From NCBI GenBank assembly GCA_005893305.1, contig VBOZ01000008.1, positions 139,172 through 203,171 on the forward strand: a DNA stretch of 64,000 nucleotides, read 5' to 3'. Positions within the stretch are counted from its first letter, which is position 1. Each line of letters starts with the position of its first letter. Of the stretch, positions 1 to 64,000 are shown piece by piece. Source of the DNA: Candidatus Eisenbacteria bacterium. GTDB taxonomy: Bacteria; Eisenbacteria; RBG-16-71-46; SZUA-252. The translations under genes were made by a program, and so were the position numbers. The notes below the pieces were generated by a model, which did not search any database, was not told the DNA's origin, and saw only the letters and a list, made by a program, of their open reading frames with translations.

Positions 1-3000
1 GCCGGGGCCTCCTCTGCCTTTTCGGCGCGTTCGAGGCGCCAATTCCAAAGCTCGCGCAGGCGTTCAATGACCTTGACCGAAGGCTGATCGGACTCCTTGT
101 TCGTAAGAACCAACCCGAGCCATGTTATTGCACGCTCCCGGATTGATGCCGGAGAAATTTCAAAGAACCGCTGCACCAGAGGGTCGTGAAGAGCGAGCTT
201 GCCGCGGTAGTAGAGAGCCATGAGATGCTCCGCTAGGCGTTCCTGGGGCCGCTCTCCATGGCCATTCTCCTCGGGCTCTGAGCCAGGCAGTCGTTCGACG
301 GCTTTGGCATATTCATCCCGAAGGACATCGAAGACTTCATCGTATGGGTTCTGGAAGAGGAGATATGTATCCCACGCCGCACTACGCAGCTCCTCCGCAC
401 CCTCACCGTCGTATGGGAAGATCCGCGTCGTTGCCTCCGCCACCCACTTTCGATCAACGTAGGCGAGCTGAGGAAGATACTGACCATAAACCGCGCGGAC
501 ACCGCGCGATTGCTCGTGGACAGGATCGAGGTGGCGCTCAATTACGCCCCGCGCTTGTGGCAGCGCATCAAGCCCTTTGCCGCCAAATTTGCGGCCGTTC
601 TTCCGCTCGGTCTCACCCGCACGCCAGTGCGCGTAGAGTACAATCGCGCGCAGAGCAGTTCCGCGGACTGTATTGATCGCCTCCGTCGCCGGATCCTGCC
701 GTGGAGCGTCCGATTCGTTGTCCCCCTCGCCGGGGTCCGAATCTTCAGCCAGACGCTCAAGGATTGACCATACCAGCTTGTGATGCGCGGCCGGGACTGG
801 TGACGGCCTCAGGGCAAGTCCGTCTCCGATCAGCATCGCGATCTGGATGCGTGTCAAGCTCCAGTCTCGATCGCGATCTGCCCCCCAGGGAGCCCGCTCG
901 CCCTCTGGGTCTGGCTGGTCAATGACCCATCGGCAGAGTTCCAAGACCTGGCGCCAAGGAAATGGAGTTTTGACCTTCAAGGCTGCGGCGAGTCCAAAGA
1001 GTAGGTGGCGCACGTAGGTAGGATCCAGACTGCGAAATGCGTTCGCCTTGAGCGCAAAGCGGCGCGGTGAAGCGGTAACTAGCTCGCCGAGGAGTCGGGC
1101 CAATCCTTCGGGAGTGGGAGACCCGAATCCGCCAGGACCATTCCATGAACGCAGCTTCGCAATGATTTGATCAATGGTCATGCTCTGGAGTTCTTCGGCG
1201 GTAAGAGGGCTCGTGGGACCGTGCCAAGAAACTACCGCCGGCTCGGGGCGCTCGAGGGGTTTCGGCTCACCGAATTCCTGCTTCAGCTCCTCGTAGAGTT
1301 TCAGCGAGGCTCCTGCGAGATGGTCCCGAATGACCGCCAGGCGGTCAAAGCGCCAGTGCCGAAGGTAGCGCTGGACTTCTTCCTCGGTTGGTATGTGCTC
1401 GCCCCACCCAATCCGGTATGGTGCTGGATCCGGGCCTTCCTGAATCCATGACAGTACGTTCTTCTGGTCATCGGCGGTAAGGTCTGCAAAGTGGTCGCGA
1501 ACCAGCATAGAATATTCGTACAACAGGTCGAGATCCATAAGTGATGATCGATCGGCAAGTCGCTCGCGAATAAGCATTCGGTCAGGATATCGTGACAGGA
1601 GATATAGAGAGATCCTCCGGAAGATTCGCTGGGGATGCTTCTCAACTGCCCTGACCACAGCACCGATAGCCCCTGGGTCGCGCTCCAGAATCTGGAGTGC
1701 CGTTCTCAGAATCGATGTTGTTAGCTGATCGGGTATGTCATCGCGGTGGACCGAGTATGAGCGGTCGATGGCGCGACGCCAGACTGAAGATCCGTCCTCG
1801 CGCTCACCGTCTGGCCTCTGTACTGCAACCGCAAGCAAATCAGCAATGAGCTCAACACTCCGTGCCCCAGCTACCTCAGCGACTGACGCAAAATGGGTCT
1901 CAAGAATATGAGCGTATTCGAATGACTCAAATCGAGCTTCGACCGCATAGATCGGAAGGGTATGTACTCCCGCATCGGGCTTACGTTGCGGCATGAGGAG
2001 GGTGCGGAGCAGCAAGAACCCTGCGTCGACTTCCGACCCTTTGATAAGGTGCTCGGCCAAGGCGCCAAGCTTGCGTGGCAGGAGCAGCTGGAACCGGTAC
2101 GTGGTCCAGCCAGCTATCCGGTCGGCAAACTGAGCCACGAGGTTCGCGGGCATAGTCATGAGAGCGTCGGCGAGATCCTCGAGGATCCTCGGGTTCTGCG
2201 TATCCGGAATTGCCTGAATGATGGCGAGCACGTCTTCTTGTGCCTGGGTAGCCATCCGAGCTAAGTATTTCGACTGAGGCCAAGGTGGGAAGGCGACTGT
2301 CTTTTCATCCTCGCTCAGAACGGGGTCCGGTGGAGAATCGAAGAAGCCCCGCTTCCGAAGCATCGGGATCCACTTGGGGTTTTCCAGTCGTGAGAAGAAG
2401 TACAGAGCGGCGGTCTGTGACGAGGCAACTGCTGTGCGATCGCGTCACCGTCCTTTCTCGTTGGGCTCTTCTCCGCAAGAAACCGGTCGAGTGTCTCCAT
2501 AACGGGGAGGAATTTCGCTTCGAACCGCTCCAAGACGGCGTCCAAGACCAGCCGATAGTCGTCCCAGAGAGTTCGAGTCTGCGTATCGATAGGGCGGGGA
2601 ACCGAGAGCCCACGACGGTGCGCGAGTCCAGCGAGACCGCGTCCCCCGCTGAGGCCCACAACCGTAAACCAGGCAGTCGCCACTCTTCCATCTAGCTCCA
2701 ACCCGAGGCCGACCAGAATTGATTCAATATCCTGACGATGACCTTCCTGCCTCGCGCAGTCATCGGTCTCTTCGGCAGGGGTTGGCGATTCCGACTTCAG
2801 CGGTCCCAGAGCCTGACGGATTGAACCATCCAGCTCCCGCAGGCAGTGCCCAATCAGATGGGTGGGCGCCTGGAACGGTGGGTCGGACGACAAGACGCGG
2901 CAGGCGTCTGCAAAGAACGCGGCACCGCCAGGGCCGACCAGCCTGAGAATGCGACCGTAGAGTTCCTTGTCGCGGGGATCTCCAAACCCGGGTTCGCGCC

Positions 3001-3022
3001 GAAAGGGAGGCGGCATACGCAT
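1..3022 (-). CDS. large uncharacterised protein, frameshifted, C-terminus beyond window edge
   Basis: No function recognised. The N-terminal part reads from ATG 3022 (or ATG 3016) for about 195 codons, with segments such as LVGPGGAAFFADACRVL and THLIGHCLREL. In that frame it ends at a stop at 2315-2317. A second minus-strand frame is open without a stop from about 2444 to base 1 (about 815 codons) and continues the protein as ALYFFSRLENPKWIPMLRKR, so one frame change lies between about 2410 and 2449. The whole would exceed 1000 residues. It is rich in Leu/Arg/Trp helices, has no signal peptide and shows no nucleotide-binding or catalytic motif that I can see. Both joined segments recall large hypothetical proteins of bacteria, from memory only. 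Base composition is visibly less GC-rich than the rest of the window, suggesting transfer. Sequencing error, a real pseudogene and programmed frameshifting are all possible. Confidence 0.6.
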
Positions 3023-3152
3023 GGCTGTGCATTCTATGTTCCCGCTGGGGGGCTGGTCAAAGCACTGGGGAGTTGCCTCCTACTGATCCGGTGATCCGGT
3101 CTCAGCTTCCCTTATTGTCCTAATTTGTCCCTCCGTGTCCCCGAAAAGCACT

Positions 3153-3183
3153 GCGCCCCAAGAGGTCTAATCTCCTGGGGCGC
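3153..3183 (-). terminator. hairpin downstream of the phosphatase operon
   Basis: Arms GCGCCCCAAGAG and CTCCTGGGGCGC pair over 12 bp with one mismatch around a 7-nt loop. On the minus strand the hairpin follows the IMPase-YCII stop by about 130 bases and is followed by a short, weak T-rich run (GTGCTTTTC). It probably separates that operon from the next gene. The rest of 3023-3310 shows nothing else that I can support. Confidence 0.5.
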
Positions 3184-3310
3184 CTTGTATTGTGCTCCGC
3201 GGACTGTACTTACGGTCTCGGTCGCTGAAATCCCTGTTTTCGCTTAAAAGGCAGGTGCCCGCCCCCACAACTGGTGCATCGCTAGGCAAGGAGACGACGA
3301 TCACTCGATC

Positions 3311-4489
3311 CTACTTCATTGCTACCGGCTCGTGCGCGATCCCGATCCCCTTCGCGGAGTACCAGGGGTGGAGCTCGACGCGAAGGGAGCCGGCCTGGAG
3401 CGCGGGGTCGGTATCGCAGAGGGCTTTCGCTTCCTCGACAGTCTCGACATCGAAGAGGAACACACCGCAGAGGTCCGTCTTATCCAGGAACGGTCCAGCA
3501 AGGATGATTTTTCCCTCAGCGTGGAGGCGCGCGATGTTGGCCAGGTGGGCGCGCTGGAGCCTGTCCGACTCCTTCTCGTCCTCGACGCGGTTGGGCCCGC
3601 GGAATAGAAATCCGATCACATACTTCCTCATCGCCCACTCGGGCGGCGGATCGCCCTCGTCGGAGGGAACTCCAGCACGCGGCACCGCGGTCGCGGCCGC
3701 ACCCTTCATCGCGAGCACCTCGAGCATGAGCCCATGGAGCGGGCCGTTGCTCGCCACCAGCTCTCCCCCATCGAGCGTCGGGATGCCGCCCGCGTAATCA
3801 CTGACCCGCCCGCCACCTTCCTCGACTACGACCAGCGCGGCGGCCATGTCCCAGGCGTGGAGGCCGCGCTCCCAGAATCCATCGGTGCGGCCGACGCCGA
3901 CCTTGGCGATCGCGAGCGAGGCCGAGCCCGCGCGCCGAACCGCCTGGGCGCGGACCAGAAACCGGCCGAACGGCCCGAGGTTGTTCCGCTCCGGATCGGC
4001 CGCTGTGACATCGTAGGCGAAGCCTGTCGCGAGAAACGCGCGCTCCAGCGTGTCGACCTGCGTCACGCGCCGCCGCCGCCCGTTCAGCGTTGCGCCGCCC
4101 CCGCGGCGCGCGGCGTACACGTCGTCCAGGAGCGGGTTGTAGACGACGCCGACGTCCATCCTTCCCGCAACCTGGAGCCCGATCGAGACCGAGAAGACCG
4201 GATACTCGTGCGCGTAGTTGGTCGTGCCGTCGATGGGATCGACGACCCACACCCGCTCGGCGCCACTCCGGTTCCCTCCACCTTCCTCGGCCCAGACGTC
4301 GTCGCCGGGAAATGCCTTCCGGAGCCGCTCCACGATCAGCCGCTCCGACATTCGATCCATCTCGGTCACGAGGTTGATCCGGCCCTTGAAGTCGATTTCC
4401 TGGACCTTACCGAAATTCTGCTTCAAGAGCGCCCCTGCCCCGCGGGCGATCTCGATCGTGACCGACAGCTCCCGCTCCCCGCGCTTCAC
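3311..4489 (-). CDS. inositol monophosphatase family protein fused to a C-terminal YCII domain
   Basis: A 392-residue protein starting at GTG 4489, which overlaps the stop of the upstream hydrolase as GTGA. Residues 1-262 form a complete IMPase/SuhB-type Mg-dependent phosphatase: AEE at 67-69, DPIDGTT at 84-90 and AWDMA at 212-216 supply the metal ligands. Family members hydrolyse inositol phosphates, PAP or related small phosphates, and the substrate here is not predictable. After a short Ala/Pro-rich linker, a full YCII (YciI-like) domain begins at Met287, with the family-typical AHLANI and AGPFLD segments carrying the conserved His and Asp. Both domains sit in one frame with no stop between them, so this looks like a true fusion. 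The YCII part could also be translated separately from ATG 3631. It is the last gene of its operon. Confidence 0.85.
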   Translation of the reverse strand: MKRGERELSVTIEIARGAGALLKQNFGKVQEIDFKGRINLVTEMDRMSERLIVERLRKAFPGDDVWAEEGGGNRSGAERVWVVDPIDGTTNYAHEYPVFSVSIGLQVAGRMDVGVVYNPLLDDVYAARRGGGATLNGRRRRVTQVDTLERAFLATGFAYDVTAADPERNNLGPFGRFLVRAQAVRRAGSASLAIAKVGVGRTDGFWERGLHAWDMAAALVVVEEGGGRVSDYAGGIPTLDGGELVASNGPLHGLMLEVLAMKGAAATAVPRAGVPSDEGDPPPEWAMRKYVIGFLFRGPNRVEDEKESDRLQRAHLANIARLHAEGKIILAGPFLDKTDLCGVFLFDVETVEEAKALCDTDPALQAGSLRVELHPWYSAKGIGIAHEPVAMK

Positions 4490-5583
4490 CGCGATCCTCC
4501 GCTGGTCCGATCGTCGTTGAGATACCAATCGACGACCCGTCCCAGAAGTTTTTGCCATCCGTTCTCGTTCGGACGGTCCTTCATGGCATAGGCGTGGCTC
4601 GCGCCGGGGACGCGATCGTACGTCACGTCCTTGCCCTGTGCCTTCAGCTCGGCGAACAGCACGTCGGCCGATTTGGGATCCACGGAGGCGTCCTCCAGCC
4701 CCTGCGCCACGTAGATCCGGGCGTTCACGGGCGTGAGCTCCTGCGCCGGTGACGAGCGCAGGAACGTGAACCAGCGCCGGTACGGATGTCCAAGGAAGAG
4801 CTTCTCCGCGCTCATCGAGTCGGCCAGGACGTCGTCCCACAGAGTCAGGAACGACTTGACCCGTGTCTCGGGATCGCCCGAGGCATTGCCCATCAGCTGG
4901 CCCCGCCGCACGAGCTCGATCAGGTCATAGAGCTGCGTGGGCCCGCCGCCCGAGAGACTGGCGACGTGCGTCACGACCGGGCCCAGCTCCCGGGCGACGC
5001 GGCACGCGACGATCCCGCCCTCGGAGTGTCCCATCACGAGCAGCCGGTCCTGGCGCACGCCGTGGATCCGACGCGCGGCCCGGATCGCCGCCTTCACCGC
5101 CTCCGTCCACCGCTCGAGCGTGTGCTCGCGGCAGAACTCGTCCGTGCCGGGCTGCTCGCCGGGCTTTGCCGCCGGGTCGAGGTACTGCACGCCCGGCTTC
5201 TCGACCATCAGCGTCCGGGCCCGACCGCGGCAGACGCCGTAGAGGGTGCCCTGCCCATTCTGGGTCACGATCCTTCCGCCCCGCTCGGCGAAGTTGGAAT
5301 TCCCGCCGCTCCCCTGGATGTAGACGATCAGCGGAAGGGCGCCGACCGAGTCCGGCGCGTCGCTCAGGTAGAAGGTGATCTCGCGGCGGAATCGGTCGGT
5401 GGTGAAGTAGCGCGTGAACGGCGTGCCGGCGATGGCCGATTCCTTGTGCGGCTCGTAGGTCTCGGCGCCGAAGGAAGCGGCGAGGCCGCTCGACGGCGAG
5501 CCGGGAAGGAGCGGGGCGGAAATCGCGAGCGCGACGGCAAAGGTGCGTGCGACGGTGAAGGTGCGGGCGGCGGCAAGCCTCAC
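4486..5583 (-). CDS. secreted alpha/beta hydrolase (serine esterase-like)
   Basis: 365 residues. The N-terminal 35 or so look like a signal peptide (Arg-rich start, Ala/Leu/Val core, Ala-Ala end), so it is probably exported. The alpha/beta-hydrolase fold is indicated by an oxyanion loop IQGSGG (89-94), the nucleophile elbow GHSEGG with Ser187, a candidate acid Asp298 and GASHAY with His330. The cap between Ser187 and Asp298 is helical. The substrate is unknown; carboxylesterase, dipeptidyl-peptidase-like or depolymerase activities are all possible. The GTG start at 5583 overlaps the stop of the ABC transporter gene (GTGA), and its own stop overlaps the phosphatase start, so it is translationally coupled on both sides. 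Confidence 0.8.
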   Translation of the reverse strand: MRLAAARTFTVARTFAVALAISAPLLPGSPSSGLAASFGAETYEPHKESAIAGTPFTRYFTTDRFRREITFYLSDAPDSVGALPLIVYIQGSGGNSNFAERGGRIVTQNGQGTLYGVCRGRARTLMVEKPGVQYLDPAAKPGEQPGTDEFCREHTLERWTEAVKAAIRAARRIHGVRQDRLLVMGHSEGGIVACRVARELGPVVTHVASLSGGGPTQLYDLIELVRRGQLMGNASGDPETRVKSFLTLWDDVLADSMSAEKLFLGHPYRRWFTFLRSSPAQELTPVNARIYVAQGLEDASVDPKSADVLFAELKAQGKDVTYDRVPGASHAYAMKDRPNENGWQKLLGRVVDWYLNDDRTSGGSR

Positions 5584-7409
5584 GTCGGCGCCGCCTCGCG
5601 CTGCCTCCCGTACTGAAGCTCGTGGAGGCGCGCGTAGATCCCTCCCTTGGCTAGGAGCTCAGCGTGCGTCCCCTGCTCGCGCAGCTCGCCTTTGTGCATC
5701 ACGAGGATTCGATCGGCGTCGAGGATCGTGCTCAAGCGGTGGGCGATCACAAGCGACGTGCGTCCTTCCAAAAGCCGCTTCAGCGCGGCCTGGATCGTGC
5801 GCTCCGTCTCGACGTCGACGCTCGAGGTCGCCTCGTCCAGGATCAGGATGCTCGGGTCGTAGTGGAGCGCGCGGGCGAAAGCGAGGATCTGCCGCTCGCC
5901 CATGGAGAAATAGGCGCCGCGCTCCCCGACTTCCTCCTCCAGGCCGCGCGGGAGGCGTGAGGCGAGCCTCGCGCCACCCACTTCCTGAAGCGCACGATCG
6001 ACCTCTTCTCCGGTCCGCTCGCGGTCTCCGAACGCGATGTTCTCGCGTACGGTCCCCGAGAAGAGAAAGACGTCCTGGAGCACGAGCCCGATCTGACGGC
6101 GGAGGGCCTTTCCGTCCACGTCGCGGATGTCCACGCCGTCCACGCGAATCGCCCCCTTCTGGAAGTCGTAGAACCGGGTCAGGAGATTCGCGATGGTCGT
6201 CTTCCCGGCGCCGGTCGCGCCGACGATCGCCACCTTCTCTCCAGGCGCGATCCGGAACGAGACGTCCTTCAACACCCATTCCTCGTCCTTGTACGCGAAC
6301 GAGACCCGGTCGAACTCGACCTCGCCCTTCAGCCGTCCCAACGCAGTGGGCCGGGTGGGCTCGATGACGGCCGGCCTCGTGTCCAGGAGCTCGAAGATTC
6401 GCTCCGAAGACACCATGGCCGCCTGGAAGACGTTGTACTTCTCGCTCAGGTCCCGGACCGGCTGGTAGAAGCGGTCGGCGTACTGAATGAAGGCGACGAC
6501 CACGCCGAAGGTGACCGCGCCCGCCAAGATGCCGCCACCGCCGTACCAGAGAATGAGGGCCACCGCTACCGCCCCGATGATCTCGACGGCCGGGAAGAAC
6601 ACGGCGTAGTAGAAGAGGTTCTGCACGTGGGCCGAGTAGTGATCGTGGTTCGCCTGGTCGAACTTGCGCCACTGCTTGGTCTCGGCGTTGAAGAACTTGA
6701 GGACGTCGAGTCCCTGGAGGTGCTCCTGCAGGAACGCGTTGATCCGCGCGAGCCGGGTGCGGACGCGGCGATAGGAGACGCGCACTTTCGCGCGGAAGAT
6801 GGCCGTCGCGACCACCAAGAGCGGCACCGTGGTGAGCGTCACGAGCGCCAGCTTCCAGTTGAGCCAGAGCATCGCCCCCACGATCCCAAAGAGCATGAAG
6901 AGGTCGCCGATCACGGCCACCACGCCCTGCGCGAAGAGCTCGTTCAGCACGGCGACGTCCTGGGTGACCCGCGTGAGAATGCGGCCGACGGGGCGCGTGT
7001 CGAAGTAGGACGGCGTCAGCGTCTGGAGGTGGCGGAAGATGTCGAGCCTCAAGTCCTGCATCGCGCGCTGACCCACCATCGACATGGTGAAGGTCTGCAC
7101 GTAGCGCAGGACGAAGCCAACGATCAGGATCCCGACGTAGGCCGCCGCGAGCAGGAGGAGCCCCCGCCCCGCTTCCGCCGGGATGGCGCCCGCGCCCGCC
7201 GTGGGCTTCACGTAGGTGTCGATCGCCACCTTCGTCAGGTAGGGGCCCGCGACCTCGAGGAGCGAGATCGCGCCCAGGAGCACGACCGAGAGAATGACCT
7301 GCTTCTTGTACGGCTTCAGGTATCGCAGGAGGCGGCCGGCAAGACGCCGGTCATAGATCGCGCCCCGCGCGTCGATGTCGTCGGCTGCCGAGCCCCAGGG
7401 ACCGGCCAC
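5580..7409 (-). CDS. ABC exporter half-transporter, subunit with catalytic Glu
   Basis: 609-residue fused membrane/ATPase half-transporter of the MsbA/BmrCD type. The transmembrane domain spans about 30-320 (six helices) and the nucleotide-binding domain 360-600. Walker A is GATGAGKT (397-404), Walker B is ILILDE with catalytic Glu526, and the H-loop is IAHRLS (His557). The signature is degenerate, FSMGERQ (501-507) in place of LSGGQ. Its partner, encoded immediately upstream (stop and GTG start share one base), has the reverse pattern: a normal LSGGQ and a degenerate Walker B. Together they should form a heterodimer with one consensus and one degenerate ATP site. Such exporters move lipids, peptides or drugs; the cargo is not deducible. 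Confidence 0.9.
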   Translation of the reverse strand: MAGPWGSAADDIDARGAIYDRRLAGRLLRYLKPYKKQVILSVVLLGAISLLEVAGPYLTKVAIDTYVKPTAGAGAIPAEAGRGLLLLAAAYVGILIVGFVLRYVQTFTMSMVGQRAMQDLRLDIFRHLQTLTPSYFDTRPVGRILTRVTQDVAVLNELFAQGVVAVIGDLFMLFGIVGAMLWLNWKLALVTLTTVPLLVVATAIFRAKVRVSYRRVRTRLARINAFLQEHLQGLDVLKFFNAETKQWRKFDQANHDHYSAHVQNLFYYAVFFPAVEIIGAVAVALILWYGGGGILAGAVTFGVVVAFIQYADRFYQPVRDLSEKYNVFQAAMVSSERIFELLDTRPAVIEPTRPTALGRLKGEVEFDRVSFAYKDEEWVLKDVSFRIAPGEKVAIVGATGAGKTTIANLLTRFYDFQKGAIRVDGVDIRDVDGKALRRQIGLVLQDVFLFSGTVRENIAFGDRERTGEEVDRALQEVGGARLASRLPRGLEEEVGERGAYFSMGERQILAFARALHYDPSILILDEATSSVDVETERTIQAALKRLLEGRTSLVIAHRLSTILDADRILVMHKGELREQGTHAELLAKGGIYARLHELQYGRQREAAPT

Positions 7410-9175
7410 TAGAGCGCCTCCAGCTCTTCCACCACCTCTTCGCGGCGGTAGAGGTCGGCGTAGAGACCGCCCTCCGTGAGGAGACTCTCGTGGGTTCCGG
7501 AGGCGACGATCCTTCCCTCGTCCAGCACGACGATCCTGTTCACGCGAAGCAGCGCGGACCTACGGTGCGTCGCGAGCAGGATCGAGGGCCGGTGCTCGAG
7601 GCCGAAGAGCGACTCCAAGATCTGCTCCTCGGTGCCGGGGTCGACGCTAGCGAAGGCGTCGTCGAGGAGAAGCACGGGGCGCTCGAGCGCCAGCGCGCGC
7701 GCCAAGGCGACGCGCTGCTTCTGCCCACCCGAGAGCGTGATCCCGCGCTCGCCGATCACGGTATCGAGCCCCGCCGGGAATTGGCCCAGATCGGCTTCGA
7801 GGCCGGCGCGCCTGGCGACGCGGTCCGCGTCGGGCTTGCGCTCACCGTCGTCGAAGCCGAAGTGGATGTTGGCACCGATCGTGTCCGAGAAGAGGAACGT
7901 CTCCTGGGGCACGATGCCGAATCGCCGCCGGAGCGCACCGCGGGGCCATTGATCGGCGGGGATCCCGCCGACGAGGACGGCTCCTTCCGTCGGCTCGTAG
8001 AGGCGCGCGATCAGGTTGAGCAACGTCGTCTTGCCCGCGCCGGTGCGACCGACGATCGCGACCGTCTCGCCGGGGCGCAGGGTGAAGTCGACGCCGCGCA
8101 GCACGAACCGATCGGTTTCGGGATACTGGAAGCCGACTCCACGAAGCTCCACGGTCGCGTCCGTCGTGAGCGGGGCGCCATCCGCGCCCACGCCATCTGC
8201 GCCCACGCCACCCGCGCCGGCGCCGTCAGCCCCGTTGCGGACGACATCCTCTTCCGCCGGCAGATCCATGATGGCGCGGATGCGCTCCATCGACGCCGCA
8301 CCGCGCTGGAACAAGTTCGACACCCAACCCAGCGCGATCATCGGCCAGACGAGCATCGCCAGGTAGATCTGGAACGCCACCATCTCGCCCAGGGTGATCC
8401 GCCCGTGGACCACCGAGCTCCCGCCCACCCAGAGCACGACCGCCGCGGCGATCCCGCCGAGGAGCGAGAGGATGCCCCCCATCGCGGACCAGATCCGGAT
8501 CATGCCGCGATTCTTCTCCGTATAGTCCTCGTGGAGCCGCCGGAACGCGCGATATTCCCCGTCCTCCTCGACGTGCGCCTTCACGACACGGATGCCCGAG
8601 AGCGTCTCCTGAGCCTTCGCGGTCAGCGCCGCGAACGATGCCTGGATCGCCTCGTAGTAGTAGTGGAGCTTCGCGCCGAGGCGCGCGACCGCGAGCGAGA
8701 GGATCGGCAAGGGGATCAGCGAGACGAGCGTGAGCCTCACGTCGATCCGGCACATCAGGGTCACCGCCATGATGAACGTGATGATCGTGTTCGCCGAGTA
8801 CATGATGCCGGGTCCGAGGAAATTCCGGACCGCGTCGAGGTCGTTCGTGGCGCGCGACATCAGGTCGCCCACCTTCCGCGTCCGGTAGGCGCTCGCCGGA
8901 AGTCGCGCGAAGTGGTCGAACATGTCGTTCCTGAGCTCGTACTCGACCCGGCGCGACATGCGGATGAGCGTCATGCGCATCGTGAAGAGGAAGATCCCCT
9001 GGAGCACCACGGCCAGGAGGATGAGCCCCGCGTCCCTCGCGATGAGGGAGCGCGCCACACCGGCCTGCAGGTGATCGACCGCTTGGCGAACGAGCCAGGG
9101 CGACCAGACCTGAAAGAGGTTCGTGAGCAGCACCGAGACCGCGCCGAAGAGGAGGGCGATCTTGTGCCGCTTCAA
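7409..9175 (-). CDS. ABC exporter half-transporter, subunit with degenerate Walker B
   Basis: 588-residue partner of the downstream half-transporter. The membrane domain covers about 1-300. A linker of repeated Gly/Ala/Asp (314-336) precedes the ATPase domain, which has Walker A GRTGAGKT (376-383), canonical LSGGQ (481-485) and Walker B VLLLDD, where Asp506 replaces the catalytic Glu. The frame is open upstream of the TTG at 9175 for 27 more codons that read like the usual exporter elbow helix (PIGALRHLLPYLKRHK) but contain no ATG, GTG or TTG. The true start may therefore be a rare codon, or the assembly may contain a small error. It sits 72 bases downstream of the zinc-ribbon gene. Confidence 0.87.
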   Translation of the reverse strand: MKRHKIALLFGAVSVLLTNLFQVWSPWLVRQAVDHLQAGVARSLIARDAGLILLAVVLQGIFLFTMRMTLIRMSRRVEYELRNDMFDHFARLPASAYRTRKVGDLMSRATNDLDAVRNFLGPGIMYSANTIITFIMAVTLMCRIDVRLTLVSLIPLPILSLAVARLGAKLHYYYEAIQASFAALTAKAQETLSGIRVVKAHVEEDGEYRAFRRLHEDYTEKNRGMIRIWSAMGGILSLLGGIAAAVVLWVGGSSVVHGRITLGEMVAFQIYLAMLVWPMIALGWVSNLFQRGAASMERIRAIMDLPAEEDVVRNGADGAGAGGVGADGVGADGAPLTTDATVELRGVGFQYPETDRFVLRGVDFTLRPGETVAIVGRTGAGKTTLLNLIARLYEPTEGAVLVGGIPADQWPRGALRRRFGIVPQETFLFSDTIGANIHFGFDDGERKPDADRVARRAGLEADLGQFPAGLDTVIGERGITLSGGQKQRVALARALALERPVLLLDDAFASVDPGTEEQILESLFGLEHRPSILLATHRRSALLRVNRIVVLDEGRIVASGTHESLLTEGGLYADLYRREEVVEELEAL

Positions 9176-9247
9176 GTACGGAAGGAGATGGCGAAGGGCT
9201 CCGATGGGGGTTCTCCGGGAGCGGAGGCGAGTGCGAAAGCGGGCACT

Positions 9248-9964
9248 CTACGTCGCGCCGGCCTCCGCGAGGATCATGATGCGGCCGCACGATTCGCAGA
9301 TCTGGATCTGGTCGCCTTTGCGGGCCTCTTGAAGGGCGTGCGGCGTGAGCCCCTTGAAGCAGGCGCCGCAGGCTCCCTTCTTCACCTCGGCCACGGCGAC
9401 GCCGTCCCGCGCGGAGGCGAGACGCTCGTAGCGGGTCAGGAGCGGCGCGGGGACCCGAGGCTTCACAGCGTCGCGATCCTGCGAGAGCGAGTGGATGCGC
9501 TGGTCGAGCTCCGCGGCTTCGCGGGTCAGCGTGTCCTCGCCTTCCTTCCGCTTGGCATCCTCCGCCTGAACGCGCTTCTCCGCCGCGGCCACGGCGGCCG
9601 AGAGCCGTTCCTCGCGCTCGAACGACTCGAGAATCCTCGTCTCCTGGTCGGAGCGCTTGGTCTTGAGGAGCTCGATCTCGTGGAGGAGGGCCGTGTATTC
9701 CTTGTTGGTCTTGATGTTGTGGAGCTGCCGCTCCAGCTTCGCTCCCTCCGCCGCGATCGTTTCCACTTCCTTTTCGATGCCGCGCCGCGCGAGGCGGATC
9801 TGCTCCAGCTCCTTTTTCGCTTGGTCGTGCGCGGTTTTCGCAAAAGCCACCGCGTCGCTCAGCGCCTCGCGGCGCTTGGGAATCCCATCCTTCGCGCGCC
9901 TCGCTTCCAGCAGGCGCGAGTCCTGGCGCTGCAATTCGAGCAGCGCGTCCAGCTCAGGAAGCAA
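9248..9964 (-). CDS. coiled-coil protein with C-terminal C4 zinc ribbon
   Basis: 238 residues. Positions 10-170 are a long Glu/Lys/Arg/Leu coiled coil. The C-terminus carries a zinc ribbon with Cys199, Cys202, Cys223 and Cys226 (GACGACFKGL ... CESCGRI). This is the widespread DUF164/zf-RING_7 architecture, thought to act as a nucleic-acid or protein scaffold; the exact role is not established here. The start is TTG 9964, supported by GGAGG seven bases upstream. A strong terminator lies directly before this ribosome site, so the gene needs read-through or a promoter that I cannot see. Confidence 0.85.
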   Translation of the reverse strand: MLPELDALLELQRQDSRLLEARRAKDGIPKRREALSDAVAFAKTAHDQAKKELEQIRLARRGIEKEVETIAAEGAKLERQLHNIKTNKEYTALLHEIELLKTKRSDQETRILESFEREERLSAAVAAAEKRVQAEDAKRKEGEDTLTREAAELDQRIHSLSQDRDAVKPRVPAPLLTRYERLASARDGVAVAEVKKGACGACFKGLTPHALQEARKGDQIQICESCGRIMILAEAGAT

Positions 9965-9978
9965 CGGTCACCTCCAAA

Positions 9979-10013
9979 GAAAAACGGGGAGCGCGCATCA
10001 GCGCGCCCCCCGT
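9979..10013 (-). terminator. Rho-independent terminator after the tRNA pair
   Basis: On the minus strand ACGGGGGGCGCGC, loop TGAT, GCGCGCTCCCCGT forms a 13-bp stem (one mismatch) followed by TTTTTCTTT. It lies downstream of tRNA-Val and ends only a few bases before the ribosome site of the zinc-ribbon gene. Confidence 0.8.
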
Positions 10014-10080
10014 GTGGGGTAGCGGGTCCCGGCGTCGGCCGAGCCCCGCCTGAAGGGGTTGGGCGTCGGCCCCGGCCTTA

Positions 10081-10156
10081 TGGTGGGCGGTGCAGGGATT
10101 GAACCTGCGACCTCTGGCTTGTGATACCAGCGCTCTCCCAACTGAGCTAACCGCCC
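10081..10156 (-). tRNA. tRNA-Val (anticodon CAC)
   Basis: 76-nt cloverleaf with a 7-bp acceptor stem (GGGCGGT/ACCGCCC), D-arm TTAGCTCAG, anticodon loop ATCACAA giving CAC, T-loop GTTCAATC and an encoded CCA end. It follows the CAU tRNA on the same strand, probably on one transcript ending at the terminator at 9979-10013. Confidence 0.93.
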
Positions 10157-10223
10157 CGGGAATCGCTTGGTGCGCGGGGACGGTCCTCCCCGCGAAAGAA
10201 ACGCGGCGTGGGTGAACGGCAAC

Positions 10224-10297
10224 TGGGCCCACTTGGACTCGAACCAAGGACCAACCGGTTATGAGCCGGCTGCTCTCACCAGCTGAGCTATGGGCCC
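10224..10297 (-). tRNA. tRNA with CAT anticodon (Ile2 or elongator Met)
   Basis: 74-nt cloverleaf, acceptor GGGCCCA/TGGGCCC, anticodon stem GCCGG/CCGGT, loop CTCATAA, T-loop TTCGAGT. No CCA is encoded (GTT follows the discriminator A). The GGCTCATAACC anticodon arm resembles lysidine-modified tRNA-Ile2, but elongator Met cannot be excluded by eye. An initiator is unlikely because the anticodon stem lacks three G:C pairs next to the loop. Confidence 0.88.
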
Positions 10298-10337
10298 GAA
10301 TGCCACTCTTGGTTCTCGTCGCGGACCTGAGCCGCGC

Positions 10338-10367
10338 AAGGTACCACCCTGGAATCGGGGGGGTCAA
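10338..10367 (-). promoter_or_regulatory. sigma-70 promoter of the tRNA pair
   Basis: On the minus strand TTGACC (10367-10362), an 18-base spacer and TACCTT (10343-10338), with the tRNA 5' end about 40 bases downstream. The same TTGACC-N18-TA pattern precedes the tRNA-Phe/tRNA-Thr pair at 30111-30140, which supports the call. Confidence 0.6.
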
Positions 10368-10381
10368 GGCACGCCTCACGC

Positions 10382-12127
10382 TCACATCATCTCCACGTAG
10401 CCCTTGAGCCGCCGGCTGCGCGTCGGATGGCGCAGCTTGCGGAGGGCCTTGGCCTCGATCTGGCGAATGCGCTCCCGCGTCACGTTGAACGTGGCGCCGA
10501 CCTCCTCGAGCGTGCGCGGGCAACCGTCGTCGGTCAGCCCGAACCGCAGGCGAATCACCTTCGCCTCGCGCTTGCTCAGGGTCTCGAGCACTTCGTTCAC
10601 CTCGTCCTTCAGCATCGAGAACGCGGCCGCCTGTGCGGGCGAGATGACGCTCGTGTCCTCGATGAAATCTCCCAGATTGGAATCGTCGTCCTCGCCGATC
10701 GGACGGTCGAGCGAGATCGGCTCCTGCGCCGCCTTGAGCACGCTCTTGATCTTCTCGACTGGAAGGGTGAGCTTCTCGGCCACCTCTTCCGGCGTCGGCT
10801 CGCGCCCCAGCTCCTGCACCAACCGCCGCGACGTGCGCACCACCTTGTTGATCGCCTCGATCATGTGGACCGGCACGCGGATGGTTCGCGCCTGGTCCGC
10901 GATCGCCCGCGTGATCGCCTGGCGAATCCACCACGTCGCGTACGTCGAGAACTTGTACCCCTTGCGGTAGTCGAACTTGTCGACCGCCCGCATGAGCCCG
11001 GAGTTTCCCTCCTGGATCAGGTCGAGGAACTCGAGCCCGCGGTTCGTGTACCGCTTGGCGATCGAGATCACGAGGCGCACGTTGGCCTCGATCATCTCGC
11101 GCTTCGCCTTGTCGCGCGCGATCTCTCCGGAGCGGATCTCGGTCGCGACCTCGCGAATCTGCTCGCGCAACATCCTTCCCTCGATCTCGATCCGGCGCAC
11201 CTTGCGCCGCGCGTTCTTCACCTCGAGCACGTAGGCGTCGAGGTCGGCCGGCTTGAGGCCGGTCTCCTTCTCGATCTGCTTCGCCTCCTTGCGGCTCTTC
11301 TTGATCCGCTTGAGGAGGGCGTGGACCTCCTCGCCGGTCTTCCCCCAATTCCATTCCATCGTGGTGACGTCGGACTCGGCTTCCTCGAAGCGCTTCGCGA
11401 GACCCTTCATCCGCTCGGCGAGCCGCTCGATCAGCTTGTTGTTCATGTTGAGCGCGTAGAGCTCCTTCAAGAGCTCCTCGTCCGCAGCGCGAACCTTTTC
11501 CTGATGCGCCTTCCGCTTCTCCTCCGAGAGACGCCCGACCGACCGCTCCTGGATCTTGAGGAGCTTGCCGTGGAGCGCGCGGACCCGGTCCATCGACTTG
11601 AGGGCCCTGGCCCGCTCCTTCTTGGGCGAGAACTCGGGATTCCAGTTGCCGAAATCGATCTGCGTGAATTCCTCGACCCGCACCTTGCCCTGCTTCAATT
11701 TCGTGCCGAGCGCGATCAACTCTTTCATGATGGGCGTCGAGCGGAAGAGCGCCGTGCAGACCTGGCGCTCGCCGGCCTTGATGCGCTTGGCGATCTCGAC
11801 CTCGCCCTCGCGGTCGAGGAGCGGCACGCGGCCCATCTCACGCAAATACATGCGCACGGGGTCGTCGTAGCGCATCGGGTGCGGGAGCACCTGCTTGTCG
11901 GCCGGGCGCTTCTCCTCCCGCCGCTTCAGCTTCAGTTTCTGCTGGGCTTCCTCGTGGGAGTCGAAGACGTCGACCTTCAGGTCGTTGAGCGCGATATAGA
12001 CCTCGTCCATGTCCTCGACCGACGCGCTCTCGTCCAAGAACGTCTCGATCTGGTCATGAAGGAGGTACTGCTGCTTCCCGGCCAGCACCTTAAGGTCGTG
12101 AAAGCGGTCCGTCTTCACACGCTTCAT
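10382..12127 (-). CDS. rpoD: RNA polymerase primary sigma factor (sigma-70)
   Basis: 581 residues from ATG 12127. This start is preferred over ATG 12148 because the intervening bases contain GGAGAGGAG about ten bases before it. Region 1.2 is [11 protein letters not shown], a long non-conserved region follows, region 2 is [20 protein letters not shown] with [17 protein letters not shown], region 3 is present, and region 4 ends in [20 protein letters not shown]. It directs core RNA polymerase to housekeeping promoters. It follows dnaG by a short gap, repeating the classic rpsU-dnaG-rpoD macromolecular synthesis order, here with mutS2 inserted between rpsU and dnaG. Confidence 0.97.
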
Positions 12128-12169
12128 CCGTTGACGTCTCCTCTCCATGTGACGGGTACCACCCGGGTC

Positions 12170-14026
12170 CTAGGAAACCGCCGGATGGCTGCTGCCGTGT
12201 AACTTAGATGCTAAATCCCTGCGTTCGGCCACAAGCCGGTCGAGGGAGCCCGAGTCGTGGGCCCTCTCGGCCTGGCGAATGGCCTGATCCAGCTCGTGGA
12301 TGGAGGCCCGAAGGCGCCTTTCTCCAAGCCTCGCCAGGAGTTCCTGGGCTCCACGTCGGGACATTTCATCCGTGCGTCCCTCCTCGACACTGTGCTCGGC
12401 CAGGAGGGCCCGCGCGAGCGGCTCCAGGTCCGTGAGGGCCCGGATCTCCTCCGGGAGCGGCGCTCTGGCCATCTGGAGCCAGGATCGCAACAGCGCCTGC
12501 AATGCCGTGCTGTGAAAACAGTTGACGCCCCCGTTCGCGACGACCTCCGCGACCGCGCCTTCCTCGGTAAGGCAGCGGGCGGCGAGCTCCTTCTCGATCG
12601 GATCGAGGACCTCGGGGCGTTCGTCGACCGTTTGAGACCCGCCCCTGGCCGTAGCCGATGGCGCAGATCCCGGCCCCGATGCCACGGGCCGCGGTTGGGA
12701 CGCCCCGACAGAGTCCGAGCCCCGACCTCCTCCAGAGAATCGACGCGAGCCGCGCCGTTTCGACAGGGCCTCGAGCAGAACCTCCTCCTCAATGCCGAAC
12801 GCGGCCGAGCCGCGCCGAAGCATGAGACGGCGGCGGATCGGGTCATCGACCTTTGCCAATAGCTCTACATATCGCTTTACACGGGCCTCCGGGGACGGGT
12901 TCTGGCCCTCTCCAGCCAACGCGGCGCTTGCCAGGAAGGCCGCCACATCTCCCGCGGTCTTCTGAAGATCCTCGAACGCGGCGGCGCCCCGCTTGGCGAT
13001 GAACGAATCCGGGTCCTCGCCGTCCGGGAGGATGAGCACCCGAACCTGGAGCCCCGCGATCAAGAGCGAATCAAGCGCCCGATCGGCGGCGCGAACGCCG
13101 GCGTCATCGCCGTCGTAGACGAGCAGAACCTCCGCCTCGAACCGCGACAGCGCACGCGCCTGCTCCGTGGTGAGCGCGGTCCCGCAGGTCGACACCGCAT
13201 TCGGGTAACCGGCGGCCCGGAGCCGCATGACGTCGAGATAGCCCTCGGCCACGATGATTCGCTTTCGATCCCGGATCTCCGCCCTCGCGAGCGGAAGGCC
13301 GAAGAGCAGCCCACCCTTTCGATAGACCGGAGACTCGGGAGAGTTGATGTACTTCGGCGATTCTTCCTGCGCGATGCTTCGGGCACCGAACCCGGCCACC
13401 CGGCCCGCCGCGGCCTCGATCGGGAACGTGACCCGGCCTCGGAACCGGTCGTAGTGCGTGCCGTTCTCCCTGCGGAGGAGAAGGCCCGCCTCCTCGAGCA
13501 CGGTCGGCGGCAGGAGCTTTCCCAGCGCCGCGCTCAGGCTGTCCCATCCCTCGGGGGCCCAGCCCACCTGGAAGCGATCGAGGATCGCGTCATCGAAACC
13601 CCTCCCCGCGAGATAGGCGCGCGCCTTCGCCCCGCCCGGTTCGCGGAGGGACGCGCGAAAGAAATCGTTGGCGAGCGCGTTCGCCTGATACAGGCGGTCG
13701 CGCTTCCCGTCGCCCGCTCCGCGGCCGGACGTGGGCAGCTCGATTCCGGCCCGCTCCGCCAAGACCGCGAGCGCTTCGGGAAAGGTCACCTTGTCGATCT
13801 CCATCAAGAACGAGAAGACGTCCCCTCCCTTGTTGCAGCCGAAGCAGTGCCACATCTGGCGCTCCGAGTTGACCGTAAACGATGGGGTCTTCTCCGAGTG
13901 AAACGGGCAAAGCCCTTTCCACGCCCGGCCCATGCGCCGGAGCGGCACCCGCTCCCCGACGATCTGCACGATGTCGGATGCGGCGCGGACCTCTTCCTTG
14001 GCTTCTTCCGCGGATCGGGCCGTCAT
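12170..14026 (-). CDS. dnaG: DNA primase
   Basis: 618 residues. The N-terminal zinc-binding domain has Cys40, His43, Cys61 and Cys64 (CPFH ... CFGC). The RNA polymerase/TOPRIM core includes VAEGYLDVMRL and LVYDGDDAG acidic motifs, and the C-terminal helicase-binding region is divergent. It makes RNA primers at the replication fork. The ATG at 14026 lies one base after the mutS2 stop, so the two are co-transcribed, and rpoD follows. Confidence 0.96.
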   Translation of the reverse strand: MTARSAEEAKEEVRAASDIVQIVGERVPLRRMGRAWKGLCPFHSEKTPSFTVNSERQMWHCFGCNKGGDVFSFLMEIDKVTFPEALAVLAERAGIELPTSGRGAGDGKRDRLYQANALANDFFRASLREPGGAKARAYLAGRGFDDAILDRFQVGWAPEGWDSLSAALGKLLPPTVLEEAGLLLRRENGTHYDRFRGRVTFPIEAAAGRVAGFGARSIAQEESPKYINSPESPVYRKGGLLFGLPLARAEIRDRKRIIVAEGYLDVMRLRAAGYPNAVSTCGTALTTEQARALSRFEAEVLLVYDGDDAGVRAADRALDSLLIAGLQVRVLILPDGEDPDSFIAKRGAAAFEDLQKTAGDVAAFLASAALAGEGQNPSPEARVKRYVELLAKVDDPIRRRLMLRRGSAAFGIEEEVLLEALSKRRGSRRFSGGGRGSDSVGASQPRPVASGPGSAPSATARGGSQTVDERPEVLDPIEKELAARCLTEEGAVAEVVANGGVNCFHSTALQALLRSWLQMARAPLPEEIRALTDLEPLARALLAEHSVEEGRTDEMSRRGAQELLARLGERRLRASIHELDQAIRQAERAHDSGSLDRLVAERRDLASKLHGSSHPAVS

Positions 14027-14027
14027 G

Positions 14028-16547
14028 TCAGGTGAGCGTCACGATCGTGACGCCGGTTCCTCCTTCTCCAAGCTCTCCCAGACGGTATTCCTTGACCAGC
14101 GTGTTGGTCTGAAGCCAGCTCTTCATCCGCTCGCGAAGGATTCCCTTTCCCTTCCCGTGGATGATGCGGGCCCTCTCGAGGCCGCCCATGTGGGCGTCCT
14201 CGAGAAACCGCTCCACCGCGATGATCGCGTCGTCGGCCTCGAAGCCGCGGACGTCGATCTCGGTCTTGGCGTCGGGCCAATCGGCCGCCGCGGCCGCCGC
14301 CGCCCTGCCGGCGATTCCGCCGGTCGTCCTCTTCGTGGCGGTCGCGGCGCCACCGCTTGGGGCGCGGCGAAGTTGCGTCATCGGAAGCACGGCGGTCGCG
14401 CCGCCGATCCGCACCCGGACCTTGCCGTCCGCGTCGGGCGCGGTCAGCGCGGTCGCCTCGGCGCGCAACGTCGGAACGAACAGCCGATCCCCCGGCGCCA
14501 CGGAGGTGACCGGCTCGCCATTGCGAGCATCCGACGGCTCCGGCGCGTCCTCCCGCTCGATCGCGTCGGAGAGTCCCTTCGCCAGCCCGCGCGCTTCCTG
14601 GAGCGTCGCCGGCGTGGTCCGTTTCTCGGCCCGCATCTTCTTCCGGTAGTCGTCGATCTGGCTCTCGAGCTGGTTCAGGAGCTCCCTCCGCGCCGAGAGC
14701 TCCGCCTGCTTCCGCTCCCTCCGCTCGGACTCCAGCCGGTCCAGCGCCGCCGTGAGCTCCGATTCCCTCGCGGCAAGCTGGCCGCGGGTGCGCTCAAGCG
14801 CCGCGCGCTCGTCGCGGGCCTCCTCGCGCAGCCGCCCCAGCTCCTCGAGAAGGCGATTCAGGTCGCGCTCGCCCTGCGGCAAGAGCGCGCGTGCACGATC
14901 GAGAACGCGCGCGTCCACCCCGAAGCGCTCCGCGACCTGGATCGCGCGGCTCCCACCCGGCACGCCGACGACCAGGCGGAAGAGCGGGCGGAGCGACGTC
15001 TCGTCGAACGCCATCGAGGCGTTCCTCACCCCGGCCGTCTCGTGCGCGAACGTCTTCAGCATCCCGTGATGCGTGGTGGCCACGCAGAGCGCGCGCCGCG
15101 CGAGCAAGGCCTCCAGCACCGCCTGCCCCAGCGCGGCCCCCTCGACCGGGTCGGTCCCGGAGCCGAGCTCGTCCAGGAGCACCAGGCTCCGCGGCGTCGC
15201 CTGCCCCAGCGCTTCGGACACGCGGCGAAGATGCGAGAGGAACGTGCTCACGTCCGATGAGATCGACTGCTCGTCGCCGATGTCGCAGATCACCCGATCG
15301 AACCAGGGGATCACGGTTCCTGCGGCGACAGGGATCGGAAGCCCCGCCGCGGCGAGCAGCGCCAGGAGCCCCACGGTCTTCATCGCGACGGTCTTTCCGC
15401 CCATGTTGGGCCCGGTCACGAGGAGCATCGGGTGCTCGTGATCGAGCTCCAAGTCGAGCGGAACGGGCGCCGCGCTCTCCCCTTTGCGGTGCCGCTCGAC
15501 GAGGATCGGGTGCCTTCCCTCGCGAATCCGGAGGCTCCGTTCCTCCACCAGCTCGGGAAGAGACGCCCGCGCGTCCACCGCCCACGCCGTGACCGCCTGC
15601 GCCGCGTCGATCCGCGCCAGCTCGGCGAAATTCCGCTCGAGGGCGGGCAGCTCGCGGTGCGCGCGCGCGGTCAGCTCGCGAAGGATCCGCTCGACCTCGC
15701 GAGCCTCGGCGAGCGCGTGCTCCGCCAGCTCACTGTTCCCCTCGGCCGCCTCGCGGGGCTCGACGAAGAGGCTCGCGCCGGAGCCGGAGTGCCCGACCAC
15801 CGTCCCGGGCACCAAGCGCCGGCTCCCCGACGGGATCGCGAGCACGTAGCGGCCGTCCCGCAGGGTCACAAAGCTCTCCGGCGCCGAAAGCCCGCGCTCG
15901 ATCGCCTCGAGCTTCGCCGCGAGCCGGGCCCGAAGCGTGCGGATCGCGCGCCGGATCTTGGAGAGCTCCGGGCTCGCGTCGTCTTTGACCTCGCCCGACG
16001 GATCGAGCGCGCGCGTGATCTCGCGATGAAGCGGATCGAGCGGATCCAAGGCCGAGAGCGCGCGATCGAGCGCGGGAGTTTCGCGCCGCGTCTTCCGATA
16101 CCAGGTCACGAGCGAGCGCACCTGATCGAGGAGAAGCGCGAAACTCCACAGCTCCTCTCCCCGGAGCGTCGCCCCTTCCGGCGCCAGGCGCGCCAGCTCG
16201 GGCCTCAGGTCGGGGGGCGCGGCGGGCGGCGGGGAATCCCCCTCCGCGTGACACGCCAGCAGATCGCCGTAAAGCTCCTGGGCGCCCCGTGCCGACTCCA
16301 GGCGTTCGTGCGGCCCGAGCGCGACGACCCGTTCGCGTCCCGGGACCGAGCGCGAGCGGGCCGCGATCGCCTCGAGCACGAGCGGAAGCTCGAGGACGGC
16401 GTGCGCGTGGTCGAGGACGCGTTCCTTTCTTGGCGTTTCCAATGGCGCCGCAGCGGGGCGCGAATTCGCGTCGGTAATGGCTGTACGTCCGGAGGTGCGG
16501 GTGGTAGCGAAGTGCCGACCCAGGAGGCGAACGGGAAACCGGCTCAT
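14028..16547 (-). CDS. mutS2: MutS2 family ATPase/nuclease with Smr domain
   Basis: 839 residues. Core and clamp helices are followed by Walker A TGPNMGGKT, Walker B VLLLDELGSGTDP and ATTHHGML. A coiled coil follows, and a C-terminal Smr domain has IDVRG and HGKGKGILRERM. MutS2 proteins act on branched DNA or on collided ribosomes rather than in mismatch repair. The start at ATG 16547 has GGGAGG six bases upstream. The gene sits between rpsU and dnaG. Length is somewhat above the usual 780-790, owing to the N-terminal tail and an Ala-rich insert before Smr. Confidence 0.95.
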   Translation of the reverse strand: MSRFPVRLLGRHFATTRTSGRTAITDANSRPAAAPLETPRKERVLDHAHAVLELPLVLEAIAARSRSVPGRERVVALGPHERLESARGAQELYGDLLACHAEGDSPPPAAPPDLRPELARLAPEGATLRGEELWSFALLLDQVRSLVTWYRKTRRETPALDRALSALDPLDPLHREITRALDPSGEVKDDASPELSKIRRAIRTLRARLAAKLEAIERGLSAPESFVTLRDGRYVLAIPSGSRRLVPGTVVGHSGSGASLFVEPREAAEGNSELAEHALAEAREVERILRELTARAHRELPALERNFAELARIDAAQAVTAWAVDARASLPELVEERSLRIREGRHPILVERHRKGESAAPVPLDLELDHEHPMLLVTGPNMGGKTVAMKTVGLLALLAAAGLPIPVAAGTVIPWFDRVICDIGDEQSISSDVSTFLSHLRRVSEALGQATPRSLVLLDELGSGTDPVEGAALGQAVLEALLARRALCVATTHHGMLKTFAHETAGVRNASMAFDETSLRPLFRLVVGVPGGSRAIQVAERFGVDARVLDRARALLPQGERDLNRLLEELGRLREEARDERAALERTRGQLAARESELTAALDRLESERRERKQAELSARRELLNQLESQIDDYRKKMRAEKRTTPATLQEARGLAKGLSDAIEREDAPEPSDARNGEPVTSVAPGDRLFVPTLRAEATALTAPDADGKVRVRIGGATAVLPMTQLRRAPSGGAATATKRTTGGIAGRAAAAAAADWPDAKTEIDVRGFEADDAIIAVERFLEDAHMGGLERARIIHGKGKGILRERMKSWLQTNTLVKEYRLGELGEGGTGVTIVTLT

Positions 16548-16585
16548 GCCGGCCTCCCGCCCGTATTGCGACCTCGAATGACGCG

Positions 16586-16777
16586 CTACTCCGCCTTCAT
16601 CCGAGCCATCATCTTTCTTTTCGCGGCGTTAAGCTTCCGCTTGCGCCGCTCGCTCGGTTTCTCGAAGTGCTGATGACGTCGTAGATCCGCGAGAACTCCA
16701 GCCTTCTCGCACTTCTTCTTGAACCGGCGAAGGGCGCTCTCGAAGGACTCGCCTTCTTTGACCCTGATGCCGGGCAT
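16586..16777 (-). CDS. rpsU: 30S ribosomal protein S21
   Basis: 63 residues, full family length, highly basic ([10 protein letters not shown] ... [15 protein letters not shown]). The start at ATG 16777 is supported by GAGGAGG nine to ten bases upstream; the open frame extends further but without family similarity. S21 contacts the 16S rRNA 3' region during initiation. It is the first gene of the rpsU-mutS2-dnaG-rpoD operon. Confidence 0.96.
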
Positions 16778-16861
16778 CTTATAAATCGCCTCCTCACCGT
16801 GGTTTGAGGTGTCGAGACAGCCCTCCAAATTGGCCTGGGCAGCATCCGGCTAACACTACAA

Positions 16862-16890
16862 ATGATACCCCAAAAGGCCCTCTTTGTCAA
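16862..16890 (-). promoter_or_regulatory. strong sigma-70 promoter for rpsU operon
   Basis: On the minus strand a perfect TTGACA (16890-16885), a 17-base spacer and TATCAT (16867-16862, one mismatch to consensus). A leader of about 75 bases separates it from rpsU. It is the best housekeeping promoter I see in the window and should drive rpsU, mutS2, dnaG and rpoD. Confidence 0.75.
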
Positions 16891-16897
16891 ATGGGCC
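16872..16897 (-). terminator. possible rsmE terminator overlapping the rpsU promoter
   Basis: GGCCC ... GGGCC arms (16893-16897 and 16876-16880) with extra inner TTT/AAG pairing, followed on the minus strand by TTTTGGGG. The stem encloses the -35 box of the rpsU promoter. The stem is short, so this is tentative. Confidence 0.35.
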
Positions 16898-16907
16898 ATA
16901 TCCTGTT

Positions 16908-17639
16908 TTATTCTAATTGATTACGCACGACCGCCAAAAGCGCTATCGCGGCCGTCTCCGTGGTTAATCTGCTACCACCTAGTGAGATAGGCCGGAATCC
17001 AGCCTCGAGGAGCCTCCCGCCCTCTTCGTCCGTAAAGCCGCCGGGCGGTCCAACAGCCAGGGAAATAGAGCCTTGAAGCTCACCCGATGCGGATTTGATG
17101 CGGGACTGGCTCCCCGGATCCGCCACATATCTCGGCCCGTCGCCCAGAAGCGCAATGGCCGCCTCCAATGAGGCCGAGGAACGGATCGCCGGTAGGCGGC
17201 TGCGCCGCGACTGCTTCAGCGCGGAGACGGCGACCCTGGATAACCGCTCGAGGCGCGAAGATTCAAGTGCTTGGCGTCCGGCCCGGTCGCAGGCGACGAA
17301 GTCGATCGCCAGCGCTCCAAGCGGCACGGCGTGGGCCACGACCGTTTCCGCGGGTCCGGCGCCGGGGAGGCCGACCAAGAGCGTGATCGGAACGGAAAGC
17401 TCGCCCTGACCCGAAGATCGCCGCTCGATTGCGCCGACCGCGACGCGCCGATCCGACGATTCGAGAAGGCACTCGTAGGTTCCCCCCACCCCGTCGACCG
17501 CCACGAAGGGGGTCCCGGGAGCCGCTCGGTGTACGTGCAGAAGGTGGTGTGATTCCTCGCGATCGAGCGTGAGGCGATCGCCTCGGATCGCGTCGGGGGC
17601 GACCCAGAAGATCGTGTCGGGTCGTCGCGGCTTGGGCAC
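16908..17639 (-). CDS. rsmE: 16S rRNA m3U1498 methyltransferase
   Basis: 243 residues, the usual RsmE length. An N-terminal PUA-like domain (HHLLHVHRAAPG) precedes a SPOUT methyltransferase domain with the knot motifs LAVGPPGGFTDEE and LGGSRLTTETAAIA. It methylates U1498 of 16S rRNA with SAM. The start codon is GTG 17639, three bases after the dnaJ stop. The third motif usually reads RILRTET, so SRLTTET is a mild variant. It is the last gene of the hrcA operon, as often seen in bacteria. Confidence 0.92.
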   Translation of the reverse strand: MPKPRRPDTIFWVAPDAIRGDRLTLDREESHHLLHVHRAAPGTPFVAVDGVGGTYECLLESSDRRVAVGAIERRSSGQGELSVPITLLVGLPGAGPAETVVAHAVPLGALAIDFVACDRAGRQALESSRLERLSRVAVSALKQSRRSRLPAIRSSASLEAAIALLGDGPRYVADPGSQSRIKSASGELQGSISLAVGPPGGFTDEEGGRLLEAGFRPISLGGSRLTTETAAIALLAVVRNQLE

Positions 17640-17642
17640 GGC

Positions 17643-18788
17643 CTAGCGGCCGGCGTCGTCGCGGGGTCGCCGCGGGGCCGCGGGCTTGGCCTCGGGCAGC
17701 TCGTCGAATTCCTGGAGCAGCTTCTTCCCCCGGTCCGAGAGCTTTGCCGGCGTCGCGAGGTCGATCCGAACCAGCAGATCCCCAGGCTTCGACCGCTTGA
17801 GGCTCCGTATCCCCTTCCCGCGGAGGCGAAGGAGCTTCCCCGGGGTCGTACCCGCGGGCACGTCGATGGCCGCCCGTCCTCCGCCCAGGGTCGGGACTTC
17901 GATCCGCCCCCCGAGCGCCGCCTTTGCGACGCTGATCGGAATCTCGACCAGGAGGTCGTCTCCGTCCCTCAGGAAGAGGTCGTGCTCGATCTCCTCGATG
18001 TGGGCGATCAGGTCGCCGGGCGCGCCGCCCCGGGGACCGACGTCTCCCATGCCGGCGAGCGGGATGTAGTTCCCGTTCGAGACCCCGGCCGGGACCTGGA
18101 TCGTGAGCTCGCTCTGCTCGCGGCGGCGTCCCTCGCCGGCGCAGTCGGCGCACGGCGTTTCGATCACGGTCCCCTCGCCGCGGCACCGGTCGCACGTCGT
18201 GATGTTGATCAGCTGGCCGAGGATCGAGCGCTGCACCAACCGCACCTGGCCCGAGCCGTGACAGACCGGGCAGGTCTTCCGGGTCGTCCCCTCCTTGGCG
18301 CCGGTTCCGTGGCAGGTCGAGCAGGCGCGCATATGACGGATCTTGACGACCTTCTCGACTCCGGTCGCGATCTCCTCGAGCGTCAGAGGCAGGCGAAGCT
18401 CCAGCGTGTTGCCACGCCGTTCGCGCGGGCCGCCGCGGGCCGACTGCTGCTCGAAGGCGTCGCCGAATCCGCCGAATCCACCGCCGCCGAAGTCGCGCAT
18501 GAAGGCGCGAAGCGCGTCGGCCAGATCAAACCCGGCGAAGTCGCCGAAGCCGCCGCCCGGAGGGGCCGCCGGCGCGTGTCCGAAGCGGTCGTAGTGCGCC
18601 CGCTTCTCCGGATCGCGCAGAATTTCGTATGCTTCGGCGGCCTCGCGGAACCGGGCTTCCGCCTCCTTGTTCCCGGGATTTCGGTCGGGATGCCACTTGA
18701 GCGCGTGCTGGCGATACGCCTTCTTGATCTCATCCTCCGACGCGCCGCGGGGCACGCCCAGCACTTCGTAGTAGTCCCGTTTGGCCAC
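17643..18788 (-). CDS. dnaJ: chaperone DnaJ (type I)
   Basis: 381 residues. J domain with HPD ([10 protein letters not shown]), a Gly/Phe-rich stretch, and four CxxCxGxG-type zinc repeats: [24 protein letters not shown] and CADCAGEG. The C-terminal substrate-binding domains follow. It delivers unfolded proteins to DnaK and stimulates its ATPase; dnaK itself is not in the window. GTG start 18788 shares one base with the grpE stop. Controlled by HrcA/CIRCE. Confidence 0.97.
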
Positions 18789-19354
18789 TACCGGGGCGCT
18801 CCCGATGGTGTCGTCGTCTCCGGAGCGGCGGTGCCCGAGGGACCCGCGACGATCACCTTCGCGTGCCGGAGCACGCGGTCACGGAAGCGGTAGCCCGGCT
18901 GCACGACCTCGACGATCGTGCCCGGCGTGGCGCCGGTCCCGGCCTGTTCGGCCACCGCCTCGTGGAGCGCGGGGTCGAATGGCACGCCCTGGGGCCGGAT
19001 CGGGGTGACGCCCTGCTTCTCGAGGATTCGAACGAGGCGGTCGTAGATCATCCCGATTCCAGAGAGGATCGACTCGCCTGCCTTTCCTTCCATCGCCTTC
19101 AAGGCGCGCTCGAAGTCGTCGAGCACGGGCAGGATTTCGCGCATCAGATCTTCCTGCGCGTAAATGACGGCGGCGTCCATTTCCTGGCGCCGCCGGCGAT
19201 TCACGTTCTGCTGCTCGGCGAGCGCGCGGAGCAGCTCGTCCTCACGGGCGCGGAGCCGAGCCAGCTCGGCGATCGCCGGATCCGGCGCCTCGGCCTCGAG
19301 GCCGGGATCGGCGCGCTCCTGCTCCGCAGCTTCTTCACGTTTTCTTGCGTTCAT
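18788..19354 (-). CDS. grpE: nucleotide exchange factor GrpE
   Basis: 188 residues. An acidic N-terminal tail, a long coiled coil (40-95, ending [13 protein letters not shown]) and a C-terminal beta domain with [11 protein letters not shown] and [18 protein letters not shown]. It releases ADP from DnaK. ATG 19354 overlaps the hrcA stop (ATGA), placing it in the hrcA-grpE-dnaJ-rsmE operon. The frame is open far upstream inside hrcA, but that part is not coding. Confidence 0.96.
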
Positions 19355-20388
19355 CGTGCCTCCGCGAGGCGTTCCCCCACGTACGAGACGAGCGACACGA
19401 GCCGGCGGTACGGCATCCGCACCGGGCCCATGACGCCAAGAAGCCCCTGCACGCCGCGCGCCTCGACGCGCATCCCGACGATCGAGCAATTTCGGAGCGC
19501 GCCCGCGCCGTTCTCGCGCCCGATCGAGACCCGCGCTCGGCCGAATTCGGCGGTCGCCTCGAGGGCGCGCGCCATCGGCTCCCGCTCGGCCAGGAGCGAG
19601 ACCAACGGCCGGAGGCTGGCCGGCGACTGGAATTCGGGCTGGGAGGCGATGTTGTCGGCGCCGTCGATCCGGACCGCGGGCGGCCCGGCGGCTTCCATGA
19701 GATGCGCGATCCGCTCGAGGAGATCCGCGGCGAGCGCGGCGCCGGCGGCTGCGCCGGCGGTGGGCGATTCCCGGCGTGCACGCGCCGCGAGCGCCGTCGC
19801 CTCTTCCGCGCCGCGGATCGGGAGCGCCTCCTGGATGCGTCTTTGGGCCTGTCGCAGGGTCGCGCCATCCGGCGGCCGCTCGGGCTTCCAGCTGGACGTG
19901 GCGACCCGGCCGGTGGTCTCCCGAAGCGCCAAGACCAAGAGACCACCCTCGAGCCCGACCACGTCGACCCGCTCCACGACCCGCTCGGCGCTGTCCTGGA
20001 TCAGGACGAGCGCCAGCTGCCGGGACGCCCGCGCGAGGACATGCAGGATCTCCGCAGGAATCGGGTTGCCGGTCTCCGGGACAGGGCCGATCGCCTCGGA
20101 GACGGTGCGGCGGGTTGCCTTCGGGATCGGCTCGGGCCGCATCAGCTCGTCGACGTAATAGCGATAGCCCGCTTCCGTCGGGACGCGCCCGGCGGAGGTG
20201 TGGGGATGGCCGAGGAACCCGCGCTCTTCCAGCTGCTGCATCGCGTTCCGGATCGTGGCCGGCGAGATGCTGAGATGATAGGCCGCGCGGACATACTGCG
20301 ACCCGACCGGTTCGGCTCGGGTCACGTGGCTCTCCACCACGAACGTCAGGATGCGGCGATGCCGCTCGTCGAGATCGGGTCGGGTCAT
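19351..20388 (-). CDS. hrcA: heat-inducible transcription repressor HrcA
   Basis: 345 residues from ATG 20388. A further upstream GTG at 20409 would place the start inside the CIRCE operator and is rejected. The N-terminal winged helix includes VGSQYVRAAYHLSISPATIRNA; the GAF-like and inserted domains end with GVMGPVRMPYRRLVSLV. HrcA represses its own operon by binding CIRCE and depends on GroEL for activity in the family. A perfectly placed CIRCE lies just upstream. Confidence 0.96.
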   Translation of the reverse strand: MTRPDLDERHRRILTFVVESHVTRAEPVGSQYVRAAYHLSISPATIRNAMQQLEERGFLGHPHTSAGRVPTEAGYRYYVDELMRPEPIPKATRRTVSEAIGPVPETGNPIPAEILHVLARASRQLALVLIQDSAERVVERVDVVGLEGGLLVLALRETTGRVATSSWKPERPPDGATLRQAQRRIQEALPIRGAEEATALAARARRESPTAGAAAGAALAADLLERIAHLMEAAGPPAVRIDGADNIASQPEFQSPASLRPLVSLLAEREPMARALEATAEFGRARVSIGRENGAGALRNCSIVGMRVEARGVQGLLGVMGPVRMPYRRLVSLVSYVGERLAEAR

Positions 20389-20402
20389 GGCGTTGGGATC
20401 GA

Positions 20403-20429
20403 TTGGCACTCACAGCTTGCAAGTGCCAA
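20403..20429 (-). promoter_or_regulatory. CIRCE operator of the hrcA operon
   Basis: TTGGCACTC, nine bases, AAGTGCCAA. This is the CIRCE inverted repeat with the standard 9-base spacer and a single mismatch in the second arm (A for G). It lies 15 bases before the hrcA ATG and just downstream of the promoter at 20440-20468, so bound HrcA would block transcription start. Confidence 0.92.
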
Positions 20430-20439
20430 TGACTAGAGG

Positions 20440-20468
20440 AAGCTACCAGCGGAGGCTGCGGGTGTCAA
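20440..20468 (-). promoter_or_regulatory. sigma-70 promoter of hrcA operon
   Basis: TTGACA (20468-20463), 17 bases, TAGCTT (20445-20440) on the minus strand. The expected start point falls at the edge of CIRCE. The -35 box is part of a repeated GGCTTGAC element (see the repeat at 20464-20527). Confidence 0.65.
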
Positions 20469-20527
20469 GCCGGCGCGGGCGGTGAGGGCGTCAAGCCGGG
20501 GCGGGTGTCAAGCCGGCGCGGGCGGTG
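20464..20527. repeat. short direct repeat between hemW and hrcA
   Basis: The 21-base sequence starting GTCAAGCCGGCGCG is present exactly at 20464-20484 and 20507-20527, with a partial copy (GTCAAGCCGGGGCGGGT) at 20490-20506. The copy at 20507-20527 includes the hemW stop codon and its last residues. It looks like a local duplication of the hemW 3' end that carried TTGAC with it. Confidence 0.8.
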
Positions 20528-21671
20528 CCTCGCTCATGCGGGCGAGGAGCTCGGCGGAAATCTCCTGAGCGAGGAGGAGGCCTCGATCGGTGGGCCGGAC
20601 GCGGCCCGGCGGATCGAGGCGAACCGCGCCGGCGCTTGCCGCCCACTCGCTCCACCTCGTGGCGACCGGTCCCGCGAGCCGCGTGAGCTCGATCCGGCGA
20701 AGCCCCTGCGCGCGCCTGAGCCCGAGCATGATCCTCTCCTCGACCTCATCCCGCGGCGAGAGCGCCGCGCGGTCGTCCCGCGGGAGCGCCCCCTCCTCGA
20801 CGCGCTCGTAATAGCGGGTCACGCCCTCCTCGTTTCTCCAGCGCTCCACGCCGTCGAACGAATGCGCGCCGGGCCCGAGCCCCAGGTAAGGACGGCGCGC
20901 CCAGTAGCCGGTGTTGTGCCGGGACTCGTAGCCGGGAAGCGCCCAGTTCGACACTTCGTAGTGGACGTACCCGGCGCAGCCCAGGACCGCGGCGATCTCC
21001 TCGTACCGCGCCGCCGCGACCTCATCGCCCGGCGCCTCGACGGCCCCGCGCGCGACCTTCGCCGAAAGGGGCGTCCCCTCTTCGACCTGGAGGCTGTATA
21101 CCGAGACGTGCGGGACGCCGAGCTCCACGACCGTCTCGACGGCGCGGCGGACCCCCTCGGGCGTCTCACCGGGAACCGCGACCATGAGATCGATCGAGAT
21201 GTTCGTGAACGCGGCTCTCCGCGCCCGCGCGATCGCGTCGAGCGCGGCGGCGGCGGAATGGATGCGGCCGAGCGCGCGGAGCACTCCCGGCTCGAGCGAC
21301 TGGATTCCGAGGCTCAGGCGATCGACGCCGCCGCGGCGAAGGACCGCGAGCTTCTCGTCGGTCAGTCCCTCCGGGTTCGCCTCGGCGGTCCACTCGCGCA
21401 CGCGGCTCAGATCGAACGCGTCGCCGATCCACGCCAAGAGCTCGCCGAGCGACTCGGGAGCCAGGGCGGTCGGCGTGCCCCCGCCGAAGAAAATCGTGCG
21501 CGGCCTTCCCCAGCGGCCGTCATCCTCGCGGGCCATTTCCCACTCGGCCCGGAGCGCGCGCAGAAGGCGCTCGGGCTCCGCCCGGTGGAGCGGCGCCTTC
21601 GCGAAAGCGCAGTAGGGGCAGAGGCTGCGGCAGTACGGCAGATGGAGGTAGAGCCCGTGTTCCACGATCAT
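20508..21671 (-). CDS. hemW: radical SAM heme chaperone HemW
   Basis: 387 residues. The radical SAM cluster motif CRSLCPYC (CX3CX2C) occurs near the N-terminus in YLHLPYCRSLCPYC. TIFFGGGTPT, SLGIQS and the HemW C-terminal domain follow. HemW-type proteins bind heme and deliver it to respiratory enzymes; they were long annotated as oxygen-independent coproporphyrinogen oxidase, but true HemN has a different motif (CX3CX2CXC). Here the residue after the last Cys is Ala then Phe, supporting HemW. Start ATG overlaps the lepB stop (ATGA). Confidence 0.92.
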   Translation of the reverse strand: MIVEHGLYLHLPYCRSLCPYCAFAKAPLHRAEPERLLRALRAEWEMAREDDGRWGRPRTIFFGGGTPTALAPESLGELLAWIGDAFDLSRVREWTAEANPEGLTDEKLAVLRRGGVDRLSLGIQSLEPGVLRALGRIHSAAAALDAIARARRAAFTNISIDLMVAVPGETPEGVRRAVETVVELGVPHVSVYSLQVEEGTPLSAKVARGAVEAPGDEVAAARYEEIAAVLGCAGYVHYEVSNWALPGYESRHNTGYWARRPYLGLGPGAHSFDGVERWRNEEGVTRYYERVEEGALPRDDRAALSPRDEVEERIMLGLRRAQGLRRIELTRLAGPVATRWSEWAASAGAVRLDPPGRVRPTDRGLLLAQEISAELLARMSEAPPAPA

Positions 21672-22336
21672 CCCACCGGGTGGAAGAGGCGGTTGAGGCG
21701 CGGCAGCCTACGGTCCGCGTCCCACGACCAGTAAAGGAACATCGCCTTCCCCTTCACGAGACTCCGCGGCAGCGCGCCCCAGAACCGGCTGTCGTGGCTG
21801 TTGTCGCGGTTGTCGCCCATCATGAACAGGTGCCCCTGCGGCACCTGGAACGGACCAAAATTGTCGCGGCGGCTTGTCTCGCGAGGCAGCACTCGCGGAT
21901 CCTTGTGCACCGCGTACGGCTCCTCGCGCGGGCGTCCGTCCACGTAGAGCACCTTTTCCCGAATTTCCACGACCTGGCCGCCGACCGCGACGCAGCGCTT
22001 GATGAAATCGCGCGCGGGGTCGTCCGGATACCGGAACACGATGATGTCCCCCGGCTTCGGCTCCTGGATCGCCGGGAAGCGGTGATAGACGATCCGGTTT
22101 CCCCCAAATCCGATGTCGATCTCCGAGCCGTACACCATCTTGTTGACGAAGAGGAAGTCGCCCACGAGGAGCGTGTCCTCCATGGAACCGCTGGGAATCC
22201 GGAACGCCTGGATCACGAGGCCCCGGATCACGACCGTCAGGACGACCGCGAGGAGGATCGCCTCCACGTACTCGCGGACGGTCGATTTGATGCGCGCCTT
22301 GGCCCGCATCGTCGTGCCGGTCGTTGCAGTCGCCAT
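21668..22336 (-). CDS. lepB: signal peptidase I
   Basis: 222 residues from ATG 22336, chosen over ATG 22357 because GGGGG lies about ten bases upstream. One N-terminal membrane helix (EAILLAVVLTVVIRG), catalytic Ser in FRIPSGSMEDTL, catalytic Lys in DFIKRCVAVGG, and the box E sequence MGDNRDNSHDSR. It cleaves signal peptides of exported proteins at the inner membrane. Lies between lepA and hemW, the usual lepA-lepB pairing. Confidence 0.95.
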   Translation of the reverse strand: MATATTGTTMRAKARIKSTVREYVEAILLAVVLTVVIRGLVIQAFRIPSGSMEDTLLVGDFLFVNKMVYGSEIDIGFGGNRIVYHRFPAIQEPKPGDIIVFRYPDDPARDFIKRCVAVGGQVVEIREKVLYVDGRPREEPYAVHKDPRVLPRETSRRDNFGPFQVPQGHLFMMGDNRDNSHDSRFWGALPRSLVKGKAMFLYWSWDADRRLPRLNRLFHPVG

Positions 22337-22364
22337 GCTGGGTGTCCCCCTTTTCATCGTCGGC

Positions 22365-24191
22365 TCACCGCTCGACCCGGAGGACCGCGAGGAACGCCTC
22401 CTGGGGAATCCGGACGGTGCCGATCTGCTTCATTCGCTGTTTCCCCTCGCGTTGCTTCTCGAGGAGCTTTCGTTTGCGGGTGATGTCCCCGCCGTAGCAC
22501 TTGGCGATCACGTTCTTGCGCAACGCGGAGATCGTCTCCCGCGCGATCACATTTCCGCCGATCGCCGCTTGGATCGCGATCGGAAACATCTGGCGCGGGA
22601 TCAATTCTTTCAGCTTGAGGCAGATGTCGCGACCCCATTCGTACGCGCCCGCCCGGTTCACGATCACCGAGAGCGCGTCGACGGGATCGCCGTTCAGGAC
22701 CACGTCCATCTTCACGAGATCGGCAGGCTTGTAGCCGGCCAGCTCGTAGTCGAGGGAGGCGTATCCGCGGCTCAACGACTTGAGCTTGTCGTAGAAGTCG
22801 AGGACGATCTCGCCGAGCGGAAGGTCGTAGGTCAGGTGCGCCCGGTCCTCGCTCGGGTATTGCATGCCCCCGAAGATACCGCGCCGGTCCTGCGCCAGCT
22901 TCATGATGTTGCCCACGTACTCGGTCGGGACGATGACCTGCGCGCGCACGTACGGCTCCTCGATCGACTCGATCTGGTTCGCGGGCGGCATCAGAGCCGG
23001 GTTCTCGACGACGGATAGCTCCCCGTTCGTGCGGAGCACGTGGTACTCGACGCTCGGCACCGTCGCGATCAGGTTGACGTCGTATTCGCGCGTGAGCCGC
23101 TCCTGGACGATCTCCATGTGGAGGAGCCCCAGAAATCCGCAGCGGAACCCGAAGCCGAGCGCGAGGGAGGTCTCGGGCTCGTACGTGAGCGACGCGTCGT
23201 TCAGCTGAAGCCGGGAGAGCGACTCCTTGAGCGACTCATAGCTCTCCGCCTCCATCGGGTAGAGACCCGAGAAGACCATCGGCTTGACCGGCCGGTAGCC
23301 CGGGAGCGCCGTCGGAGCGGGATCGTCCGCCGAGACGATCGTATCGCCCACCTTGGCGTCCGCCACGACCTTCACGTTCGCGATGACGTAGCCGACGTCG
23401 CCCGCCGTGAGCTCCTCCCGCGGCTCGAGCCCCAGCCGCAGCACGCCGACCTCGAGCACCTCGTAGTTCTTGTCCGTCGAAAGGAATCGGATCGCGTGAC
23501 CCGGCCGGATGGTCCCGCGCGTGACGCGGACGTAGACGATCACGCCCCGGAACTGGTCGAAGACGGAGTCGAAGATCAGGGCCTGCAGCGTGCCGTCCCG
23601 CAGGTCGGCCGGCGGGGGGACCCGCGCGACGATCGCCTCGAGCACGCCCTCGATGTTCGTCCCCTCCTTGGCGGAAACCCGGATCACCTCCTCCGGTTCC
23701 ACGTGGAGGAGCTGCGCCATCTCGAGCGCCACCTCGTCGGGCATGGCGGCGGGCATGTCCACCTTGTTGAGGACGGGGACGATCGTCAGGCGCTGGTCCT
23801 GGGCCAGATAGAGGTTCGAGATCGTCTGCGCCTGCACGCCCTGGGAGGCGTCGACGACCAGGATCGCCCCCTCGCAGGCGGCGAGGCTCCGCGACACCTC
23901 GTAGGTGAAGTCGACGTGTCCCGGGGTGTCGATGAGGTTGAGCTGGTAGGTCTTCCCGTCCTTCGCCAGATACGACATCGCGATCGCGTGCGACTTGATC
24001 GTGATTCCCTTCTCCCGCTCCAGGTCCATGTTGTCCAGCACCTGGTCTTTCATCTTCGACTTCGGGACGGTCTTGGTCTTTTCCAGAAGCCGGTCGGCCA
24101 GCGTGGACTTCCCGTGGTCGATGTGCGCGATGATGCAGAAATTCCGGACGGTCTCGCGACGTTTCATCGTGGCGAGATCAGAAGCGGACAT
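22365..24191 (-). CDS. lepA: elongation factor 4 (LepA)
   Basis: 608 residues, slightly extended at the N-terminus. GTPase motifs [17 protein letters not shown] and NKVDMP, domain II, and the LepA-specific C-terminal domain ([39 protein letters not shown]). It is a ribosomal GTPase that remodels or back-translocates ribosomes. The start could also be ATG at the ninth codon ([10 protein letters not shown]). It overlaps the preceding gene by 14 bases. Confidence 0.97.
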
Positions 24192-24759
24192 GCACGGCGA
24201 CGGCCAGACGCGCTTCGCCCTTGGTGTCGAGCCCCGGTCCCACCGCCGTGTCGCGTGGGGCCTCCTCGGGTCCGAAGTCGGTGTCGAAGCTCGCCAGGTG
24301 GGCGTCGACGTAAGCGTCGGCCATTTGGAGCAGGTGGACCGCGATGCCCCACCAGACGTAGTTCACTTTCAGGTTGTAGTGGCTGTCTTTGCCCAAGGCA
24401 TCCCCGATGTTTGCCGCGTGCTGCTCCTTGTGATACTCGTCGAGCGCCTTCGAGAGCAGCAGTCCCTCGCCCCCCACGACCACGACCGCCTTGAGCCATT
24501 TGTGATTGGCGATCTGACCCCAGCCGGGCACGATCGCCGAGCGAAGCATGACGCCGAGCGGCGAGGGAAAATGCCGCGCCGAATCCGGTGGGGCCCCTCC
24601 CTTGGCGTTCGCGCCCGCCGCGGCGGACGCGCCAGGAGCCGAGAGCGCCATCAGGAGGGCCGCGACGACGCCAGCGCCGGTCCGGAACCCCGATCGCTGG
24701 GCGCTATTCCTTCGTGAAGTAATGGGCGATCGCCATGAAGAGCAGAAGAATGCCGCCAA
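24178..24759 (-). CDS. DUF5683-like exported protein
   Basis: Up to 193 residues. A hydrophobic, Ala-rich signal-like segment (about 27-50) is followed by [21 protein letters not shown], the pro-Gly-Trp-Gly-Gln core typical of DUF5683 membrane-associated proteins, then further hydrophobic stretches. Function unknown; it probably sits in the cell envelope. The start is unclear: TTG 24759 overlaps the upstream gene by 56 bases and is the only standard start that keeps a full signal segment. Ends with an aromatic residue. Confidence 0.65.
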
Positions 24760-24979
24760 AGACGTAGACCCCGATCACCGCGCCCTTCGTGAAGTCCGCC
24801 CCGAGCGTGGAGTGCTGGAGCAGATACTCCAGACCTTGCGCGAGCGCCACGAGAAGGACCAGGAGGAGAACCAGCCACCACTTCCGCACGACCGCGAGAA
24901 TCGCGATGACGATCACGACGCCCATGACCCGCGGATCGTTCCAGTTCAGTCCGAACCACGATTGGAGCAGATCGTTCAC
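24704..24979 (-). CDS. small membrane protein of unknown function
   Basis: 91 residues, GTG start 24979 with AAGGAG eight bases upstream. Three hydrophobic segments are visible (about 19-32, 36-50, 68-85). No family recognised. It begins 20 bases after the 3' end of tRNA-Sec, so its mRNA probably arises by processing of the selD/tRNA-Sec transcript or from a promoter inside it. Confidence 0.65.
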   Translation of the reverse strand: MNDLLQSWFGLNWNDPRVMGVVIVIAILAVVRKWWLVLLLVLLVALAQGLEYLLQHSTLGADFTKGAVIGVYVFGGILLLFMAIAHYFTKE

Positions 24980-24999
24980 GGTCTCACTCCTTTCGGCGT

Positions 25000-25097
25000 T
25001 GGCGGGAACGTGTGGGAATCGAACCCACCTCGGACGTTGGAAACGCCCGACAGAAGGATTTGAAGTCCTCGGAGACCACCAGATCCCATCCGTCCCC
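25000..25097 (-). tRNA. selC: selenocysteine tRNA (anticodon TCA)
   Basis: 98-nt tRNA: acceptor GGGGACG/CGTTCCC, discriminator G and encoded CCA (GCCA as in E. coli tRNA-Sec). The anticodon stem is GAGGA/TCCTT with loop CTTCAAA giving UCA. The long variable arm has a 7-bp stem (TCGGGCG/CGTCCGA), and the T-loop is TTCGATT. It decodes UGA as selenocysteine with SelB and a SECIS element. It lies 14 bases after selD on the same strand, so the two are probably co-transcribed. Confidence 0.93.
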
Positions 25098-25111
25098 GCA
25101 GCGGCATCGGC

Positions 25112-26185
25112 TCAGGCGGTCACCTCGAGCGGGCGCGCACCGGGCGCGAGCACTTCGCCGACGACCGCCGCGCTCACCTTGGACCGTTTGAGCCTGCGGA
25201 TCAGCGCCTCCGTCTTCGATGACGGCACCGCGATCAGAAGCCCGCCCGACGTCTGGGGGTCGACCAGCGCGAGGCGCAGGGGCTCCGGCGTGGCGCCATC
25301 CCACGTGATGTCGGGCTCGATGGCTTCCCGGTTCGAATGAAGGCCGCTCGAGGCGACGCCCTGGGCTGCGAACTCGCGCACGCCCGGAAGAAGCGGAACC
25401 GCGCTGCTCCAGATGCGGATCGTCTTCTTGCTGGCGCGGGCGATATTTCGGGCGTGGCCCAGAAGGCCGAAGCCCGTGACATCGGTGGCGGCGTGGACGC
25501 CGGAGGCGCGCATCGCCTCCGACGCGGCCCGATTCAGCGTTTTCATCTGGCGCGTCATCGTCTGGAGGAGCGGCCGGGGCAGGAGGCCGCGCTTCAGCGC
25601 GGTCGCCAGAATTCCGACCCCGATCGGCTTCGTGAGGACGAGCAGGTCGCCGTTCTTCGCGCCGGCGTTCGTGACCACGCGCTTCGGGTGCACTTCCCCG
25701 GTCACGGCGTAGCCGAACTTGATCTCGGGGTCCCGGACGGAATGCCCTCCCATGATGAGGACGCCGGCCTGCTTGAGCGCGTCGGCGCCGCCGCGCACGA
25801 TCTCGCGCAGCACGGCCGGATCGCCGGTCTCCGCGGGGAAGCAGAGGATCGAGAGCGCGAGCTTCGGGACGCCGCCCATGGCGTAGACGTCGCTCACCGC
25901 GTTCGCCGCCGCGATCGCGCCGAAATCGTAGGGGTCGTCGACCATCGGCGTGAAGAAGTCCACCGTCTGGACGAGGGCCAGCGTCGGGCTCATCTTGTAG
26001 ACGCCGGCGTCGTCCCACGTCTCCGGGCCGACGAGGAGCCGCGGCGACCGGGACGGCGGCGGGAGCGCGCCCAGAATTTCCTGGAGCACTTGGATCGGGA
26101 TCTTGGCCGCGCATCCGGCGCAGGCTACTTGTTGCGTGAGTCGAGGCGCCTCGACGGGGGGGCGGCTTACGCGATAAGCGCCCAT
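25112..26185 (-). CDS. selD: selenophosphate synthetase
   Basis: 357 residues from ATG 26185, overlapping the ridA stop by 19 bases. N-terminal RLTQQVACAGCAAK carries the catalytic Cys25 and Lys28, corresponding to E. coli Cys17 and Lys20; the second E. coli Cys (GCGCK) is Ala here. QTVDFFTPMVDDPYDFG, GGHSVRDPE and TDVTGFGLLGHA follow as in the PurM-like fold. It makes selenophosphate from selenide and ATP. This is a Cys form, not a selenoprotein. The adjacent tRNA-Sec confirms a selenocysteine pathway; selA and selB must be elsewhere. Confidence 0.95.
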   Translation of the reverse strand: MGAYRVSRPPVEAPRLTQQVACAGCAAKIPIQVLQEILGALPPPSRSPRLLVGPETWDDAGVYKMSPTLALVQTVDFFTPMVDDPYDFGAIAAANAVSDVYAMGGVPKLALSILCFPAETGDPAVLREIVRGGADALKQAGVLIMGGHSVRDPEIKFGYAVTGEVHPKRVVTNAGAKNGDLLVLTKPIGVGILATALKRGLLPRPLLQTMTRQMKTLNRAASEAMRASGVHAATDVTGFGLLGHARNIARASKKTIRIWSSAVPLLPGVREFAAQGVASSGLHSNREAIEPDITWDGATPEPLRLALVDPQTSGGLLIAVPSSKTEALIRRLKRSKVSAAVVGEVLAPGARPLEVTA

Positions 26186-26571
26186 GCTTCGATCTCCACG
26201 CGGCAGGCTCGAGGCAGCTCCCGCACCGCGACGGTCGTGCGGGCGGGCTTGGGTTCCGGGAAGCGGCGCGCGTAGATCTCGTTCATCGCGCCGAAGTCCG
26301 CCATTTCGGCCAGGAAGACGGTCGTCTTGACGACGTGGGCGAGCGACGCGCCGGCCGACCCGAGAATCGCCTCCAGGTTGTCGATCACCCGCTCCGTCTC
26401 GGCCACGATCCCTCCCGCGACCAGCGCGCCGGTCTTCGGATCGAGGCCGATCTGGCCCGAGGTCGTGATCCAGCGGCCCGTGAGCGGACCCGTCCGTCCC
26501 TGAACGTAGGGACCGATCGCGGCGGGGGCGCCGTCGGTGCGGAGGACAGTACCGGACGGCGAAGGGCTCAC
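26167..26571 (-). CDS. ridA: RidA family enamine/imine deaminase
   Basis: 134 residues of the YjgF/YER057c/UK114 fold: GAPAAIGPYVQG, TSGQIGLDPKTG, ETERVIDNLEAIL, VVKTTVFLAEM and the C-terminal PARTTVAVRELP with the active-site Arg. It hydrolyses reactive 2-aminoacrylate and related imines. GTG start 26571 overlaps the glmS stop (GTGA) and its end overlaps selD, so it is coupled to both. Confidence 0.9.
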   Translation of the reverse strand: MSPSPSGTVLRTDGAPAAIGPYVQGRTGPLTGRWITTSGQIGLDPKTGALVAGGIVAETERVIDNLEAILGSAGASLAHVVKTTVFLAEMADFGAMNEIYARRFPEPKPARTTVAVRELPRACRVEIEAWALIA

Positions 26572-28394
26572 TCGACCGTGACGCTCTTGGCGAGATTTCG
26601 AGGCTGGTCCACGTCACAGCCGCGCTCGACCGCGATGTGGTAGGCCAGGAGCTGGAGCGGGATCGCCGCGAGAAGCGGCGTCAGCGAGCCCATCGTCCGC
26701 GGAATGTAGAGGACGTGGTCGGCCTTCGTCCCGACGTGCGTGTCGCCTTCGGAGGCGACCGCGATGATCTTCCCGCGGCGGGCGCGCACCTCCTCCATGT
26801 TGCTCAGGACCTTCTCATAGGCGGAATCCTGCGTGCAGATGAACACGACCGGCATGTTGTCGTCGATGAGGGCGATCGGGCCGTGCTTCATCTCGGCCGC
26901 CGGATATCCCTCGGCGTGGATGTAGGAGATCTCCTTGAGCTTCAGGGCTCCCTCCAGGGCCACGGGGAAATTCACGCCGCGGCCCAGATAGAGGAAGTTG
27001 TTGTGGTGGGCGTAGGCGCGGGCGATCGTCTTGATCGACTCCGCCCCCGCGAGGATCGTCTCGATCTTCCCGGGGATCAATTCCAGCTCCCGCACCAGCT
27101 CCGCGCCCAGCTCGGGCGAGAGCTCGCCGAGGCGGCCCAGGTAGAGGGTGAACAGGGCGAGCGCCGCGACCTGCGAGGTGAAGGCCTTCGTCGACGCCAC
27201 GCCGATCTCGGGGCCGGCGTGAATGTAGACCCCGCCGTCCGACTCCCGCGCGATCGTGGAGCCGACCGCGTTGCAGACGCCGAGCACGCGGGCTCCCTTT
27301 CGCTTCGCCTCGCGCATCGCGGAGAGCGTGTCGGCCGTCTCGCCCGACTGGCTGATCGCGATGACCACGGTCCCCGGCTCCAAAATCGGGTTCCGATACC
27401 GGAACTCGGACGCGTACTCGACCTCGACGGGGATCCGCGCGAGCTCCTCGATCAGGTACTCGCCGATCATGCCGGCGTGCCACGACGTGCCGCACGCCGT
27501 GATGACCACGCGGTTGATCGCGCGGAGCTCCGCCGCGCTCATGTTGAGCCCACCCAAGCGCGCGGTCCCTTCATCCGCGAGCAGGCGTCCCCGGAGCGTG
27601 TTGCGGAGCGATTGGGGCTGCTCGAAGATCTCCTTCAGCATGAAGTGCGGGAAGCCCGCCTTCTCGATCATCTCGAGATCCCAGTCCACCGTCTCGACCT
27701 TCTTCGCGACGGTCTCCTCGCGGATCGTGGTGGTGTGGATCCCGGCCGGGGTGAGCACGACCATCTCCTCGTCGTCCAGGTAGACCACTTGATTCGTGTG
27801 GCGGATGATCGCCGAGACGTCGGACGCGAGGATGTACTCCGAATCGCAGATGCCGACGACGAGCGGGCTGCCGTGCCGCGCGCCGACGATCTTGGAAGGG
27901 TCGTCGGTAGAGATCACCGCGATCCCGTACGTGCCGGTCAGGAGCCGGAGCGCCGCCGCGACGGCCTTCTCCAGATTTCCGGTGTAGAACTTCTCGACCA
28001 GATGGGCGATCACCTCGGTGTCGGTGTCGGTCGTGAACCGGTGCCCTTCCTCCTGGAGCTTCGTCTTGAGCGTGGAGTAGTTCTCGATGATGCCGTTGTG
28101 GACGACCGCGATGCGGCCCTTGCAGTCGACGTGCGGGTGCGCGTTGATCTGGTTGGGCTCGCCGTGCGTGGCCCAGCGCGTGTGCGCGATGCCGAGGGTC
28201 CCCGACGGATGGGTCACGTTGATCCGCGCCTCGAGCATCGCGATCTTCCCGGCGGTCTTCTCTATCTTGATCCCGTCACCGTTCAGGATGGCGAGGCCGG
28301 CGGAGTCGTAGCCTCGATACTCCAGACGCCGGAGCCCCTCCATGAGGATCGGCACGGAGTCCTGAGGTCCTACGTATCCGACGATGCCGCACAT
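26568..28394 (-). CDS. glmS: glutamine--fructose-6-phosphate aminotransferase (isomerizing)
   Basis: 608 residues. N-terminal glutamine amidotransferase with catalytic Cys2 (MCGIVGYVG), two SIS sugar-isomerase domains (TACGTSWHAG, ISQSGETADT), and the C-terminal PRNLAKSVTVE. It makes glucosamine-6-phosphate for peptidoglycan and lipopolysaccharide. Placed directly after glmM, so the first two steps to UDP-GlcNAc are co-expressed. No glmS ribozyme is evident in the 6-base gap. Confidence 0.97.
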   Translation of the reverse strand: MCGIVGYVGPQDSVPILMEGLRRLEYRGYDSAGLAILNGDGIKIEKTAGKIAMLEARINVTHPSGTLGIAHTRWATHGEPNQINAHPHVDCKGRIAVVHNGIIENYSTLKTKLQEEGHRFTTDTDTEVIAHLVEKFYTGNLEKAVAAALRLLTGTYGIAVISTDDPSKIVGARHGSPLVVGICDSEYILASDVSAIIRHTNQVVYLDDEEMVVLTPAGIHTTTIREETVAKKVETVDWDLEMIEKAGFPHFMLKEIFEQPQSLRNTLRGRLLADEGTARLGGLNMSAAELRAINRVVITACGTSWHAGMIGEYLIEELARIPVEVEYASEFRYRNPILEPGTVVIAISQSGETADTLSAMREAKRKGARVLGVCNAVGSTIARESDGGVYIHAGPEIGVASTKAFTSQVAALALFTLYLGRLGELSPELGAELVRELELIPGKIETILAGAESIKTIARAYAHHNNFLYLGRGVNFPVALEGALKLKEISYIHAEGYPAAEMKHGPIALIDDNMPVVFICTQDSAYEKVLSNMEEVRARRGKIIAVASEGDTHVGTKADHVLYIPRTMGSLTPLLAAIPLQLLAYHIAVERGCDVDQPRNLAKSVTVE

Positions 28395-28400
28395 GGCTTG

Positions 28401-29858
28401 TCAGCCCCCTTGTGATGCCGGCCGCGCGGCGCGAACCCGCTCCAGCGCGGCCGCGGCTCGAGCGATCAGCGACTCGGCGCGCTCCTGGCTGCCGGCCTCC
28501 GCGATGATCCGAACGGCCGGCTCCGTCCCCGAGGGACGGACTTGCACCCAACTATCTTCCCAGACGTACTTTTCTCCGTCCAGAACATTGCGTTCCGCGT
28601 CCGGGAACTCCCGCGTGAGCGCCGCGGCGAGCGCCGCCAAATCCGACAGCCGGAGATCCAGCTTCCGCTTCAACATCACGGAGGACGGAAGCTCTTTGAC
28701 GCGCTCGCTCAGAGGACGGGCGTCTGCCGAGAGCCAATCGAGCGCGATCGCGGCCGCCAGGAGGCCGTCCCGCGTCGCGTGAAGCGCCGGATAGATCACC
28801 CCGCCGTTCCCCTCTCCCCCGATCACGCCGCCCCGCTCGAGAAGCGCTTGGGCCACGTGCGCCTCCCCGACGCGCGTGCGGATGACGGGCACGCCGTGGC
28901 GGCGCGCGATGGCGTCGATCGCCATGGAGGTGGATGCGTTCACGACGACGGGACCCGGGCGCGCGGCCAAGGCCCAGTCGACCGCGATCTGGAGCGTCCG
29001 CTCTTCACCGATCGGCTCTCCGCGCTCGTCGACGATCGCGAGCCTGTCGGCGTCGGGGTCGTTGGCGAAGCCGATCGCCGCGCCCGACCGGCGCACCAGC
29101 TCCCCGAGCGCTCCGAGATTTTCGGGGAGCGGCTCGGGGACGCGCGGGAAGAGGCCGTCTGGCGTGCAGTAGATGGCCTCGACTTCGCAGTTAAGAGCGC
29201 GGAGGAGCGCCGGCGTCGCCACCGAGCCCGCGCCGTCGACGCAGTCGACTCCGACCCGGAACCGGCGCGACACGATGCGCTCTCGGTGGAGCCCAGGGAG
29301 CGCGAGGATCGCGTCGCGATGCCTCGCGATCGCCTCGTCGTCCACCCGATGCGCGCCGACGCGCTCGTGCGTCACCCACGCGGCGGCGCTCTCGAGCGCC
29401 CTCCGCGCGACGGCCTCCGATTGAGCGGGCGCGAGGAAGGTCCCGCCGGGTCCGAAGAGCTTGAGCGCGTTCCACGGCGCCGGGTTGTGGCTCGCGGTGA
29501 CGGCGAGCCCGCCCGCGGCTTCGTGGTGGCGGATCGCGAAGAGGATGGTGGGTGTGGGCGCGATCCCGACATCCACGACGTCGTGGCCCACGGCGAGGAG
29601 CGCCGCCTCGGCCGCGCGCGAGACCCACGCCCCGCTCGGGCGGGAATCGCGGCCCAGGACGACCGGGCCGGGACCGAGCAGAGAGCCGTGCGCCCCCGCG
29701 AAACGGACGATCACGTCGGGCGTGAGCGATTGTCCCACGATGCCGCGAATGCCCGACGCGCTCACCATGAGACCGCGCCATGGATCGGGAGATTCGATCG
29801 GTAACGCCGCGGCCGCGGCCCCCGAACGTGGGGGCGCGGCACGCTCTTTGTTCGTCAT
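28401..29858 (-). CDS. glmM: phosphoglucosamine mutase (phosphohexomutase family)
   Basis: 485 residues. SASGIRGIVG near residue 35, phosphoserine loop TASHNPAPWNALK, metal loop NDPDADRLAI, sugar loop GGEGNGGVIYP and phosphate loop RPSGTEPAVR. It interconverts glucosamine 6- and 1-phosphate. The neighbour glmS is the main reason to prefer GlmM over phosphomanno- or phosphoglucomutase. The first 30 residues are outside the usual family limits, and ATG/GTG near codon 31 may be the true start. Confidence 0.85.
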   Translation of the reverse strand: MTNKERAAPPRSGAAAAALPIESPDPWRGLMVSASGIRGIVGQSLTPDVIVRFAGAHGSLLGPGPVVLGRDSRPSGAWVSRAAEAALLAVGHDVVDVGIAPTPTILFAIRHHEAAGGLAVTASHNPAPWNALKLFGPGGTFLAPAQSEAVARRALESAAAWVTHERVGAHRVDDEAIARHRDAILALPGLHRERIVSRRFRVGVDCVDGAGSVATPALLRALNCEVEAIYCTPDGLFPRVPEPLPENLGALGELVRRSGAAIGFANDPDADRLAIVDERGEPIGEERTLQIAVDWALAARPGPVVVNASTSMAIDAIARRHGVPVIRTRVGEAHVAQALLERGGVIGGEGNGGVIYPALHATRDGLLAAAIALDWLSADARPLSERVKELPSSVMLKRKLDLRLSDLAALAAALTREFPDAERNVLDGEKYVWEDSWVQVRPSGTEPAVRIIAEAGSQERAESLIARAAAALERVRAARPASQGG

Positions 29859-29896
29859 AATGCTGGACCGTCTGGCGGGAACGGCCGTCCCTCGAG

Positions 29897-29972
29897 TGGA
29901 GCTGGTGAGCGGAATCGAACCGCTGACCTACGCATTACGAGTGCGTTGCTCTACCAGCTGAGCTACACCAGC
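29897..29972 (-). tRNA. tRNA-Thr (anticodon CGT)
   Basis: 76-nt cloverleaf: acceptor GCTGGTG/CACCAGC, anticodon loop CTCGTAA (CGU), T-loop TTCGATT, encoded CCA, discriminator U. It follows tRNA-Phe on the same transcript; glmM starts 38 bases downstream. Confidence 0.94.
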
Positions 29973-30023
29973 TCGTGAAGCGATGCCCGCGAGTCTCGCG
30001 GATAGTGAGCCGAAATAAAAAGA

Positions 30024-30099
30024 TGGTGCGACCCCGCAGAATCGAACTGCGGACACCCACATTTTCAGTGTGGTGCTCTACCAACTGAGCTAGGGTCGC
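30024..30099 (-). tRNA. tRNA-Phe (anticodon GAA)
   Basis: 76-nt cloverleaf: acceptor GCGACCC/GGGTCGC, anticodon loop CTGAAAA (GAA), T-loop TTCGATT, encoded CCA with discriminator A. First of the tRNA-Phe/tRNA-Thr pair. Confidence 0.95.
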
Positions 30100-30110
30100 G
30101 CCGGACGGAA

Positions 30111-30140
30111 AGGCTAGCACTACAGCGTGTTCCGGGTCAA
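30111..30140 (-). promoter_or_regulatory. sigma-70 promoter of tRNA-Phe/tRNA-Thr
   Basis: TTGACC (30140-30135), 18 bases, TAGCCT (30116-30111) on the minus strand, immediately after the stop codon of the upstream sensor gene. Same arrangement as the other tRNA promoter in this window. Confidence 0.55.
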
Positions 30141-32351
30141 CTAGGCGAGGCGGCTGCGTCGATCGTTCTTGCCGCCGCCCCGGCGGTCCGGCTTCCCGCG
30201 GCGGTCGTGGTTCTCGCGGACGGGGAGGTAGATGCTCACGATGCTGCTCCAGTCGCCTTCGCTCCGGGCCCGGATCTCCCCGCCGTGCTCGCGGACGATC
30301 TGGTAGGCGACGGCCAATCCCACCCCGGCGCCGTACCGGCGCGAGGACGAAAACGGCACGAAGAGTCGATCGAGGCTCTCGCCCGGCGTCTTGGGTCCGT
30401 CATGCGCGATCTCGGCCTGGACGTGTCCGGCGCCGTTTCGCGTCTCGACGCGCAGGCGCCCGCCGCTCGGCACCTGATGCAGCGCGTACTGAAGGACGTT
30501 GACGAGCACCTGGCGCATCTTGTCGTTGTCGATGAGGAGGCTCGGGACGTCGGGAGAGAGTCTCTTCAGTAATCGCACCCGCCGCTTGACGAGCTCCTCG
30601 GACTGCGTTTCCAGCACTTCCTGCACGAGCGCGTTCAAGCTCTGGAGCTTGAGCCGCGGCCGCGTCATCTGCGCGAGCGAGAGCTGCTCCGTGAGAATCC
30701 GCTCGAGCCGCTCCGTCTCCCGGAGGATGATCTCGAGATACTCGCGGTTCGGGTCGTCCGGCCCGACGCTCCGAAGAACGCGCCGCGCGAAGCCCGTGAT
30801 GGCCGCGATCGGGTTCCGGATCTCCTGCGCGACCTGAATCCCCCGCTCTCCGACGACGGCGAGCTTCTCCGAGTGGCGGAGCTGTGCCTCGAGCTCGCGG
30901 ATTTTCCGATCGACCCGCGTGGCCGACGCCTCCGAGCCGTCCCGGATCGCCGCCAACGTAGCGAGGGACGCCGCCATCTCGGCGACCTGGATGTCCTCCG
31001 CGTCGAACGGCTCGGCGGGCTCGCCTCCGGCCCCGCCCTTTCGGACCACGAGCACCGCGCCCCGCAGCGCGTCGTCCGACCGAAGCGGGACGGCCAGCGC
31101 CGATCCCCACTCCTCCGGGAGCGTTCCCGGGAGCCTCGTGTCCGACCGCACGTCCTCCACCGCGATCGGGCGCGCGTCCGCGTCGAACCAGGTGCGCAGC
31201 TCCTCTCCGATTTCCGAGAGATCCCGGTCGGCCGCGGCCGGATCGCCCAGGGCCGCCGCCACCGTGAACCCTTCCGGCTCGGCGAGGGTCCACACCACCC
31301 CGATCTGGCCGCCCGTGGCGGGGAGGAACGCGCGCAGCGCGGCTTCGGGCCAGGCCTCGGCGCGGGACGTCTTGAGCGTCACGACGGCGAGATCGAGCAG
31401 CGCCCGGGTTCCCGCCCCCCGGCGGCGGGAAAGAGCGAGGAGACCCGAGGAATCGAGCGCGATTCCCGCCTGCGACGCGACGACGCTCAGGAGCTCCATT
31501 TGATCCGACGTCCAACCCGCGATCCCCGGCGCCGCCGACAGCACGAGCAGCCCCCGGACCCGCTCCCGACCGAAGACGGGGAGAATGGCGGCCGGGCTGT
31601 CGGGCAGATGCTCGACCAGAAGGGTCGGCAGCCTGAGCTCGCGGTTCGGACGCGTGACCACCGCGGTGCGCCCGTCGAACACGGCGTCCGAGAGGAGATC
31701 CTGATCTTGATCGAGCGGAATGAGGGTGTCGCGGAGACGCTCGAACACCGCGCCGTCGAAGATGCCGGCAGCGGCCAACGGCTCCACGTCCAGGTAGCCC
31801 TCGGGCCCCGCGATCCCCGTGTCCAGGTCGGCCCTGCGGAAGGAGGCCGCGAGCGCGAGCCCTGCGGGATCGGACTTCACCTCGAAGAACAGGAGCGTGT
31901 CGATGACCTCGGCAAACGCTCCCGCGAGGGCGCCAAGCAGGAGCTGCGCCGTGCGTCGAGGGCTCGTCGACGTGTGGAGGAGCGGGAGCGCGCGGAGGAG
32001 GAGCGCGACCGACTGGTATCGCCCGTCCTCTTCGACCTCGGCTTCGGGGCTCCTTCGGCCTTCCTCCTCGAGGAGGCGGAAGAGAAGCTCCTGCGTCGGC
32101 AGCACGCCGGACGAGCCCGCCGGGACGCTGCCGGCCAGCTCCACCGCCCCTTGGAGGCGCGCGCAGTGAACGCAATCCTTGGTGAACCGGCTCTCGAAAT
32201 CGGGACGCGGCTCGAACGGACAGGGGCGCGGCTCGAGGTAACAGGCGCCCGCGGCGGCCCCTTCGGGGGCCCCGATCCTTCGCCCGGCGTACCGTTTCCA
32301 TGCGAGGACAAGCTGCTCTTCAAGTCGTGCGGTGGCGGACGATCGTTTCAT
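30141..32351 (-). CDS. GAF-domain sensor histidine kinase homologue lacking the phospho-accepting His
   Basis: 736 residues, no membrane helices. An N-terminal cluster Cys37, Cys44, Cys60, Cys63 (CYLEPRPC ... CVHC) could bind a metal. GAF-like domains occupy about 130-300 and 320-480. The HisKA segment reads VAQEIRNPIAAITGF: the expected His of HEIRNP is Gln509 (codon CAG). In the ATPase domain the N-box is VLVNVLQYALHQ, where NA is replaced by YA, and the DxGxG box is AHDGPK, while GAGVGLAVAYQIV remains. It may be a pseudokinase that senses a ligand through GAF and signals by binding, or it may pair with another kinase. No response regulator is adjacent. Confidence 0.82.
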   Translation of the reverse strand: MKRSSATARLEEQLVLAWKRYAGRRIGAPEGAAAGACYLEPRPCPFEPRPDFESRFTKDCVHCARLQGAVELAGSVPAGSSGVLPTQELLFRLLEEEGRRSPEAEVEEDGRYQSVALLLRALPLLHTSTSPRRTAQLLLGALAGAFAEVIDTLLFFEVKSDPAGLALAASFRRADLDTGIAGPEGYLDVEPLAAAGIFDGAVFERLRDTLIPLDQDQDLLSDAVFDGRTAVVTRPNRELRLPTLLVEHLPDSPAAILPVFGRERVRGLLVLSAAPGIAGWTSDQMELLSVVASQAGIALDSSGLLALSRRRGAGTRALLDLAVVTLKTSRAEAWPEAALRAFLPATGGQIGVVWTLAEPEGFTVAAALGDPAAADRDLSEIGEELRTWFDADARPIAVEDVRSDTRLPGTLPEEWGSALAVPLRSDDALRGAVLVVRKGGAGGEPAEPFDAEDIQVAEMAASLATLAAIRDGSEASATRVDRKIRELEAQLRHSEKLAVVGERGIQVAQEIRNPIAAITGFARRVLRSVGPDDPNREYLEIILRETERLERILTEQLSLAQMTRPRLKLQSLNALVQEVLETQSEELVKRRVRLLKRLSPDVPSLLIDNDKMRQVLVNVLQYALHQVPSGGRLRVETRNGAGHVQAEIAHDGPKTPGESLDRLFVPFSSSRRYGAGVGLAVAYQIVREHGGEIRARSEGDWSSIVSIYLPVRENHDRRGKPDRRGGGKNDRRSRLA

Positions 32352-32416
32352 GCCCTCAATCCCCTCCCTCGGCGCGTCGCAGAGACGGGGATTCCCCTCT
32401 CCCCGGTATACTCAAG

Positions 32417-32445
32417 TTGATTTACGGCACCCGTGGGCTTTATCT
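32417..32445 (+). promoter_or_regulatory. possible promoter of the DUF3467 gene
   Basis: TTGATT, 17 bases, TTATCT on the plus strand, 48 bases before the ATG at 32493. CTCAAG (32411-32416) and CTTGAG (32444-32449) form an inverted pair around it. Weak match; offered because this is an isolated plus-strand gene. Confidence 0.35.
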
Positions 32446-32492
32446 TGAGCAGGGAGTCTGCGGATAACTATTTGGGACGAGGAGGCTTACGG

Positions 32493-32798
32493 ATGGAAGC
32501 CAAGCGGCAGGAACAACCCCCGCAAATCAACATGGAGATCGGCGAGCGGGAGGCGGAGGGGATCTACTCGAACTTCGTCGTCATCAGTCACTCGCTATCG
32601 GAGTTCGTGCTCGATTTCGCGCGGGTTCTTCCGGGCACGCCGAAGAGCAAGGTGTTCGCGAGGATCGTCATGACCCCGCCGAACGTGCGAGCGCTGCTTC
32701 ACGCGCTCGAGACCAATATCGGGAAATACGAGGGGCAGTTCGGCAAGATCCGCACGCTGAACGAGGGTCAGTCGAAGGAGATCGGCTTCACGTCCTGA
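32493..32798 (+). CDS. DUF3467 family protein
   Basis: 101 residues from ATG 32493 with GAGGAGG seven bases upstream. The sequence GIYSNFVVISHSLSEFVLDF ... PPNVRALLHALETNIGKYE is the whole DUF3467 domain, a small family of unknown function. It is one of only two plus-strand genes in the window; its 3' end overlaps the end of the convergent acyltransferase gene by 11 bases. Confidence 0.88.
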   Translation: MEAKRQEQPPQINMEIGEREAEGIYSNFVVISHSLSEFVLDFARVLPGTPKSKVFARIVMTPPNVRALLHALETNIGKYEGQFGKIRTLNEGQSKEIGFTS

Positions 32799-33732
32799 CG
32801 GCCGCGGGAATCGGAGCGGGAATCGCCTCGCGCGGCGGCGTCTTCCACCGCCGGTGGAGCCAGTACCAGTGGTCGGGGCGACCGCGGATCGCCTCCTCCA
32901 GGGCCTTCGTCATCTCCTCCGTGAGCCGGCGCACCTCCGCCGCCTCGTCGGCTTCCGGGTTCGGGTGGAGGACCCGAAGAACGCGCGCGCGAAACCGCCC
33001 CCGCCCGGATCGCTCCATCACGGCGACGCCGATCGGCGCGTTCGCCGCGATCGCAAGCCTGGCCGGTCCGGTGTGCGTGGAGGCGGGCCGGCCGAAGAAC
33101 GGCACGTGGATCCCGGCCCGGCGCGCGTCCTGATCAGGGAGCATGCCGATGAAGGCGCCTCCTCGGAGCGCGCGTAGGGCGGCCCGCATGCCGTAGCCGA
33201 TCACGATCGGCTCGACCCCCGCGCGCCGGCGGACCTCGTTCAGGTAGTCGTCGCTTCCCGGGTTGGTCTGGCGAGGGAGGAGATACTTCACGGGCGCCAA
33301 CCCCATTCCGCCGAACATCCCCAGTAGCTCCCAATTCCCGAAGTGACCGGTGACGGTCACCGCCCCGCGGCCGTCGCGCCCCCACTCCTGAAACGGCTCG
33401 AACCCGACGAACTCGATCCGCGCGAGGAGATCCTCGCGGCGATGCGCAGGGATTGCGAGAAACTCGAGGAAGCTCCGGCCTAGCTGCTCGAAGGCGCGTC
33501 GGGCCGCGGTCTCGGCGTCGAGGCCGCCCGGCGTGGGACCGAGCGCCATGGTCAGGTTCTCGATCGCGATCCGGCGGCGGCGGCCGAGCACGCGGAAGGC
33601 CGCGGCACCGATTCCTGCTCCGAGGTCGCTCGCGCGCTCGAACGGAAGAGCGCGCGCGACGGCGCCGAGGGCACGAAGCGCCCCGGCTTCGAGGCGTTGG
33701 CGAAATCTGCGAAACGGCCGGTGCTTGGCCAC
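32788..33732 (-). CDS. lysophospholipid/lipid A acyltransferase (LpxL/HtrB-like)
   Basis: 314 residues. The acyltransferase motif GHFGNWELLG holds the catalytic His and Glu (HX4E), and MLPDQDARRAGIHVPFFG and WYWLHRRWK match the lipid A late acyltransferase family. It adds a secondary acyl chain to lipid A precursors at the inner membrane, implying a lipopolysaccharide outer membrane. GTG start 33732 lies one base after the dprA stop. Confidence 0.9.
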   Translation of the reverse strand: MAKHRPFRRFRQRLEAGALRALGAVARALPFERASDLGAGIGAAAFRVLGRRRRIAIENLTMALGPTPGGLDAETAARRAFEQLGRSFLEFLAIPAHRREDLLARIEFVGFEPFQEWGRDGRGAVTVTGHFGNWELLGMFGGMGLAPVKYLLPRQTNPGSDDYLNEVRRRAGVEPIVIGYGMRAALRALRGGAFIGMLPDQDARRAGIHVPFFGRPASTHTGPARLAIAANAPIGVAVMERSGRGRFRARVLRVLHPNPEADEAAEVRRLTEEMTKALEEAIRGRPDHWYWLHRRWKTPPREAIPAPIPAAVRT

Positions 33733-33733
33733 G

Positions 33734-34768
33734 TCAGCGCCGGACCAGGCGACGCACGGCGCCGCCCGGCTCGCGGCGGGCGCGGCCGAGGATCTCGAGG
33801 AGCACGAAGGCGGCGCTCGCCTCCGCGATCGTGAGGTTCGCGCGGCGCGCGGCGTGATCCAGTGGCTCCGGGTGCCCGCGAAGCGCCCTCCAGAGCAGCT
33901 CTTCCCGGTCTCCCAGCGCCGTGCGCTCCGGCGGCGTCGCGGGCTGCACCGCGGCCACGCCGGCCGTCGCCGCTCCCGGGACGCCCTGCGGCCGGACTCC
34001 TTGGCCGACGCCGAGAAGCTCGAGCACGTCCGCCGCGTCGCGGACGAGCGTCGCGGCGCCGGAGCGGATGAGCGCGTGCGGTGCCATGCCGAGAGGATCT
34101 CTCGAGTCCCACGGCACGGCTCCCAGGGGCCGGCCGAGTCCCCGCGCCGCGGTCGCGGTGAGGAGCGCCCCGCTCCGCTCCCTCCCCTGAACGACGACGA
34201 CCGCGCCGGAGATCGCCGCGAGAATGCGGTTTCGGGACGCGAACGTATTCCGTGTCGGGGCCGATCCGGGAAGGAGCGCGCTCAAGATGCCGAGCGATTC
34301 GGCGAGCGCGCGCTGGAGGGCTCGATGCTCCTTGGGGTAGACGCGCTCGAGGCCCGTCCCGAGCACGGCGCCGCTTTTCCCGCCGGCTTCGAGCGCGCCT
34401 AAGTGCGCCGCGGCGTCGATCCCGCGCGCGAGGCCGCTCACCACGGCGACTCCTTGCTCGGCAAGGGACCGCGCGAGCCCAAACGCCACGTCGCGGCCGT
34501 CGTCGCTCGCGTCGCGGGCGCCGACGATCGCCACCATGGGGCCGGGATGATTCCAGGGCCCGGCGAGAAACACGACGCGAGGGCCGCCTGCGAGGGATGA
34601 GATACCGGCCGGACAGTCACGGTCATGAACCGGGACGGCGCGGCCGCCCGACCGCTCCAGATGCCGGGCCGCGCGCTCGACGGCGCGCTCCGTCTCCGGG
34701 AACGGGATCCCGGCGGCGCCGCGCGGGCGCGCGGCGAGACGCAAGAGCTCTCGAACCCCCTCCTCCAC
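33734..34768 (-). CDS. dprA: DNA processing protein DprA
   Basis: 344 residues. Rossmann-like core with AIVGARDASDDG, VVSGLARGIDAAAH, TRNTFASRNRILAAIS and GSGALLTA-type ERSGALLTAT, then a C-terminal winged helix (about 275-340). The N-terminal SAM-like region is shorter and diverged compared with typical DprA. It loads RecA on incoming single-stranded DNA during transformation. With comEA at 62626 and the pilus locus it points to competence. GTG start. Confidence 0.9.
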   Translation of the reverse strand: MEEGVRELLRLAARPRGAAGIPFPETERAVERAARHLERSGGRAVPVHDRDCPAGISSLAGGPRVVFLAGPWNHPGPMVAIVGARDASDDGRDVAFGLARSLAEQGVAVVSGLARGIDAAAHLGALEAGGKSGAVLGTGLERVYPKEHRALQRALAESLGILSALLPGSAPTRNTFASRNRILAAISGAVVVVQGRERSGALLTATAARGLGRPLGAVPWDSRDPLGMAPHALIRSGAATLVRDAADVLELLGVGQGVRPQGVPGAATAGVAAVQPATPPERTALGDREELLWRALRGHPEPLDHAARRANLTIAEASAAFVLLEILGRARREPGGAVRRLVRR

Positions 34769-34793
34769 CCTTCCCCCGCGCGCCGGGGCGCGT

Positions 34794-35414
34794 TCAGCCT
34801 GATTCCCGCTCGGCGCCCTCGTCCCCGATCACGTCTTCCCAGCGAAGGCCGTCCTCGCCGACGGCCCGCGCCAGATGTCGTCGATCCGCCTGGCCGAGGA
34901 GCGCCGGATCGTGCATGAGATCCGCGATCTGCTCCGCGATCCCGGAATTTCGCGTCGCGAGACCGTCGAGGGCGAACCGGCGCGCGCGCTCGGGAAGCGC
35001 ATGGATCGCGACGGCGACCTCGAAGCGTCCCAGCTCGTTTCCGCAGACGAGGACCAGCGCGTCCCGGGCGGCATCGCGCACGGTGCGGTTCGGGTCCTTG
35101 AGGAGCGCGACGAGCGGCGCGGCGGAGACCGGGAGGCCCATGCGTCCAAGGGCGGATGCCGCGGCCGTGCGCGTATACCAGAGACCCGAGTTCAAGTATT
35201 CGATCAGCGGCTCCACGACCCCCTCGCCGAGGGTCGCGAGCGCCCTCGCCGCTTGGTCTCGCAGGAACCAGCTCTCTTGCTTCAGAACGTCGAGCAGCAC
35301 TTCGATCGAATCGGGGGTCGGATTGCGCGCCAGCTCGCGGATCCATTCCAGCTTCTCTTCCGGCTCGCGGTGCCGGAGCTCTTCCCAGAGCCTTGCCGCA
35401 TCCTTCGGTATCAT
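34794..35414 (-). CDS. HEAT-repeat protein
   Basis: 206 residues from ATG 35414, with CAGGAGT eight bases upstream. At least three HEAT/PBS-lyase-like helical repeats are visible (IEVLLDVLKQESWFLRDQAA, VEPLIEYLNSGLWYTRTAAA, APLVALLKDPNRTVRDAARD). It is probably a protein-binding scaffold; partner unknown. It sits three bases after obgE in the icd-obgE-HEAT-dprA-acyltransferase operon. Confidence 0.8.
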   Translation of the reverse strand: MIPKDAARLWEELRHREPEEKLEWIRELARNPTPDSIEVLLDVLKQESWFLRDQAARALATLGEGVVEPLIEYLNSGLWYTRTAAASALGRMGLPVSAAPLVALLKDPNRTVRDAARDALVLVCGNELGRFEVAVAIHALPERARRFALDGLATRNSGIAEQIADLMHDPALLGQADRRHLARAVGEDGLRWEDVIGDEGAERESG

Positions 35415-35416
35415 CG

Positions 35417-36466
<1,050 letters not shown>

Positions 36467-37546
36467 CTACCCCATCGCCTCGATCACGGCGCTCGCCGCG
36501 GCTTGCGTGCCGACGGCCGTCGGATCGTCTCGGCGGGGTTTCATGTCGTACGTGACGTGCTTTCCTTCGCGGATCACTTTCGCGATCGCGGCCTCCAGCC
36601 GCTCGCCCGCTTCGTTCTCCCCCAGGTAGCGGAGCATGAGCATCCCGCTCAGGATCATGGCGAACGGGTTGACGCGATCCTTGCCCGCGTACTTCGGGGC
36701 GCTTCCGTGCGTCGGCTCGAAGAGCGCGGCGTTCGCCCCGATGTTCGCGCCGGGCGCGACGCCCAGACCTCCGACCAACCCCGCGGCGAGGTCGGAGAGG
36801 ATGTCGCCGTAGAGGTTGGGCAGAACGAGGACGTCGTAGTCTTCCGGGTTCTGGACCAGCTGCATGCACATGTTGTCGACGATCCTGTCGTTGAAGCCGA
36901 GCTCCGGAAACTCGCCGGCCACACGCCGCGCGAACTCGAGGAAGAGACCGTCGGTGTCCTTCATGATGTTGGCCTTGTGAACGGCCGTGATCTTCTTCCG
37001 CTGATGCGCGCGCGCGTAGCGGAAGGCGTGGCGGACGATTCGCTCGGTCCCGGAGACGCTGATCGGCTTGATCGAGATGCCCGAGTCTTCCTTGATCTCG
37101 CGGCCGGCCTCCCGGAGCACCAATTCCCGAAGATGGGCCGCGCCGGCGGAGCCGACGTGGAACTCGATGCCGGCGTAGAGATCTTCCGTGTTCTCCCGGA
37201 CGATCACGAGATCGATGTTCTCGAAGCGGGAGCGGACTCCCGGGTACCACTTGCAGGGGCGCTCGCATGCGTAGAGGTCGAGCTCCTTGCGGAGCGCCAC
37301 GTTCACGCTCCGGAAACCCGAGCCCACCGGGGTCGTGATCGGCCCCTTGAGCCCGACCTGATTCCGGCGCAGCGATTCCAGAACCCGCTCGGGAAGCGGC
37401 GTCCCCTCCCGCTCATGCGCGACCATTCCGGCTTCCTGGATATCCCAATCGAAGCGGACACCCGTCGATTCGAGCACGCGGCGCGTCGCCGCGGCGAGCT
37501 CGGGACCGGTCCCGTCGCCGGGGATCAAGGTCACGCGATACGCCAT
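36467..37546 (-). CDS. isocitrate/isopropylmalate dehydrogenase family, probably NAD-dependent isocitrate dehydrogenase
   Basis: 359 residues from ATG 37546 (GGAAGGGA just upstream). IPGDGTGPE, substrate segment [36 protein letters not shown], and the signature [19 protein letters not shown] with [19 protein letters not shown]. The [10 protein letters not shown] segment and overall length fit the short NAD-type isocitrate dehydrogenase of the TCA cycle better than leuB or homoisocitrate dehydrogenase. The cofactor is inferred only. Confidence 0.88.
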
Positions 37547-37694
37547 GGATTCCCTTCCCAAGGAGGATGAAGCGCGTCTAGCCGTCTATTGTCGGATAGA
37601 GGCTTACGAGGTCCTGTGGCTTCGATCGATTGTCGAGGGGACCGAGCGCGCCTGCCTAGCTCGGGGGCAACGTATCAGAGGGAGTCCGAGCGAG

Positions 37695-37994
37695 TCAAAC
37701 GGATTTGCCGTCGCCACTGCCACTTCCGGGCTTCGGCCCGGCTTTCGGCTTTGATTCATCCTTCACTTTAGGCGGAGCCCCGGACTCCTTCTTTTTCTGA
37801 TCCTTATAGGATTGGGACCGGTAATCCGTCACGTAGAACCCGCTCCCCTTGAAGATCATGCCGGCGCCCGAGCCGACAAGGCGTCGCAGCTTCCCGCGGC
37901 ATTTCGGGCATCGCTTCCGGGGCTGATCGGACATCTTCTGGAAGATCTCGAACCGATGCCCGCACTTCAGGCATTCATATTCGTAAGTCGGCAT
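37695..37994 (-). CDS. FmdB-type zinc ribbon protein
   Basis: 99 residues. N-terminal single zinc ribbon MPTYEYECLKCGHRFE ... RCPKCRG (CxxC ... CxxC), then a conserved LVGSGAGMIFKGSGFYVTDY and a Lys/Gly/Pro-rich tail. FmdB/CxxC regulatory-type proteins are common small genes of uncertain role. It lies 12 bases after the aminotransferase stop; 37562-37694 downstream holds nothing I can identify. Confidence 0.88.
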   Translation of the reverse strand: MPTYEYECLKCGHRFEIFQKMSDQPRKRCPKCRGKLRRLVGSGAGMIFKGSGFYVTDYRSQSYKDQKKKESGAPPKVKDESKPKAGPKPGSGSGDGKSV

Positions 37995-38006
37995 GTGCCT
38001 CAGACC

Positions 38007-39206
38007 TCACATTCGTTGGAGCGCCGCGTCCATTCGATCCAGACCGTCGTGGATCTCCCGCTCGCCGACGGCGTAGGAGAGCCGCAGGTGCCCTTCCATG
38101 CCGAAGGCCGAACCCGGGACGCAGACGATTCGGGCTTCGTCGATCAGATAGTCGCAGAGACCGACGGAGTCTTTGACGCCCTTCTTCGCGCCACGGATTC
38201 GCTCGCTCAGATCGGGGAACGCGTAGAAGGCGCCGTCGGGCGGCCGCAGGTGAACGCCCGGAATCCTGGCCAGCCTCTCGACCACGAGATCCCGCCTCGC
38301 CGCGAACGTGTCGCGCATCGCGTTCGCGGTTCCCATATCGCCGGTGAGCGCGCGGAGCGCCGCCTGCTGCGAGACCGAGGAGGGATTGGAGGTCGACTGG
38401 CTCTGCAGGCGCTCCATTCCCTCGGCGATGTCGGGGGGCGCCGCCGCGAAGCCGACGCGCCATCCGGTCATGGCCCACGTTTTCGAAACGCCGTTCACGA
38501 GCACGGTCCGCTCGCGGAGCTCGGCGCACTCCGCGATGCTCACGTGGCGATCACCCGTATAGATGAGGTTCTCATAGATCTCGTCGGAGAGCACGAAGAG
38601 GTCGTGCCCGAGCACGACCTTCGCGATCGCCTCGATCTCCTCCCGGTTGTAGACGGCTCCCGACGGGTTGTTGGGGCTGTTCAGGATGAGGAGCCGCGTC
38701 CGCGGCGTCACGGCGCGGACGAGATCGGCCGGGGTCACCTTGTAGGATCCCGGCCCCGGGGCGACTGAGACCGGCACCGCGCCGACCAGGCGAACGATCT
38801 CCGGGAAGGTGACCCAGTACGGGACCGGGATCAGCACCTCGTCGCCCGGCTCGAGCAGCGTGAAGAGCGCGTTCCAGATCGAGTGCTTCGCCCCGTTCGA
38901 CACGACGATCTCGCGCGGCGCGTAGGAAAGTCCGTTGGCCCGGGCGAGCTTCGCGGCGATCGCCTCCCGCAGAGCCGCGGTTCCGGCGACGTCCGTATAG
39001 CGAGTGTGCCCTCCGTGGATCGCCTCGATCGCGGCGAGCCGGATGTGCTCCGGCGTGTCGAAGTCGGGCTCCCCCGCGGCGAATGACACCACGCTCTCGC
39101 CGCGGGCCCTGAGCTCGCGCGCGCGGGCGCTCAAGGAGAGCGTCTCCGAAGGGCGGAGCGCCCGGACGCGCGCGCTCACCCGCTCGCGCAAATCGGTCCG
39201 CGTCAT
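38007..39206 (-). CDS. pyridoxal-phosphate aspartate aminotransferase (class I)
   Basis: 399 residues. FAAGEPDFDTP, SNGAKHSIWN, NSPNNPSGAVY, SDEIYENLIY and the PLP lysine in NGVSKTWAMTGWRVGF (Lys242), ending with a C-terminal Arg motif LRLSYAVGE. It transfers amino groups between aspartate (or related amino acids/prephenate) and 2-oxoglutarate. ATG 39206 shares one base with the coaD stop (TGATG). Confidence 0.93.
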   Translation of the reverse strand: MTRTDLRERVSARVRALRPSETLSLSARARELRARGESVVSFAAGEPDFDTPEHIRLAAIEAIHGGHTRYTDVAGTAALREAIAAKLARANGLSYAPREIVVSNGAKHSIWNALFTLLEPGDEVLIPVPYWVTFPEIVRLVGAVPVSVAPGPGSYKVTPADLVRAVTPRTRLLILNSPNNPSGAVYNREEIEAIAKVVLGHDLFVLSDEIYENLIYTGDRHVSIAECAELRERTVLVNGVSKTWAMTGWRVGFAAAPPDIAEGMERLQSQSTSNPSSVSQQAALRALTGDMGTANAMRDTFAARRDLVVERLARIPGVHLRPPDGAFYAFPDLSERIRGAKKGVKDSVGLCDYLIDEARIVCVPGSAFGMEGHLRLSYAVGEREIHDGLDRMDAALQRM

Positions 39207-39691
39207 CAACGCTTCGCCGCGAAGGCGGCCTTGAGCCGGGAGGCGACGGACTTGGGGACGAAGCTGTCGACGTTCCCGCCGTGTCGCGCGATCTCCTTGA
39301 CGAGCGTCGAGTTCACGTAGGTGTAGGTCTCGCTCGGCATGAGGAACATGGTCTCGATGTCGGGATTCAGCCGGCGATTCATCAGGGCCATCTGGAATTC
39401 GTACTCGAAGTCGGAGATGAAGCGGAGCCCCCGGATGATGATGCCGATGCCGTTGGCTTTCGCGTAATCGACGAGAAGGCCCGAGAACGGCTCCACGGTC
39501 AGACGGGACTCGGAAGTGAACGCCTCCCGAATCATCGCAACCCGATCCTCCTGGGAGAAGAGGACGCCCTTCTCGGGGCGCGCCGCGACCGCGACCGTCA
39601 GCTGGTCGACGAGGCGGAGCGCCCGTCGCGCGAGATCGAGGTGACCGTCCGTGACGGGGTCGAACGTGCCGGCGAAGACTGCGCTTTTCAT
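39206..39691 (-). CDS. coaD: phosphopantetheine adenylyltransferase
   Basis: 161 residues, normal length. Nucleotidyltransferase motif AGTFDPVTDGHLDLARRA (TxGH-like), IIIRGLRFISDFEYEFQMA and the ISSS-like VNSTLVKEIARHGG. It catalyses the fourth step of CoA synthesis. ATG 39691 overlaps the rsmD stop (ATGA), a frequent rsmD-coaD pairing. Confidence 0.96.
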   Translation of the reverse strand: MKSAVFAGTFDPVTDGHLDLARRALRLVDQLTVAVAARPEKGVLFSQEDRVAMIREAFTSESRLTVEPFSGLLVDYAKANGIGIIIRGLRFISDFEYEFQMALMNRRLNPDIETMFLMPSETYTYVNSTLVKEIARHGGNVDSFVPKSVASRLKAAFAAKR

Positions 39692-40275
39692 GTTCCTCCT
39701 CTCGGGGCTTCCCCCGGCGGAACGCCTGCTCTGTAAAACGCAACCGTGGTGTCGCCGTACGTCCGCTCGGTCGCGAGCGCGAGCGCCGCCGGCTCCGGCG
39801 CCGCCGTTCCCTTGCGTCGCTCGTACACCAGGCACCCGGACGGCTCGATCGAGGACGCCCTCGCGAGCGCTTCGACCCAGAGGGAGCCCGCGTCCCCGTC
39901 ATAGGGCGGATCGAGGAAGATCAGCCCCCAGGTCCCCTCGAGCTCCGGCGGTAAGGCCGGATGGTTCAGATCGGCCACGTGGACGCGGGCTCGAGATTCG
40001 AGCCCGACGACGCGGAGATTCGCCGACAGCGTCCGCGCCACGCTCTTCCTCCCGTCCACGAAGTCCGCCCGCTCAGCGCCTCGGCTCAGCGCCTCGATCC
40101 CCATCGCGCCGGTGCCGGCGAAGAGATCGAGGACCCGCGCGCCCTGCACGAGCCGGGGCCCCAGGATGTCGAAGATCGCTTCGCGCGTCTTCTCCGAGGT
40201 CGGGCGCACGCCCCGATCCGGCACTCGGAGTCGCCGCCCTCGAAGCGAGCCGCCTACGATCCGGACGAGCCCCAC
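39688..40275 (-). CDS. rsmD: 16S rRNA m2G966 methyltransferase
   Basis: 195 residues from GTG 40275 (GTG 40293 is an alternative). VRIVGGSLRGRRL, PTSEKTREAIFDIL, LDLFAGTGAMGIEALSRGA and catalytic LDPPYDGD are diagnostic. It methylates G966 of 16S rRNA using SAM. The start overlaps the end of aroK by 22 bases. Confidence 0.94.
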   Translation of the reverse strand: MGLVRIVGGSLRGRRLRVPDRGVRPTSEKTREAIFDILGPRLVQGARVLDLFAGTGAMGIEALSRGAERADFVDGRKSVARTLSANLRVVGLESRARVHVADLNHPALPPELEGTWGLIFLDPPYDGDAGSLWVEALARASSIEPSGCLVYERRKGTAAPEPAALALATERTYGDTTVAFYRAGVPPGEAPRGGT

Positions 40276-40796
40276 CCCAGACGCCCTTTCCACAGCGTTT
40301 CGATCGCTTCCGCCACGCCCGCCGGCGTCAGGCCGTCGGTCCGAACCATGACGTCGGCCGCCTCCTCGTAGAGCGCCCGCCGCACCTCCCAGAGGTCGCG
40401 GAGTCGCGAGGCGACGGTCCCGCCGCGAAGAAGCGGCCTTGTCGACGCCGCCGCGTCCTCGAGCCTAAGCGCGGCGGTATCGGGGCTGACGTCCAGCCAG
40501 ACCACGTAGGCAAGCCTGCTCAGGAGCTCGCGATTCTCCGCCCGCGCGACGACCCCTGCCCCGCAGGCCACGACCACGGAGTCCGCCTCGAGCGCCGCTC
40601 GGAGCGCGTGCGCCTCGAGCTCCCGGAAGACATCCTCGCCGCGCGACGTGAGGATCTCGGGGATCGGGACCCCCTCCGCCGCGGCGACCGCCTCGTCCAG
40701 GTCGGTGCACCCGAACCCGAGCCGCGCCGCGAGCAGCGGGGCGACGGTGCTCTTCCCTGCGCCCGACAGGCCGATCAGCGCGATCCGCGCGGTCAC
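40254..40796 (-). CDS. aroK: shikimate kinase
   Basis: 180 residues from GTG 40796 with GGGAGG seven bases upstream. Walker A GLSGAGKST, DLDEAVAAAEG, GEDVFRELE (shikimate-binding Arg), CGAGVV, and the lid region STRPLLRGG. It phosphorylates shikimate in aromatic amino acid synthesis. In several bacteria aroK adjoins the pilM-Q operon; here it follows pilQ. Confidence 0.94.
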   Translation of the reverse strand: MTARIALIGLSGAGKSTVAPLLAARLGFGCTDLDEAVAAAEGVPIPEILTSRGEDVFRELEAHALRAALEADSVVVACGAGVVARAENRELLSRLAYVVWLDVSPDTAALRLEDAAASTRPLLRGGTVASRLRDLWEVRRALYEEAADVMVRTDGLTPAGVAEAIETLWKGRLGWGSSGS

Positions 40797-40829
40797 CGAA
40801 ACCTCCCGGGGTGGATCCCCAATGAGAAC

Positions 40830-40855
40830 GGGGCCCTCCCGTTCGGGAAGGCCCC
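40830..40855 (-). terminator. GC-rich hairpin after pilQ
   Basis: GGGGCCCTCCC, loop GTTC, GGGAAGGCCCC: 11 bp with one mismatch, 48 bases after the pilQ stop. Only a short GTTCTCATT follows on the minus strand, so termination strength is uncertain. Confidence 0.5.
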
Positions 40856-40903
40856 GCAGTATACCCGCGCCGGGCCGGAGGCGAAAGCGTCCGGCCCCGC
40901 CCG

Positions 40904-42562
40904 CTAGCCGTTTGAGGCGGTGGTTTCTCCGATGATCTTGGGCGTCAGGAAGATCAGGAGCTCGCGCTTCTGCCGCACCTTGGTCGACGTCCGGAACAGA
41001 TGCCCGATGATCGGGATGTCCATCAGGACCGGGACCCCGCGATTGTTGTCGCTCTCGTTGCTGCGGATCAGTCCGCCGATCACCGCCGTCTCGCCGTCGT
41101 TCACCATCACGCGCGTGTCGGCCATCGTCGTGTTGATGATGATGCCGCCCGCCACGGTCGCCTGGGACGAGAGGTCCGAGACCTCCGGGTGGACGTCCAT
41201 CGTGATCTTGTTGCCGACGTTGATGTGCGGCGTGACGCTGAGCTTGATCCCGATGGTCGTGAGCTGGGTGACCGCGTTCCCCGCGAAGTCCTGCACGATG
41301 AGCGGGATCTGCTGCCCCACGATCACGGTGGCCTCGCGGTTGTTCACGGTCGTGATTCTTGGATTCGAGATGATGTTGGCCTTGTTCGCGGCCTCCAGAG
41401 CATTCAGCGTCGCGTCCAGGCTGCCGAAGCTCTTCACCGTGCCGAACTTGACCGTCCCGGCCGGCCCCGTGACCGGATCCGGGGTGATGTGGACCGCCTC
41501 GTTCGCGCCGGCGTCGAAGACGTCGAGGTTCTCCAGGTTCCAGTTGATGCCCAGCGAGCGTGTCGCCGTGTGGTCCACGTCGACGAGGCGCGCCACGATC
41601 TCGACCTGCGGCGTGCGCGTGTCGAGGCTCCGGATCATCCCCTCCGCCCGGTCCAGCCGGTCGTCGATGTCGGTGACGAGGAGGGCGTTCGTGCGGGCGT
41701 CGACTTCGATGTGGCCTCGCTTCGTCAGCGTCTTCTCGACCGCCTTGGACATCTCCTGCGCGTTCGCGTAGCTGATCGGGATGATCCGCGTCGAGAGCGG
41801 CAGGAGCTCCTCCTGCGCGCGCTCGGCCGCCCTCTTGTCCATCTCCTCCTTGCGGAGGGTGTCGAGATTCGAAATGATGATCGTCTGGCCGTTCTCGACC
41901 ATCCCGAGCCCCTGGGCCCGGAGGACGATGTCGAGCGCGTGGCGCCACGGCACGTTCCGCAACCGAAGGGTCACGGCCCCGGTCACTTCCTTGCTCGCGA
42001 CGATGTTCTTGCCGCTGAACTCGGAGAGGCTTCGCAGGACCGTCTGGATCTCGGCGCCCTGGACGTCCAGGGACATCCGGCGGTTGTCGGTCACCTCGGG
42101 TGACGGCGCGCTGCTTGTGGGCGCGGTCTCCGCCGGCGTCGCCGCCGGGCTTTCCACGGCCAGGATGACGCTGTTCCCCACGGCGCTCACGCCGTAGGAG
42201 GCAGGCTGCGCGAGATCCACGACGATCCTGGACCCCGTGTCCTTGCCCCAGCCCATTTCGGTCGCCCGCACCGACTTGACCGGCGAATTCTCCCGCCCGG
42301 CCCAGGTGCGCTCGGTGAATGCCAACGTCGTGCCCGGGCAATCGAGGACGATCCGGTCCGGCGACTCCAGGGTGAAATCGTGATAGTTGACGGGCGCGTC
42401 CGCTTCGACGATGACCTGGGTTCCGGTGCCCTGATCTTTGAGTGAAATGCTCTTCACCGTTGCTCCGAACGCCGGGACGGACGTGAGGAGTATTCCCGCC
42501 GCCAGCGCCGAAATCAGACCCGCGCGGCGACTCGTGCGATTCCCGCTATTTTCGAGTCGCAT
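40904..42562 (-). CDS. pilQ: type IV pilus secretin PilQ
   Basis: 552 residues from ATG 42562 (GAGGGTG upstream). Signal peptide to about residue 35, one AMIN domain (about 40-135), Ala/Pro/Thr linker, STN/secretin N domains (MSLDVQGAEIQTVLRSLSEF; TNALLVTDIDDRL), and a C-terminal secretin barrel with VPVLMDIPIIGHLFRT and LLIFLTPKI. It forms the outer-membrane channel for the pilus. Shorter than proteobacterial PilQ of about 700 residues because it has one rather than two AMIN domains. Last gene of pilMNOPQ. Confidence 0.95.
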   Translation of the reverse strand: MRLENSGNRTSRRAGLISALAAGILLTSVPAFGATVKSISLKDQGTGTQVIVEADAPVNYHDFTLESPDRIVLDCPGTTLAFTERTWAGRENSPVKSVRATEMGWGKDTGSRIVVDLAQPASYGVSAVGNSVILAVESPAATPAETAPTSSAPSPEVTDNRRMSLDVQGAEIQTVLRSLSEFSGKNIVASKEVTGAVTLRLRNVPWRHALDIVLRAQGLGMVENGQTIIISNLDTLRKEEMDKRAAERAQEELLPLSTRIIPISYANAQEMSKAVEKTLTKRGHIEVDARTNALLVTDIDDRLDRAEGMIRSLDTRTPQVEIVARLVDVDHTATRSLGINWNLENLDVFDAGANEAVHITPDPVTGPAGTVKFGTVKSFGSLDATLNALEAANKANIISNPRITTVNNREATVIVGQQIPLIVQDFAGNAVTQLTTIGIKLSVTPHINVGNKITMDVHPEVSDLSSQATVAGGIIINTTMADTRVMVNDGETAVIGGLIRSNESDNNRGVPVLMDIPIIGHLFRTSTKVRQKRELLIFLTPKIIGETTASNG

Positions 42563-43349
42563 TTCTGTCACCCTCTTTTGGTTTCAGTTGAATCGCCAAC
42601 GTCTGGGTCTCCCCGAAGGCGTTCTGCACCACCTGGATCTCGGACTTCGAGATCCCTGAGATGTAGCCGTTCACGACCGGGTCCCCGACGCGCAGTACAA
42701 ACCCATGTCCGCGGGTGTCCTCCACCAGCGCGAACTTGTCCGACGCGCCCCACATGATGCCCACCAGGTGTATGTCCCCGACGTCGACGAGAGAGCCGTC
42801 GCCCGACTGGGACTGGAACCTCCCGTCGAGAAGCGAGAGGAACGGATCGCGGCGGTTGCCGCTCGTATAGACGTACTGCTCGCGAGCGAAGAGGACGCTG
42901 GCGTCGAGTGATTTGGGTGTCTCCGTGACCACGCCGGCGGCGCCGGGCGTCGAGATGAGGCCGGCCGTCACCACCGTGGCGGCGCCCGTGCCGGCCACGG
43001 TCGCGGCGCCTGGCACCGCGGCCGAAGGAGCAACCAAGGGCGTGGCCGGACCTGGAATCGCCGCAGTCGGGGCCGGAACGGCGCCGGCAGGCGGCGGCAT
43101 CGGCGTGCGCTTCACCCAGTCCGGAGCGGGCGGCCCGTAGACCACCGGGGCTTTCATGACCGGGCGCGGAATCGCCACGGCGGCCGGCGATGTCGCGACC
43201 GTGGGCGTCTTCGGCGGCGTCATCGGATGCAGGACGAAGAAGAACACGCCCACGCCGATGAGGGCGACCACCAGAAGCAGGACGAGAAGGAAGATCCTGC
43301 TCTGGAAGAGCTTACTTTGCGGCAGCGCTAGGCTGCTTGGCAGGTTCAT
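42546..43349 (-). CDS. pilP: type IV pilus inner-membrane lipoprotein-like PilP
   Basis: 267 residues from ATG 43349 (overlaps pilO by 38 bases). One membrane helix (about 20-42), a long Pro/Ala/Gly/Val-rich linker (about 45-145), then a C-terminal PilP beta domain (RDPFLSLLDG, VGIMWGASDKFALVEDTRGHG, GDPVVNGYISGISKSEIQV). PilP links the PilN/PilO ring to PilQ. Here a transmembrane helix replaces the usual lipobox, as no Cys is seen at the N-terminus. Confidence 0.85.
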   Translation of the reverse strand: MNLPSSLALPQSKLFQSRIFLLVLLLVVALIGVGVFFFVLHPMTPPKTPTVATSPAAVAIPRPVMKAPVVYGPPAPDWVKRTPMPPPAGAVPAPTAAIPGPATPLVAPSAAVPGAATVAGTGAATVVTAGLISTPGAAGVVTETPKSLDASVLFAREQYVYTSGNRRDPFLSLLDGRFQSQSGDGSLVDVGDIHLVGIMWGASDKFALVEDTRGHGFVLRVGDPVVNGYISGISKSEIQVVQNAFGETQTLAIQLKPKEGDRNATRK

Positions 43350-43935
43350 TTGGTTTTCCCTCGGCCGTCGTTCCCTCGGCCAGCGTGTAGGCGGTCGCGA
43401 TGAAATCGGCCTGAACCGTCTCGTCCAGGTCCCCCTTGTCAAATCCCTTCAACCGAAGCTGGGAGACGTTCACCAACCGGGAAAGATCTGCGATCTCGCC
43501 GAAGAACGCGCCGGCGCGGTGGAAGCCGCCGGTCACCGAGACCTGCACGGGGTTCTCCGTGAAGTCCGTCCTCTTCGTGGGCTCCGCCGGCTTGAAGAGC
43601 AGGAACTTCACGCCCGCCTCCTGCCCGGCCATCGTGACCTTGCGGAGCAGGCTCGCGACTTCCTTTTGGGTCGGCAGGAGCTCCTGCGCGACCTGCCAGC
43701 GCTGGGTCAAGAGCGCGAACTCGCGCTTGAGCTCCGGGAGTCGGTTGACGAGCTGCTGCGCCTTCGTGAGCTCGTTCATGCACCGCGTATGCTCCGCCTT
43801 GAGGCGGCTGATCTCCTCCGCCCTGACCTTGTAATTGAACGGAACGAAATCGGCGAATATGTAGAAGTAGACGAGGGCCGCCGTGCCCGCCACGATCATG
43901 ATCAGCTTTTGAGTTTTCGGATCCTTGAGGTCCAT
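43312..43935 (-). CDS. pilO: type IV pilus assembly protein PilO
   Basis: 207 residues. Short cytoplasmic N-terminus, a membrane helix (LIMIVAGTAALVYFYIFADF), coiled coil, and the ferredoxin-like PilO domain (QVSVTGGFHRAGAFFGEIADL). It dimerises with PilN in the inner-membrane alignment complex. The start has GGGAGAGCG upstream; 24 bases after pilN. Confidence 0.92.
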   Translation of the reverse strand: MDLKDPKTQKLIMIVAGTAALVYFYIFADFVPFNYKVRAEEISRLKAEHTRCMNELTKAQQLVNRLPELKREFALLTQRWQVAQELLPTQKEVASLLRKVTMAGQEAGVKFLLFKPAEPTKRTDFTENPVQVSVTGGFHRAGAFFGEIADLSRLVNVSQLRLKGFDKGDLDETVQADFIATAYTLAEGTTAEGKPNEPAKQPSAAAK

Positions 43936-43959
43936 CGCTCTCCCCGCGCGTCGTCCTGA

Positions 43960-44511
43960 CTAGAGCGTCATCTTCGCGGTGATCGTGAACTTCACGACGT
44001 TCCGCTGATCGATCTGTCCCCGCTCCGCCACCACCAGGTCCACGTTGCCGTAGAGCGGCGACGCTTCGAGGCGGGACATGAGGTCGGCCACGAGCAGGTT
44101 CGAGAAGGTAACCCCCTCGATCTTCACCTGGTCGGGCCCGGTCTCTTCATAGTTGTTCAGCCAGAGGTGCTCCGGAACGCACCGCGACAGCTCGTCCACC
44201 AGCTTGACCCGCCAGAGACGGTTCTTGTCGAGGGTGGCGATGACGTCGAGCCGGTGCGTCAGCTCCTCGCGCTTCTTCGTCAGCTCGTTGATCATCTCGA
44301 TCTGGGGGCGAAGCTTCTCCGCCTCCTGCTGCGCCCGGGCGATGTCGGTCTTCAGGCGTCCGACCTGCATCGTCTGGATCAGGGCGAACGCCGCGAAGAG
44401 CAGTGCCACGAAAAGGAGCGCGAAGACGGGCATGAGCGCGCCCAGCTTCGGCAGCGCGATGTTGCGCTTCGCCTGTCGTTCTTCGCGTGGCAGCAGGTTG
44501 ATGCGGATCAT
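43960..44511 (-). CDS. pilN: type IV pilus assembly protein PilN
   Basis: 183 residues. The conserved cytoplasmic start IRINLLPREER binds PilM; a membrane helix (about 28-50), coiled coil, and a periplasmic PilN domain (WLNNYEETGPDQVKIEGVTF) follow. Nine bases after pilM, GGGGGA ribosome site. Confidence 0.94.
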   Translation of the reverse strand: MIRINLLPREERQAKRNIALPKLGALMPVFALLFVALLFAAFALIQTMQVGRLKTDIARAQQEAEKLRPQIEMINELTKKREELTHRLDVIATLDKNRLWRVKLVDELSRCVPEHLWLNNYEETGPDQVKIEGVTFSNLLVADLMSRLEASPLYGNVDLVVAERGQIDQRNVVKFTITAKMTL

Positions 44512-44520
44512 GGGTCCCCC

Positions 44521-45558
44521 TTATCGCAGCGCCAGGCCGATCGCGACCGTCAAGACCGGGGCCACGCTCTCCGGCGACTCGCCGCCGAAGAGACCCGGGT
44601 CGTAATTCAATTTCTGAATCGGGTTCACGACTTCCACGGGGACCTGATGCCGCGTGCGCAGGAACTCGACGAGGCCGGGCACCCGGGCGCTTCCCCCGGA
44701 GACGAAGATCCGGTCAATGCGATCGGCATCTCCGGCGGACTTGAGGAAGGCGACGGCGCGATCGATCTGCACCGAGACGTCCTCGCAGGTGGCCTGGACG
44801 ATCGCGGCGACGTCGATGCCGTTCTGCGCCCGCCCCCGAAGGGCGTTCTGCGCCTCCGCCTGGCTCACGTTGTGGCGCCGTTGGATCGCTTCCACGAAGG
44901 AGTTGGCGCCGAGGGAGAGGTCCTTGGTGAAGTGCGGGATCTGATCCCGGATGATGTTCAAGTTCGTGATCTCGGCCCCGATGTTGAGCAGCGCGACCGT
45001 CTCGCCGGGGGCCAGGTCGTACGCGGCCTCGACTGCGTTCTGGATCGCGAACGAGTCGACGTCGATGATGACCGGAGAGAGACCCGCCTCGCGGATGATC
45101 TCCGCGTGATTCGTGATCATCTCCTTCTTCGCGGCGACCAGGAGGACCTGCATCTTTTTCTGGTCCACGTCCGGATTGATGATCTGGAAGTCGAGGGAGA
45201 CGTCGTTGATGTCGTAGGGGACGTGCTGCTCCGCCTCCCACTGGATCGCCTCCTTGGCGTCCTCTTCGTTCAGGCGGGCCATGAGGATCTTCTTCACGAT
45301 CACGGCGCGCCCCGAGACGGCGGTCACGACGTTCTTGTTCCGGATCTGGCGGGATTCGAGGAGGTTCGTGATCGCCTCGTGCACCATCTGCCGGTCCATG
45401 ATCTCCCCGTCCACGATGGCTTCGGAGAGCGGCTCGGATATCCCGTAGTTGACCAGGCGATCCCCATAGCGGTCGTGCGCGATCTCGACGACCTTGATGG
45501 AGCTAGAGCCGATGTCGAGACCAATCGTGCTCTTCTTATTCTTGCCCAAGCCGAACAT
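44521..45558 (-). CDS. pilM: type IV pilus actin-like ATPase PilM
   Basis: 345 residues from ATG 45558 (GGAGCG upstream). Actin-like/FtsA fold: GLDIGSSSIKVVEI, NIGAEITNLNII, FVSGGSARVPGLVEFL. The cytoplasmic ring protein binds PilN and couples to the assembly motors. First gene of pilMNOPQ with a sigma-54 promoter about 75 bases upstream. Confidence 0.95.
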   Translation of the reverse strand: MFGLGKNKKSTIGLDIGSSSIKVVEIAHDRYGDRLVNYGISEPLSEAIVDGEIMDRQMVHEAITNLLESRQIRNKNVVTAVSGRAVIVKKILMARLNEEDAKEAIQWEAEQHVPYDINDVSLDFQIINPDVDQKKMQVLLVAAKKEMITNHAEIIREAGLSPVIIDVDSFAIQNAVEAAYDLAPGETVALLNIGAEITNLNIIRDQIPHFTKDLSLGANSFVEAIQRRHNVSQAEAQNALRGRAQNGIDVAAIVQATCEDVSVQIDRAVAFLKSAGDADRIDRIFVSGGSARVPGLVEFLRTRHQVPVEVVNPIQKLNYDPGLFGGESPESVAPVLTVAIGLALR

Positions 45559-45630
45559 GGTCGCGCTCCGCGTGTTGGTGGGATGCCTCTGCCCTTGCAC
45601 CCGACTGGGGGACTCGCCGCGGCTGGATCG

Positions 45631-45646
45631 AGCAAGTTCCATGCCA
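45631..45646 (-). promoter_or_regulatory. sigma-54 promoter of pilMNOPQ
   Basis: On the minus strand TGGCATGGAACTTGCT, an exact fit to the -24/-12 pattern TGGCAYR-N4-TTGCW. Expected transcript start about 12 bases downstream of the -12 GC, leaving a leader of roughly 60 bases to pilM. The remainder of 45559-45900 holds the divergent plus-strand promoter at 45824-45852 and no gene that I recognise. Confidence 0.75.
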
Positions 45647-45823
45647 CGCCCCTTCCACACCGCAACGTAAGTCTATTTCGCGTAACGACATACGCTGCAG
45701 ACTACCCGGCGTCGCAAATGGCGCTGCCGGTACCGGCTCTGCGTGCAAACCGCAAGATCTGGCCATCGTCTAGCCGCTCAAATCTCCACGTTTGTACGAG
45801 ACAAGACCGCCGGGCGGGCCGCA

Positions 45824-45852
45824 TTGACCGCCTCCGGTCCCTTTGCTACGGT
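45824..45852 (+). promoter_or_regulatory. sigma-70 promoter of the membrane glycosyltransferase gene
   Basis: TTGACC (45824-45829), 17 bases, TACGGT (45847-45852) on the plus strand, 48 bases before ATG 45901. Confidence 0.55.
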
Positions 45853-45900
45853 GCCGCCCATGCTCGCGGCGGCTTCCGCTCCTGGCGTTGTCGCCTCGAT

Positions 45901-48075
45901 ATGGCTCGACTCACGATCCATCGGCGCTACCCCTTCCTATCTTTCGTTGTTTCGTTCGGAGCGGCAGTGAGGGGGCGCGGGCGGCTCTTCTTGATCCTCG
46001 CCGTCATCGCCTTCGCCCTGGTTCAGTTAGCCCGGATTCTTGGCGCGGAGCGGGTGCTGACGGGCGGCGAGCTCTCCCTTCCGCTGGACGACAGCTTCAT
46101 TTACCTGCAGTACTCGAGGGCGATCGCCCAAGGTCACCCGTTCGTCTACACTCCGGGAAACGCGCCGACGACGGGCGCGACCAGCCTTTGGTACCCCCTG
46201 CTCCTCCTGCCGCCCCACCTCCTTCGCCTCTCCCCCGCGCTCTGCATCGCCTGGTCGATCGCGCTGGGCGTCGCCGCGTACGTGCTGAGCGCGCTCCTCC
46301 TCGCGCACCTTGGGCGGCGCCTCGGGGGCCCGGTCGGGGGGGGCATGGCGCTCATCCTCTTCCTAGCCAGCCCGTATCTCCTCTGGGGCTACATGAGCGG
46401 GATGGAGATCGGCCTCTACGCCACGGCCCTGCTCGGAACGTTGACGGTCTACCTGAGGGAGCGGCCGGGCGGGCGCTTCCCGACGCTCCGCTGGTGGCTC
46501 TTCGGGCTCGCCGGGTGCCGGCCCGAGGGGGCGATCCTCTGCCTCGTGTTCGGGGCGCTCATGGCGTGGGATCGTTGGCGGGCGTCGTCCCGGGACACGC
46601 CGGATGGCCCGCGCTTGGTCTCCGCCTCGCTCCTTCTCCCGCTGGCGGCCGCGGCCCTGCCGTTCGTGGTCAATCTAGCGCTGACGGGCTCGATCGAATC
46701 GACGGGCTCCCAGGCCAAGTCGGTGCTCGCGGAGCCGTATGCGGAAACCCGGGCCGAGTACCTGGCCAACACGCCGACGATCTGGCTCAACATCGCCGAG
46801 TGCTACCTGTCCCATTTCACGCTCGACGCGCGGAACCATTTCCTCCCGAGGCTCTGGTACCCGAGCGTGCTCGGAGCGCTGCTCTTCGTCCTCTTCGGAT
46901 ACCTGACGCGGCGTGGACGATGGGATCGAGGCTTGGCGCTGCTCACCCTGATCGCGGTCGGGATCGTCGTGAGCTCGATCCCGGTCTACTGGCAGATGCA
47001 CTTCTATCGCTACCAGCAGGGGCTGTTTCCGGTCGTGCTCCTGCTGATCGGATCCGGATGGGGCCGGCTCGCCGGGTGGGCCTGGGAACGGACTCCTCGA
47101 TGGGCGGGCGCGGCGTTGGCGGCCGCGGCAACCGTCGCCCCGCTCGCGCTCTGGATGACGATCCTCGTCCCGGCGAACGCCGAGATGGTCCGCGTGTACG
47201 CGCGCTGCTGCGAGAACATCTTCCACCAGCAAGTCCGCGTCGGCCGGTGGATCGATGCGAACCTGCCGCAGGACGCGCTCGTGGGTCTGAATGACGCGGG
47301 CGCGATCGCCTACTACGGAAACCGGACCACCCTGGACTTCGTGGGGCTCACCTCGGCCGGCCTCGCTCGCGTCTATCGGTCCGGGCTCGGATGCCTCTTC
47401 GAGCAGATGCGCCGGGTGCCGCCGGATCGCCAGCCGACGTACTGCGCGATCTACCCCGAGTGGTTTCCTTACTGGCGGGAGAGCGGGATCCTCGGCCCCG
47501 AGCGGTTCCGGGCGCATCTGGAGGCCAACTTGATCTGTGGCGGAAGCGACATGGTGATCTACCCCTCGTCCTGGCAGGCCGTGGCGCCGTCGGGGACGCC
47601 GGCCTTGCTTCACCCGGAGTTCGAGTCGATGCGCCTGACCGACTCGTTCGATCCGGCTTGGCTCGAGGACGAGCGCCGGCACGAGTGGAGGACCGAGCCG
47701 GAGGCGAAGGACGTGCTGCGGCGCTACGGCTACGCCGGTCGCCCCGGTCCGGCGATCACCGACGCCGGTCGGATCGTCCGGCGAAGCGGGAGATTCCGCG
47801 CAACGGTGACGCCCGGGAGGGATCTCGTGATCGTGATGCGGACCGACGCGTGGTATCCGAATCGCCTACGGGTCCTCGTCGACGGGAAGGATGCCGGGCT
47901 CTGGACCTACGCGTTTTCCGAAACGGCCTGGGTCGAGCCGCGATTCAGAGTTCCCGGAGGGCTTTTGACCCGGTCGCGGCCGGAGCTCACGATGGTTCGG
48001 GACGAGGCGGGGACCGATCCGGACGGCGCCGCGGGCCGGAACTTCAGCCCCTTCCGCATCTGGCTCTATCAGTAG
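45901..48075 (+). CDS. GT-C type integral membrane glycosyltransferase-like protein
   Basis: Up to 724 residues; GTG 45967 is an alternative start. About ten hydrophobic helices in the first 440 residues. The first periplasmic loop has LPLDDSFIYLQYSRAIAQGH, with an acidic pair as used by lipid-linked GT-C enzymes (PMT/ArnT/PglB folds), then PTTGATSLWYP. The C-terminal 290 residues form a soluble, probably periplasmic region. Substrates are unknown. Placed within the pilus locus, divergent from pilM and convergent with the minor pilin gene, it is a candidate for glycosylating pilin or another envelope protein; that is inference only. Confidence 0.72.
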   Translation: MARLTIHRRYPFLSFVVSFGAAVRGRGRLFLILAVIAFALVQLARILGAERVLTGGELSLPLDDSFIYLQYSRAIAQGHPFVYTPGNAPTTGATSLWYPLLLLPPHLLRLSPALCIAWSIALGVAAYVLSALLLAHLGRRLGGPVGGGMALILFLASPYLLWGYMSGMEIGLYATALLGTLTVYLRERPGGRFPTLRWWLFGLAGCRPEGAILCLVFGALMAWDRWRASSRDTPDGPRLVSASLLLPLAAAALPFVVNLALTGSIESTGSQAKSVLAEPYAETRAEYLANTPTIWLNIAECYLSHFTLDARNHFLPRLWYPSVLGALLFVLFGYLTRRGRWDRGLALLTLIAVGIVVSSIPVYWQMHFYRYQQGLFPVVLLLIGSGWGRLAGWAWERTPRWAGAALAAAATVAPLALWMTILVPANAEMVRVYARCCENIFHQQVRVGRWIDANLPQDALVGLNDAGAIAYYGNRTTLDFVGLTSAGLARVYRSGLGCLFEQMRRVPPDRQPTYCAIYPEWFPYWRESGILGPERFRAHLEANLICGGSDMVIYPSSWQAVAPSGTPALLHPEFESMRLTDSFDPAWLEDERRHEWRTEPEAKDVLRRYGYAGRPGPAITDAGRIVRRSGRFRATVTPGRDLVIVMRTDAWYPNRLRVLVDGKDAGLWTYAFSETAWVEPRFRVPGGLLTRSRPELTMVRDEAGTDPDGAAGRNFSPFRIWLYQ

Positions 48076-48088
48076 GTCGCGGTCCCGA

Positions 48089-49357
48089 CTACTGGTCGAT
48101 CCAGGAGGAGACCTCGTAGCCGGTCAGCGCCGCGAGCCGGCGGATCATCGCGCTCGAGTAGAGAATCCTGGTCCCCTCGGTCACCTCCGAACGACCGGTC
48201 AGCGTCCCCTGGATCAGCAGGGAGCCGAGGATCGTCGGCGCCGCGCCGCCGCCGTGGATCGTGGCGTCGCCGAGACAGATGATCATGCCGCTCCACCGTG
48301 CCTGCCCGCCCCAATCGAGATTCCCCCGCACGAGGAGAACCCCGGCTCCGGAGAGGCTGTCCGAGACGGAGAGGTCCCCTTCCACGTTCACGATCTTGAG
48401 GTTCTCGATCGAGCCCCACGATCCCGGTGGGGGGTCGCGCTGGTCTCCCGCCAGCGTCACGTCGGCGATCCGGCTCCACCCTTCGTCCATCGCCTGAAGA
48501 TCCAGATTCGTACTGGAGGAGGCGACGCTCGGGACGGCGCCGCTGCCCTTCACGCGCTGGGCTCTCGGACCGATCAGTTGAGCGGAGATCGCGTTCGGGT
48601 CGTTGGGCGAAGCGATCCCGGGGAGCGATGCCGCGTCCGCGACCGGCTCCCAGGGCGATTCGATCCCATGATCGCGCCCGTCGATCTGGAACCCGGCGCC
48701 GCGGAACGCCATGGTCCCCTCCGAATAGACCGCGGCCGGGACTGGCGGGAGCGGCCACTTGACGGCCTCCACCGTGACGATTCGTGTGTCGTGGCCGCTC
48801 GAGCCGGCGGCGGTCACGATGATCTTGGGCACGCCGCGGACCAGGTTCTCGCGAGGCGGCGTCGACGGATCGTCGTCGTCATCGCCGAACAGGACGACCT
48901 CGTTCGCGGCGTTCAGCTTGTATCGAACCTTCACCCACGGATAGTCGAGGCGATTCAATCCGGCCAGGCTGATCTGCCGGGATCCGGTCTCCGGGTAGTG
49001 CTCGCCGGCTTCGTCGACGGCGCCGTCCCCGTCGTTGTCGAGCCCATCGGTCGCCGGAACGTCGTGCTGCGGGTCGAGGCTCGAGGTCCCGGGCTGATTC
49101 ACGACGTAGCGGCCCCATCCCGGCGAGTAGCTGCCAGGGGGCTGGCCGATGTACTGCTCGCGGCCCGGGACCGACATCCGGGCCAGGACCTCGCTGAGGC
49201 CGGCCTGGGCGTTCTCGAACGCCTGGGTGCCGGACGCCGGATCGTCGACGCGCTGCTTGTCGCTCCGGGTGAGGGCCACGTACGAAATCCCGAGGGAGGT
49301 GAGGAGAAAGAGCACCAGGATGACCATCACCACGATGTTCCCCGTTCGTGCGCTCAC
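48089..49357 (-). CDS. PilX-like minor pilin/pilus assembly protein
   Basis: 422 residues from GTG 49357, which overlaps the preceding stop (GTGA). One N-terminal hydrophobic helix (RTGNIVVMVILVLFLLTSLG) preceded by Gly as for prepilin cleavage, but with no Glu at position 5. The large C-terminal part carries an Asp-rich calcium-like loop (DGLDNDGDGAVDEAGEH) and another Asp run (FGDDDDDPS), then a repetitive beta-rich region (NVEGDLSVSD, LLVRGNLDWGG). Its order with pilW- and fimT-like genes supports a PilX/PilK-like role at the pilus tip. Confidence 0.6.
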   Translation of the reverse strand: MSARTGNIVVMVILVLFLLTSLGISYVALTRSDKQRVDDPASGTQAFENAQAGLSEVLARMSVPGREQYIGQPPGSYSPGWGRYVVNQPGTSSLDPQHDVPATDGLDNDGDGAVDEAGEHYPETGSRQISLAGLNRLDYPWVKVRYKLNAANEVVLFGDDDDDPSTPPRENLVRGVPKIIVTAAGSSGHDTRIVTVEAVKWPLPPVPAAVYSEGTMAFRGAGFQIDGRDHGIESPWEPVADAASLPGIASPNDPNAISAQLIGPRAQRVKGSGAVPSVASSSTNLDLQAMDEGWSRIADVTLAGDQRDPPPGSWGSIENLKIVNVEGDLSVSDSLSGAGVLLVRGNLDWGGQARWSGMIICLGDATIHGGGAAPTILGSLLIQGTLTGRSEVTEGTRILYSSAMIRRLAALTGYEVSSWIDQ

Positions 49358-50139
49358 TGGACGTCCATCCCGGTCCACGGGGCGCTGCGCGGCACGACCG
49401 AGGCGGCGACCGTCGCGCGATCGTAATGGCCGCTCTCTAGATTTTTCTGCTTCGTCTCCGTCACCATGCTCACGATGACGGTCTTCACGCGTGGGGTGAC
49501 GCCTATGCCGGGTGGAACCCCGAGGTCGCCGCTCGACACCGTCTTGCCGAAGAAGACGCCGACCGGGTCGCTCTCCGCTCCCGGCCGGAGCTCGAGCGCG
49601 GCTCCCGCCGAGTCCCGATAGGAGAAGAGGGGAACGTCCCTCGTGCCCGCCGAGTCGCGGGACCGCTGGGTGAGGCCGAACGCGACGATCTCGCCGTGCC
49701 CCGAGACCGGGGTCGCCGTGGGGTCTCCATCGGCGCCGACCTCGCGTCGCAGGACGAAGTCGAAGGGGTTCGCGCTCGTCGTCGTGATGGGGTCGGAGGT
49801 GCTCGGATCGAGGAAGTACGTCACGACCTCTCCGGGGTCGATCCGGTGGTTGCCGTTCCGGTCCAGCGTGAACGTGACCCGGTACTGAGACCCGACCAGG
49901 ATCGACGGCTGAACGGCCGGATCGACCCCGTAGCCGGCGGAGCGCAGCTCCTGGACGATCAGGTCGACGCCGGTCCGGGCGTTCTGACTGGCCTCGGCCA
50001 GCTCCATTCCCAGCTCCACCGACCTCTCGCCGCGGACGTAGATCTCATAGAGAGAGCCCACGAAGAGACCGGAAAGCAGCACCGCGATCGTGGCCACGAC
50101 CAGGGTGGAACCCGTGCCTTCCCGCGGGGTCTCCGTCAT
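49354..50139 (-). CDS. PilW-like minor pilin
   Basis: 261 residues from ATG 50139, overlapping the fimT-like stop (ATGA). N-terminus MTETPREGTG then STLVVATIAVLLSGLFVGSL, a prepilin-type helix without the canonical FTLIE. VDLIVQELRSAGYG, typical of PilW proteins, follows. The C-terminal domain is soluble and beta-rich. Probably part of the minor pilin complex that primes assembly. Confidence 0.65.
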   Translation of the reverse strand: MTETPREGTGSTLVVATIAVLLSGLFVGSLYEIYVRGERSVELGMELAEASQNARTGVDLIVQELRSAGYGVDPAVQPSILVGSQYRVTFTLDRNGNHRIDPGEVVTYFLDPSTSDPITTTSANPFDFVLRREVGADGDPTATPVSGHGEIVAFGLTQRSRDSAGTRDVPLFSYRDSAGAALELRPGAESDPVGVFFGKTVSSGDLGVPPGIGVTPRVKTVIVSMVTETKQKNLESGHYDRATVAASVVPRSAPWTGMDVQ

Positions 50140-50645
50140 TGCACCGTTACCATTCCTGTCAGGCGAACCACCGACAGGGATCGCGTGTACCCGTCCGAGT
50201 TCGAGAAGATCAAGCTCCCGGACGCGCTCGCGCTTCCGTCGGGGAGAAACCGGAGGGTATCGGTCGGAAATGGGTTCGTGCCCGCCCGATCGACACGGAG
50301 CGACGCCGGGAGGGTGACCGCGCCATCGGTCGGTTCGCCCTCGTCGAGCTTCCCGTTGCCGCTCTGATCCTCCCAGGAGCCCCAGCGGTTCTCGGCGGCG
50401 CTCCACCAGACGACGGTTACGCGATTGTCGGTGATGGCCTTCTGGCGCACGACGCGGAACATCGCGGCGACCCGCTGCACCTGCTTGTTCAGCTCAATGC
50501 TTCTCATGAACCGGTTGAATCCGGGAACCGCGCTGGCGGTGACGATCCCGAATATCAGGAGCACGACGACGAGGTCCGAGAGGCCGAACCGGCCCTCCCG
50601 CCTGCGTCTTTGCCTTCGACCCCGGGCCGTCCGTTTCTTGGTCAT
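50136..50645 (-). CDS. FimT/GspH-like minor pilin
   Basis: 169 residues from ATG 50645 (GGGAGA seven bases upstream). A very basic leader (about 18 residues of Lys/Arg) precedes GRFGLSDLVVVLLIFGIVTA, a variant of the class III signal: Gly is not directly before Phe and Asp stands near the usual Glu5. RFMRSIELNKQVQRVAAMFRVVRQKAI and GMVTV at the C-terminus resemble FimT/GspH. It may prime the pilus or bind DNA. Confidence 0.7.
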   Translation of the reverse strand: MTKKRTARGRRQRRRREGRFGLSDLVVVLLIFGIVTASAVPGFNRFMRSIELNKQVQRVAAMFRVVRQKAITDNRVTVVWWSAAENRWGSWEDQSGNGKLDEGEPTDGAVTLPASLRVDRAGTNPFPTDTLRFLPDGSASASGSLIFSNSDGYTRSLSVVRLTGMVTVQ

Positions 50646-50693
50646 ACTTTCTCCCATGGATTCCGGAGGCCGTGGCCGCGCGGACCGCGCGCC

Positions 50694-51470
50694 TCAGGGA
50701 ATGAGTGATCGATACCAGCCAAAGAGTCTGTCGCCGTAGAGGAAGAGGACGATCGCCGCGGGCGCGAGGAAGGTTCCGAACGGGATGGCCGTTCGCCGCG
50801 AGCCCTTTCCCATCGCGATCAGAAGCGCGCCGAACACCGACCCGGCGAGCGAAGCCAGAAAGATGGCGCCGAACACGCCGGCGGCGCCGAGGAACGCTCC
50901 CATCATCGCCGCGAGCTTCACGTCGCCGCCCCCCATTCCGGGAACGCCGGTCGTGCGCTCGTACGCGTACCCCACGAGCCAGAGGCTGACGCCGCCGGCC
51001 GCCGCGCCGAGGAGCGCCGCACCGATTCCGGGAGGCGCGAAGAGGCTTGCGGCGAGGCCCAAACCGACTCCCGGAATCGTCACGACGTCCGGGATCGTTC
51101 GGGTATCGAGGTCGATCCACGCCACCGCGAGGAGCGCCAGCAGAAACGCCGCGTGCGGCACCCAGAGCACGGGGTGCGCGACGTGGCGCACGAGAAGCCA
51201 GAGGAGAACTCCCGCCGTCAGCTCCACGATCGGGTAACGCCATGGGATCGATTTCTTGCAGTCCCTGCAGCGGCCGCGGAGGATCGCGAACGAGAGCAAC
51301 GGCACGTTGTCCCACGGCCGGATCCGCTTCTTGCAGCGCGGACAGCGCGAGGGCGGCAGAACGATCGACTCCCCGCGCGGGAGGCGCGCGATGACGACGT
51401 TGAGAAAGCTCCCGAGGACGAGGCCCACGATGAAGGCGACTCCCTGAATGAACGCTCCGGATCCGATCAC
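50694..51470 (-). CDS. pilD: prepilin leader peptidase/N-methyltransferase
   Basis: 258 residues from GTG 51470, overlapping the upstream stop (GTGA). GSFLNVVIARLPRG, zinc-binding CPRC ... CRDC, and the two catalytic aspartates in AWIDLDTRTIPD and GMGGGDVKLAAMMGAFLG. Seven to eight membrane helices. It cleaves the leader of pilins and methylates the new N-terminus. Confidence 0.95.
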   Translation of the reverse strand: MIGSGAFIQGVAFIVGLVLGSFLNVVIARLPRGESIVLPPSRCPRCKKRIRPWDNVPLLSFAILRGRCRDCKKSIPWRYPIVELTAGVLLWLLVRHVAHPVLWVPHAAFLLALLAVAWIDLDTRTIPDVVTIPGVGLGLAASLFAPPGIGAALLGAAAGGVSLWLVGYAYERTTGVPGMGGGDVKLAAMMGAFLGAAGVFGAIFLASLAGSVFGALLIAMGKGSRRTAIPFGTFLAPAAIVLFLYGDRLFGWYRSLIP

Positions 51471-52141
51471 GGCTGCACCCCCTCGCCGAGGCCGCGGAGC
51501 TCGCGCCGCGCGATCTCCTGCATGTACTTGTTCCCTGTCGCGAGCACGCGCTTCCAGAGCAGCGTCGCCATCCCTCGGTTCCCCGCCTTCTCGCTCGCGA
51601 AGGCCGCGAAGCGCTCGACGTACTCGGGGTGGCCCGGCATCCGGCTCGCCCACGTGAAATAGCGGCTCGCGGCGGCGAAGTCGTGTCGACAGACGTACTG
51701 GAGGAAGCCGGCCTCGAACGCCAGGTTCCAGTTGTCCGGGTTCGCCATCCTGCCCCGCTCCAAGAGCTGGAGCCCGCGATCCGGCTTCTTCATCTCCTGG
51801 GCCAGCACGAACCCGCCGAAGATGTACGGCTGGATGAACGCCGGATCCAAATCCGCGACGATGTCCATCACGTGCCCGATCATGTCGAACTTCATGTCCG
51901 TCTGGCGATGCTCCCCGTAGTACTGGATTCCCCGGAGCCAGGCGATGTCGGCGGCCGCCGTCTCATAGCCGAGCGCTGCCTGCCGGACCATGAGCCCCGA
52001 CGGGTAGTAGAGGAGCTCGTCGGTGCCGCCCCACTGAAAGCGCCCCCTTCCCGCCTCATCGAGAAGATCCGCGCCCGCGACCAGCGCTCCCGCGGCGAGA
52101 AACGGCATGAGCGGCGCGGCCCATCTCCAGAGCCGCCTCAC
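51467..52141 (-). CDS. TPR-like membrane-anchored protein of pilus locus
   Basis: 224 residues, GTG start overlapping the permease stop (GTGA). An N-terminal membrane anchor (about 5-25), then LGYETAAADIAWLRGIQYYGE and several helical hairpins (AFIQPYIFGGFVLAQEMKKP, NWNLAFEAGFLQYVCRHDFA) resembling tetratricopeptide repeats. It is coupled to the ABC pair before it and pilD after it. It may take the place of M. xanthus PilG, the third component of that transporter, though I see no direct sequence proof. Confidence 0.6.
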   Translation of the reverse strand: MRRLWRWAAPLMPFLAAGALVAGADLLDEAGRGRFQWGGTDELLYYPSGLMVRQAALGYETAAADIAWLRGIQYYGEHRQTDMKFDMIGHVMDIVADLDPAFIQPYIFGGFVLAQEMKKPDRGLQLLERGRMANPDNWNLAFEAGFLQYVCRHDFAAASRYFTWASRMPGHPEYVERFAAFASEKAGNRGMATLLWKRVLATGNKYMQEIARRELRGLGEGVQP

Positions 52142-52908
52142 CGGAAGTCCCTTCGCTCGAAGATGGCGCCGGCGATCGTGAGGACGGCCCCCATGTAGAG
52201 GAGCGCGTAGCTCACGCCGAACGCGATCCGCTCCGGGGGCACGGCGACGCCGTGCGTCACCATGCCGCGGACATTGAAGGTGGAGAGGTGCGGGAGCGCC
52301 CAGTAGAACGCCCCGGTCAGGCCGGCCACGAACGACGACTCACCCTGACCGCCGAAGTAGAGAATCTGCTCGGCGAAGCTGCCGGTCACGATGACGCCGA
52401 GCGTGAAGAACGCCGTCAATCCCGGCGTCGTGAACGACGAGAAGAGGATGACGAACGCGGTCACGATGCCGAGCTCCATCAGGGTCAGCAGGAGGGAGCC
52501 GAGGAGAATCCACGGCGTCTCGTGGTGGACCACCGTCAACAGGGCGAGGACCATCAGGGTCATCCCCGAGAGGAGGAACCCGGTTGTCGTCCAGAGGCCG
52601 AGGAACTTGCCCATCAGAAATTCGGCGCGGCAGATCGGCTTGGCCATCACGGCGTAGATCGTGCGGCGGTCGAGCTCCTTGTGGAGCAGGCTCGAGCCGA
52701 GAAAGACCGCTAGGAGGGTCGCAAGCAACGAGGAGCCCGCGAGACCGAAGTCGGTCACGACCTTCTTCCCCTCGCCCAGCGCGAGTGGCGAGAGGACCTG
52801 GGAGGCGAAGACCAGCGCCGCGCCGAAGATCGCGAGCACGAGCACGATCCGCTCCCGGAGCACCTCGCGAATGGTGTTCCGCGCGACGGCGAGAACCCGG
52901 CTCATCAT
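52138..52908 (-). CDS. ABC-2 type permease (PilI-like by position)
   Basis: 256 residues from ATG 52908, overlapping the ATPase stop (ATGA). Six hydrophobic helices; VARNTIREVLRERIVLVLAIF at the start and LHKELDRRTIYAVMAKPICR are typical of ABC-2 permeases with NosY-like organisation. With the ATPase gene upstream it forms an exporter whose position between pilA and pilD matches M. xanthus pilH/pilI. Confidence 0.8.
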   Translation of the reverse strand: MMSRVLAVARNTIREVLRERIVLVLAIFGAALVFASQVLSPLALGEGKKVVTDFGLAGSSLLATLLAVFLGSSLLHKELDRRTIYAVMAKPICRAEFLMGKFLGLWTTTGFLLSGMTLMVLALLTVVHHETPWILLGSLLLTLMELGIVTAFVILFSSFTTPGLTAFFTLGVIVTGSFAEQILYFGGQGESSFVAGLTGAFYWALPHLSTFNVRGMVTHGVAVPPERIAFGVSYALLYMGAVLTIAGAIFERRDFR

Positions 52909-53918
52909 TCGTTCCCTTTCCCGCGGCTCAGCGCGCGGACGAAGTGCTCCTCGAGCGTCTCCCTCCGCGGCTCGACCGAATGGATGAATACCTCGCTCTG
53001 CGTCAGGAGTCCCAAGGCCCGCTGCAGAGCGGGGCCTTCCACGACGTGGATCAGCCAGCGCGTCCCGAGCGGCTCCACGCGATGCCCGGCCGCGCTGAGC
53101 TCGGCGGCCGCGCGCTCCGGCAGCGACTCCACGGCGATCTCCCATTCGCGGACGCCGGTCGCGAGAAGGCCCGGCACCGTGCCGACCTCGAGCAGCTTGC
53201 CGCCGCTCATGATGCCGACCCGGTCGCAGATCGACTCCGTCTCGGCGAGCACGTGGCTCGACATGAGAATCGTCGTGCCCCGCGTGCGCTCCTCGCGCAG
53301 GATCTGCTTCACCTCCGCGCGCCCGATCGGGTCGAGGCCCGACATCGGCTCGTCCAGGACCAGAAACGTGGGCTCGTTCAGGAGCGCCTGCGCGAGCCCG
53401 AGCCGCTGGGTCATTCCCTTCGAATATTTCCGGAGCGGCTTCCGGGCGTGCGCCGCGAGCCCGAGACGCTCGAGCAGCGTCGCGCCCGTCCGCCGCCCGG
53501 CTCGCGCGTCCAGGCCGAAGAGGGCGCACGTGAGCTCGAGATACTCGGTGGCGGTCAGGTGGTCGTAGAAACACGGGTTCTCCGGGAGATAGCCGAGCCG
53601 CCGGCGCGCCTCAGGGTCGCGCGGGTCGCGGCCGTCGAGGCGGATCATGCCCCGCGTCGGCTTGGCCAGCCCCAGGATCAACTTGATCGTGGTCGTCTTC
53701 CCGGCGCCGTTGGGGCCGAGGAGCCCGAAGATCTCGCCGCGCCCCAGCGTGAACGAGAGGCCGTTCACGGCAGTGAACGGCTTCAAGGTCATCGGATCCC
53801 GATAGACCTTTGCGAGTCCTTCCACTTCCAAGAGGGCGAGCGGCTCCACTTCCCGGATCGACCCCGTCGGTGCCGGCGCGACGCGGCCCGCTTGATTGAC
53901 GTTCTCCCGCTGCGTCAT
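52905..53918 (-). CDS. ABC transporter ATP-binding protein (PilH-like by position)
   Basis: 337 residues from ATG 53918 (GTG 53951 is possible). Walker A GPNGAGKTT, Q-loop YLPENPCFYD, signature YSKGMTQR, Walker B FLVLDEPMSGLDP, H-loop MSSHVLAE, then a C-terminal regulatory region of about 80 residues. Energises the adjacent permease. Separated from pilA by a strong terminator, so it probably has its own promoter or depends on read-through. Confidence 0.87.
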   Translation of the reverse strand: MTQRENVNQAGRVAPAPTGSIREVEPLALLEVEGLAKVYRDPMTLKPFTAVNGLSFTLGRGEIFGLLGPNGAGKTTTIKLILGLAKPTRGMIRLDGRDPRDPEARRRLGYLPENPCFYDHLTATEYLELTCALFGLDARAGRRTGATLLERLGLAAHARKPLRKYSKGMTQRLGLAQALLNEPTFLVLDEPMSGLDPIGRAEVKQILREERTRGTTILMSSHVLAETESICDRVGIMSGGKLLEVGTVPGLLATGVREWEIAVESLPERAAAELSAAGHRVEPLGTRWLIHVVEGPALQRALGLLTQSEVFIHSVEPRRETLEEHFVRALSRGKGNE

Positions 53919-53966
53919 CCCGATTCCGTTCCCCCGATTCCGCCTGATCACCGACGATTCCCGTTC

Positions 53967-54007
53967 CCCACGGTTTCACCGTGGGCAAGAGCCATGCCAG
54001 GGCTCTT
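53967..54007. repeat. two small hairpins between pilA and the ABC genes
   Basis: CCCACGG-TTTCA-CCGTGGG (53967-53985) and AAGAGCC-ATGCCAG-GGCTCTT (53987-54007), both perfect 7-bp stems, one base apart, without T-runs. They lie just past the pilA terminator on the minus strand and may stabilise or process the transcript end. Confidence 0.6.
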
Positions 54008-54035
54008 GGGGGCCCGCCGGCGCCCGAAACCCCCT

Positions 54036-54078
54036 AAAAAAGAAAGGCGGCGGATCCGATGGTCCGGAATCCGCCGCC
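54036..54078 (-). terminator. Rho-independent terminator of the pilA operon
   Basis: On the minus strand GGCGGCGGATTCCG, short loop, CGGATCCGCCGCC then TTTCTTTTTT: a 13-bp GC-rich stem with a T-run, 18 bases after the last pilA stop. Textbook form; it sets pilA expression apart from the downstream ABC genes. Confidence 0.92.
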
Positions 54079-54095
54079 CACGAGACCGTCCTTGG

Positions 54096-54503
54096 TTAGC
54101 CGTTGGTCAAGGACAGCGACAGAAGCGCCGTCTTGCCAAAGCCCTGAATCGTGTAGCCGGTCGTCGACACCACGGTCGTGCCATAGCGACCCTGAGCGGC
54201 CGGGGCCACCCACAGCGCAGCCTCGTCCACCACGCCGGTGAACGGGTTGGTCGGATACGTGCCGCTCGGCATGTTCGCCTTCACGGCCGCAGCGTCCGCC
54301 GCCACCGGGTACGTACCCGTGTTCTTCACGGCGAAGTCTTCGATCGCGAGCTGGAAGCTGTGCATGTTCGCCTTCACGCTCGCCTCACGGGCCCGGTTCT
54401 GCATCGCGATGAAGTTCGGAATCGCGATTGCCGCAAGGATCCCGATGATGACAACCACGATCATGAGCTCGATGAGGGTGAAGCCCTTCTCGTTGCGAAA
54501 CAT
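54096..54503 (-). CDS. pilA: type IV major pilin paralog 1
   Basis: 135 residues from ATG 54503 (AAGGAGA upstream). Six-residue leader ending in Gly, then FTLIELMIVVVIIGILAAIA with Phe1 and Glu5 of the mature pilin. The short C-terminal domain has no Cys pair and ends in LSLTNG. About three quarters identical to the neighbouring paralog, differing mostly in the C-terminal third. Structural subunit of the pilus fibre. Second gene of the two-pilin operon. Confidence 0.93.
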   Translation of the reverse strand: MFRNEKGFTLIELMIVVVIIGILAAIAIPNFIAMQNRAREASVKANMHSFQLAIEDFAVKNTGTYPVAADAAAVKANMPSGTYPTNPFTGVVDEAALWVAPAAQGRYGTTVVSTTGYTIQGFGKTALLSLSLTNG

Positions 54504-54531
54504 GGTAGTTCTCCTTTCGTGTGCGCCATCC

Positions 54532-54942
54532 TTAGCCATTGGTGAGTTGGAGCCCCAACAGGGCCGCCTTACCGTAGCCCTTGATGGTGTAGCTGCTGGT
54601 GGTAACCGGATTCGCGCCGTAGCGCCCTGGCGCCGCCGGATCGGCACCCCAGAGCGCGGCCTCGTCCACAACGCCGGTGAACGGGTTGGTAGGAAACGTG
54701 CCGCTCGGCATGTTCAACTTCACGGCTGCCGCGTCCGCCGCCACCGGATAGACGCCTGCGGTCTTGGTGGCGAAGTCTTCGATCGCGAGCTGGAAGCTGT
54801 GCATGTTCGCTTTCACGCTAGATTCGCGTGCGCGGTCCTGCATCGCGATGAAGTTCGGGATCGCAATCGCCGCGAGAATTCCGATGATGACGACCACGAT
54901 CATCAGCTCGATCAGCGTGAACCCCTTTGTATTCTTGAGCAT
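54532..54942 (-). CDS. pilA: type IV major pilin paralog 2
   Basis: 136 residues (GGGAGGT nine bases upstream). Leader MLKNTKG, cleaved before FTLIELMIVVVIIGILAAIA. YPVAADAAAVKLNMPSG and NPFTGVVDEAALWG are shared with the paralog; the surface segment PAAPGRYGANPVTTSS differs. First gene behind the sigma-54 promoter, so probably the better expressed copy. Confidence 0.93.
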   Translation of the reverse strand: MLKNTKGFTLIELMIVVVIIGILAAIAIPNFIAMQDRARESSVKANMHSFQLAIEDFATKTAGVYPVAADAAAVKLNMPSGTFPTNPFTGVVDEAALWGADPAAPGRYGANPVTTSSYTIKGYGKAALLGLQLTNG

Positions 54943-55014
54943 CGTTACCGCACCTCCCTTCGCCCCTGTCCTCCATGACTGGGCTGATGGCTTGACTCTT
55001 CACCGGGAGGTAAA

Positions 55015-55030
55015 AGCAACGTCTGTGCCA
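55015..55030 (-). promoter_or_regulatory. sigma-54 promoter of the pilA pair
   Basis: On the minus strand TGGCACAGACGTTGCT, matching TGGCACR-N4-TTGCW with consensus spacing and followed by TTTT. It lies 73 bases before the first pilA ATG. The adjacent pilR encodes the expected NtrC-type activator. Confidence 0.85.
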
Positions 55031-55157
55031 TGGTGCGATTCGGGGCGTGTCGCGGAGGCATCCGCAAGTGAAGCCTCGCGTTGCCGCCGAGGCACGAGAG
55101 AGCCGAGTTCGGCCTCCCGCGCTCTTCCGCGCAAGTTGCACACTGGGGACCCCGCAA

Positions 55158-55177
55158 TCCACATATTGCAATGTGGA
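55158..55177. promoter_or_regulatory. palindrome upstream of the pilA promoter, possible activator site
   Basis: TCCACAT, ATTGCA, ATGTGGA: perfect 7-bp arms, about 130-160 bases upstream of the sigma-54 start point, the range where NtrC-family proteins bind. It also lies just after the pilR stop and could act as a transcript-end hairpin, though no T-run follows. Confidence 0.4.
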
Positions 55178-55203
55178 AGGGGGTGCCGGTCAAAATGCGG
55201 CCG

Positions 55204-56586
55204 CTACAGCTCCGCTTCGATGCCGTCCTTCTCTTGAACCAGGCCGTAGGAGAGAAGCTTTCGGTAGAGCGTGGAGGGGTTGATCCCCAGGATCTCCGAG
55301 GCCCGCTTTTTCTGTCCGCTCGTATGGTGGAGCACCTTCATGATGTACTCCCGCTCGAGCTCGTCGAGCGTCATGGTCGGATTGTCGATCACGAGGCTCC
55401 CGCGCCCCTTGTTGCCCTGGAGCACCCGCTCCGGTAGATCCTCGGGAGTGATCACGCCGTTTTCCGTCAGGATCACCGCCCGCTCGATCACGTTTTCCAG
55501 CTCCCGCACGTTGCCCGGCCAGTCGTACGCGAGCAGCGCGTCGCGGGTCTCCTTGTTGAGCGTCTTGGGCTCCTTGCCGACGGTCAGCTTTTTCAGGAAG
55601 TGCTCGACCATCTCCTCGATGTCTTCCTTCCGCTCCCGAAGGGCCGGCAAGCGGATCTGGATCACGTTGAGCCGGTAGAAGAGGTCCGCCCGGAAGCGGT
55701 TCTCCGAGACCGCCCGCTCGAGATCGGCGTTCGTCGCGGCGATGAGCCTCACGTCGATCTTGCGCGGCTTGGTTCCCCCGACGGGGATGATCTCCCGCTC
55801 CTGAAGCGCCCGGAGCAGCTTGACCTGCGTCGCGGGCAGCGTCTCTCCCACTTCGTCCAGGAAGAAGGAGCCGCCGCCGGCCACCGCGAGGAGTCCCTCC
55901 TGGTCTCGCACCGCCCCCGTGAAGGAGCCCTTCACGTGACCGAACAGGTTCGACTCGAGCAAATCTTTAGGGAGCGCCCCGCAGTTGATCGAGACGAACG
56001 GGCCGTCGGCCCGCAGGCTCAGGTAGTGGATCCGCTTCGCGATCAGCTCTTTCCCGGTGCCGCTCTCCCCGACGATCAGGATCGTCGAGTCGGAATCAGC
56101 CACCTTCTCCACGAGCTTCAGGACCTTCTGGATCTGCTCGCTGTGGCCGATGATCTCCTTCGTGTCGTCGGTTTTCTTCAGCTGGCGCTTCAGGAGGACG
56201 TTCTCCGACTGAACGCGCCGCATCGCGAGCGCGTTCTTGATGACCAGCCGGATCTCGTCGTTCTTGGCGCTCTTCTCGAGGTACTGGAAGGCGCCCCGGT
56301 TCAGGGCGTCGATCGCCGATTTCTGGGAAGCGAATGCCGTTCGGATGACAACCGGGATGCTCGAGTCGATCTTCTTGACGCCGGAAAGGACCCCGAGTCC
56401 GTCAATCTCGCCGGGCATCTTGATGTCGGTGACCACGACGTCGAAATTCTCCTCCTCCGCCTTCTGCAGGGCATCCCGGCCGGAGCGGGCCACGTGTACC
56501 TCGTAGCCCTCCTTGGAGAGGAGGATCGAGAGAAACTGAACCATGCTCTCTTCGTCGTCTACGATCAGGATCTTCTCGCCGGCCAC
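55204..56586 (-). CDS. pilR: NtrC-family sigma-54 response regulator PilR
   Basis: 460 residues. Receiver domain (ILIVDDEESM, phospho-Asp in VVVTDIKMPG), AAA+ domain with Walker A GESGTGKE, the sigma-54 contact loop as GSFTGA (usual GAFTGA), Walker B GGSFFLDEVGE, and a Fis-type HTH (KKRASEILGINPSTLYRKL). It activates sigma-54 promoters; the pilA, pilM and pilB promoters here are likely targets. Directly after pilS. Confidence 0.94.
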   Translation of the reverse strand: MAGEKILIVDDEESMVQFLSILLSKEGYEVHVARSGRDALQKAEEENFDVVVTDIKMPGEIDGLGVLSGVKKIDSSIPVVIRTAFASQKSAIDALNRGAFQYLEKSAKNDEIRLVIKNALAMRRVQSENVLLKRQLKKTDDTKEIIGHSEQIQKVLKLVEKVADSDSTILIVGESGTGKELIAKRIHYLSLRADGPFVSINCGALPKDLLESNLFGHVKGSFTGAVRDQEGLLAVAGGGSFFLDEVGETLPATQVKLLRALQEREIIPVGGTKPRKIDVRLIAATNADLERAVSENRFRADLFYRLNVIQIRLPALRERKEDIEEMVEHFLKKLTVGKEPKTLNKETRDALLAYDWPGNVRELENVIERAVILTENGVITPEDLPERVLQGNKGRGSLVIDNPTMTLDELEREYIMKVLHHTSGQKKRASEILGINPSTLYRKLLSYGLVQEKDGIEAEL

Positions 56587-56611
56587 AGGACCACCCTCGC
56601 TCTAGATAGAG

Positions 56612-58369
56612 TTACGCCGCGTGCGCGACGCTTCGCGCCGGATTGTCGGCCTGCGGCAACCACAGACGCATCGTGGTCCCCTCACCGATCCGGCTCTCGA
56701 CCTCAAAGTTTCCGCCATGGCGCTCTACGATCCGGTTGGCGATCGCCAGACCCAGACCGGTCCCGCCCTGCTTCGTTGAGAAAAACGGCTCGAATACCTG
56801 CGCGACGTCCTTGTCGCCGATCCCCGTCCCCGTGTCCGCGACTTCCATCACGACGCGCGGCCCCCCCGCTCGTCCCCAGGCGCCGGGCGTCCGCCGCTCT
56901 TCGCGGATCCGCACCGTCACGTTGCCCGTTCCCTCGATGGCCTCGAAGGCGTTGATCAGGAGATTCGTCATCACCTGCTTCATCTGGTCGAAGTCCGCGC
57001 GGACCCAGACCGGCACGTTCGGACCCTCGAGCAAAACCTTCTTTCCCTTCCCGGCGCTTTCGTGCCGGCGCGCGATCTCGATCGATTCGGACGCCAGGGC
57101 CGCCAGCTCGACCTTCTCGGTCTTGAGCGGGCGCTCCCGCGCGTACTCGAGCAGCTCCGAGACGAACCGCTCGAGCCGCTCCGACTCCCGCACGACCAGG
57201 TCCAGGAGCCGCGCGTTCTCTCCCTCGACGTGGAGCTCCTTCTGAAGCACCTCGACCGAGCCGGTGATCGGGTTGAGACAGTTCCGGATCTCGTGCGCGA
57301 TGCCGGCCGAGAGCTCCCCGATCGCCGCCAGGGTCTCCCCGCGGCGGATGCGATCCTCGAGGGCCTTCACCTCCGAGAGATCCTGGAAGAGCGCGATCAC
57401 TCCGCGCCGCTCCCCGGATGCGCCCAGGAGAAGGCTCGTCGAGATTCCCAGCGGCACCGTTCGGCCGTTCGCGGTCAGCACCGTCACCTCGTATCGAGTC
57501 CCTTCCGTGCCCCGCTCCAACGCTTCACGGAGCCGTGTCGAGAACGCTTCGAGCCCCGGCCCGAACGTCTCCAGATAGTGGCGTCCTTGCACCGCCTTGG
57601 TCGGCACCGCCAGGATCTCGGATGCCGCCCGGTTCCAGTGCCGCACCGAGCCGCCTGCGTCGATCGTCGCGAGCCCGCTCGAGAGGTTCTCGAGAATCGT
57701 CTCCGTATCGAACAGTGCCCGGTTCAGCTGGGCCCGCGCCTCGTCCAGCGCCAGCCTGCCCTCGCGGAGCGACCGCCCGATCGCGCCGCCGATCGCCCCC
57801 ACGATGAAGAGGAGCGGCAGATACAGGATCAGACGGAGCCGGAGCGCCGGCTCGCTCAACCGCTCGGTCAGCCCGTACGCCATCGGCGGCACCATCCCGC
57901 CGACCTCGGCCACGTAGAACGCTCCGTACGCCAACCCGGCCGCGGCCGCGAAGAGGAGCCCGCCCCTCACGGTGAGAAAGATCCCGCCCATCAGAGGCGC
58001 CAGCAGGAAGAGCGGCGCGAACTGGCTGGACGTCCCCCCGGTGAAGAGGAGGAGATACGAGATCACCGCGACGTCGACCAGGAACTGCGTCGTGAGAAGG
58101 GCGTTCACCTCCGCCCCGCTCTTCGCCGCGTGGTGGTACGCCACGGCCAGCCCCGCCGAGAGCGCCACCAAGAACACGAACGGGTAATGCCGAGTCAGGC
58201 TCAGGCCGGTGTCCGAGAACGCGACGGCCATCGCGGCCACCAGCGTGATGAGCGCCATGCGGCCGAGAATGACCGCCTTCACCGCCTCGCGAAGCCGCGG
58301 TTCCCCATCCGCCTTCGTTGTCGGGCCGGATCCGGCCTGCGGGCGACTATTTCCCCCCAGCGACCACAT
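56612..58369 (-). CDS. pilS: sensor histidine kinase PilS
   Basis: 585 residues. Six hydrophobic helices (about 35-190), a PAS domain (about 225-335), HisKA with GIAHEIRNCLNPITG (intact His), and an ATPase domain with NLLINAFEAIEG, DTGTGIG and GGTGLGLAIANRIVERHGG. It phosphorylates PilR, in other bacteria in response to pilin level in the membrane. Overlaps the end of pilC by 23 bases; a later start is possible. Confidence 0.92.
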   Translation of the reverse strand: MWSLGGNSRPQAGSGPTTKADGEPRLREAVKAVILGRMALITLVAAMAVAFSDTGLSLTRHYPFVFLVALSAGLAVAYHHAAKSGAEVNALLTTQFLVDVAVISYLLLFTGGTSSQFAPLFLLAPLMGGIFLTVRGGLLFAAAAGLAYGAFYVAEVGGMVPPMAYGLTERLSEPALRLRLILYLPLLFIVGAIGGAIGRSLREGRLALDEARAQLNRALFDTETILENLSSGLATIDAGGSVRHWNRAASEILAVPTKAVQGRHYLETFGPGLEAFSTRLREALERGTEGTRYEVTVLTANGRTVPLGISTSLLLGASGERRGVIALFQDLSEVKALEDRIRRGETLAAIGELSAGIAHEIRNCLNPITGSVEVLQKELHVEGENARLLDLVVRESERLERFVSELLEYARERPLKTEKVELAALASESIEIARRHESAGKGKKVLLEGPNVPVWVRADFDQMKQVMTNLLINAFEAIEGTGNVTVRIREERRTPGAWGRAGGPRVVMEVADTGTGIGDKDVAQVFEPFFSTKQGGTGLGLAIANRIVERHGGNFEVESRIGEGTTMRLWLPQADNPARSVAHAA

Positions 58370-59570
58370 TGATCAGCTTGAACATCGGCAGATACATGGC
58401 GACGACCATGCCGCCGATCACCGAGCCCATGAAGATGATCATCATCGGCTCGATCAGCGAGGTGAGCGAGTCGACCGCGGTATCCACCTCGTCGTCGTAG
58501 AAGTCGGCGATGCGAGTCAGCATGTCGTCCAGCGCTCCGGTCTCCTCGCCAACGGAGATCATCTGCACCACCATCGGCGGGAAGACGTTCGATTGACGGA
58601 GCGGGGCGGAGATCGTCTCCCCTTCGCGGATGCTCGCGCGCGCGGCCATGATCGCTTCCTGAATCACCCGGTTGCCCGCGGTCCTCGCGGTGATCTCGAG
58701 GCCGGTCAAGATCGGGACGCCCGAGGAGATCAGCGTGCCCAGCGTCCGCGTGAACCGCGCCACGGCCCCCTTCCGGAGAACGTCGCCGAGCACGGGCAGC
58801 CCGAGGAGAAACTTGTCGATCTGGAAATGCCCCCCCTCGGTGGCGTAGTAGCGCCGGAGCCCGACGGTCACGCCGATGATTCCGCCGAGAAGCATCCACC
58901 AGTACCCGCGGAGAAAGTCCGAGAGCATCATCACGATCTTCGTCGGGAGGGGCAGATCGCCGCCGAAGGCGACGAAGATCTTGGCGAAGGTGGGGATGAT
59001 GAAGATGAGCATGAAGGTCGTGGCCAGACACGCGACGGTCATGACCACGGCCGGATAGACCATCGCGCCCTGGACCTTCCGGCGCAGCGCCTCCGCCTTC
59101 TCGATGAAGGTCGCGAGCCGCTGGAGGATGTCGTCCAAAATACCTCCCGCTTCGCCCGCTTCGACCATGTTCACGAACAGCTCGTCGAACGCGTCCTTGT
59201 TCTCCTTCTTCGCGAGCGCCTCGGCCAGCGTAGTGCCCGCCTCGACGTCGCGCATCGTCTGACCGATGATGGTCCGGAACGTTGCCTGCTCGGTCTGCTT
59301 GGAGAGGATGTCGAGGCACTGGACCAGGGGAAGCCCCGCGTTGATCATCGTCGCGAACTGGCGCGTGAAGATCGCCAGATCCCGCGTGCTCACGACCGGG
59401 CCGAATTGGGGGATGTTGAGCTTGATCTCCCCCCGCTTCTCGCGAACCGACGTGACGATGATCCGCTTCTTCCGGAGCGCGGAGAGCGCCTCGTCCTGGG
59501 AGTCGGTCGTGACCTCCCCGGTCTGGATCTCTCCCGCTAGGGTCCGGCCTTTCCAAACGTAAACGGGCAC
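58347..59570 (-). CDS. pilC: type IV pilus inner-membrane platform protein PilC
   Basis: 407 residues. Two GspF/PilC repeats (FTRQFATMINAGLPLVQCLDI; FTRTLGTLISSGVPILTGLEI), each ending near membrane helices, and the terminal LIEPMMIIFMGSVIGGMVVAMYLPMF. It is the rotor on which PilB and PilT act. 21 bases after pilT. Confidence 0.96.
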   Translation of the reverse strand: MPVYVWKGRTLAGEIQTGEVTTDSQDEALSALRKKRIIVTSVREKRGEIKLNIPQFGPVVSTRDLAIFTRQFATMINAGLPLVQCLDILSKQTEQATFRTIIGQTMRDVEAGTTLAEALAKKENKDAFDELFVNMVEAGEAGGILDDILQRLATFIEKAEALRRKVQGAMVYPAVVMTVACLATTFMLIFIIPTFAKIFVAFGGDLPLPTKIVMMLSDFLRGYWWMLLGGIIGVTVGLRRYYATEGGHFQIDKFLLGLPVLGDVLRKGAVARFTRTLGTLISSGVPILTGLEITARTAGNRVIQEAIMAARASIREGETISAPLRQSNVFPPMVVQMISVGEETGALDDMLTRIADFYDDEVDTAVDSLTSLIEPMMIIFMGSVIGGMVVAMYLPMFKLINVVAGGK

Positions 59571-59591
59571 GACGATTCCCCCTTGGCTCCG

Positions 59592-60674
59592 CTAGTAGGC
59601 GTTGATGTTGACGCCGACCTTCTCGAGCATGCCTTCGAGCTCCTTCACGTCGGAGCTGCGTCCCAGCGCCTCGTCCAGCGAGATGTGCTTGTTCGTGTAC
59701 GCCTGGAAGAGACCCTGGTTCATCGTCTGCATTCCGTGCTTCGTTCCGGCCTGCATGAGGCTGTAGATCTGGTGCGTCTTCCGCTCCCGGATGACCGCCC
59801 GAACGGCCGGCGTGCAGAGAAGCATCTCGGCCACCATCACGCGGCCGGGACCCTTCGCTCTCGGAATGAGCTGCTGTGTGATCACCGCCTCGAGAACGAA
59901 GGCGAGCTGCGAGAGCACCTGCTGCTGCTGGCCCGATGGAAACGCGTCGACCATTCGGTTGATCGATTCGTACGCGGAGTTCGTATGCAGGGTCGCGAGG
60001 ACCAGATGACCCGTCTCGGCGATCGTCAGGGCCGCGGCGATCGTCTCCAGATCGCGCATTTCTCCGATCAGAATCACGTCGGGATCCTGACGGAGGACGT
60101 ACTTGAGAGCCGTGGCGAAGGTGGTCGTGTCGGAGTTGATCTCGCGCTGGTGGACGATGCACTTCTTGTGGTGATGGACGTACTCGATCGGATCCTCGAT
60201 CGTGATGATGTGCCCCGCCCTCGTGGTGTTGATCAGGTCGATCATCGCCGCGAGCGTGGTCGATTTGCCGCTTCCGGTCGGGCCCGTGACGAGGATGAGC
60301 CCCTTCTGCTTCAGCGTGAGATCCCGGATCACCTTCGACAGACCCAGCGTCTCGCAGGAGAGGATCTCGTACGGAATCTGGCGAATGGCCACCGAGGTGA
60401 CCCCGCGCTGGAGGTAGACGTTCGCGCGAAACCGGCTCAGGCCGGGCACTCCGAACGAGAGATCCAGCTCCTTGGTCGTTTCGAACCGCTTCCGCTGCTC
60501 TTCCGTGAGCACGCTGTACGCCAGCTGCTGCGTGAGCTGCGGCGTGAGAGGCGGGTGCGCCATCGGCAGGATCGAGCCGTCGATGCGGACCTGGGGCGGA
60601 ACTCCGGCGGAAATATGAAGATCCGAGGCCCTCATCTTGATCATCTCGTCCAGCAGTTGACGCAATGAAACCAT
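59592..60674 (-). CDS. pilT: pilus retraction ATPase PilT
   Basis: 360 residues. MRASDLHISAG, Walker A GPTGSGKST, ITIEDPIEYVHHHKKCIVHQRE (Asp box), GEMRDLETIAAALTIAETGHLV (Walker B) and the C-terminal AIRE-like motif region. It depolymerises pili, driving twitching and DNA uptake. Between pilB and pilC. Confidence 0.96.
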   Translation of the reverse strand: MVSLRQLLDEMIKMRASDLHISAGVPPQVRIDGSILPMAHPPLTPQLTQQLAYSVLTEEQRKRFETTKELDLSFGVPGLSRFRANVYLQRGVTSVAIRQIPYEILSCETLGLSKVIRDLTLKQKGLILVTGPTGSGKSTTLAAMIDLINTTRAGHIITIEDPIEYVHHHKKCIVHQREINSDTTTFATALKYVLRQDPDVILIGEMRDLETIAAALTIAETGHLVLATLHTNSAYESINRMVDAFPSGQQQQVLSQLAFVLEAVITQQLIPRAKGPGRVMVAEMLLCTPAVRAVIRERKTHQIYSLMQAGTKHGMQTMNQGLFQAYTNKHISLDEALGRSSDVKELEGMLEKVGVNINAY

Positions 60675-60708
60675 GTTTTCCTCCCTGACGCGGAGCGCTC
60701 CGGCGCGG

Positions 60709-62463
60709 CTAGCGGTCGGCCGCGGTCTCCTTCAGCACTTCTTCGGCGGTCGTAATGCCATTCTTTAACTTGATTAGGCCATCCATTCGGAGCGTCAGCA
60801 TTCCCTCGGTCACCGCCTGCTTCTTGATCGTGCTGGTCGACGAGCGGTCGAGAATCATGTCGCGGATCTTGGGAGAGACCGGCATCACCTCGTAGACGCC
60901 GAGGCGTCCCTTGTATCCGGTGTTGTTGCAGTCGACGCAGCCTTTACCCTCTTTGAACGCCACCTTGCGGGCCTCCTCTTCGGGGATGCCCAGCTCCCGC
61001 AGGACCTCGGCGTGGAGCTTCACGTCCGACTTGCACGAGACGCAGACCTTGCGCAGGAGTCGCTGCGCCATGATGAGGTTCGTCGAGGACGCGACGAGGA
61101 ACGGCTCGATCCCCATGTCGATCATTCGGTTGATCGTCGAGGGGGCGTCGTTGGTGTGGAGGGTGGAGAGGACCAGGTGGCCCGTGAGAGCCGCCTTGAC
61201 CGCGATCGATCCCGTATCGATGTCCCGGATTTCTCCCACCATGATGATGTTGGGGTCCTGTCGCAGGAACGCGCGCAGGGCCGCCGAGAAGGTCAAGCCG
61301 ACCGCCTCGTTCACGAGGACCTGGTTGATCCCTTCCAGGTTGTACTCGACCGGGTCCTCGGAGGTCATGATGTTGACCTCGGGCTGGTTGATCTTGGAGA
61401 GCGCCGAGTAGAGCGTCGTCGTCTTTCCGCTTCCGGTCGGGCCCGTGACGAGCACCATCCCGTACGGCTGCGCGATCGCGTGCGTGAACTCCTTGAGCGC
61501 CGACTCCTGGAACCCGAGCTTGTTGAGATCGATGTTCAGGTTCCCCTTGTCGAGAATTCGCATCACGACCTTCTCTCCGTAGATCGTCGGAAGGCTCGAG
61601 ACGCGGAGATCGATGGAGCGGCCGAGGAGGCGCAGCTTGATGCGGCCGTCCTGAGGGACCCGGCGCTCGGCGATGTCCAGATCGGCCATGATCTTGAGAC
61701 GCGAGGTGATCGCGGCCTTCATCCGGAACGGCGGCGACATCATCTCGTAGAGGGTGCCGTCGATCCGGAAGCGGACGCGCAGGGTCCGCTCGTAGGGCTC
61801 GATGTGGATGTCGCTCGCTCCCTTGCGGACCGCGTCCGAGATGAGCGAGTTGACCAGTTTGACGACGGGGGCCTGCTCCGCTTCTCCGAGGAGGGCGACA
61901 TCCGGCGTGTCGTCGACCGTCTCCTCGATGACCTCGATCTCGTCTTCCATCCCCCGCATCACGGTCTCGAAGCTGGCAGCCGAGTCGTACGCCTTGTCGA
62001 TGGCCTTCTTGATCGCCGACTCCGACGCGACGCACGGCTGCACCTCGCATCCGGTGATGAACTTGATGTCGTCGAGCGCGAAGATGTTCGATGGATTCGC
62101 CATCGCGACCGTGAGGCGGCGGCCGGTCCGGGAAACGGGGACGACCTGGAACTTGTTCGCGACGTCGCCGGGGATGAGCTTCACCACGGCGGGGTCCGGC
62201 GCGAAATTGGTCAGGTCGACGGCGGGCACGCCGTATAGCTCGGAGAGGAACTTGGAGAGGTCGTCTTCCTTGACGGCGCCGAGCTTGATGAGGGCGGACA
62301 TGAGGTTGCCGCCGCCGGTCTTGACCTGAAGCTGGGCTTTCTGCAGCGCCTCAGGCGTGATGACGTGTGCTTCCAGCAGCTTGAGGCCTATGTTTTCCTG
62401 CTGCACGTTTCCGGCCCTCGATGTCGATGCTTGCGTGGAGGCGAGTTCCCGTGATGGAGGCAT
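60709..62463 (-). CDS. pilB: pilus extension ATPase PilB
   Basis: 584 residues. N-terminal MshEN domain (LLEAHVITPEALQKAQL), Walker A GPTGSGKTT, ILTSEDP-type IMTSEDPVEYNLEG, GEIRDIDTGSIAVKAALTGH, and a tetra-Cys zinc site (CVSC ... CVDC). It powers pilus polymerisation. Start ATG 62463 has no clear ribosome site; GTG at codon 20 is possible. A sigma-54 promoter lies right upstream. Confidence 0.95.
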   Translation of the reverse strand: MPPSRELASTQASTSRAGNVQQENIGLKLLEAHVITPEALQKAQLQVKTGGGNLMSALIKLGAVKEDDLSKFLSELYGVPAVDLTNFAPDPAVVKLIPGDVANKFQVVPVSRTGRRLTVAMANPSNIFALDDIKFITGCEVQPCVASESAIKKAIDKAYDSAASFETVMRGMEDEIEVIEETVDDTPDVALLGEAEQAPVVKLVNSLISDAVRKGASDIHIEPYERTLRVRFRIDGTLYEMMSPPFRMKAAITSRLKIMADLDIAERRVPQDGRIKLRLLGRSIDLRVSSLPTIYGEKVVMRILDKGNLNIDLNKLGFQESALKEFTHAIAQPYGMVLVTGPTGSGKTTTLYSALSKINQPEVNIMTSEDPVEYNLEGINQVLVNEAVGLTFSAALRAFLRQDPNIIMVGEIRDIDTGSIAVKAALTGHLVLSTLHTNDAPSTINRMIDMGIEPFLVASSTNLIMAQRLLRKVCVSCKSDVKLHAEVLRELGIPEEEARKVAFKEGKGCVDCNNTGYKGRLGVYEVMPVSPKIRDMILDRSSTSTIKKQAVTEGMLTLRMDGLIKLKNGITTAEEVLKETAADR

Positions 62464-62484
62464 GGGAATGGCCGTGAGACGTTT

Positions 62485-62500
62485 CGCAAGAGGGGTGCCA
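62485..62500 (-). promoter_or_regulatory. sigma-54 promoter of pilB
   Basis: On the minus strand TGGCACCCCTCTTGCG: TGGCAC and TTGC with consensus spacing, 22 bases before the pilB ATG, giving a very short leader (about 12 bases). This would argue for a start codon further inside pilB. The rest of 62464-62625 holds nothing I can identify. Confidence 0.7.
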
Positions 62501-62625
62501 TAGGGAGCTTGGAAGCGCCCGATCGGATCGATCGCGCGCGTTACGAGGGTCTTAGAGGGGTCGCGGGGGAGTCGATTATCGCCCGGCGCGATGCAGACCG
62601 CCGGATTCTTTGCAGAATGCCCTGC

Positions 62626-63123
62626 TCAGTTCGCGATCGGCGATCCGGAATCGGCCGCCCCGGCCGGCGTCGAAAGGTAGGGTCGGATCCGCTCCAGCGT
62701 CCGAGGGCCGATACCCTTTACGCGAAGGAGCGCCTCCGGGGTCCCGTACGGGCCGCGCTCGGCGCGGTCCGCCAGAATCCTGGCGGCGAGGCCAGGGCCG
62801 ATCCCGGGAAGCCGCTCCAGCTCCCGCGCCGTCGCCCGATCGAGGTCGATCCGGGACGGGACGAGCGACGGCCCGCGGTCGAAAGCCCGGCCGCCGGCTT
62901 CGCGCCCGCGCCGGAGCGGGCCTCCACCGCTGACGGAGTCCGTCGGCGTATCAGCGGAGACGCCGGGAGCCGCGTTCCGCGCGGCCGCATCCCGGGACTC
63001 CAAATCGGCCACGATGTCCTCGAATCGGGATTCGTGCGACCGTCTCCACTCCCGAAACGCGCTGCCCGCCAGGAGCGATACGAGGACGAACACGAGCCCG
63101 GCCCGCATCTCCCGTCCCCACAT
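62626..63123 (-). CDS. comEA: ComEA-type helix-hairpin-helix DNA-binding protein
   Basis: 165 residues. N-terminal membrane anchor (MRAGLVFVLVSLLAG), a linker, then a C-terminal double HhH: RIDLDRATARELERLPGIGP and LLRVKGIGPRTLERIRPYL. ComEA binds incoming DNA in the periplasm and pulls it through the PilQ channel. Next to pilB. Confidence 0.9.
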   Translation of the reverse strand: MWGREMRAGLVFVLVSLLAGSAFREWRRSHESRFEDIVADLESRDAAARNAAPGVSADTPTDSVSGGGPLRRGREAGGRAFDRGPSLVPSRIDLDRATARELERLPGIGPGLAARILADRAERGPYGTPEALLRVKGIGPRTLERIRPYLSTPAGAADSGSPIAN

Positions 63124-63132
63124 CCCCGCCCC

Positions 63133-64000
63133 CTAGTCGAACAGGTACCAGACGACGCCGAATCGGAACGACCGCCCCGGCATCGGCACCGCGCGGTCGC
63201 CGGCGACATCGTAGATCGCGCTCGGCGCGTGGTGATCGAGAACGTTGTCGAAGTTGAAGAAGGCGCCCGCGGGACCGAAGTCGGCGTGGATGAAGCCGTC
63301 GACCACGGCGACCGCGGGCTCGCGCACGATTCCGCGCCGGGGTCCCTGCGCGTGGACTTCGAAGCCGAAGTAGGCCGGGAGATCCCCGTGAAAGAGGGAG
63401 AGCCGGACGGCGGCCGCGCCGTCCGCGCCGTAGCGCGGGGGCGATCCGGCCCGCGGCGAGAGACGATCGGGCCCACCCCTCGCCCACCCGAGGCCGCGGA
63501 GCCGTAGCGCCCCGGGCTGGAGCACGAAGCTGACCGATCCGTGCGAGACCCACCCGTCCCCGCGCGGAGCGGCGCGCACGTCAACGAAGATCGTGTCGAT
63601 CGTTTCGAGCCGCGAGACGTCCCAGCCGAAATCATCGTGGAGCCTCCGCATCGAGCCCTCGGCCTCGACCTTGACCGCGCGGGAGAGGGCGTACGAGCCT
63701 CGGGCCAGCGCGCCCGCGAGCCGGCGCGGCTCGAGGGAAGGGTCGCCCGAGCGCGAGATGCTTAGGAATTTGGGGTAGAGGGCCGAGGGCGGAGGCACGC
63801 TCGCCGCGCTCGCGGGCGAGAGGAGGTCGACCCACGAAGGACGCTCGTGCGCCCACTCGAGATCGATCCTGCCCGACGCCGCGCGTCCTTCGCCCCAAAC
63901 GGAAAGCCGTCCGTCCAGAAGCGTCGGCGAGGCCTCGCGCCAATCCGCCGCGACGCTCGCTTCCGCGCCCCCGGCTCCTCCCAGGGAGCGGCGCAGCCCG
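63133..64000 (-). CDS. C-terminal part of a TonB-dependent receptor-like outer-membrane barrel protein (partial)
   Basis: Open to the right edge, 288 codons seen. Alternating hydrophobic strands, loops rich in Gly/Arg/Asp, and an end FFNFDNVLDHHAPSAIYDVA ... GRSFRFGVVWYLFD, with NFDNVLD and a terminal aromatic strand as in TonB-dependent receptors. The N-terminal plug and TonB box lie outside the window, so receptor versus other barrel cannot be settled. It ends nine bases before comEA. Confidence 0.65.
   Translation of the reverse strand, partial: GLRRSLGGAGGAEASVAADWREASPTLLDGRLSVWGEGRAASGRIDLEWAHERPSWVDLLSPASAASVPPPSALYPKFLSISRSGDPSLEPRRLAGALARGSYALSRAVKVEAEGSMRRLHDDFGWDVSRLETIDTIFVDVRAAPRGDGWVSHGSVSFVLQPGALRLRGLGWARGGPDRLSPRAGSPPRYGADGAAAVRLSLFHGDLPAYFGFEVHAQGPRRGIVREPAVAVVDGFIHADFGPAGAFFNFDNVLDHHAPSAIYDVAGDRAVPMPGRSFRFGVVWYLFD

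Follow-up and report, generated by a model that had tools for sequence, protein, structure and literature searches.

A family of probable pseudo-histidine kinases and the repeated, stepwise dismantling of one two-component pair across the phylum Eisenbacteria

Pseudo-histidine kinases are already known as a kind. To our knowledge, they have usually been met as single finished cases, such as DivL and RetS. DivL, which is devoid of kinase activity, is a binding partner of DivK~P (PMC4211667). RetS, whose CA domain is degenerate, acts on GacS by means that include transmitter phosphatase activity (PMC5992135). For the Eisenbacteria, our literature search found only a passing co-mention with two-component systems. 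Here we describe a new family of pseudo-histidine kinases from this phylum, in which one two-component pair has been dismantled repeatedly and the steps can be resolved. The family was recognized in a 64,000-nucleotide stretch of a Candidatus Eisenbacteria contig, called the window below. The host is represented by a 2.7-Mb draft genome; its family is labelled f1, and other families of the phylum bear other f numbers.

The gene occupies 30141..32351 on the (-) strand, as do all features of its protein given below, and was defined by its ORF, Pfam matches and neighbourhood mapping. It encodes a pseudo-histidine kinase of 736 residues with a GAF-GAF-DHp-CA layout and has no adjoining response regulator (RR) gene. 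Two GAF domains (Pfam GAF_2, residues 213-300, 31452..31715; Pfam GAF, residues 340-467, 30951..31334) are followed by a HisKA/DHp domain (residues 507-563, 30663..30833, 40 bits), placed by Pfam and by structure-library alignments, and by a HATPase_c/CA domain (residues 608-712, 30216..30530, 58.5 bits). All four Pfam matches exceed the curated cut-offs. The histidine kinase fold is recognizable from sequence, with homology to ZraS, ThkA and DivL in alignment with solved kinases; AlphaFold2, run on the DHp-CA part with an alignment of 2 sequences, gave a mean pLDDT of 43. The protein ends in a basic tail (residues 714-736, 30144..30212) with three xRR motifs of the form [D/E/N/G]RR, and three such copies are present in 39/39 orthologs. 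At the other end, residues 37-63 (32163..32243) hold four cysteines, C37, C44, C60 and C63, invariant in the eight f1 members and spaced C-x6-C-x15-C-x2-C. This N-terminal segment is an addition peculiar to f1, absent from the other families, and might form a zinc or iron-sulphur site.

A first-pass annotation of the window had read the H-box as VAQEIRNP with Gln at the phospho-His position, and had reported that the second Asn of the N-box was lost and the DxGxG box altered while the dimerisation and GXGXGL-like regions remained. Each of these readings was borne out. The CAG codon at 30825..30827 encodes Gln509, and its column is occupied by His in the structure-library alignments with ThkA and ZraS; Glu510 (H+1) and Asn513 (H+4) are kept. 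Ortholog alignment placed Tyr622, within NVLQY, at the Mg-chelating Asn of the N-box (30486..30488) and revealed a degenerate G1 box, A-H650-D-G-P-K654 versus DxGxG (H650-K654, 30390..30404). The same alignment showed a retained G2 box, GAGVGL (residues 674-679, 30315..30332); the F-box and the RNP that follows the H position are also kept, and the dimerisation region is conserved. Measured against an active HisKA kinase, the protein has an H-box without a phosphorylatable His, an N-box without Asn and a G1 box without DxGxG. These residues strongly suggest that it does not autophosphorylate and that it would bind ATP-Mg poorly or not at all. We rejected loss of the first G1 Asp as proof of kinase death. 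The solved kinase ThkA carries Asn at this position, so that the loss alone proves nothing of the kind, and Asn is found there in all eight RR-bearing orthologs described below. The window protein has changed further than Asn at this position, to His650.

The phospho-His is seldom lost in the host genome; only two others among the approximately 35 DHp-bearing HATPase_c proteins examined apparently lack it. L107 (G000:C14, match 103620-103949) reads TSELKSP, apparently with Ser at the phospho-His position, and L112 (G000:C19, match 15552-15857) reads ASASEEVLEP, apparently with Glu. The N-box Asn and the G1 Asp are present in each of them. The window itself contains an ordinary kinase at 55207-57400 (-) with the His intact (AHEIRN, also L089), followed by the ORF of an NtrC-type regulator.

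Whole-genome searches of 47 genomes of the class and phylum, combined with neighbourhood mapping, identified a syntenic ortholog in 39. In nearly all cases the gene has a DUF3467 gene as its divergent neighbour, and where the contigs extend far enough it is flanked by a PGM-GlmS-SelD-LepA block and an LpxL-DprA-HEAT-Obg-IDH block. No ortholog was found in the ninth f1 genome (G007), where an assembly gap is possible. The orthologs form one clade with respect to the other kinases of the host genome in a DHp-CA tree (SH-aLRT 100), and their own tree is broadly congruent with that of the neighbouring genes, which argues for vertical inheritance. A contig scan for homologues outside the phylum returned only L039, the same match as G002, a genome of the same genus, and two weak generic matches.

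Eight orthologs have both the phospho-His and the N-box Asn: one each from f2, f4, f10 and f11, three from f6, and G025 of f7. They carry Asn at the first G1 position and are about 34-46% identical to the window protein over the aligned part. Each of the eight is followed directly downstream, on the same strand, by a stand-alone receiver gene of about 122 codons, whose product contains the conserved stretch VVINSAYxxFKxxFxxWxAxAYVVKSS. Receivers of this family, with its unusual conserved end, lie beside intact GAF kinases at L053:8760-9134, L055:8816-9184, L056:8576-8944, L147:6198-6575 and elsewhere. All eight f1 genomes that yielded the gene share the Gln, the Tyr and the HDGPK box. Across the readable orthologs outside the set of eight with His and Asn, the His position is occupied by Gln, Glu, Arg, Ala, Leu, Asp or Ser, save in G035 and G037 of f8, where the His persists but the N-box Asn and the RR have gone. 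G015 could not be read there: its DHp region (L081) is out of frame, probably through a frameshift or an assembly error, and its CA part is 58-59% identical to that of the window protein.

The RR gene is absent at 28 orthologous loci, comprising eight of f1, all 16 of f8, two of f7 and two of f9; at a few of the f8 loci (G044, G045 and G036) the contig stops shortly beyond the kinase gene. An adjoining RR gene, as expected of a two-component histidine kinase, is found neither in the window nor in the seven other f1 genomes. No replacement receiver adjoins the window kinase, which has tRNA-Phe, tRNA-Thr and a phosphohexomutase gene on its 3' side. Relocation of the RR was considered and ruled out by searching the 47 genomes with a receiver profile, which found no relocated receiver, nor any in G044, G045 and G036: the best f1 and f8 matches scored at most 101 bits, versus at least 164 for the true family, a level reached only alongside an intact kinase, and sit in longer ORFs of about 260-950 residues. 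The RR has been lost from these genomes and not moved elsewhere in them.

Intermediate states were found in f9. G029 has Glu at the His position, Asp in the N-box and an apparently intact receiver. In G033 the His position is Gln and the acidic pair of the receiver reads EG; in G017 the corresponding residues are Leu and EP. Parsimony required three changes for His and N-box together, four for the RR and five for the His. The correlation between the state of the kinase and that of the RR rests on three independent contrasts. All three point the expected way, but they are too few for significance (sign test p 0.25). A tally of six independent losses comes down to at least three once it is considered that f1 and f8 are sisters in the DHp-CA tree and that His-Gln reversals are possible. 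Sequence comparison thus indicates that the pair has been dismantled at least three times, with the sensor, the fold and the triple Arg-Arg tail kept.

The catalytically dead DHp-CA module is the part of the protein under the strongest purifying selection. Mean pairwise identity among the eight f1 members is 77% in DHp and 84% in CA, versus 41-58% in the GAF domains and the N-terminus. For the closest f1 pair (G006/G003, dS about 0.48), dN/dS is 0.009 in DHp, 0.03 in CA and 0.11-0.14 in the GAF domains; the replacement of the phospho-His is itself conserved under this selection, with Gln in eight of eight. We also scored, in 27 RR-less orthologs, the 69 columns of residues 478-736 that are invariant in the eight RR-bearing ones. 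The His was kept in two, the N-box Asn in four and the G1 Asn in none, while the median retention of the other invariant columns was 93%, and 27/27 have Trp701, HGGE and the six tail arginines. The four catalytic columns differed from the rest with a Mann-Whitney p of 0.002, computed on sequences that are not independent. Needs of folding and dimerisation alone could account for part of the DHp-CA conservation.

The conserved neighbour, a DUF3467 gene (86.9 bits), is transcribed divergently from 32493..32798 (+). Its ORF is listed from GTG 32433, but ATG 32493 is the codon preceded by AGGAGG at 32480 and by a promoter-like element. This element, TTGATTTACGGCA-N11-TATCTTGAG at the spacing seen in the window (32417..32449, (+), directed towards DUF3467), is invariant in the eight f1 genomes, and TTGATTTACGGCA...TATCTTGAG was not seen in the other families. 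Its 10-mer core, TTGATTTACG, occurs once in the 2.7-Mb genome. The DUF3467 gene adjoins the kinase gene in nearly all orthologous loci, whether the kinase is intact or not. In the literature we found DUF3467 mentioned only in work on chlorhexidine and Porphyromonas gingivalis.

Since the assemblies are draft metagenomes and the frame is disrupted in the DHp region of one ortholog (G015), the altered boxes might be put down to sequencing error, assembly error or a recent pseudogene. The first-pass annotation had argued against a single sequencing error, and had held that close homologues with an intact His and N-box would point to local error or recent decay. The same Gln/Tyr/His/Lys set recurs in 8/8 family members from independent assemblies and across clear sequence divergence, which argues against assembly error, and orthologs with both motifs intact occur only in other families, all with an adjoining RR. 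The ORF is open in 38/39 orthologs and dN/dS is far below 1. With eight assemblies sharing the changes and dN/dS this low, we discarded error and decay as extremely improbable. The annotation's suggestion of a GAF-sensing pseudokinase has become the best reading, given a Gln509 conserved in 8/8. The catalytic residues and the RR have gone and yet the rest is almost unchanged, so that the protein probably grips other proteins and does not transfer phosphate; we lean towards an orphan pseudo-histidine kinase that acts by docking, in the manner of DivL and RetS. The ancestor would have been a GAF-GAF histidine kinase with a stand-alone CheY-like receiver encoded directly downstream. In f1 and at least twice more in the phylum, as the comparison shows, the phospho-His, the N-box Asn that chelates Mg and the G1 residue of the adenine site were replaced and the receiver gene was lost, leaving in the window a protein very probably unable to autophosphorylate. 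Its two GAF domains may have kept the ability to detect a ligand or partner and, by way of the dimeric DHp helices, to alter how DHp-CA is shaped or exposed; the strongly conserved DHp-CA surface and the triple-RR tail would then bind and modulate another kinase or receiver.

The main rival to docking is that the protein works solely as a phosphatase: making no phospho-His, it would dephosphorylate a receiver through Asn513 at H+4, in the E/D-x-x-N of DHp helix 1, with GAF ligands switching the activity on or off. It owes this rank to CrdS, in which most of the phosphatase activity survives the H371A mutation (the half-life of CrdA~P is 2.6 min, and 53.5 for CrdA~P alone) but is lost in the H+4 mutant, N375A (PMC3510030); RetS, too, is a transmitter phosphatase despite its degenerate CA (PMC5992135). 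Asn513 places in the window protein the Thr/Asn that the HisKA E/DxxN/T phosphatase motif has at H+4. The residue is Asn in 8/8 f1 members, all of which keep QE/QD-x-R-N-P, and Asn or Thr in 22/27 RR-less orthologs, of which only two keep the His. The conservation of H+4 does not, however, exceed that of conserved columns on average, in several RR-less orthologs the residue is Ala, His, Gln or Val, and the cognate receiver is gone; moreover, the phosphatase of PleC needs its His (PMC3510030) and DivL is without phosphatase activity (PMC4211667). We hold a phosphatase-only role to be unlikely. The CA pocket might instead have taken on a new task: with G1 occupied by His and the N-box by Tyr, His or Phe, it would bind another small molecule, or be closed off, and act as an additional sensory or allosteric site. 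The change from Asn to His at G1 in separate lineages (f1/f8 and f9), the prevalence of Tyr, His or Phe at the N-box Asn in RR-less orthologs, and the retained G2 and F-boxes are what such a pocket would lead one to expect; but His and Tyr are perhaps simply the easiest replacements of Asn (single-base AAY to CAY or TAY), and we consider repurposing improbable. The protein could also supply half of a working kinase, as a heterodimer with an active partner, giving or taking phosphate in trans, or by phosphorylation of another residue. The conserved DHp dimerisation region would permit this and kinase-kinase interaction has a precedent in RetS-GacS (PMC5992135), but neither half of the reaction is left unaffected: there is no acceptor His (Gln509), and neither an N-box Asn nor a normal G1 to position Mg-ATP. 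We consider this reading very improbable.

A broader and rather doubtful reading is that a complete histidine kinase-RR pair has turned several times, independently, within one phylum into a phosphorylation-independent switch, with output through the dead DHp-CA and the triple-RR tail, possibly onto the DUF3467 protein. With these parts as the output, the kinase fold itself, and not phosphotransfer, might have been the conserved function from the start. One syntenic locus presents the steps side by side, from His kinase with receiver, through His-less kinase with intact receiver and kinases with eroded receivers, to receiver-less pseudokinases. With living and dead orthologs matched in this way, one can test what role is left to a histidine kinase fold that no longer transfers phosphate, and which step comes first when a two-component system dies.

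Among known proteins, the active kinase ThkA of T. maritima (PDB 3a0r) is the second-best PDB sequence match (E 2e-26). It has an Asn-type G1 box (NSGPPIP), as in the His-bearing orthologs, and both the His and the N-box, whereas the window protein has neither. The G010 pair of family f3 (L147) consists of a related GAF-HisKA-HATPase kinase with an RR of the same family directly downstream; this kinase differs in that its H, N, G1 and G2 boxes are fully canonical, in the lack of a triple-RR tail, and in its location at another locus without the DUF3467 neighbourhood. With DivL of Caulobacter crescentus (PDB 4q20), the window protein shares the HisKA-HATPase_c module by sequence (phmmer E 9.5e-17), a replaced phospho-His whose replacement is conserved within the family, and a multi-sensor N-terminus. 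In DivL, however, the His site is occupied by Tyr and the N, G1, F and G2 boxes are all present (PMC4211667), and it uses PAS sensors in the alphaproteobacterial CtrA pathway. The window protein, with Gln at that site, the N-box and G1 lost, GAF sensors, a triple-RR tail and an Eisenbacteria host, is not DivL proper. RetS of Pseudomonas aeruginosa (PDB 6dk7/6dk8) retains its H-box, which contains HExxT, and carries two receiver domains (PMC5992135), in contrast to the window protein, which has no His and no receiver; the two are alike in their degenerate catalysis and, as we propose for the window protein, in acting on other signalling proteins and not on a cognate RR.

Follow-up and report, generated by a model that had tools for sequence, protein, structure and literature searches.

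A PilGHI-type ABC system between pilA and pilD in a type IV pilus locus of Candidatus Eisenbacteria

A three-gene segment inside a type IV pilus locus of Candidatus Eisenbacteria, at positions 53918 to 51467 of the window (the whole 64,000-nucleotide stretch of DNA analyzed here, taken from a 2.75-Mb draft genome that is 96% complete), almost certainly encodes a PilGHI system of type IV pilus biogenesis, arranged in the order H-I-G. Systems of this kind are already known but unexplained in mechanism; to our knowledge, the need for PilGHI in Myxococcus xanthus pili has stood as an orphan since 1998, without an established mechanism. As judged from sequence comparison and prediction, the new elements are the identification of PilG, the breadth of the system across phyla, a putative sigma-54 regulon, and a likeness of PilHI to NosFY. 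The identity of the system is near certain and its mechanism is what we infer; the overall best explanation, which joins the PilGHI identity with a sigma-54 promoter of its own and a NosFY-like mechanism, appears reasonably likely. With PilG as a TPR family that lacks a database model, the trio in at least six phylum-level groups, and PilHI nearest to NosFY, the mechanism becomes directly testable, and many genes in pil loci now labeled "ABC transporter" or "hypothetical" gain an annotation.

The trio is embedded in a complete type IVa (T4a) pilus locus that runs along the minus strand from 62463 to 40904 in the order pilB-T-C-S-R-A1-A2, ABC ATPase, ABC-2 permease, TPR-like gene, pilD, three minor-pilin-like genes, and pilM-N-O-P-Q (Table 1). 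The original prediction had placed all of these genes correctly in position, strand, and order. It had also described tight coupling through overlapping start and stop codons from the ATPase through the minor pilins. The overlaps are real: ATGA joins the ATPase to the permease (52908-52905) and the GspH-like to the PilW-like gene (50139-50136), and GTGA joins the permease to the TPR gene (52141-52138), the TPR gene to pilD (51470-51467), and the PilW-like to the PilX-like gene (49357-49354). However, pilD and the GspH-like gene are separated by 36 nt. An unrelated plus-strand open reading frame (ORF) for a membrane protein (45901-48075, 724 codons) also interrupts the locus, after the minor-pilin-like genes and before pilM. 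The window also carries a glycosyltransferase-like ORF on the strand opposite the pil genes, which has no Pfam family match.

Table 1. Features of the pilus locus, with window coordinates and the basis of each assignment
Feature	Coordinates	Strand	Basis
pilB, T4a pilus extension ATPase	60709..62463	-	TIGR02538, 753 bits (cut-off of 675.65 exceeded)
pilT, retraction ATPase	59592..60674	-	TIGR01420, 484 bits (over cut-off)
pilC, platform protein	58347..59570	-	Best NCBIfam model Myxococcus-type PilC NF052606, 487 bits (under cut-off of 700)
pilS, sensor kinase	56612..58369	-	Histidine kinase models and position
pilR, NtrC-family sigma-54 activator	55204..56586	-	NtrC/AtoC-type models
pilA1, major-pilin-like	54532..54942	-	N_methyl over cut-off; best NCBIfam model NF041775 PilA_Myxo, 62 bits (below cut-off)
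pilA2, second major-pilin-like copy	54096..54503	-	NCBIfam search
pilH homolog, ABC ATPase	52905..53918	-	PF00005; motifs intact; pil-linked clade; best matches are pil-linked copies
pilI homolog, ABC-2 permease	52138..52908	-	PF12679; profile and fold match to NosY
pilG homolog, N-terminal membrane anchor and TPR domain	51467..52141	-	Profiles, synteny, predicted structure
pilD, prepilin peptidase	50694..51470	-	PF06750, PF01478
GspH/FimU-like minor pilin	50136..50657	-	PF12019
PilW-like minor pilin	49354..50139	-	Position and N terminus only; no Pfam/NCBIfam match
PilX-like protein	48089..49357	-	Position and N terminus only; no informative Pfam/NCBIfam match
pilM	44521..45558	-	TIGR01175, 238 bits (over cut-off)
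pilN	43960..44511	-	PF05137, Pfam cut-off passed
pilO	43312..43935	-	PF04350, Pfam cut-off passed
pilP-like	42546..43349	-	Position and sequence
pilQ, secretin	40904..42571	-	TIGR02515, 340 bits (over cut-off); PF00263
Sigma-54 core site upstream of pilB	62486..62500	-	Exact-pattern scan
Sigma-54 core site TGGCACAGACGTTGC upstream of pilA1	55016..55030	-	Exact-pattern scan
Sigma-54 core site TGGCATGGCTCTTGC upstream of ABC operon	53985..53999	-	Exact-pattern scan
Sigma-54 core site upstream of pilM	45632..45646	-	Exact-pattern scan
Terminator-like hairpin and T-run after pilA2	54036..54078	-	Sequence; fold z = -2.1

The window ATPase retains intact Walker A, signature, Walker B, and H-loop motifs. 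When it was searched against five genomes from four other phyla (Acidobacteria, WOR-3, Krumholzibacteriota, Anaeromyxobacter-like, and Myxococcus-like; 28 to 85 ABC matches each), the best match was always the pil-linked copy. In the ATPase tree, 44 pil-linked sequences and one Myxococcus paralog formed a single clade (support 97/94) that includes the Myxococcus-type PilH of locus L146, with 21 paralogs falling outside. The paralog inside the clade (L172) is accompanied by a PilI-like permease and no TPR gene. The permease profile (A2) matched the permease in all 20 fetched Myxococcota loci, and the window permease has a single match in its own genome. The clade and the best matches to pil-linked copies thus bear out the suggestion that the pair are relatives of PilH and PilI, for which phylogeny and closest matches had been named as the check. 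A generic multidrug or ABC-2 exporter captured in the pil locus by chance is exceedingly improbable: the ATPase does match DrrA- and GldA-type models, below their cut-offs, but the clade, the cross-phylum synteny, the co-occurrence with pil genes, and the shared sigma-54 sites described below all speak against such an origin, which the ATPase tree and synteny rule out.

The TPR-like protein, earlier put forward as a possible third part of the transporter, can be named more sharply: on profile and synteny evidence, it is a PilG homolog. Myxococcaceae-type genomes formed the Myxococcus side of this comparison, standing in for PilGHI of M. xanthus DK1622 (O30384-6). A profile built from Eisenbacteria only (A1) aligned with the Myxococcaceae-type PilG profile (A4) over 176 columns (hhalign probability 99.6%, E = 3.6e-24), and a search with the profile of the TPR family (A3) gave matches at E <= 1e-3 in 167 Myxococcota genomes out of 174, with about 158 reaching E < 1e-13. 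In all 20 Myxococcota regions fetched, the TPR, ATPase, and permease genes lay alongside pilA; in a Myxococcales bin (L102), the TPR gene lies between pilA and the permease gene, which is the position of PilG. Four genomes of 9.0 to 9.5 Mb carry the order pilB/T-C-S-R-A-TPR-ATPase-permease-D-S2-R2-M-N-O, as far as the fetched stretch reaches, and in one of them (L146) the neighboring PilA scored 410 bits against a Myxococcus PilA equivalog cut-off of 400. This order agrees with the published M. xanthus pilA-G-H-I operon, MXAN_5783-5780 (PMC3546991). Neither Pfam nor NCBIfam has a model of its own for PilG, although generic TPR models pick up a minority of the members.

A helix at the N terminus (2-34) and a solenoid of TPR-like helices make up the AlphaFold2 model of PilG (pLDDT 92.8). 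Each of the 52 aligned members has a single hydrophobic segment, located at the N terminus, and a lipobox is absent from all of them, features consistent with a membrane-anchored periplasmic TPR protein. Foldseek matched the model to generic TPR proteins, with PilF and PilW among them. This shared fold would also be seen if the protein were a secretin pilotin of the PilF/PilW/Tgl type that merely neighbors the ABC genes; we consider this very unlikely, given the single hydrophobic segment, the retention of the TPR gene with the ABC pair through changes in gene order, and its absence from the matches over the TIGR02521 pilW cut-off. Pilotin identity was rejected on that cut-off and on the missing lipobox. 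In long forms of PilG, a C-terminal segment of about 40 residues matched, in genome-wide searches, two pseudopilins of Acidobacteria (E = 1.5e-5 and 1.8e-4); one of these two proteins shows a sub-threshold Pfam match to T2SSG. An hhalign comparison of the segment to local pilins gave no significant match (1.5%), and the window PilG lacks the segment, which therefore cannot be essential and whose possible pilin-like nature we treat only as a lead.

To determine how widely the trio is kept, we surveyed the phylum of the window and then other lineages. The TPR protein was detected in 34 of 40 genomes of its own phylum. Thirty own-phylum loci were fetched, and every one of the 28 with all three genes in the fetched stretch had the ATPase-permease-TPR order, with the trio adjoining pilD and/or pilM. 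PilG was present in 34 of 35 own-phylum genomes with a true pilM versus none of 5 without (Fisher p = 9e-6); five of the six genomes without PilG were also those without a true pilM, called as such at best E values of 1.6e-9, 9e-16, 1e-26, 9e-29, and 2e-4 (elsewhere, <1e-68). A motif and tblastn scan of named genomes yielded 65 loci from Eisenbacteria, WOR-3, Krumholzibacteriota, Gemmatimonadota, Acidobacteria, and one Myxococcales bin, 58 of which had other pil genes in the fetched flank (E < 1e-4). Complete trios from the named loci were in H-I-G order in 58 of 60 cases, and of the 39 loci with a detected upstream pil gene, 31 had pilA as the nearest. Recurrence of the same order in these loci and in the 28 of the own phylum excludes chance. 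The ABC pair is thus conserved in related pil loci, as had been predicted, within its own phylum and in others: the trio stands beside pil genes in six phylum-level groups (Eisenbacteria, WOR-3, Krumholzibacteriota, Gemmatimonadota, Acidobacteria, and Myxococcota). Our literature search found no description of PilH-type genes in pil loci of Acidobacteria or Gemmatimonadetes. Gene order is permuted within the family, being G-H-I in Myxococcaceae, G-I with a divergent H in Anaeromyxobacter-like genomes, and I-G-H in one Blastocatellia locus. That the three genes are kept together despite these changes argues for one functional unit.

The exact sigma-54 core pattern TGGCAYN5TTGC occurs four times in the 64-kb window, versus 0.08 copies expected, and all four copies lie on the minus strand immediately 5' of four pil units, those beginning with pilB, pilA1, the ABC ATPase, and pilM. 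The whole genome holds 21 exact sites, 4 of them within the 21.6-kb pil stretch (Poisson 2.7e-5). More than 10 relatives have a similar site (>=9 of 10 positions) upstream of the ABC ATPase, compared with 0 of 2,000 random 350-nt stretches of the window. A relaxed pattern allowing two mismatches showed no overall enrichment, and it is the exact sites that carry the argument. The genome encodes rpoN, and the window PilR is of the NtrC type. The ABC genes do not simply run on from pilA, since a hairpin and the sigma-54-like site of the ABC genes themselves intervene. A simple promoter and terminator scan, which does not cover sigma-54 promoters, did not call this hairpin because its stem is bulged. 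Together, the separate sigma-54 site, RpoN, the NtrC-type PilR, and the hairpin suggest that the ABC operon is probably a separate transcription unit of the same predicted PilR regulon.

The predicted structure of PilI (pLDDT 90.4) is all helical, with about 256 aa, and its first 11 Foldseek matches in the PDB were NosY of NosDFY (TM-score, 0.60 to 0.71). NosY was also the only match of the PilI profile among PDB sequences, over the full length (E = 2.3e-8). The similarity to NosY is remote, at about 18 to 20% identity. For the window ATPase, ABCA lipid flippases in the PDB scored above NosF, which was the best match among small bacterial ATPases. The neighbors of the window pair are pil genes, with no beta-helical partner and no nosZ or nosL. 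In NosDFY, ATP hydrolysis is coupled to a partner protein in the periplasm, and the system serves to mature the copper site of nitrous oxide reductase. The ABCA phospholipid transporters that head the PDB matches of the ATPase, and the ABC-2 class of the permease, would also fit export or flipping by PilHI of a lipid, a glycan, or a small molecule that the pilus needs in order to function, as in pilin modification, with PilG as the periplasmic acceptor. Such a role seems unlikely, in that pil genes accompany the trio across phyla in the loci examined and that inspection of these loci, rather than a systematic search, noted no conserved biosynthetic gene beside it; the glycosyltransferase-like ORF of the window is on the other strand and matched no Pfam family.

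In M. xanthus, deletion of pilG, pilH, or pilI abolishes pili, and the exopolysaccharide (EPS) defect of these mutants is suppressed by a PilB Walker A mutation; pilA mutants share this suppression, and pilC and pilM-Q mutants do not (PMC3724824). Because pilGHI mutants thus behave like a pilA mutant, PilGHI can be placed at the stage of pilin supply. The original prediction that the exported substrate is not known in any system was overstated, in that export of PilA has been proposed as the function of M. xanthus PilGHI, as a step still unproven (cited in PMC3724824 and PMC3924187). PilGHI would then be a true exporter that takes PilA, as prepilin or as pilin, through the inner membrane or into it, in keeping with the lack of pili and resemblance to pilA mutants (PMC3724824), with the listing of PilA export in a transporter survey (PMC3924187), and with pilA as the usual nearest upstream pil gene. 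However, PilI is a small, all-helical ABC-2 permease that resembles NosY rather than a protein-conducting exporter. Pilins in other systems, moreover, are inserted by SRP/Sec, with no ABC transporter known to take part. On balance, we doubt that PilA export is the function.

We tentatively favor instead an ATP-driven inner-membrane device in which PilHI would move the TPR protein PilG to handle pilins. Given the pilin-supply stage, the NosFY likeness, and an anchored TPR protein, a force-transmitting ABC module is the most economical model. PilG, PilH, and PilI would be transcribed together with pilD and the minor-pilin-like genes from their own sigma-54 promoter, predicted to be PilR dependent. 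Two copies each of PilH and PilI may form a type V (NosFY-like) ABC module, with PilG, held by its one N-terminal helix and with its TPR domain presumably in the periplasm, as the output part. Movement of PilHI, powered by ATP, would be transmitted to PilG, which could bind pilins or minor pilins in the inner membrane and offer them to the PilB/PilC machine, so that little or nothing need be exported. This pilin-supply reading is weakened by other families, in which the trio adjoins pilM instead of pilD. It is possible, if somewhat more doubtful, that PilGHI as a whole, across its several phyla, is an ABC machine for mechanotransmission like NosDFY and exports nothing at all. ATP would then serve to move a periplasmic TPR protein that is anchored in the membrane, and that in many lineages bears a pilin-like segment at its C terminus, so as to extract pilins or present them to the assembly platform. 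If true, this would be an extra, so far unrecognized ATP-driven step in T4a pilus assembly; we know of no such step in Pseudomonas and Neisseria pilus models.

Among known systems, the closest is PilGHI of M. xanthus (MXAN_5782-5780, TC 3.A.1.144.5), which has the same three families in the same place between pilA and pilD, in a cluster that likewise begins pilB-T-C-S-R-A, with an NtrC-type PilR and a sigma-54 site at pilA. The order is G-H-I in M. xanthus and H-I-G in the window; since order varies within the PilGHI family, G-H-I characterizes M. xanthus, not the family as a whole. In M. xanthus, pilA and pilGHI are read as one transcript (PMC3546991), whereas in the window a terminator-like hairpin and a further sigma-54-like site lie between pilA2 and the ABC genes. 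The window PilG, at 224 aa versus about 300 aa in M. xanthus, is without the C-terminal pilin-like segment, and the window differs further in having two pilA copies and no pilS2R2 before pilM. The PilF/PilW/Tgl pilotins share the TPR fold and the T4P context, but the window PilG is without a lipobox, scores under the TIGR02521 cut-off, and is linked to an ABC pair. The gliding transporter GldAFG is similar in its ABC-2 class and motility role, and the GldA model matches the window ATPase (168 bits, far under its cut-off of 402.6); the window has no GldG-type partner. NosDFY, a copper-site maturation complex (PMC11573801, PMC7558416), has a beta-helical NosD where PilGHI has a TPR protein of unrelated fold, and its clients are NosZ and NosL, whereas those of PilGHI are presumably pilins. 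Both systems nevertheless encode one partner protein beside the ABC genes, and with NosY nearest to PilI among solved structures, in profile and fold, and NosF close to PilH, NosDFY is best regarded as a remote relative of PilGHI rather than a member of the same family.

Outside the window, two sigma-54 core sites (G000:C8:81193-81207 and C33:150082-150096, among the 17 remaining genome-wide besides the window's four) each lie just upstream of a further PilB/PilT-like ATPase gene. This placement suggests that additional pilus or secretion genes elsewhere in the genome belong to the same regulon as the pil units of the window.

A Myxococcus-like genome (L172, G153:C1:5026351) and an Acidobacteria genome (L173, G041:C38:193144) each encode, at a site separate from their pil genes, a PilH-like ATPase with a PilI-like permease but without PilG. 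These are paralogous ABC pairs. Among the fetched loci, L101 is labelled "Bifidobacterium breve," yet its sequence groups with Acidobacteria; L103 is labelled "Latescibacterota," yet shares 64-90% identity with the window's genes; and L072 and L096, labelled "Eisenbacteria," both group with Gemmatimonadota. All four are probably mislabelled bins.

Features within the pil locus and in other genomes
Feature	Position	Strand	Remark
Glycosyltransferase-like polytopic ORF, 724 aa	45901-48075	+	Between minor-pilin-like genes and pilM, opposite in strand to pil genes
Pseudopilin	L209:802-1323		Central segment matches C-terminal extension of long PilG proteins
Pseudopilin	L210:394-825		Central segment matches C-terminal extension of long PilG proteins

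A Pfam search with the glycosyltransferase-like ORF returned no match. The pilA genes (54096-54942) form a tandem, closely similar pair, and the literature describes such an arrangement in Stigmatella and in Pelobacter as well (PMC6060248).
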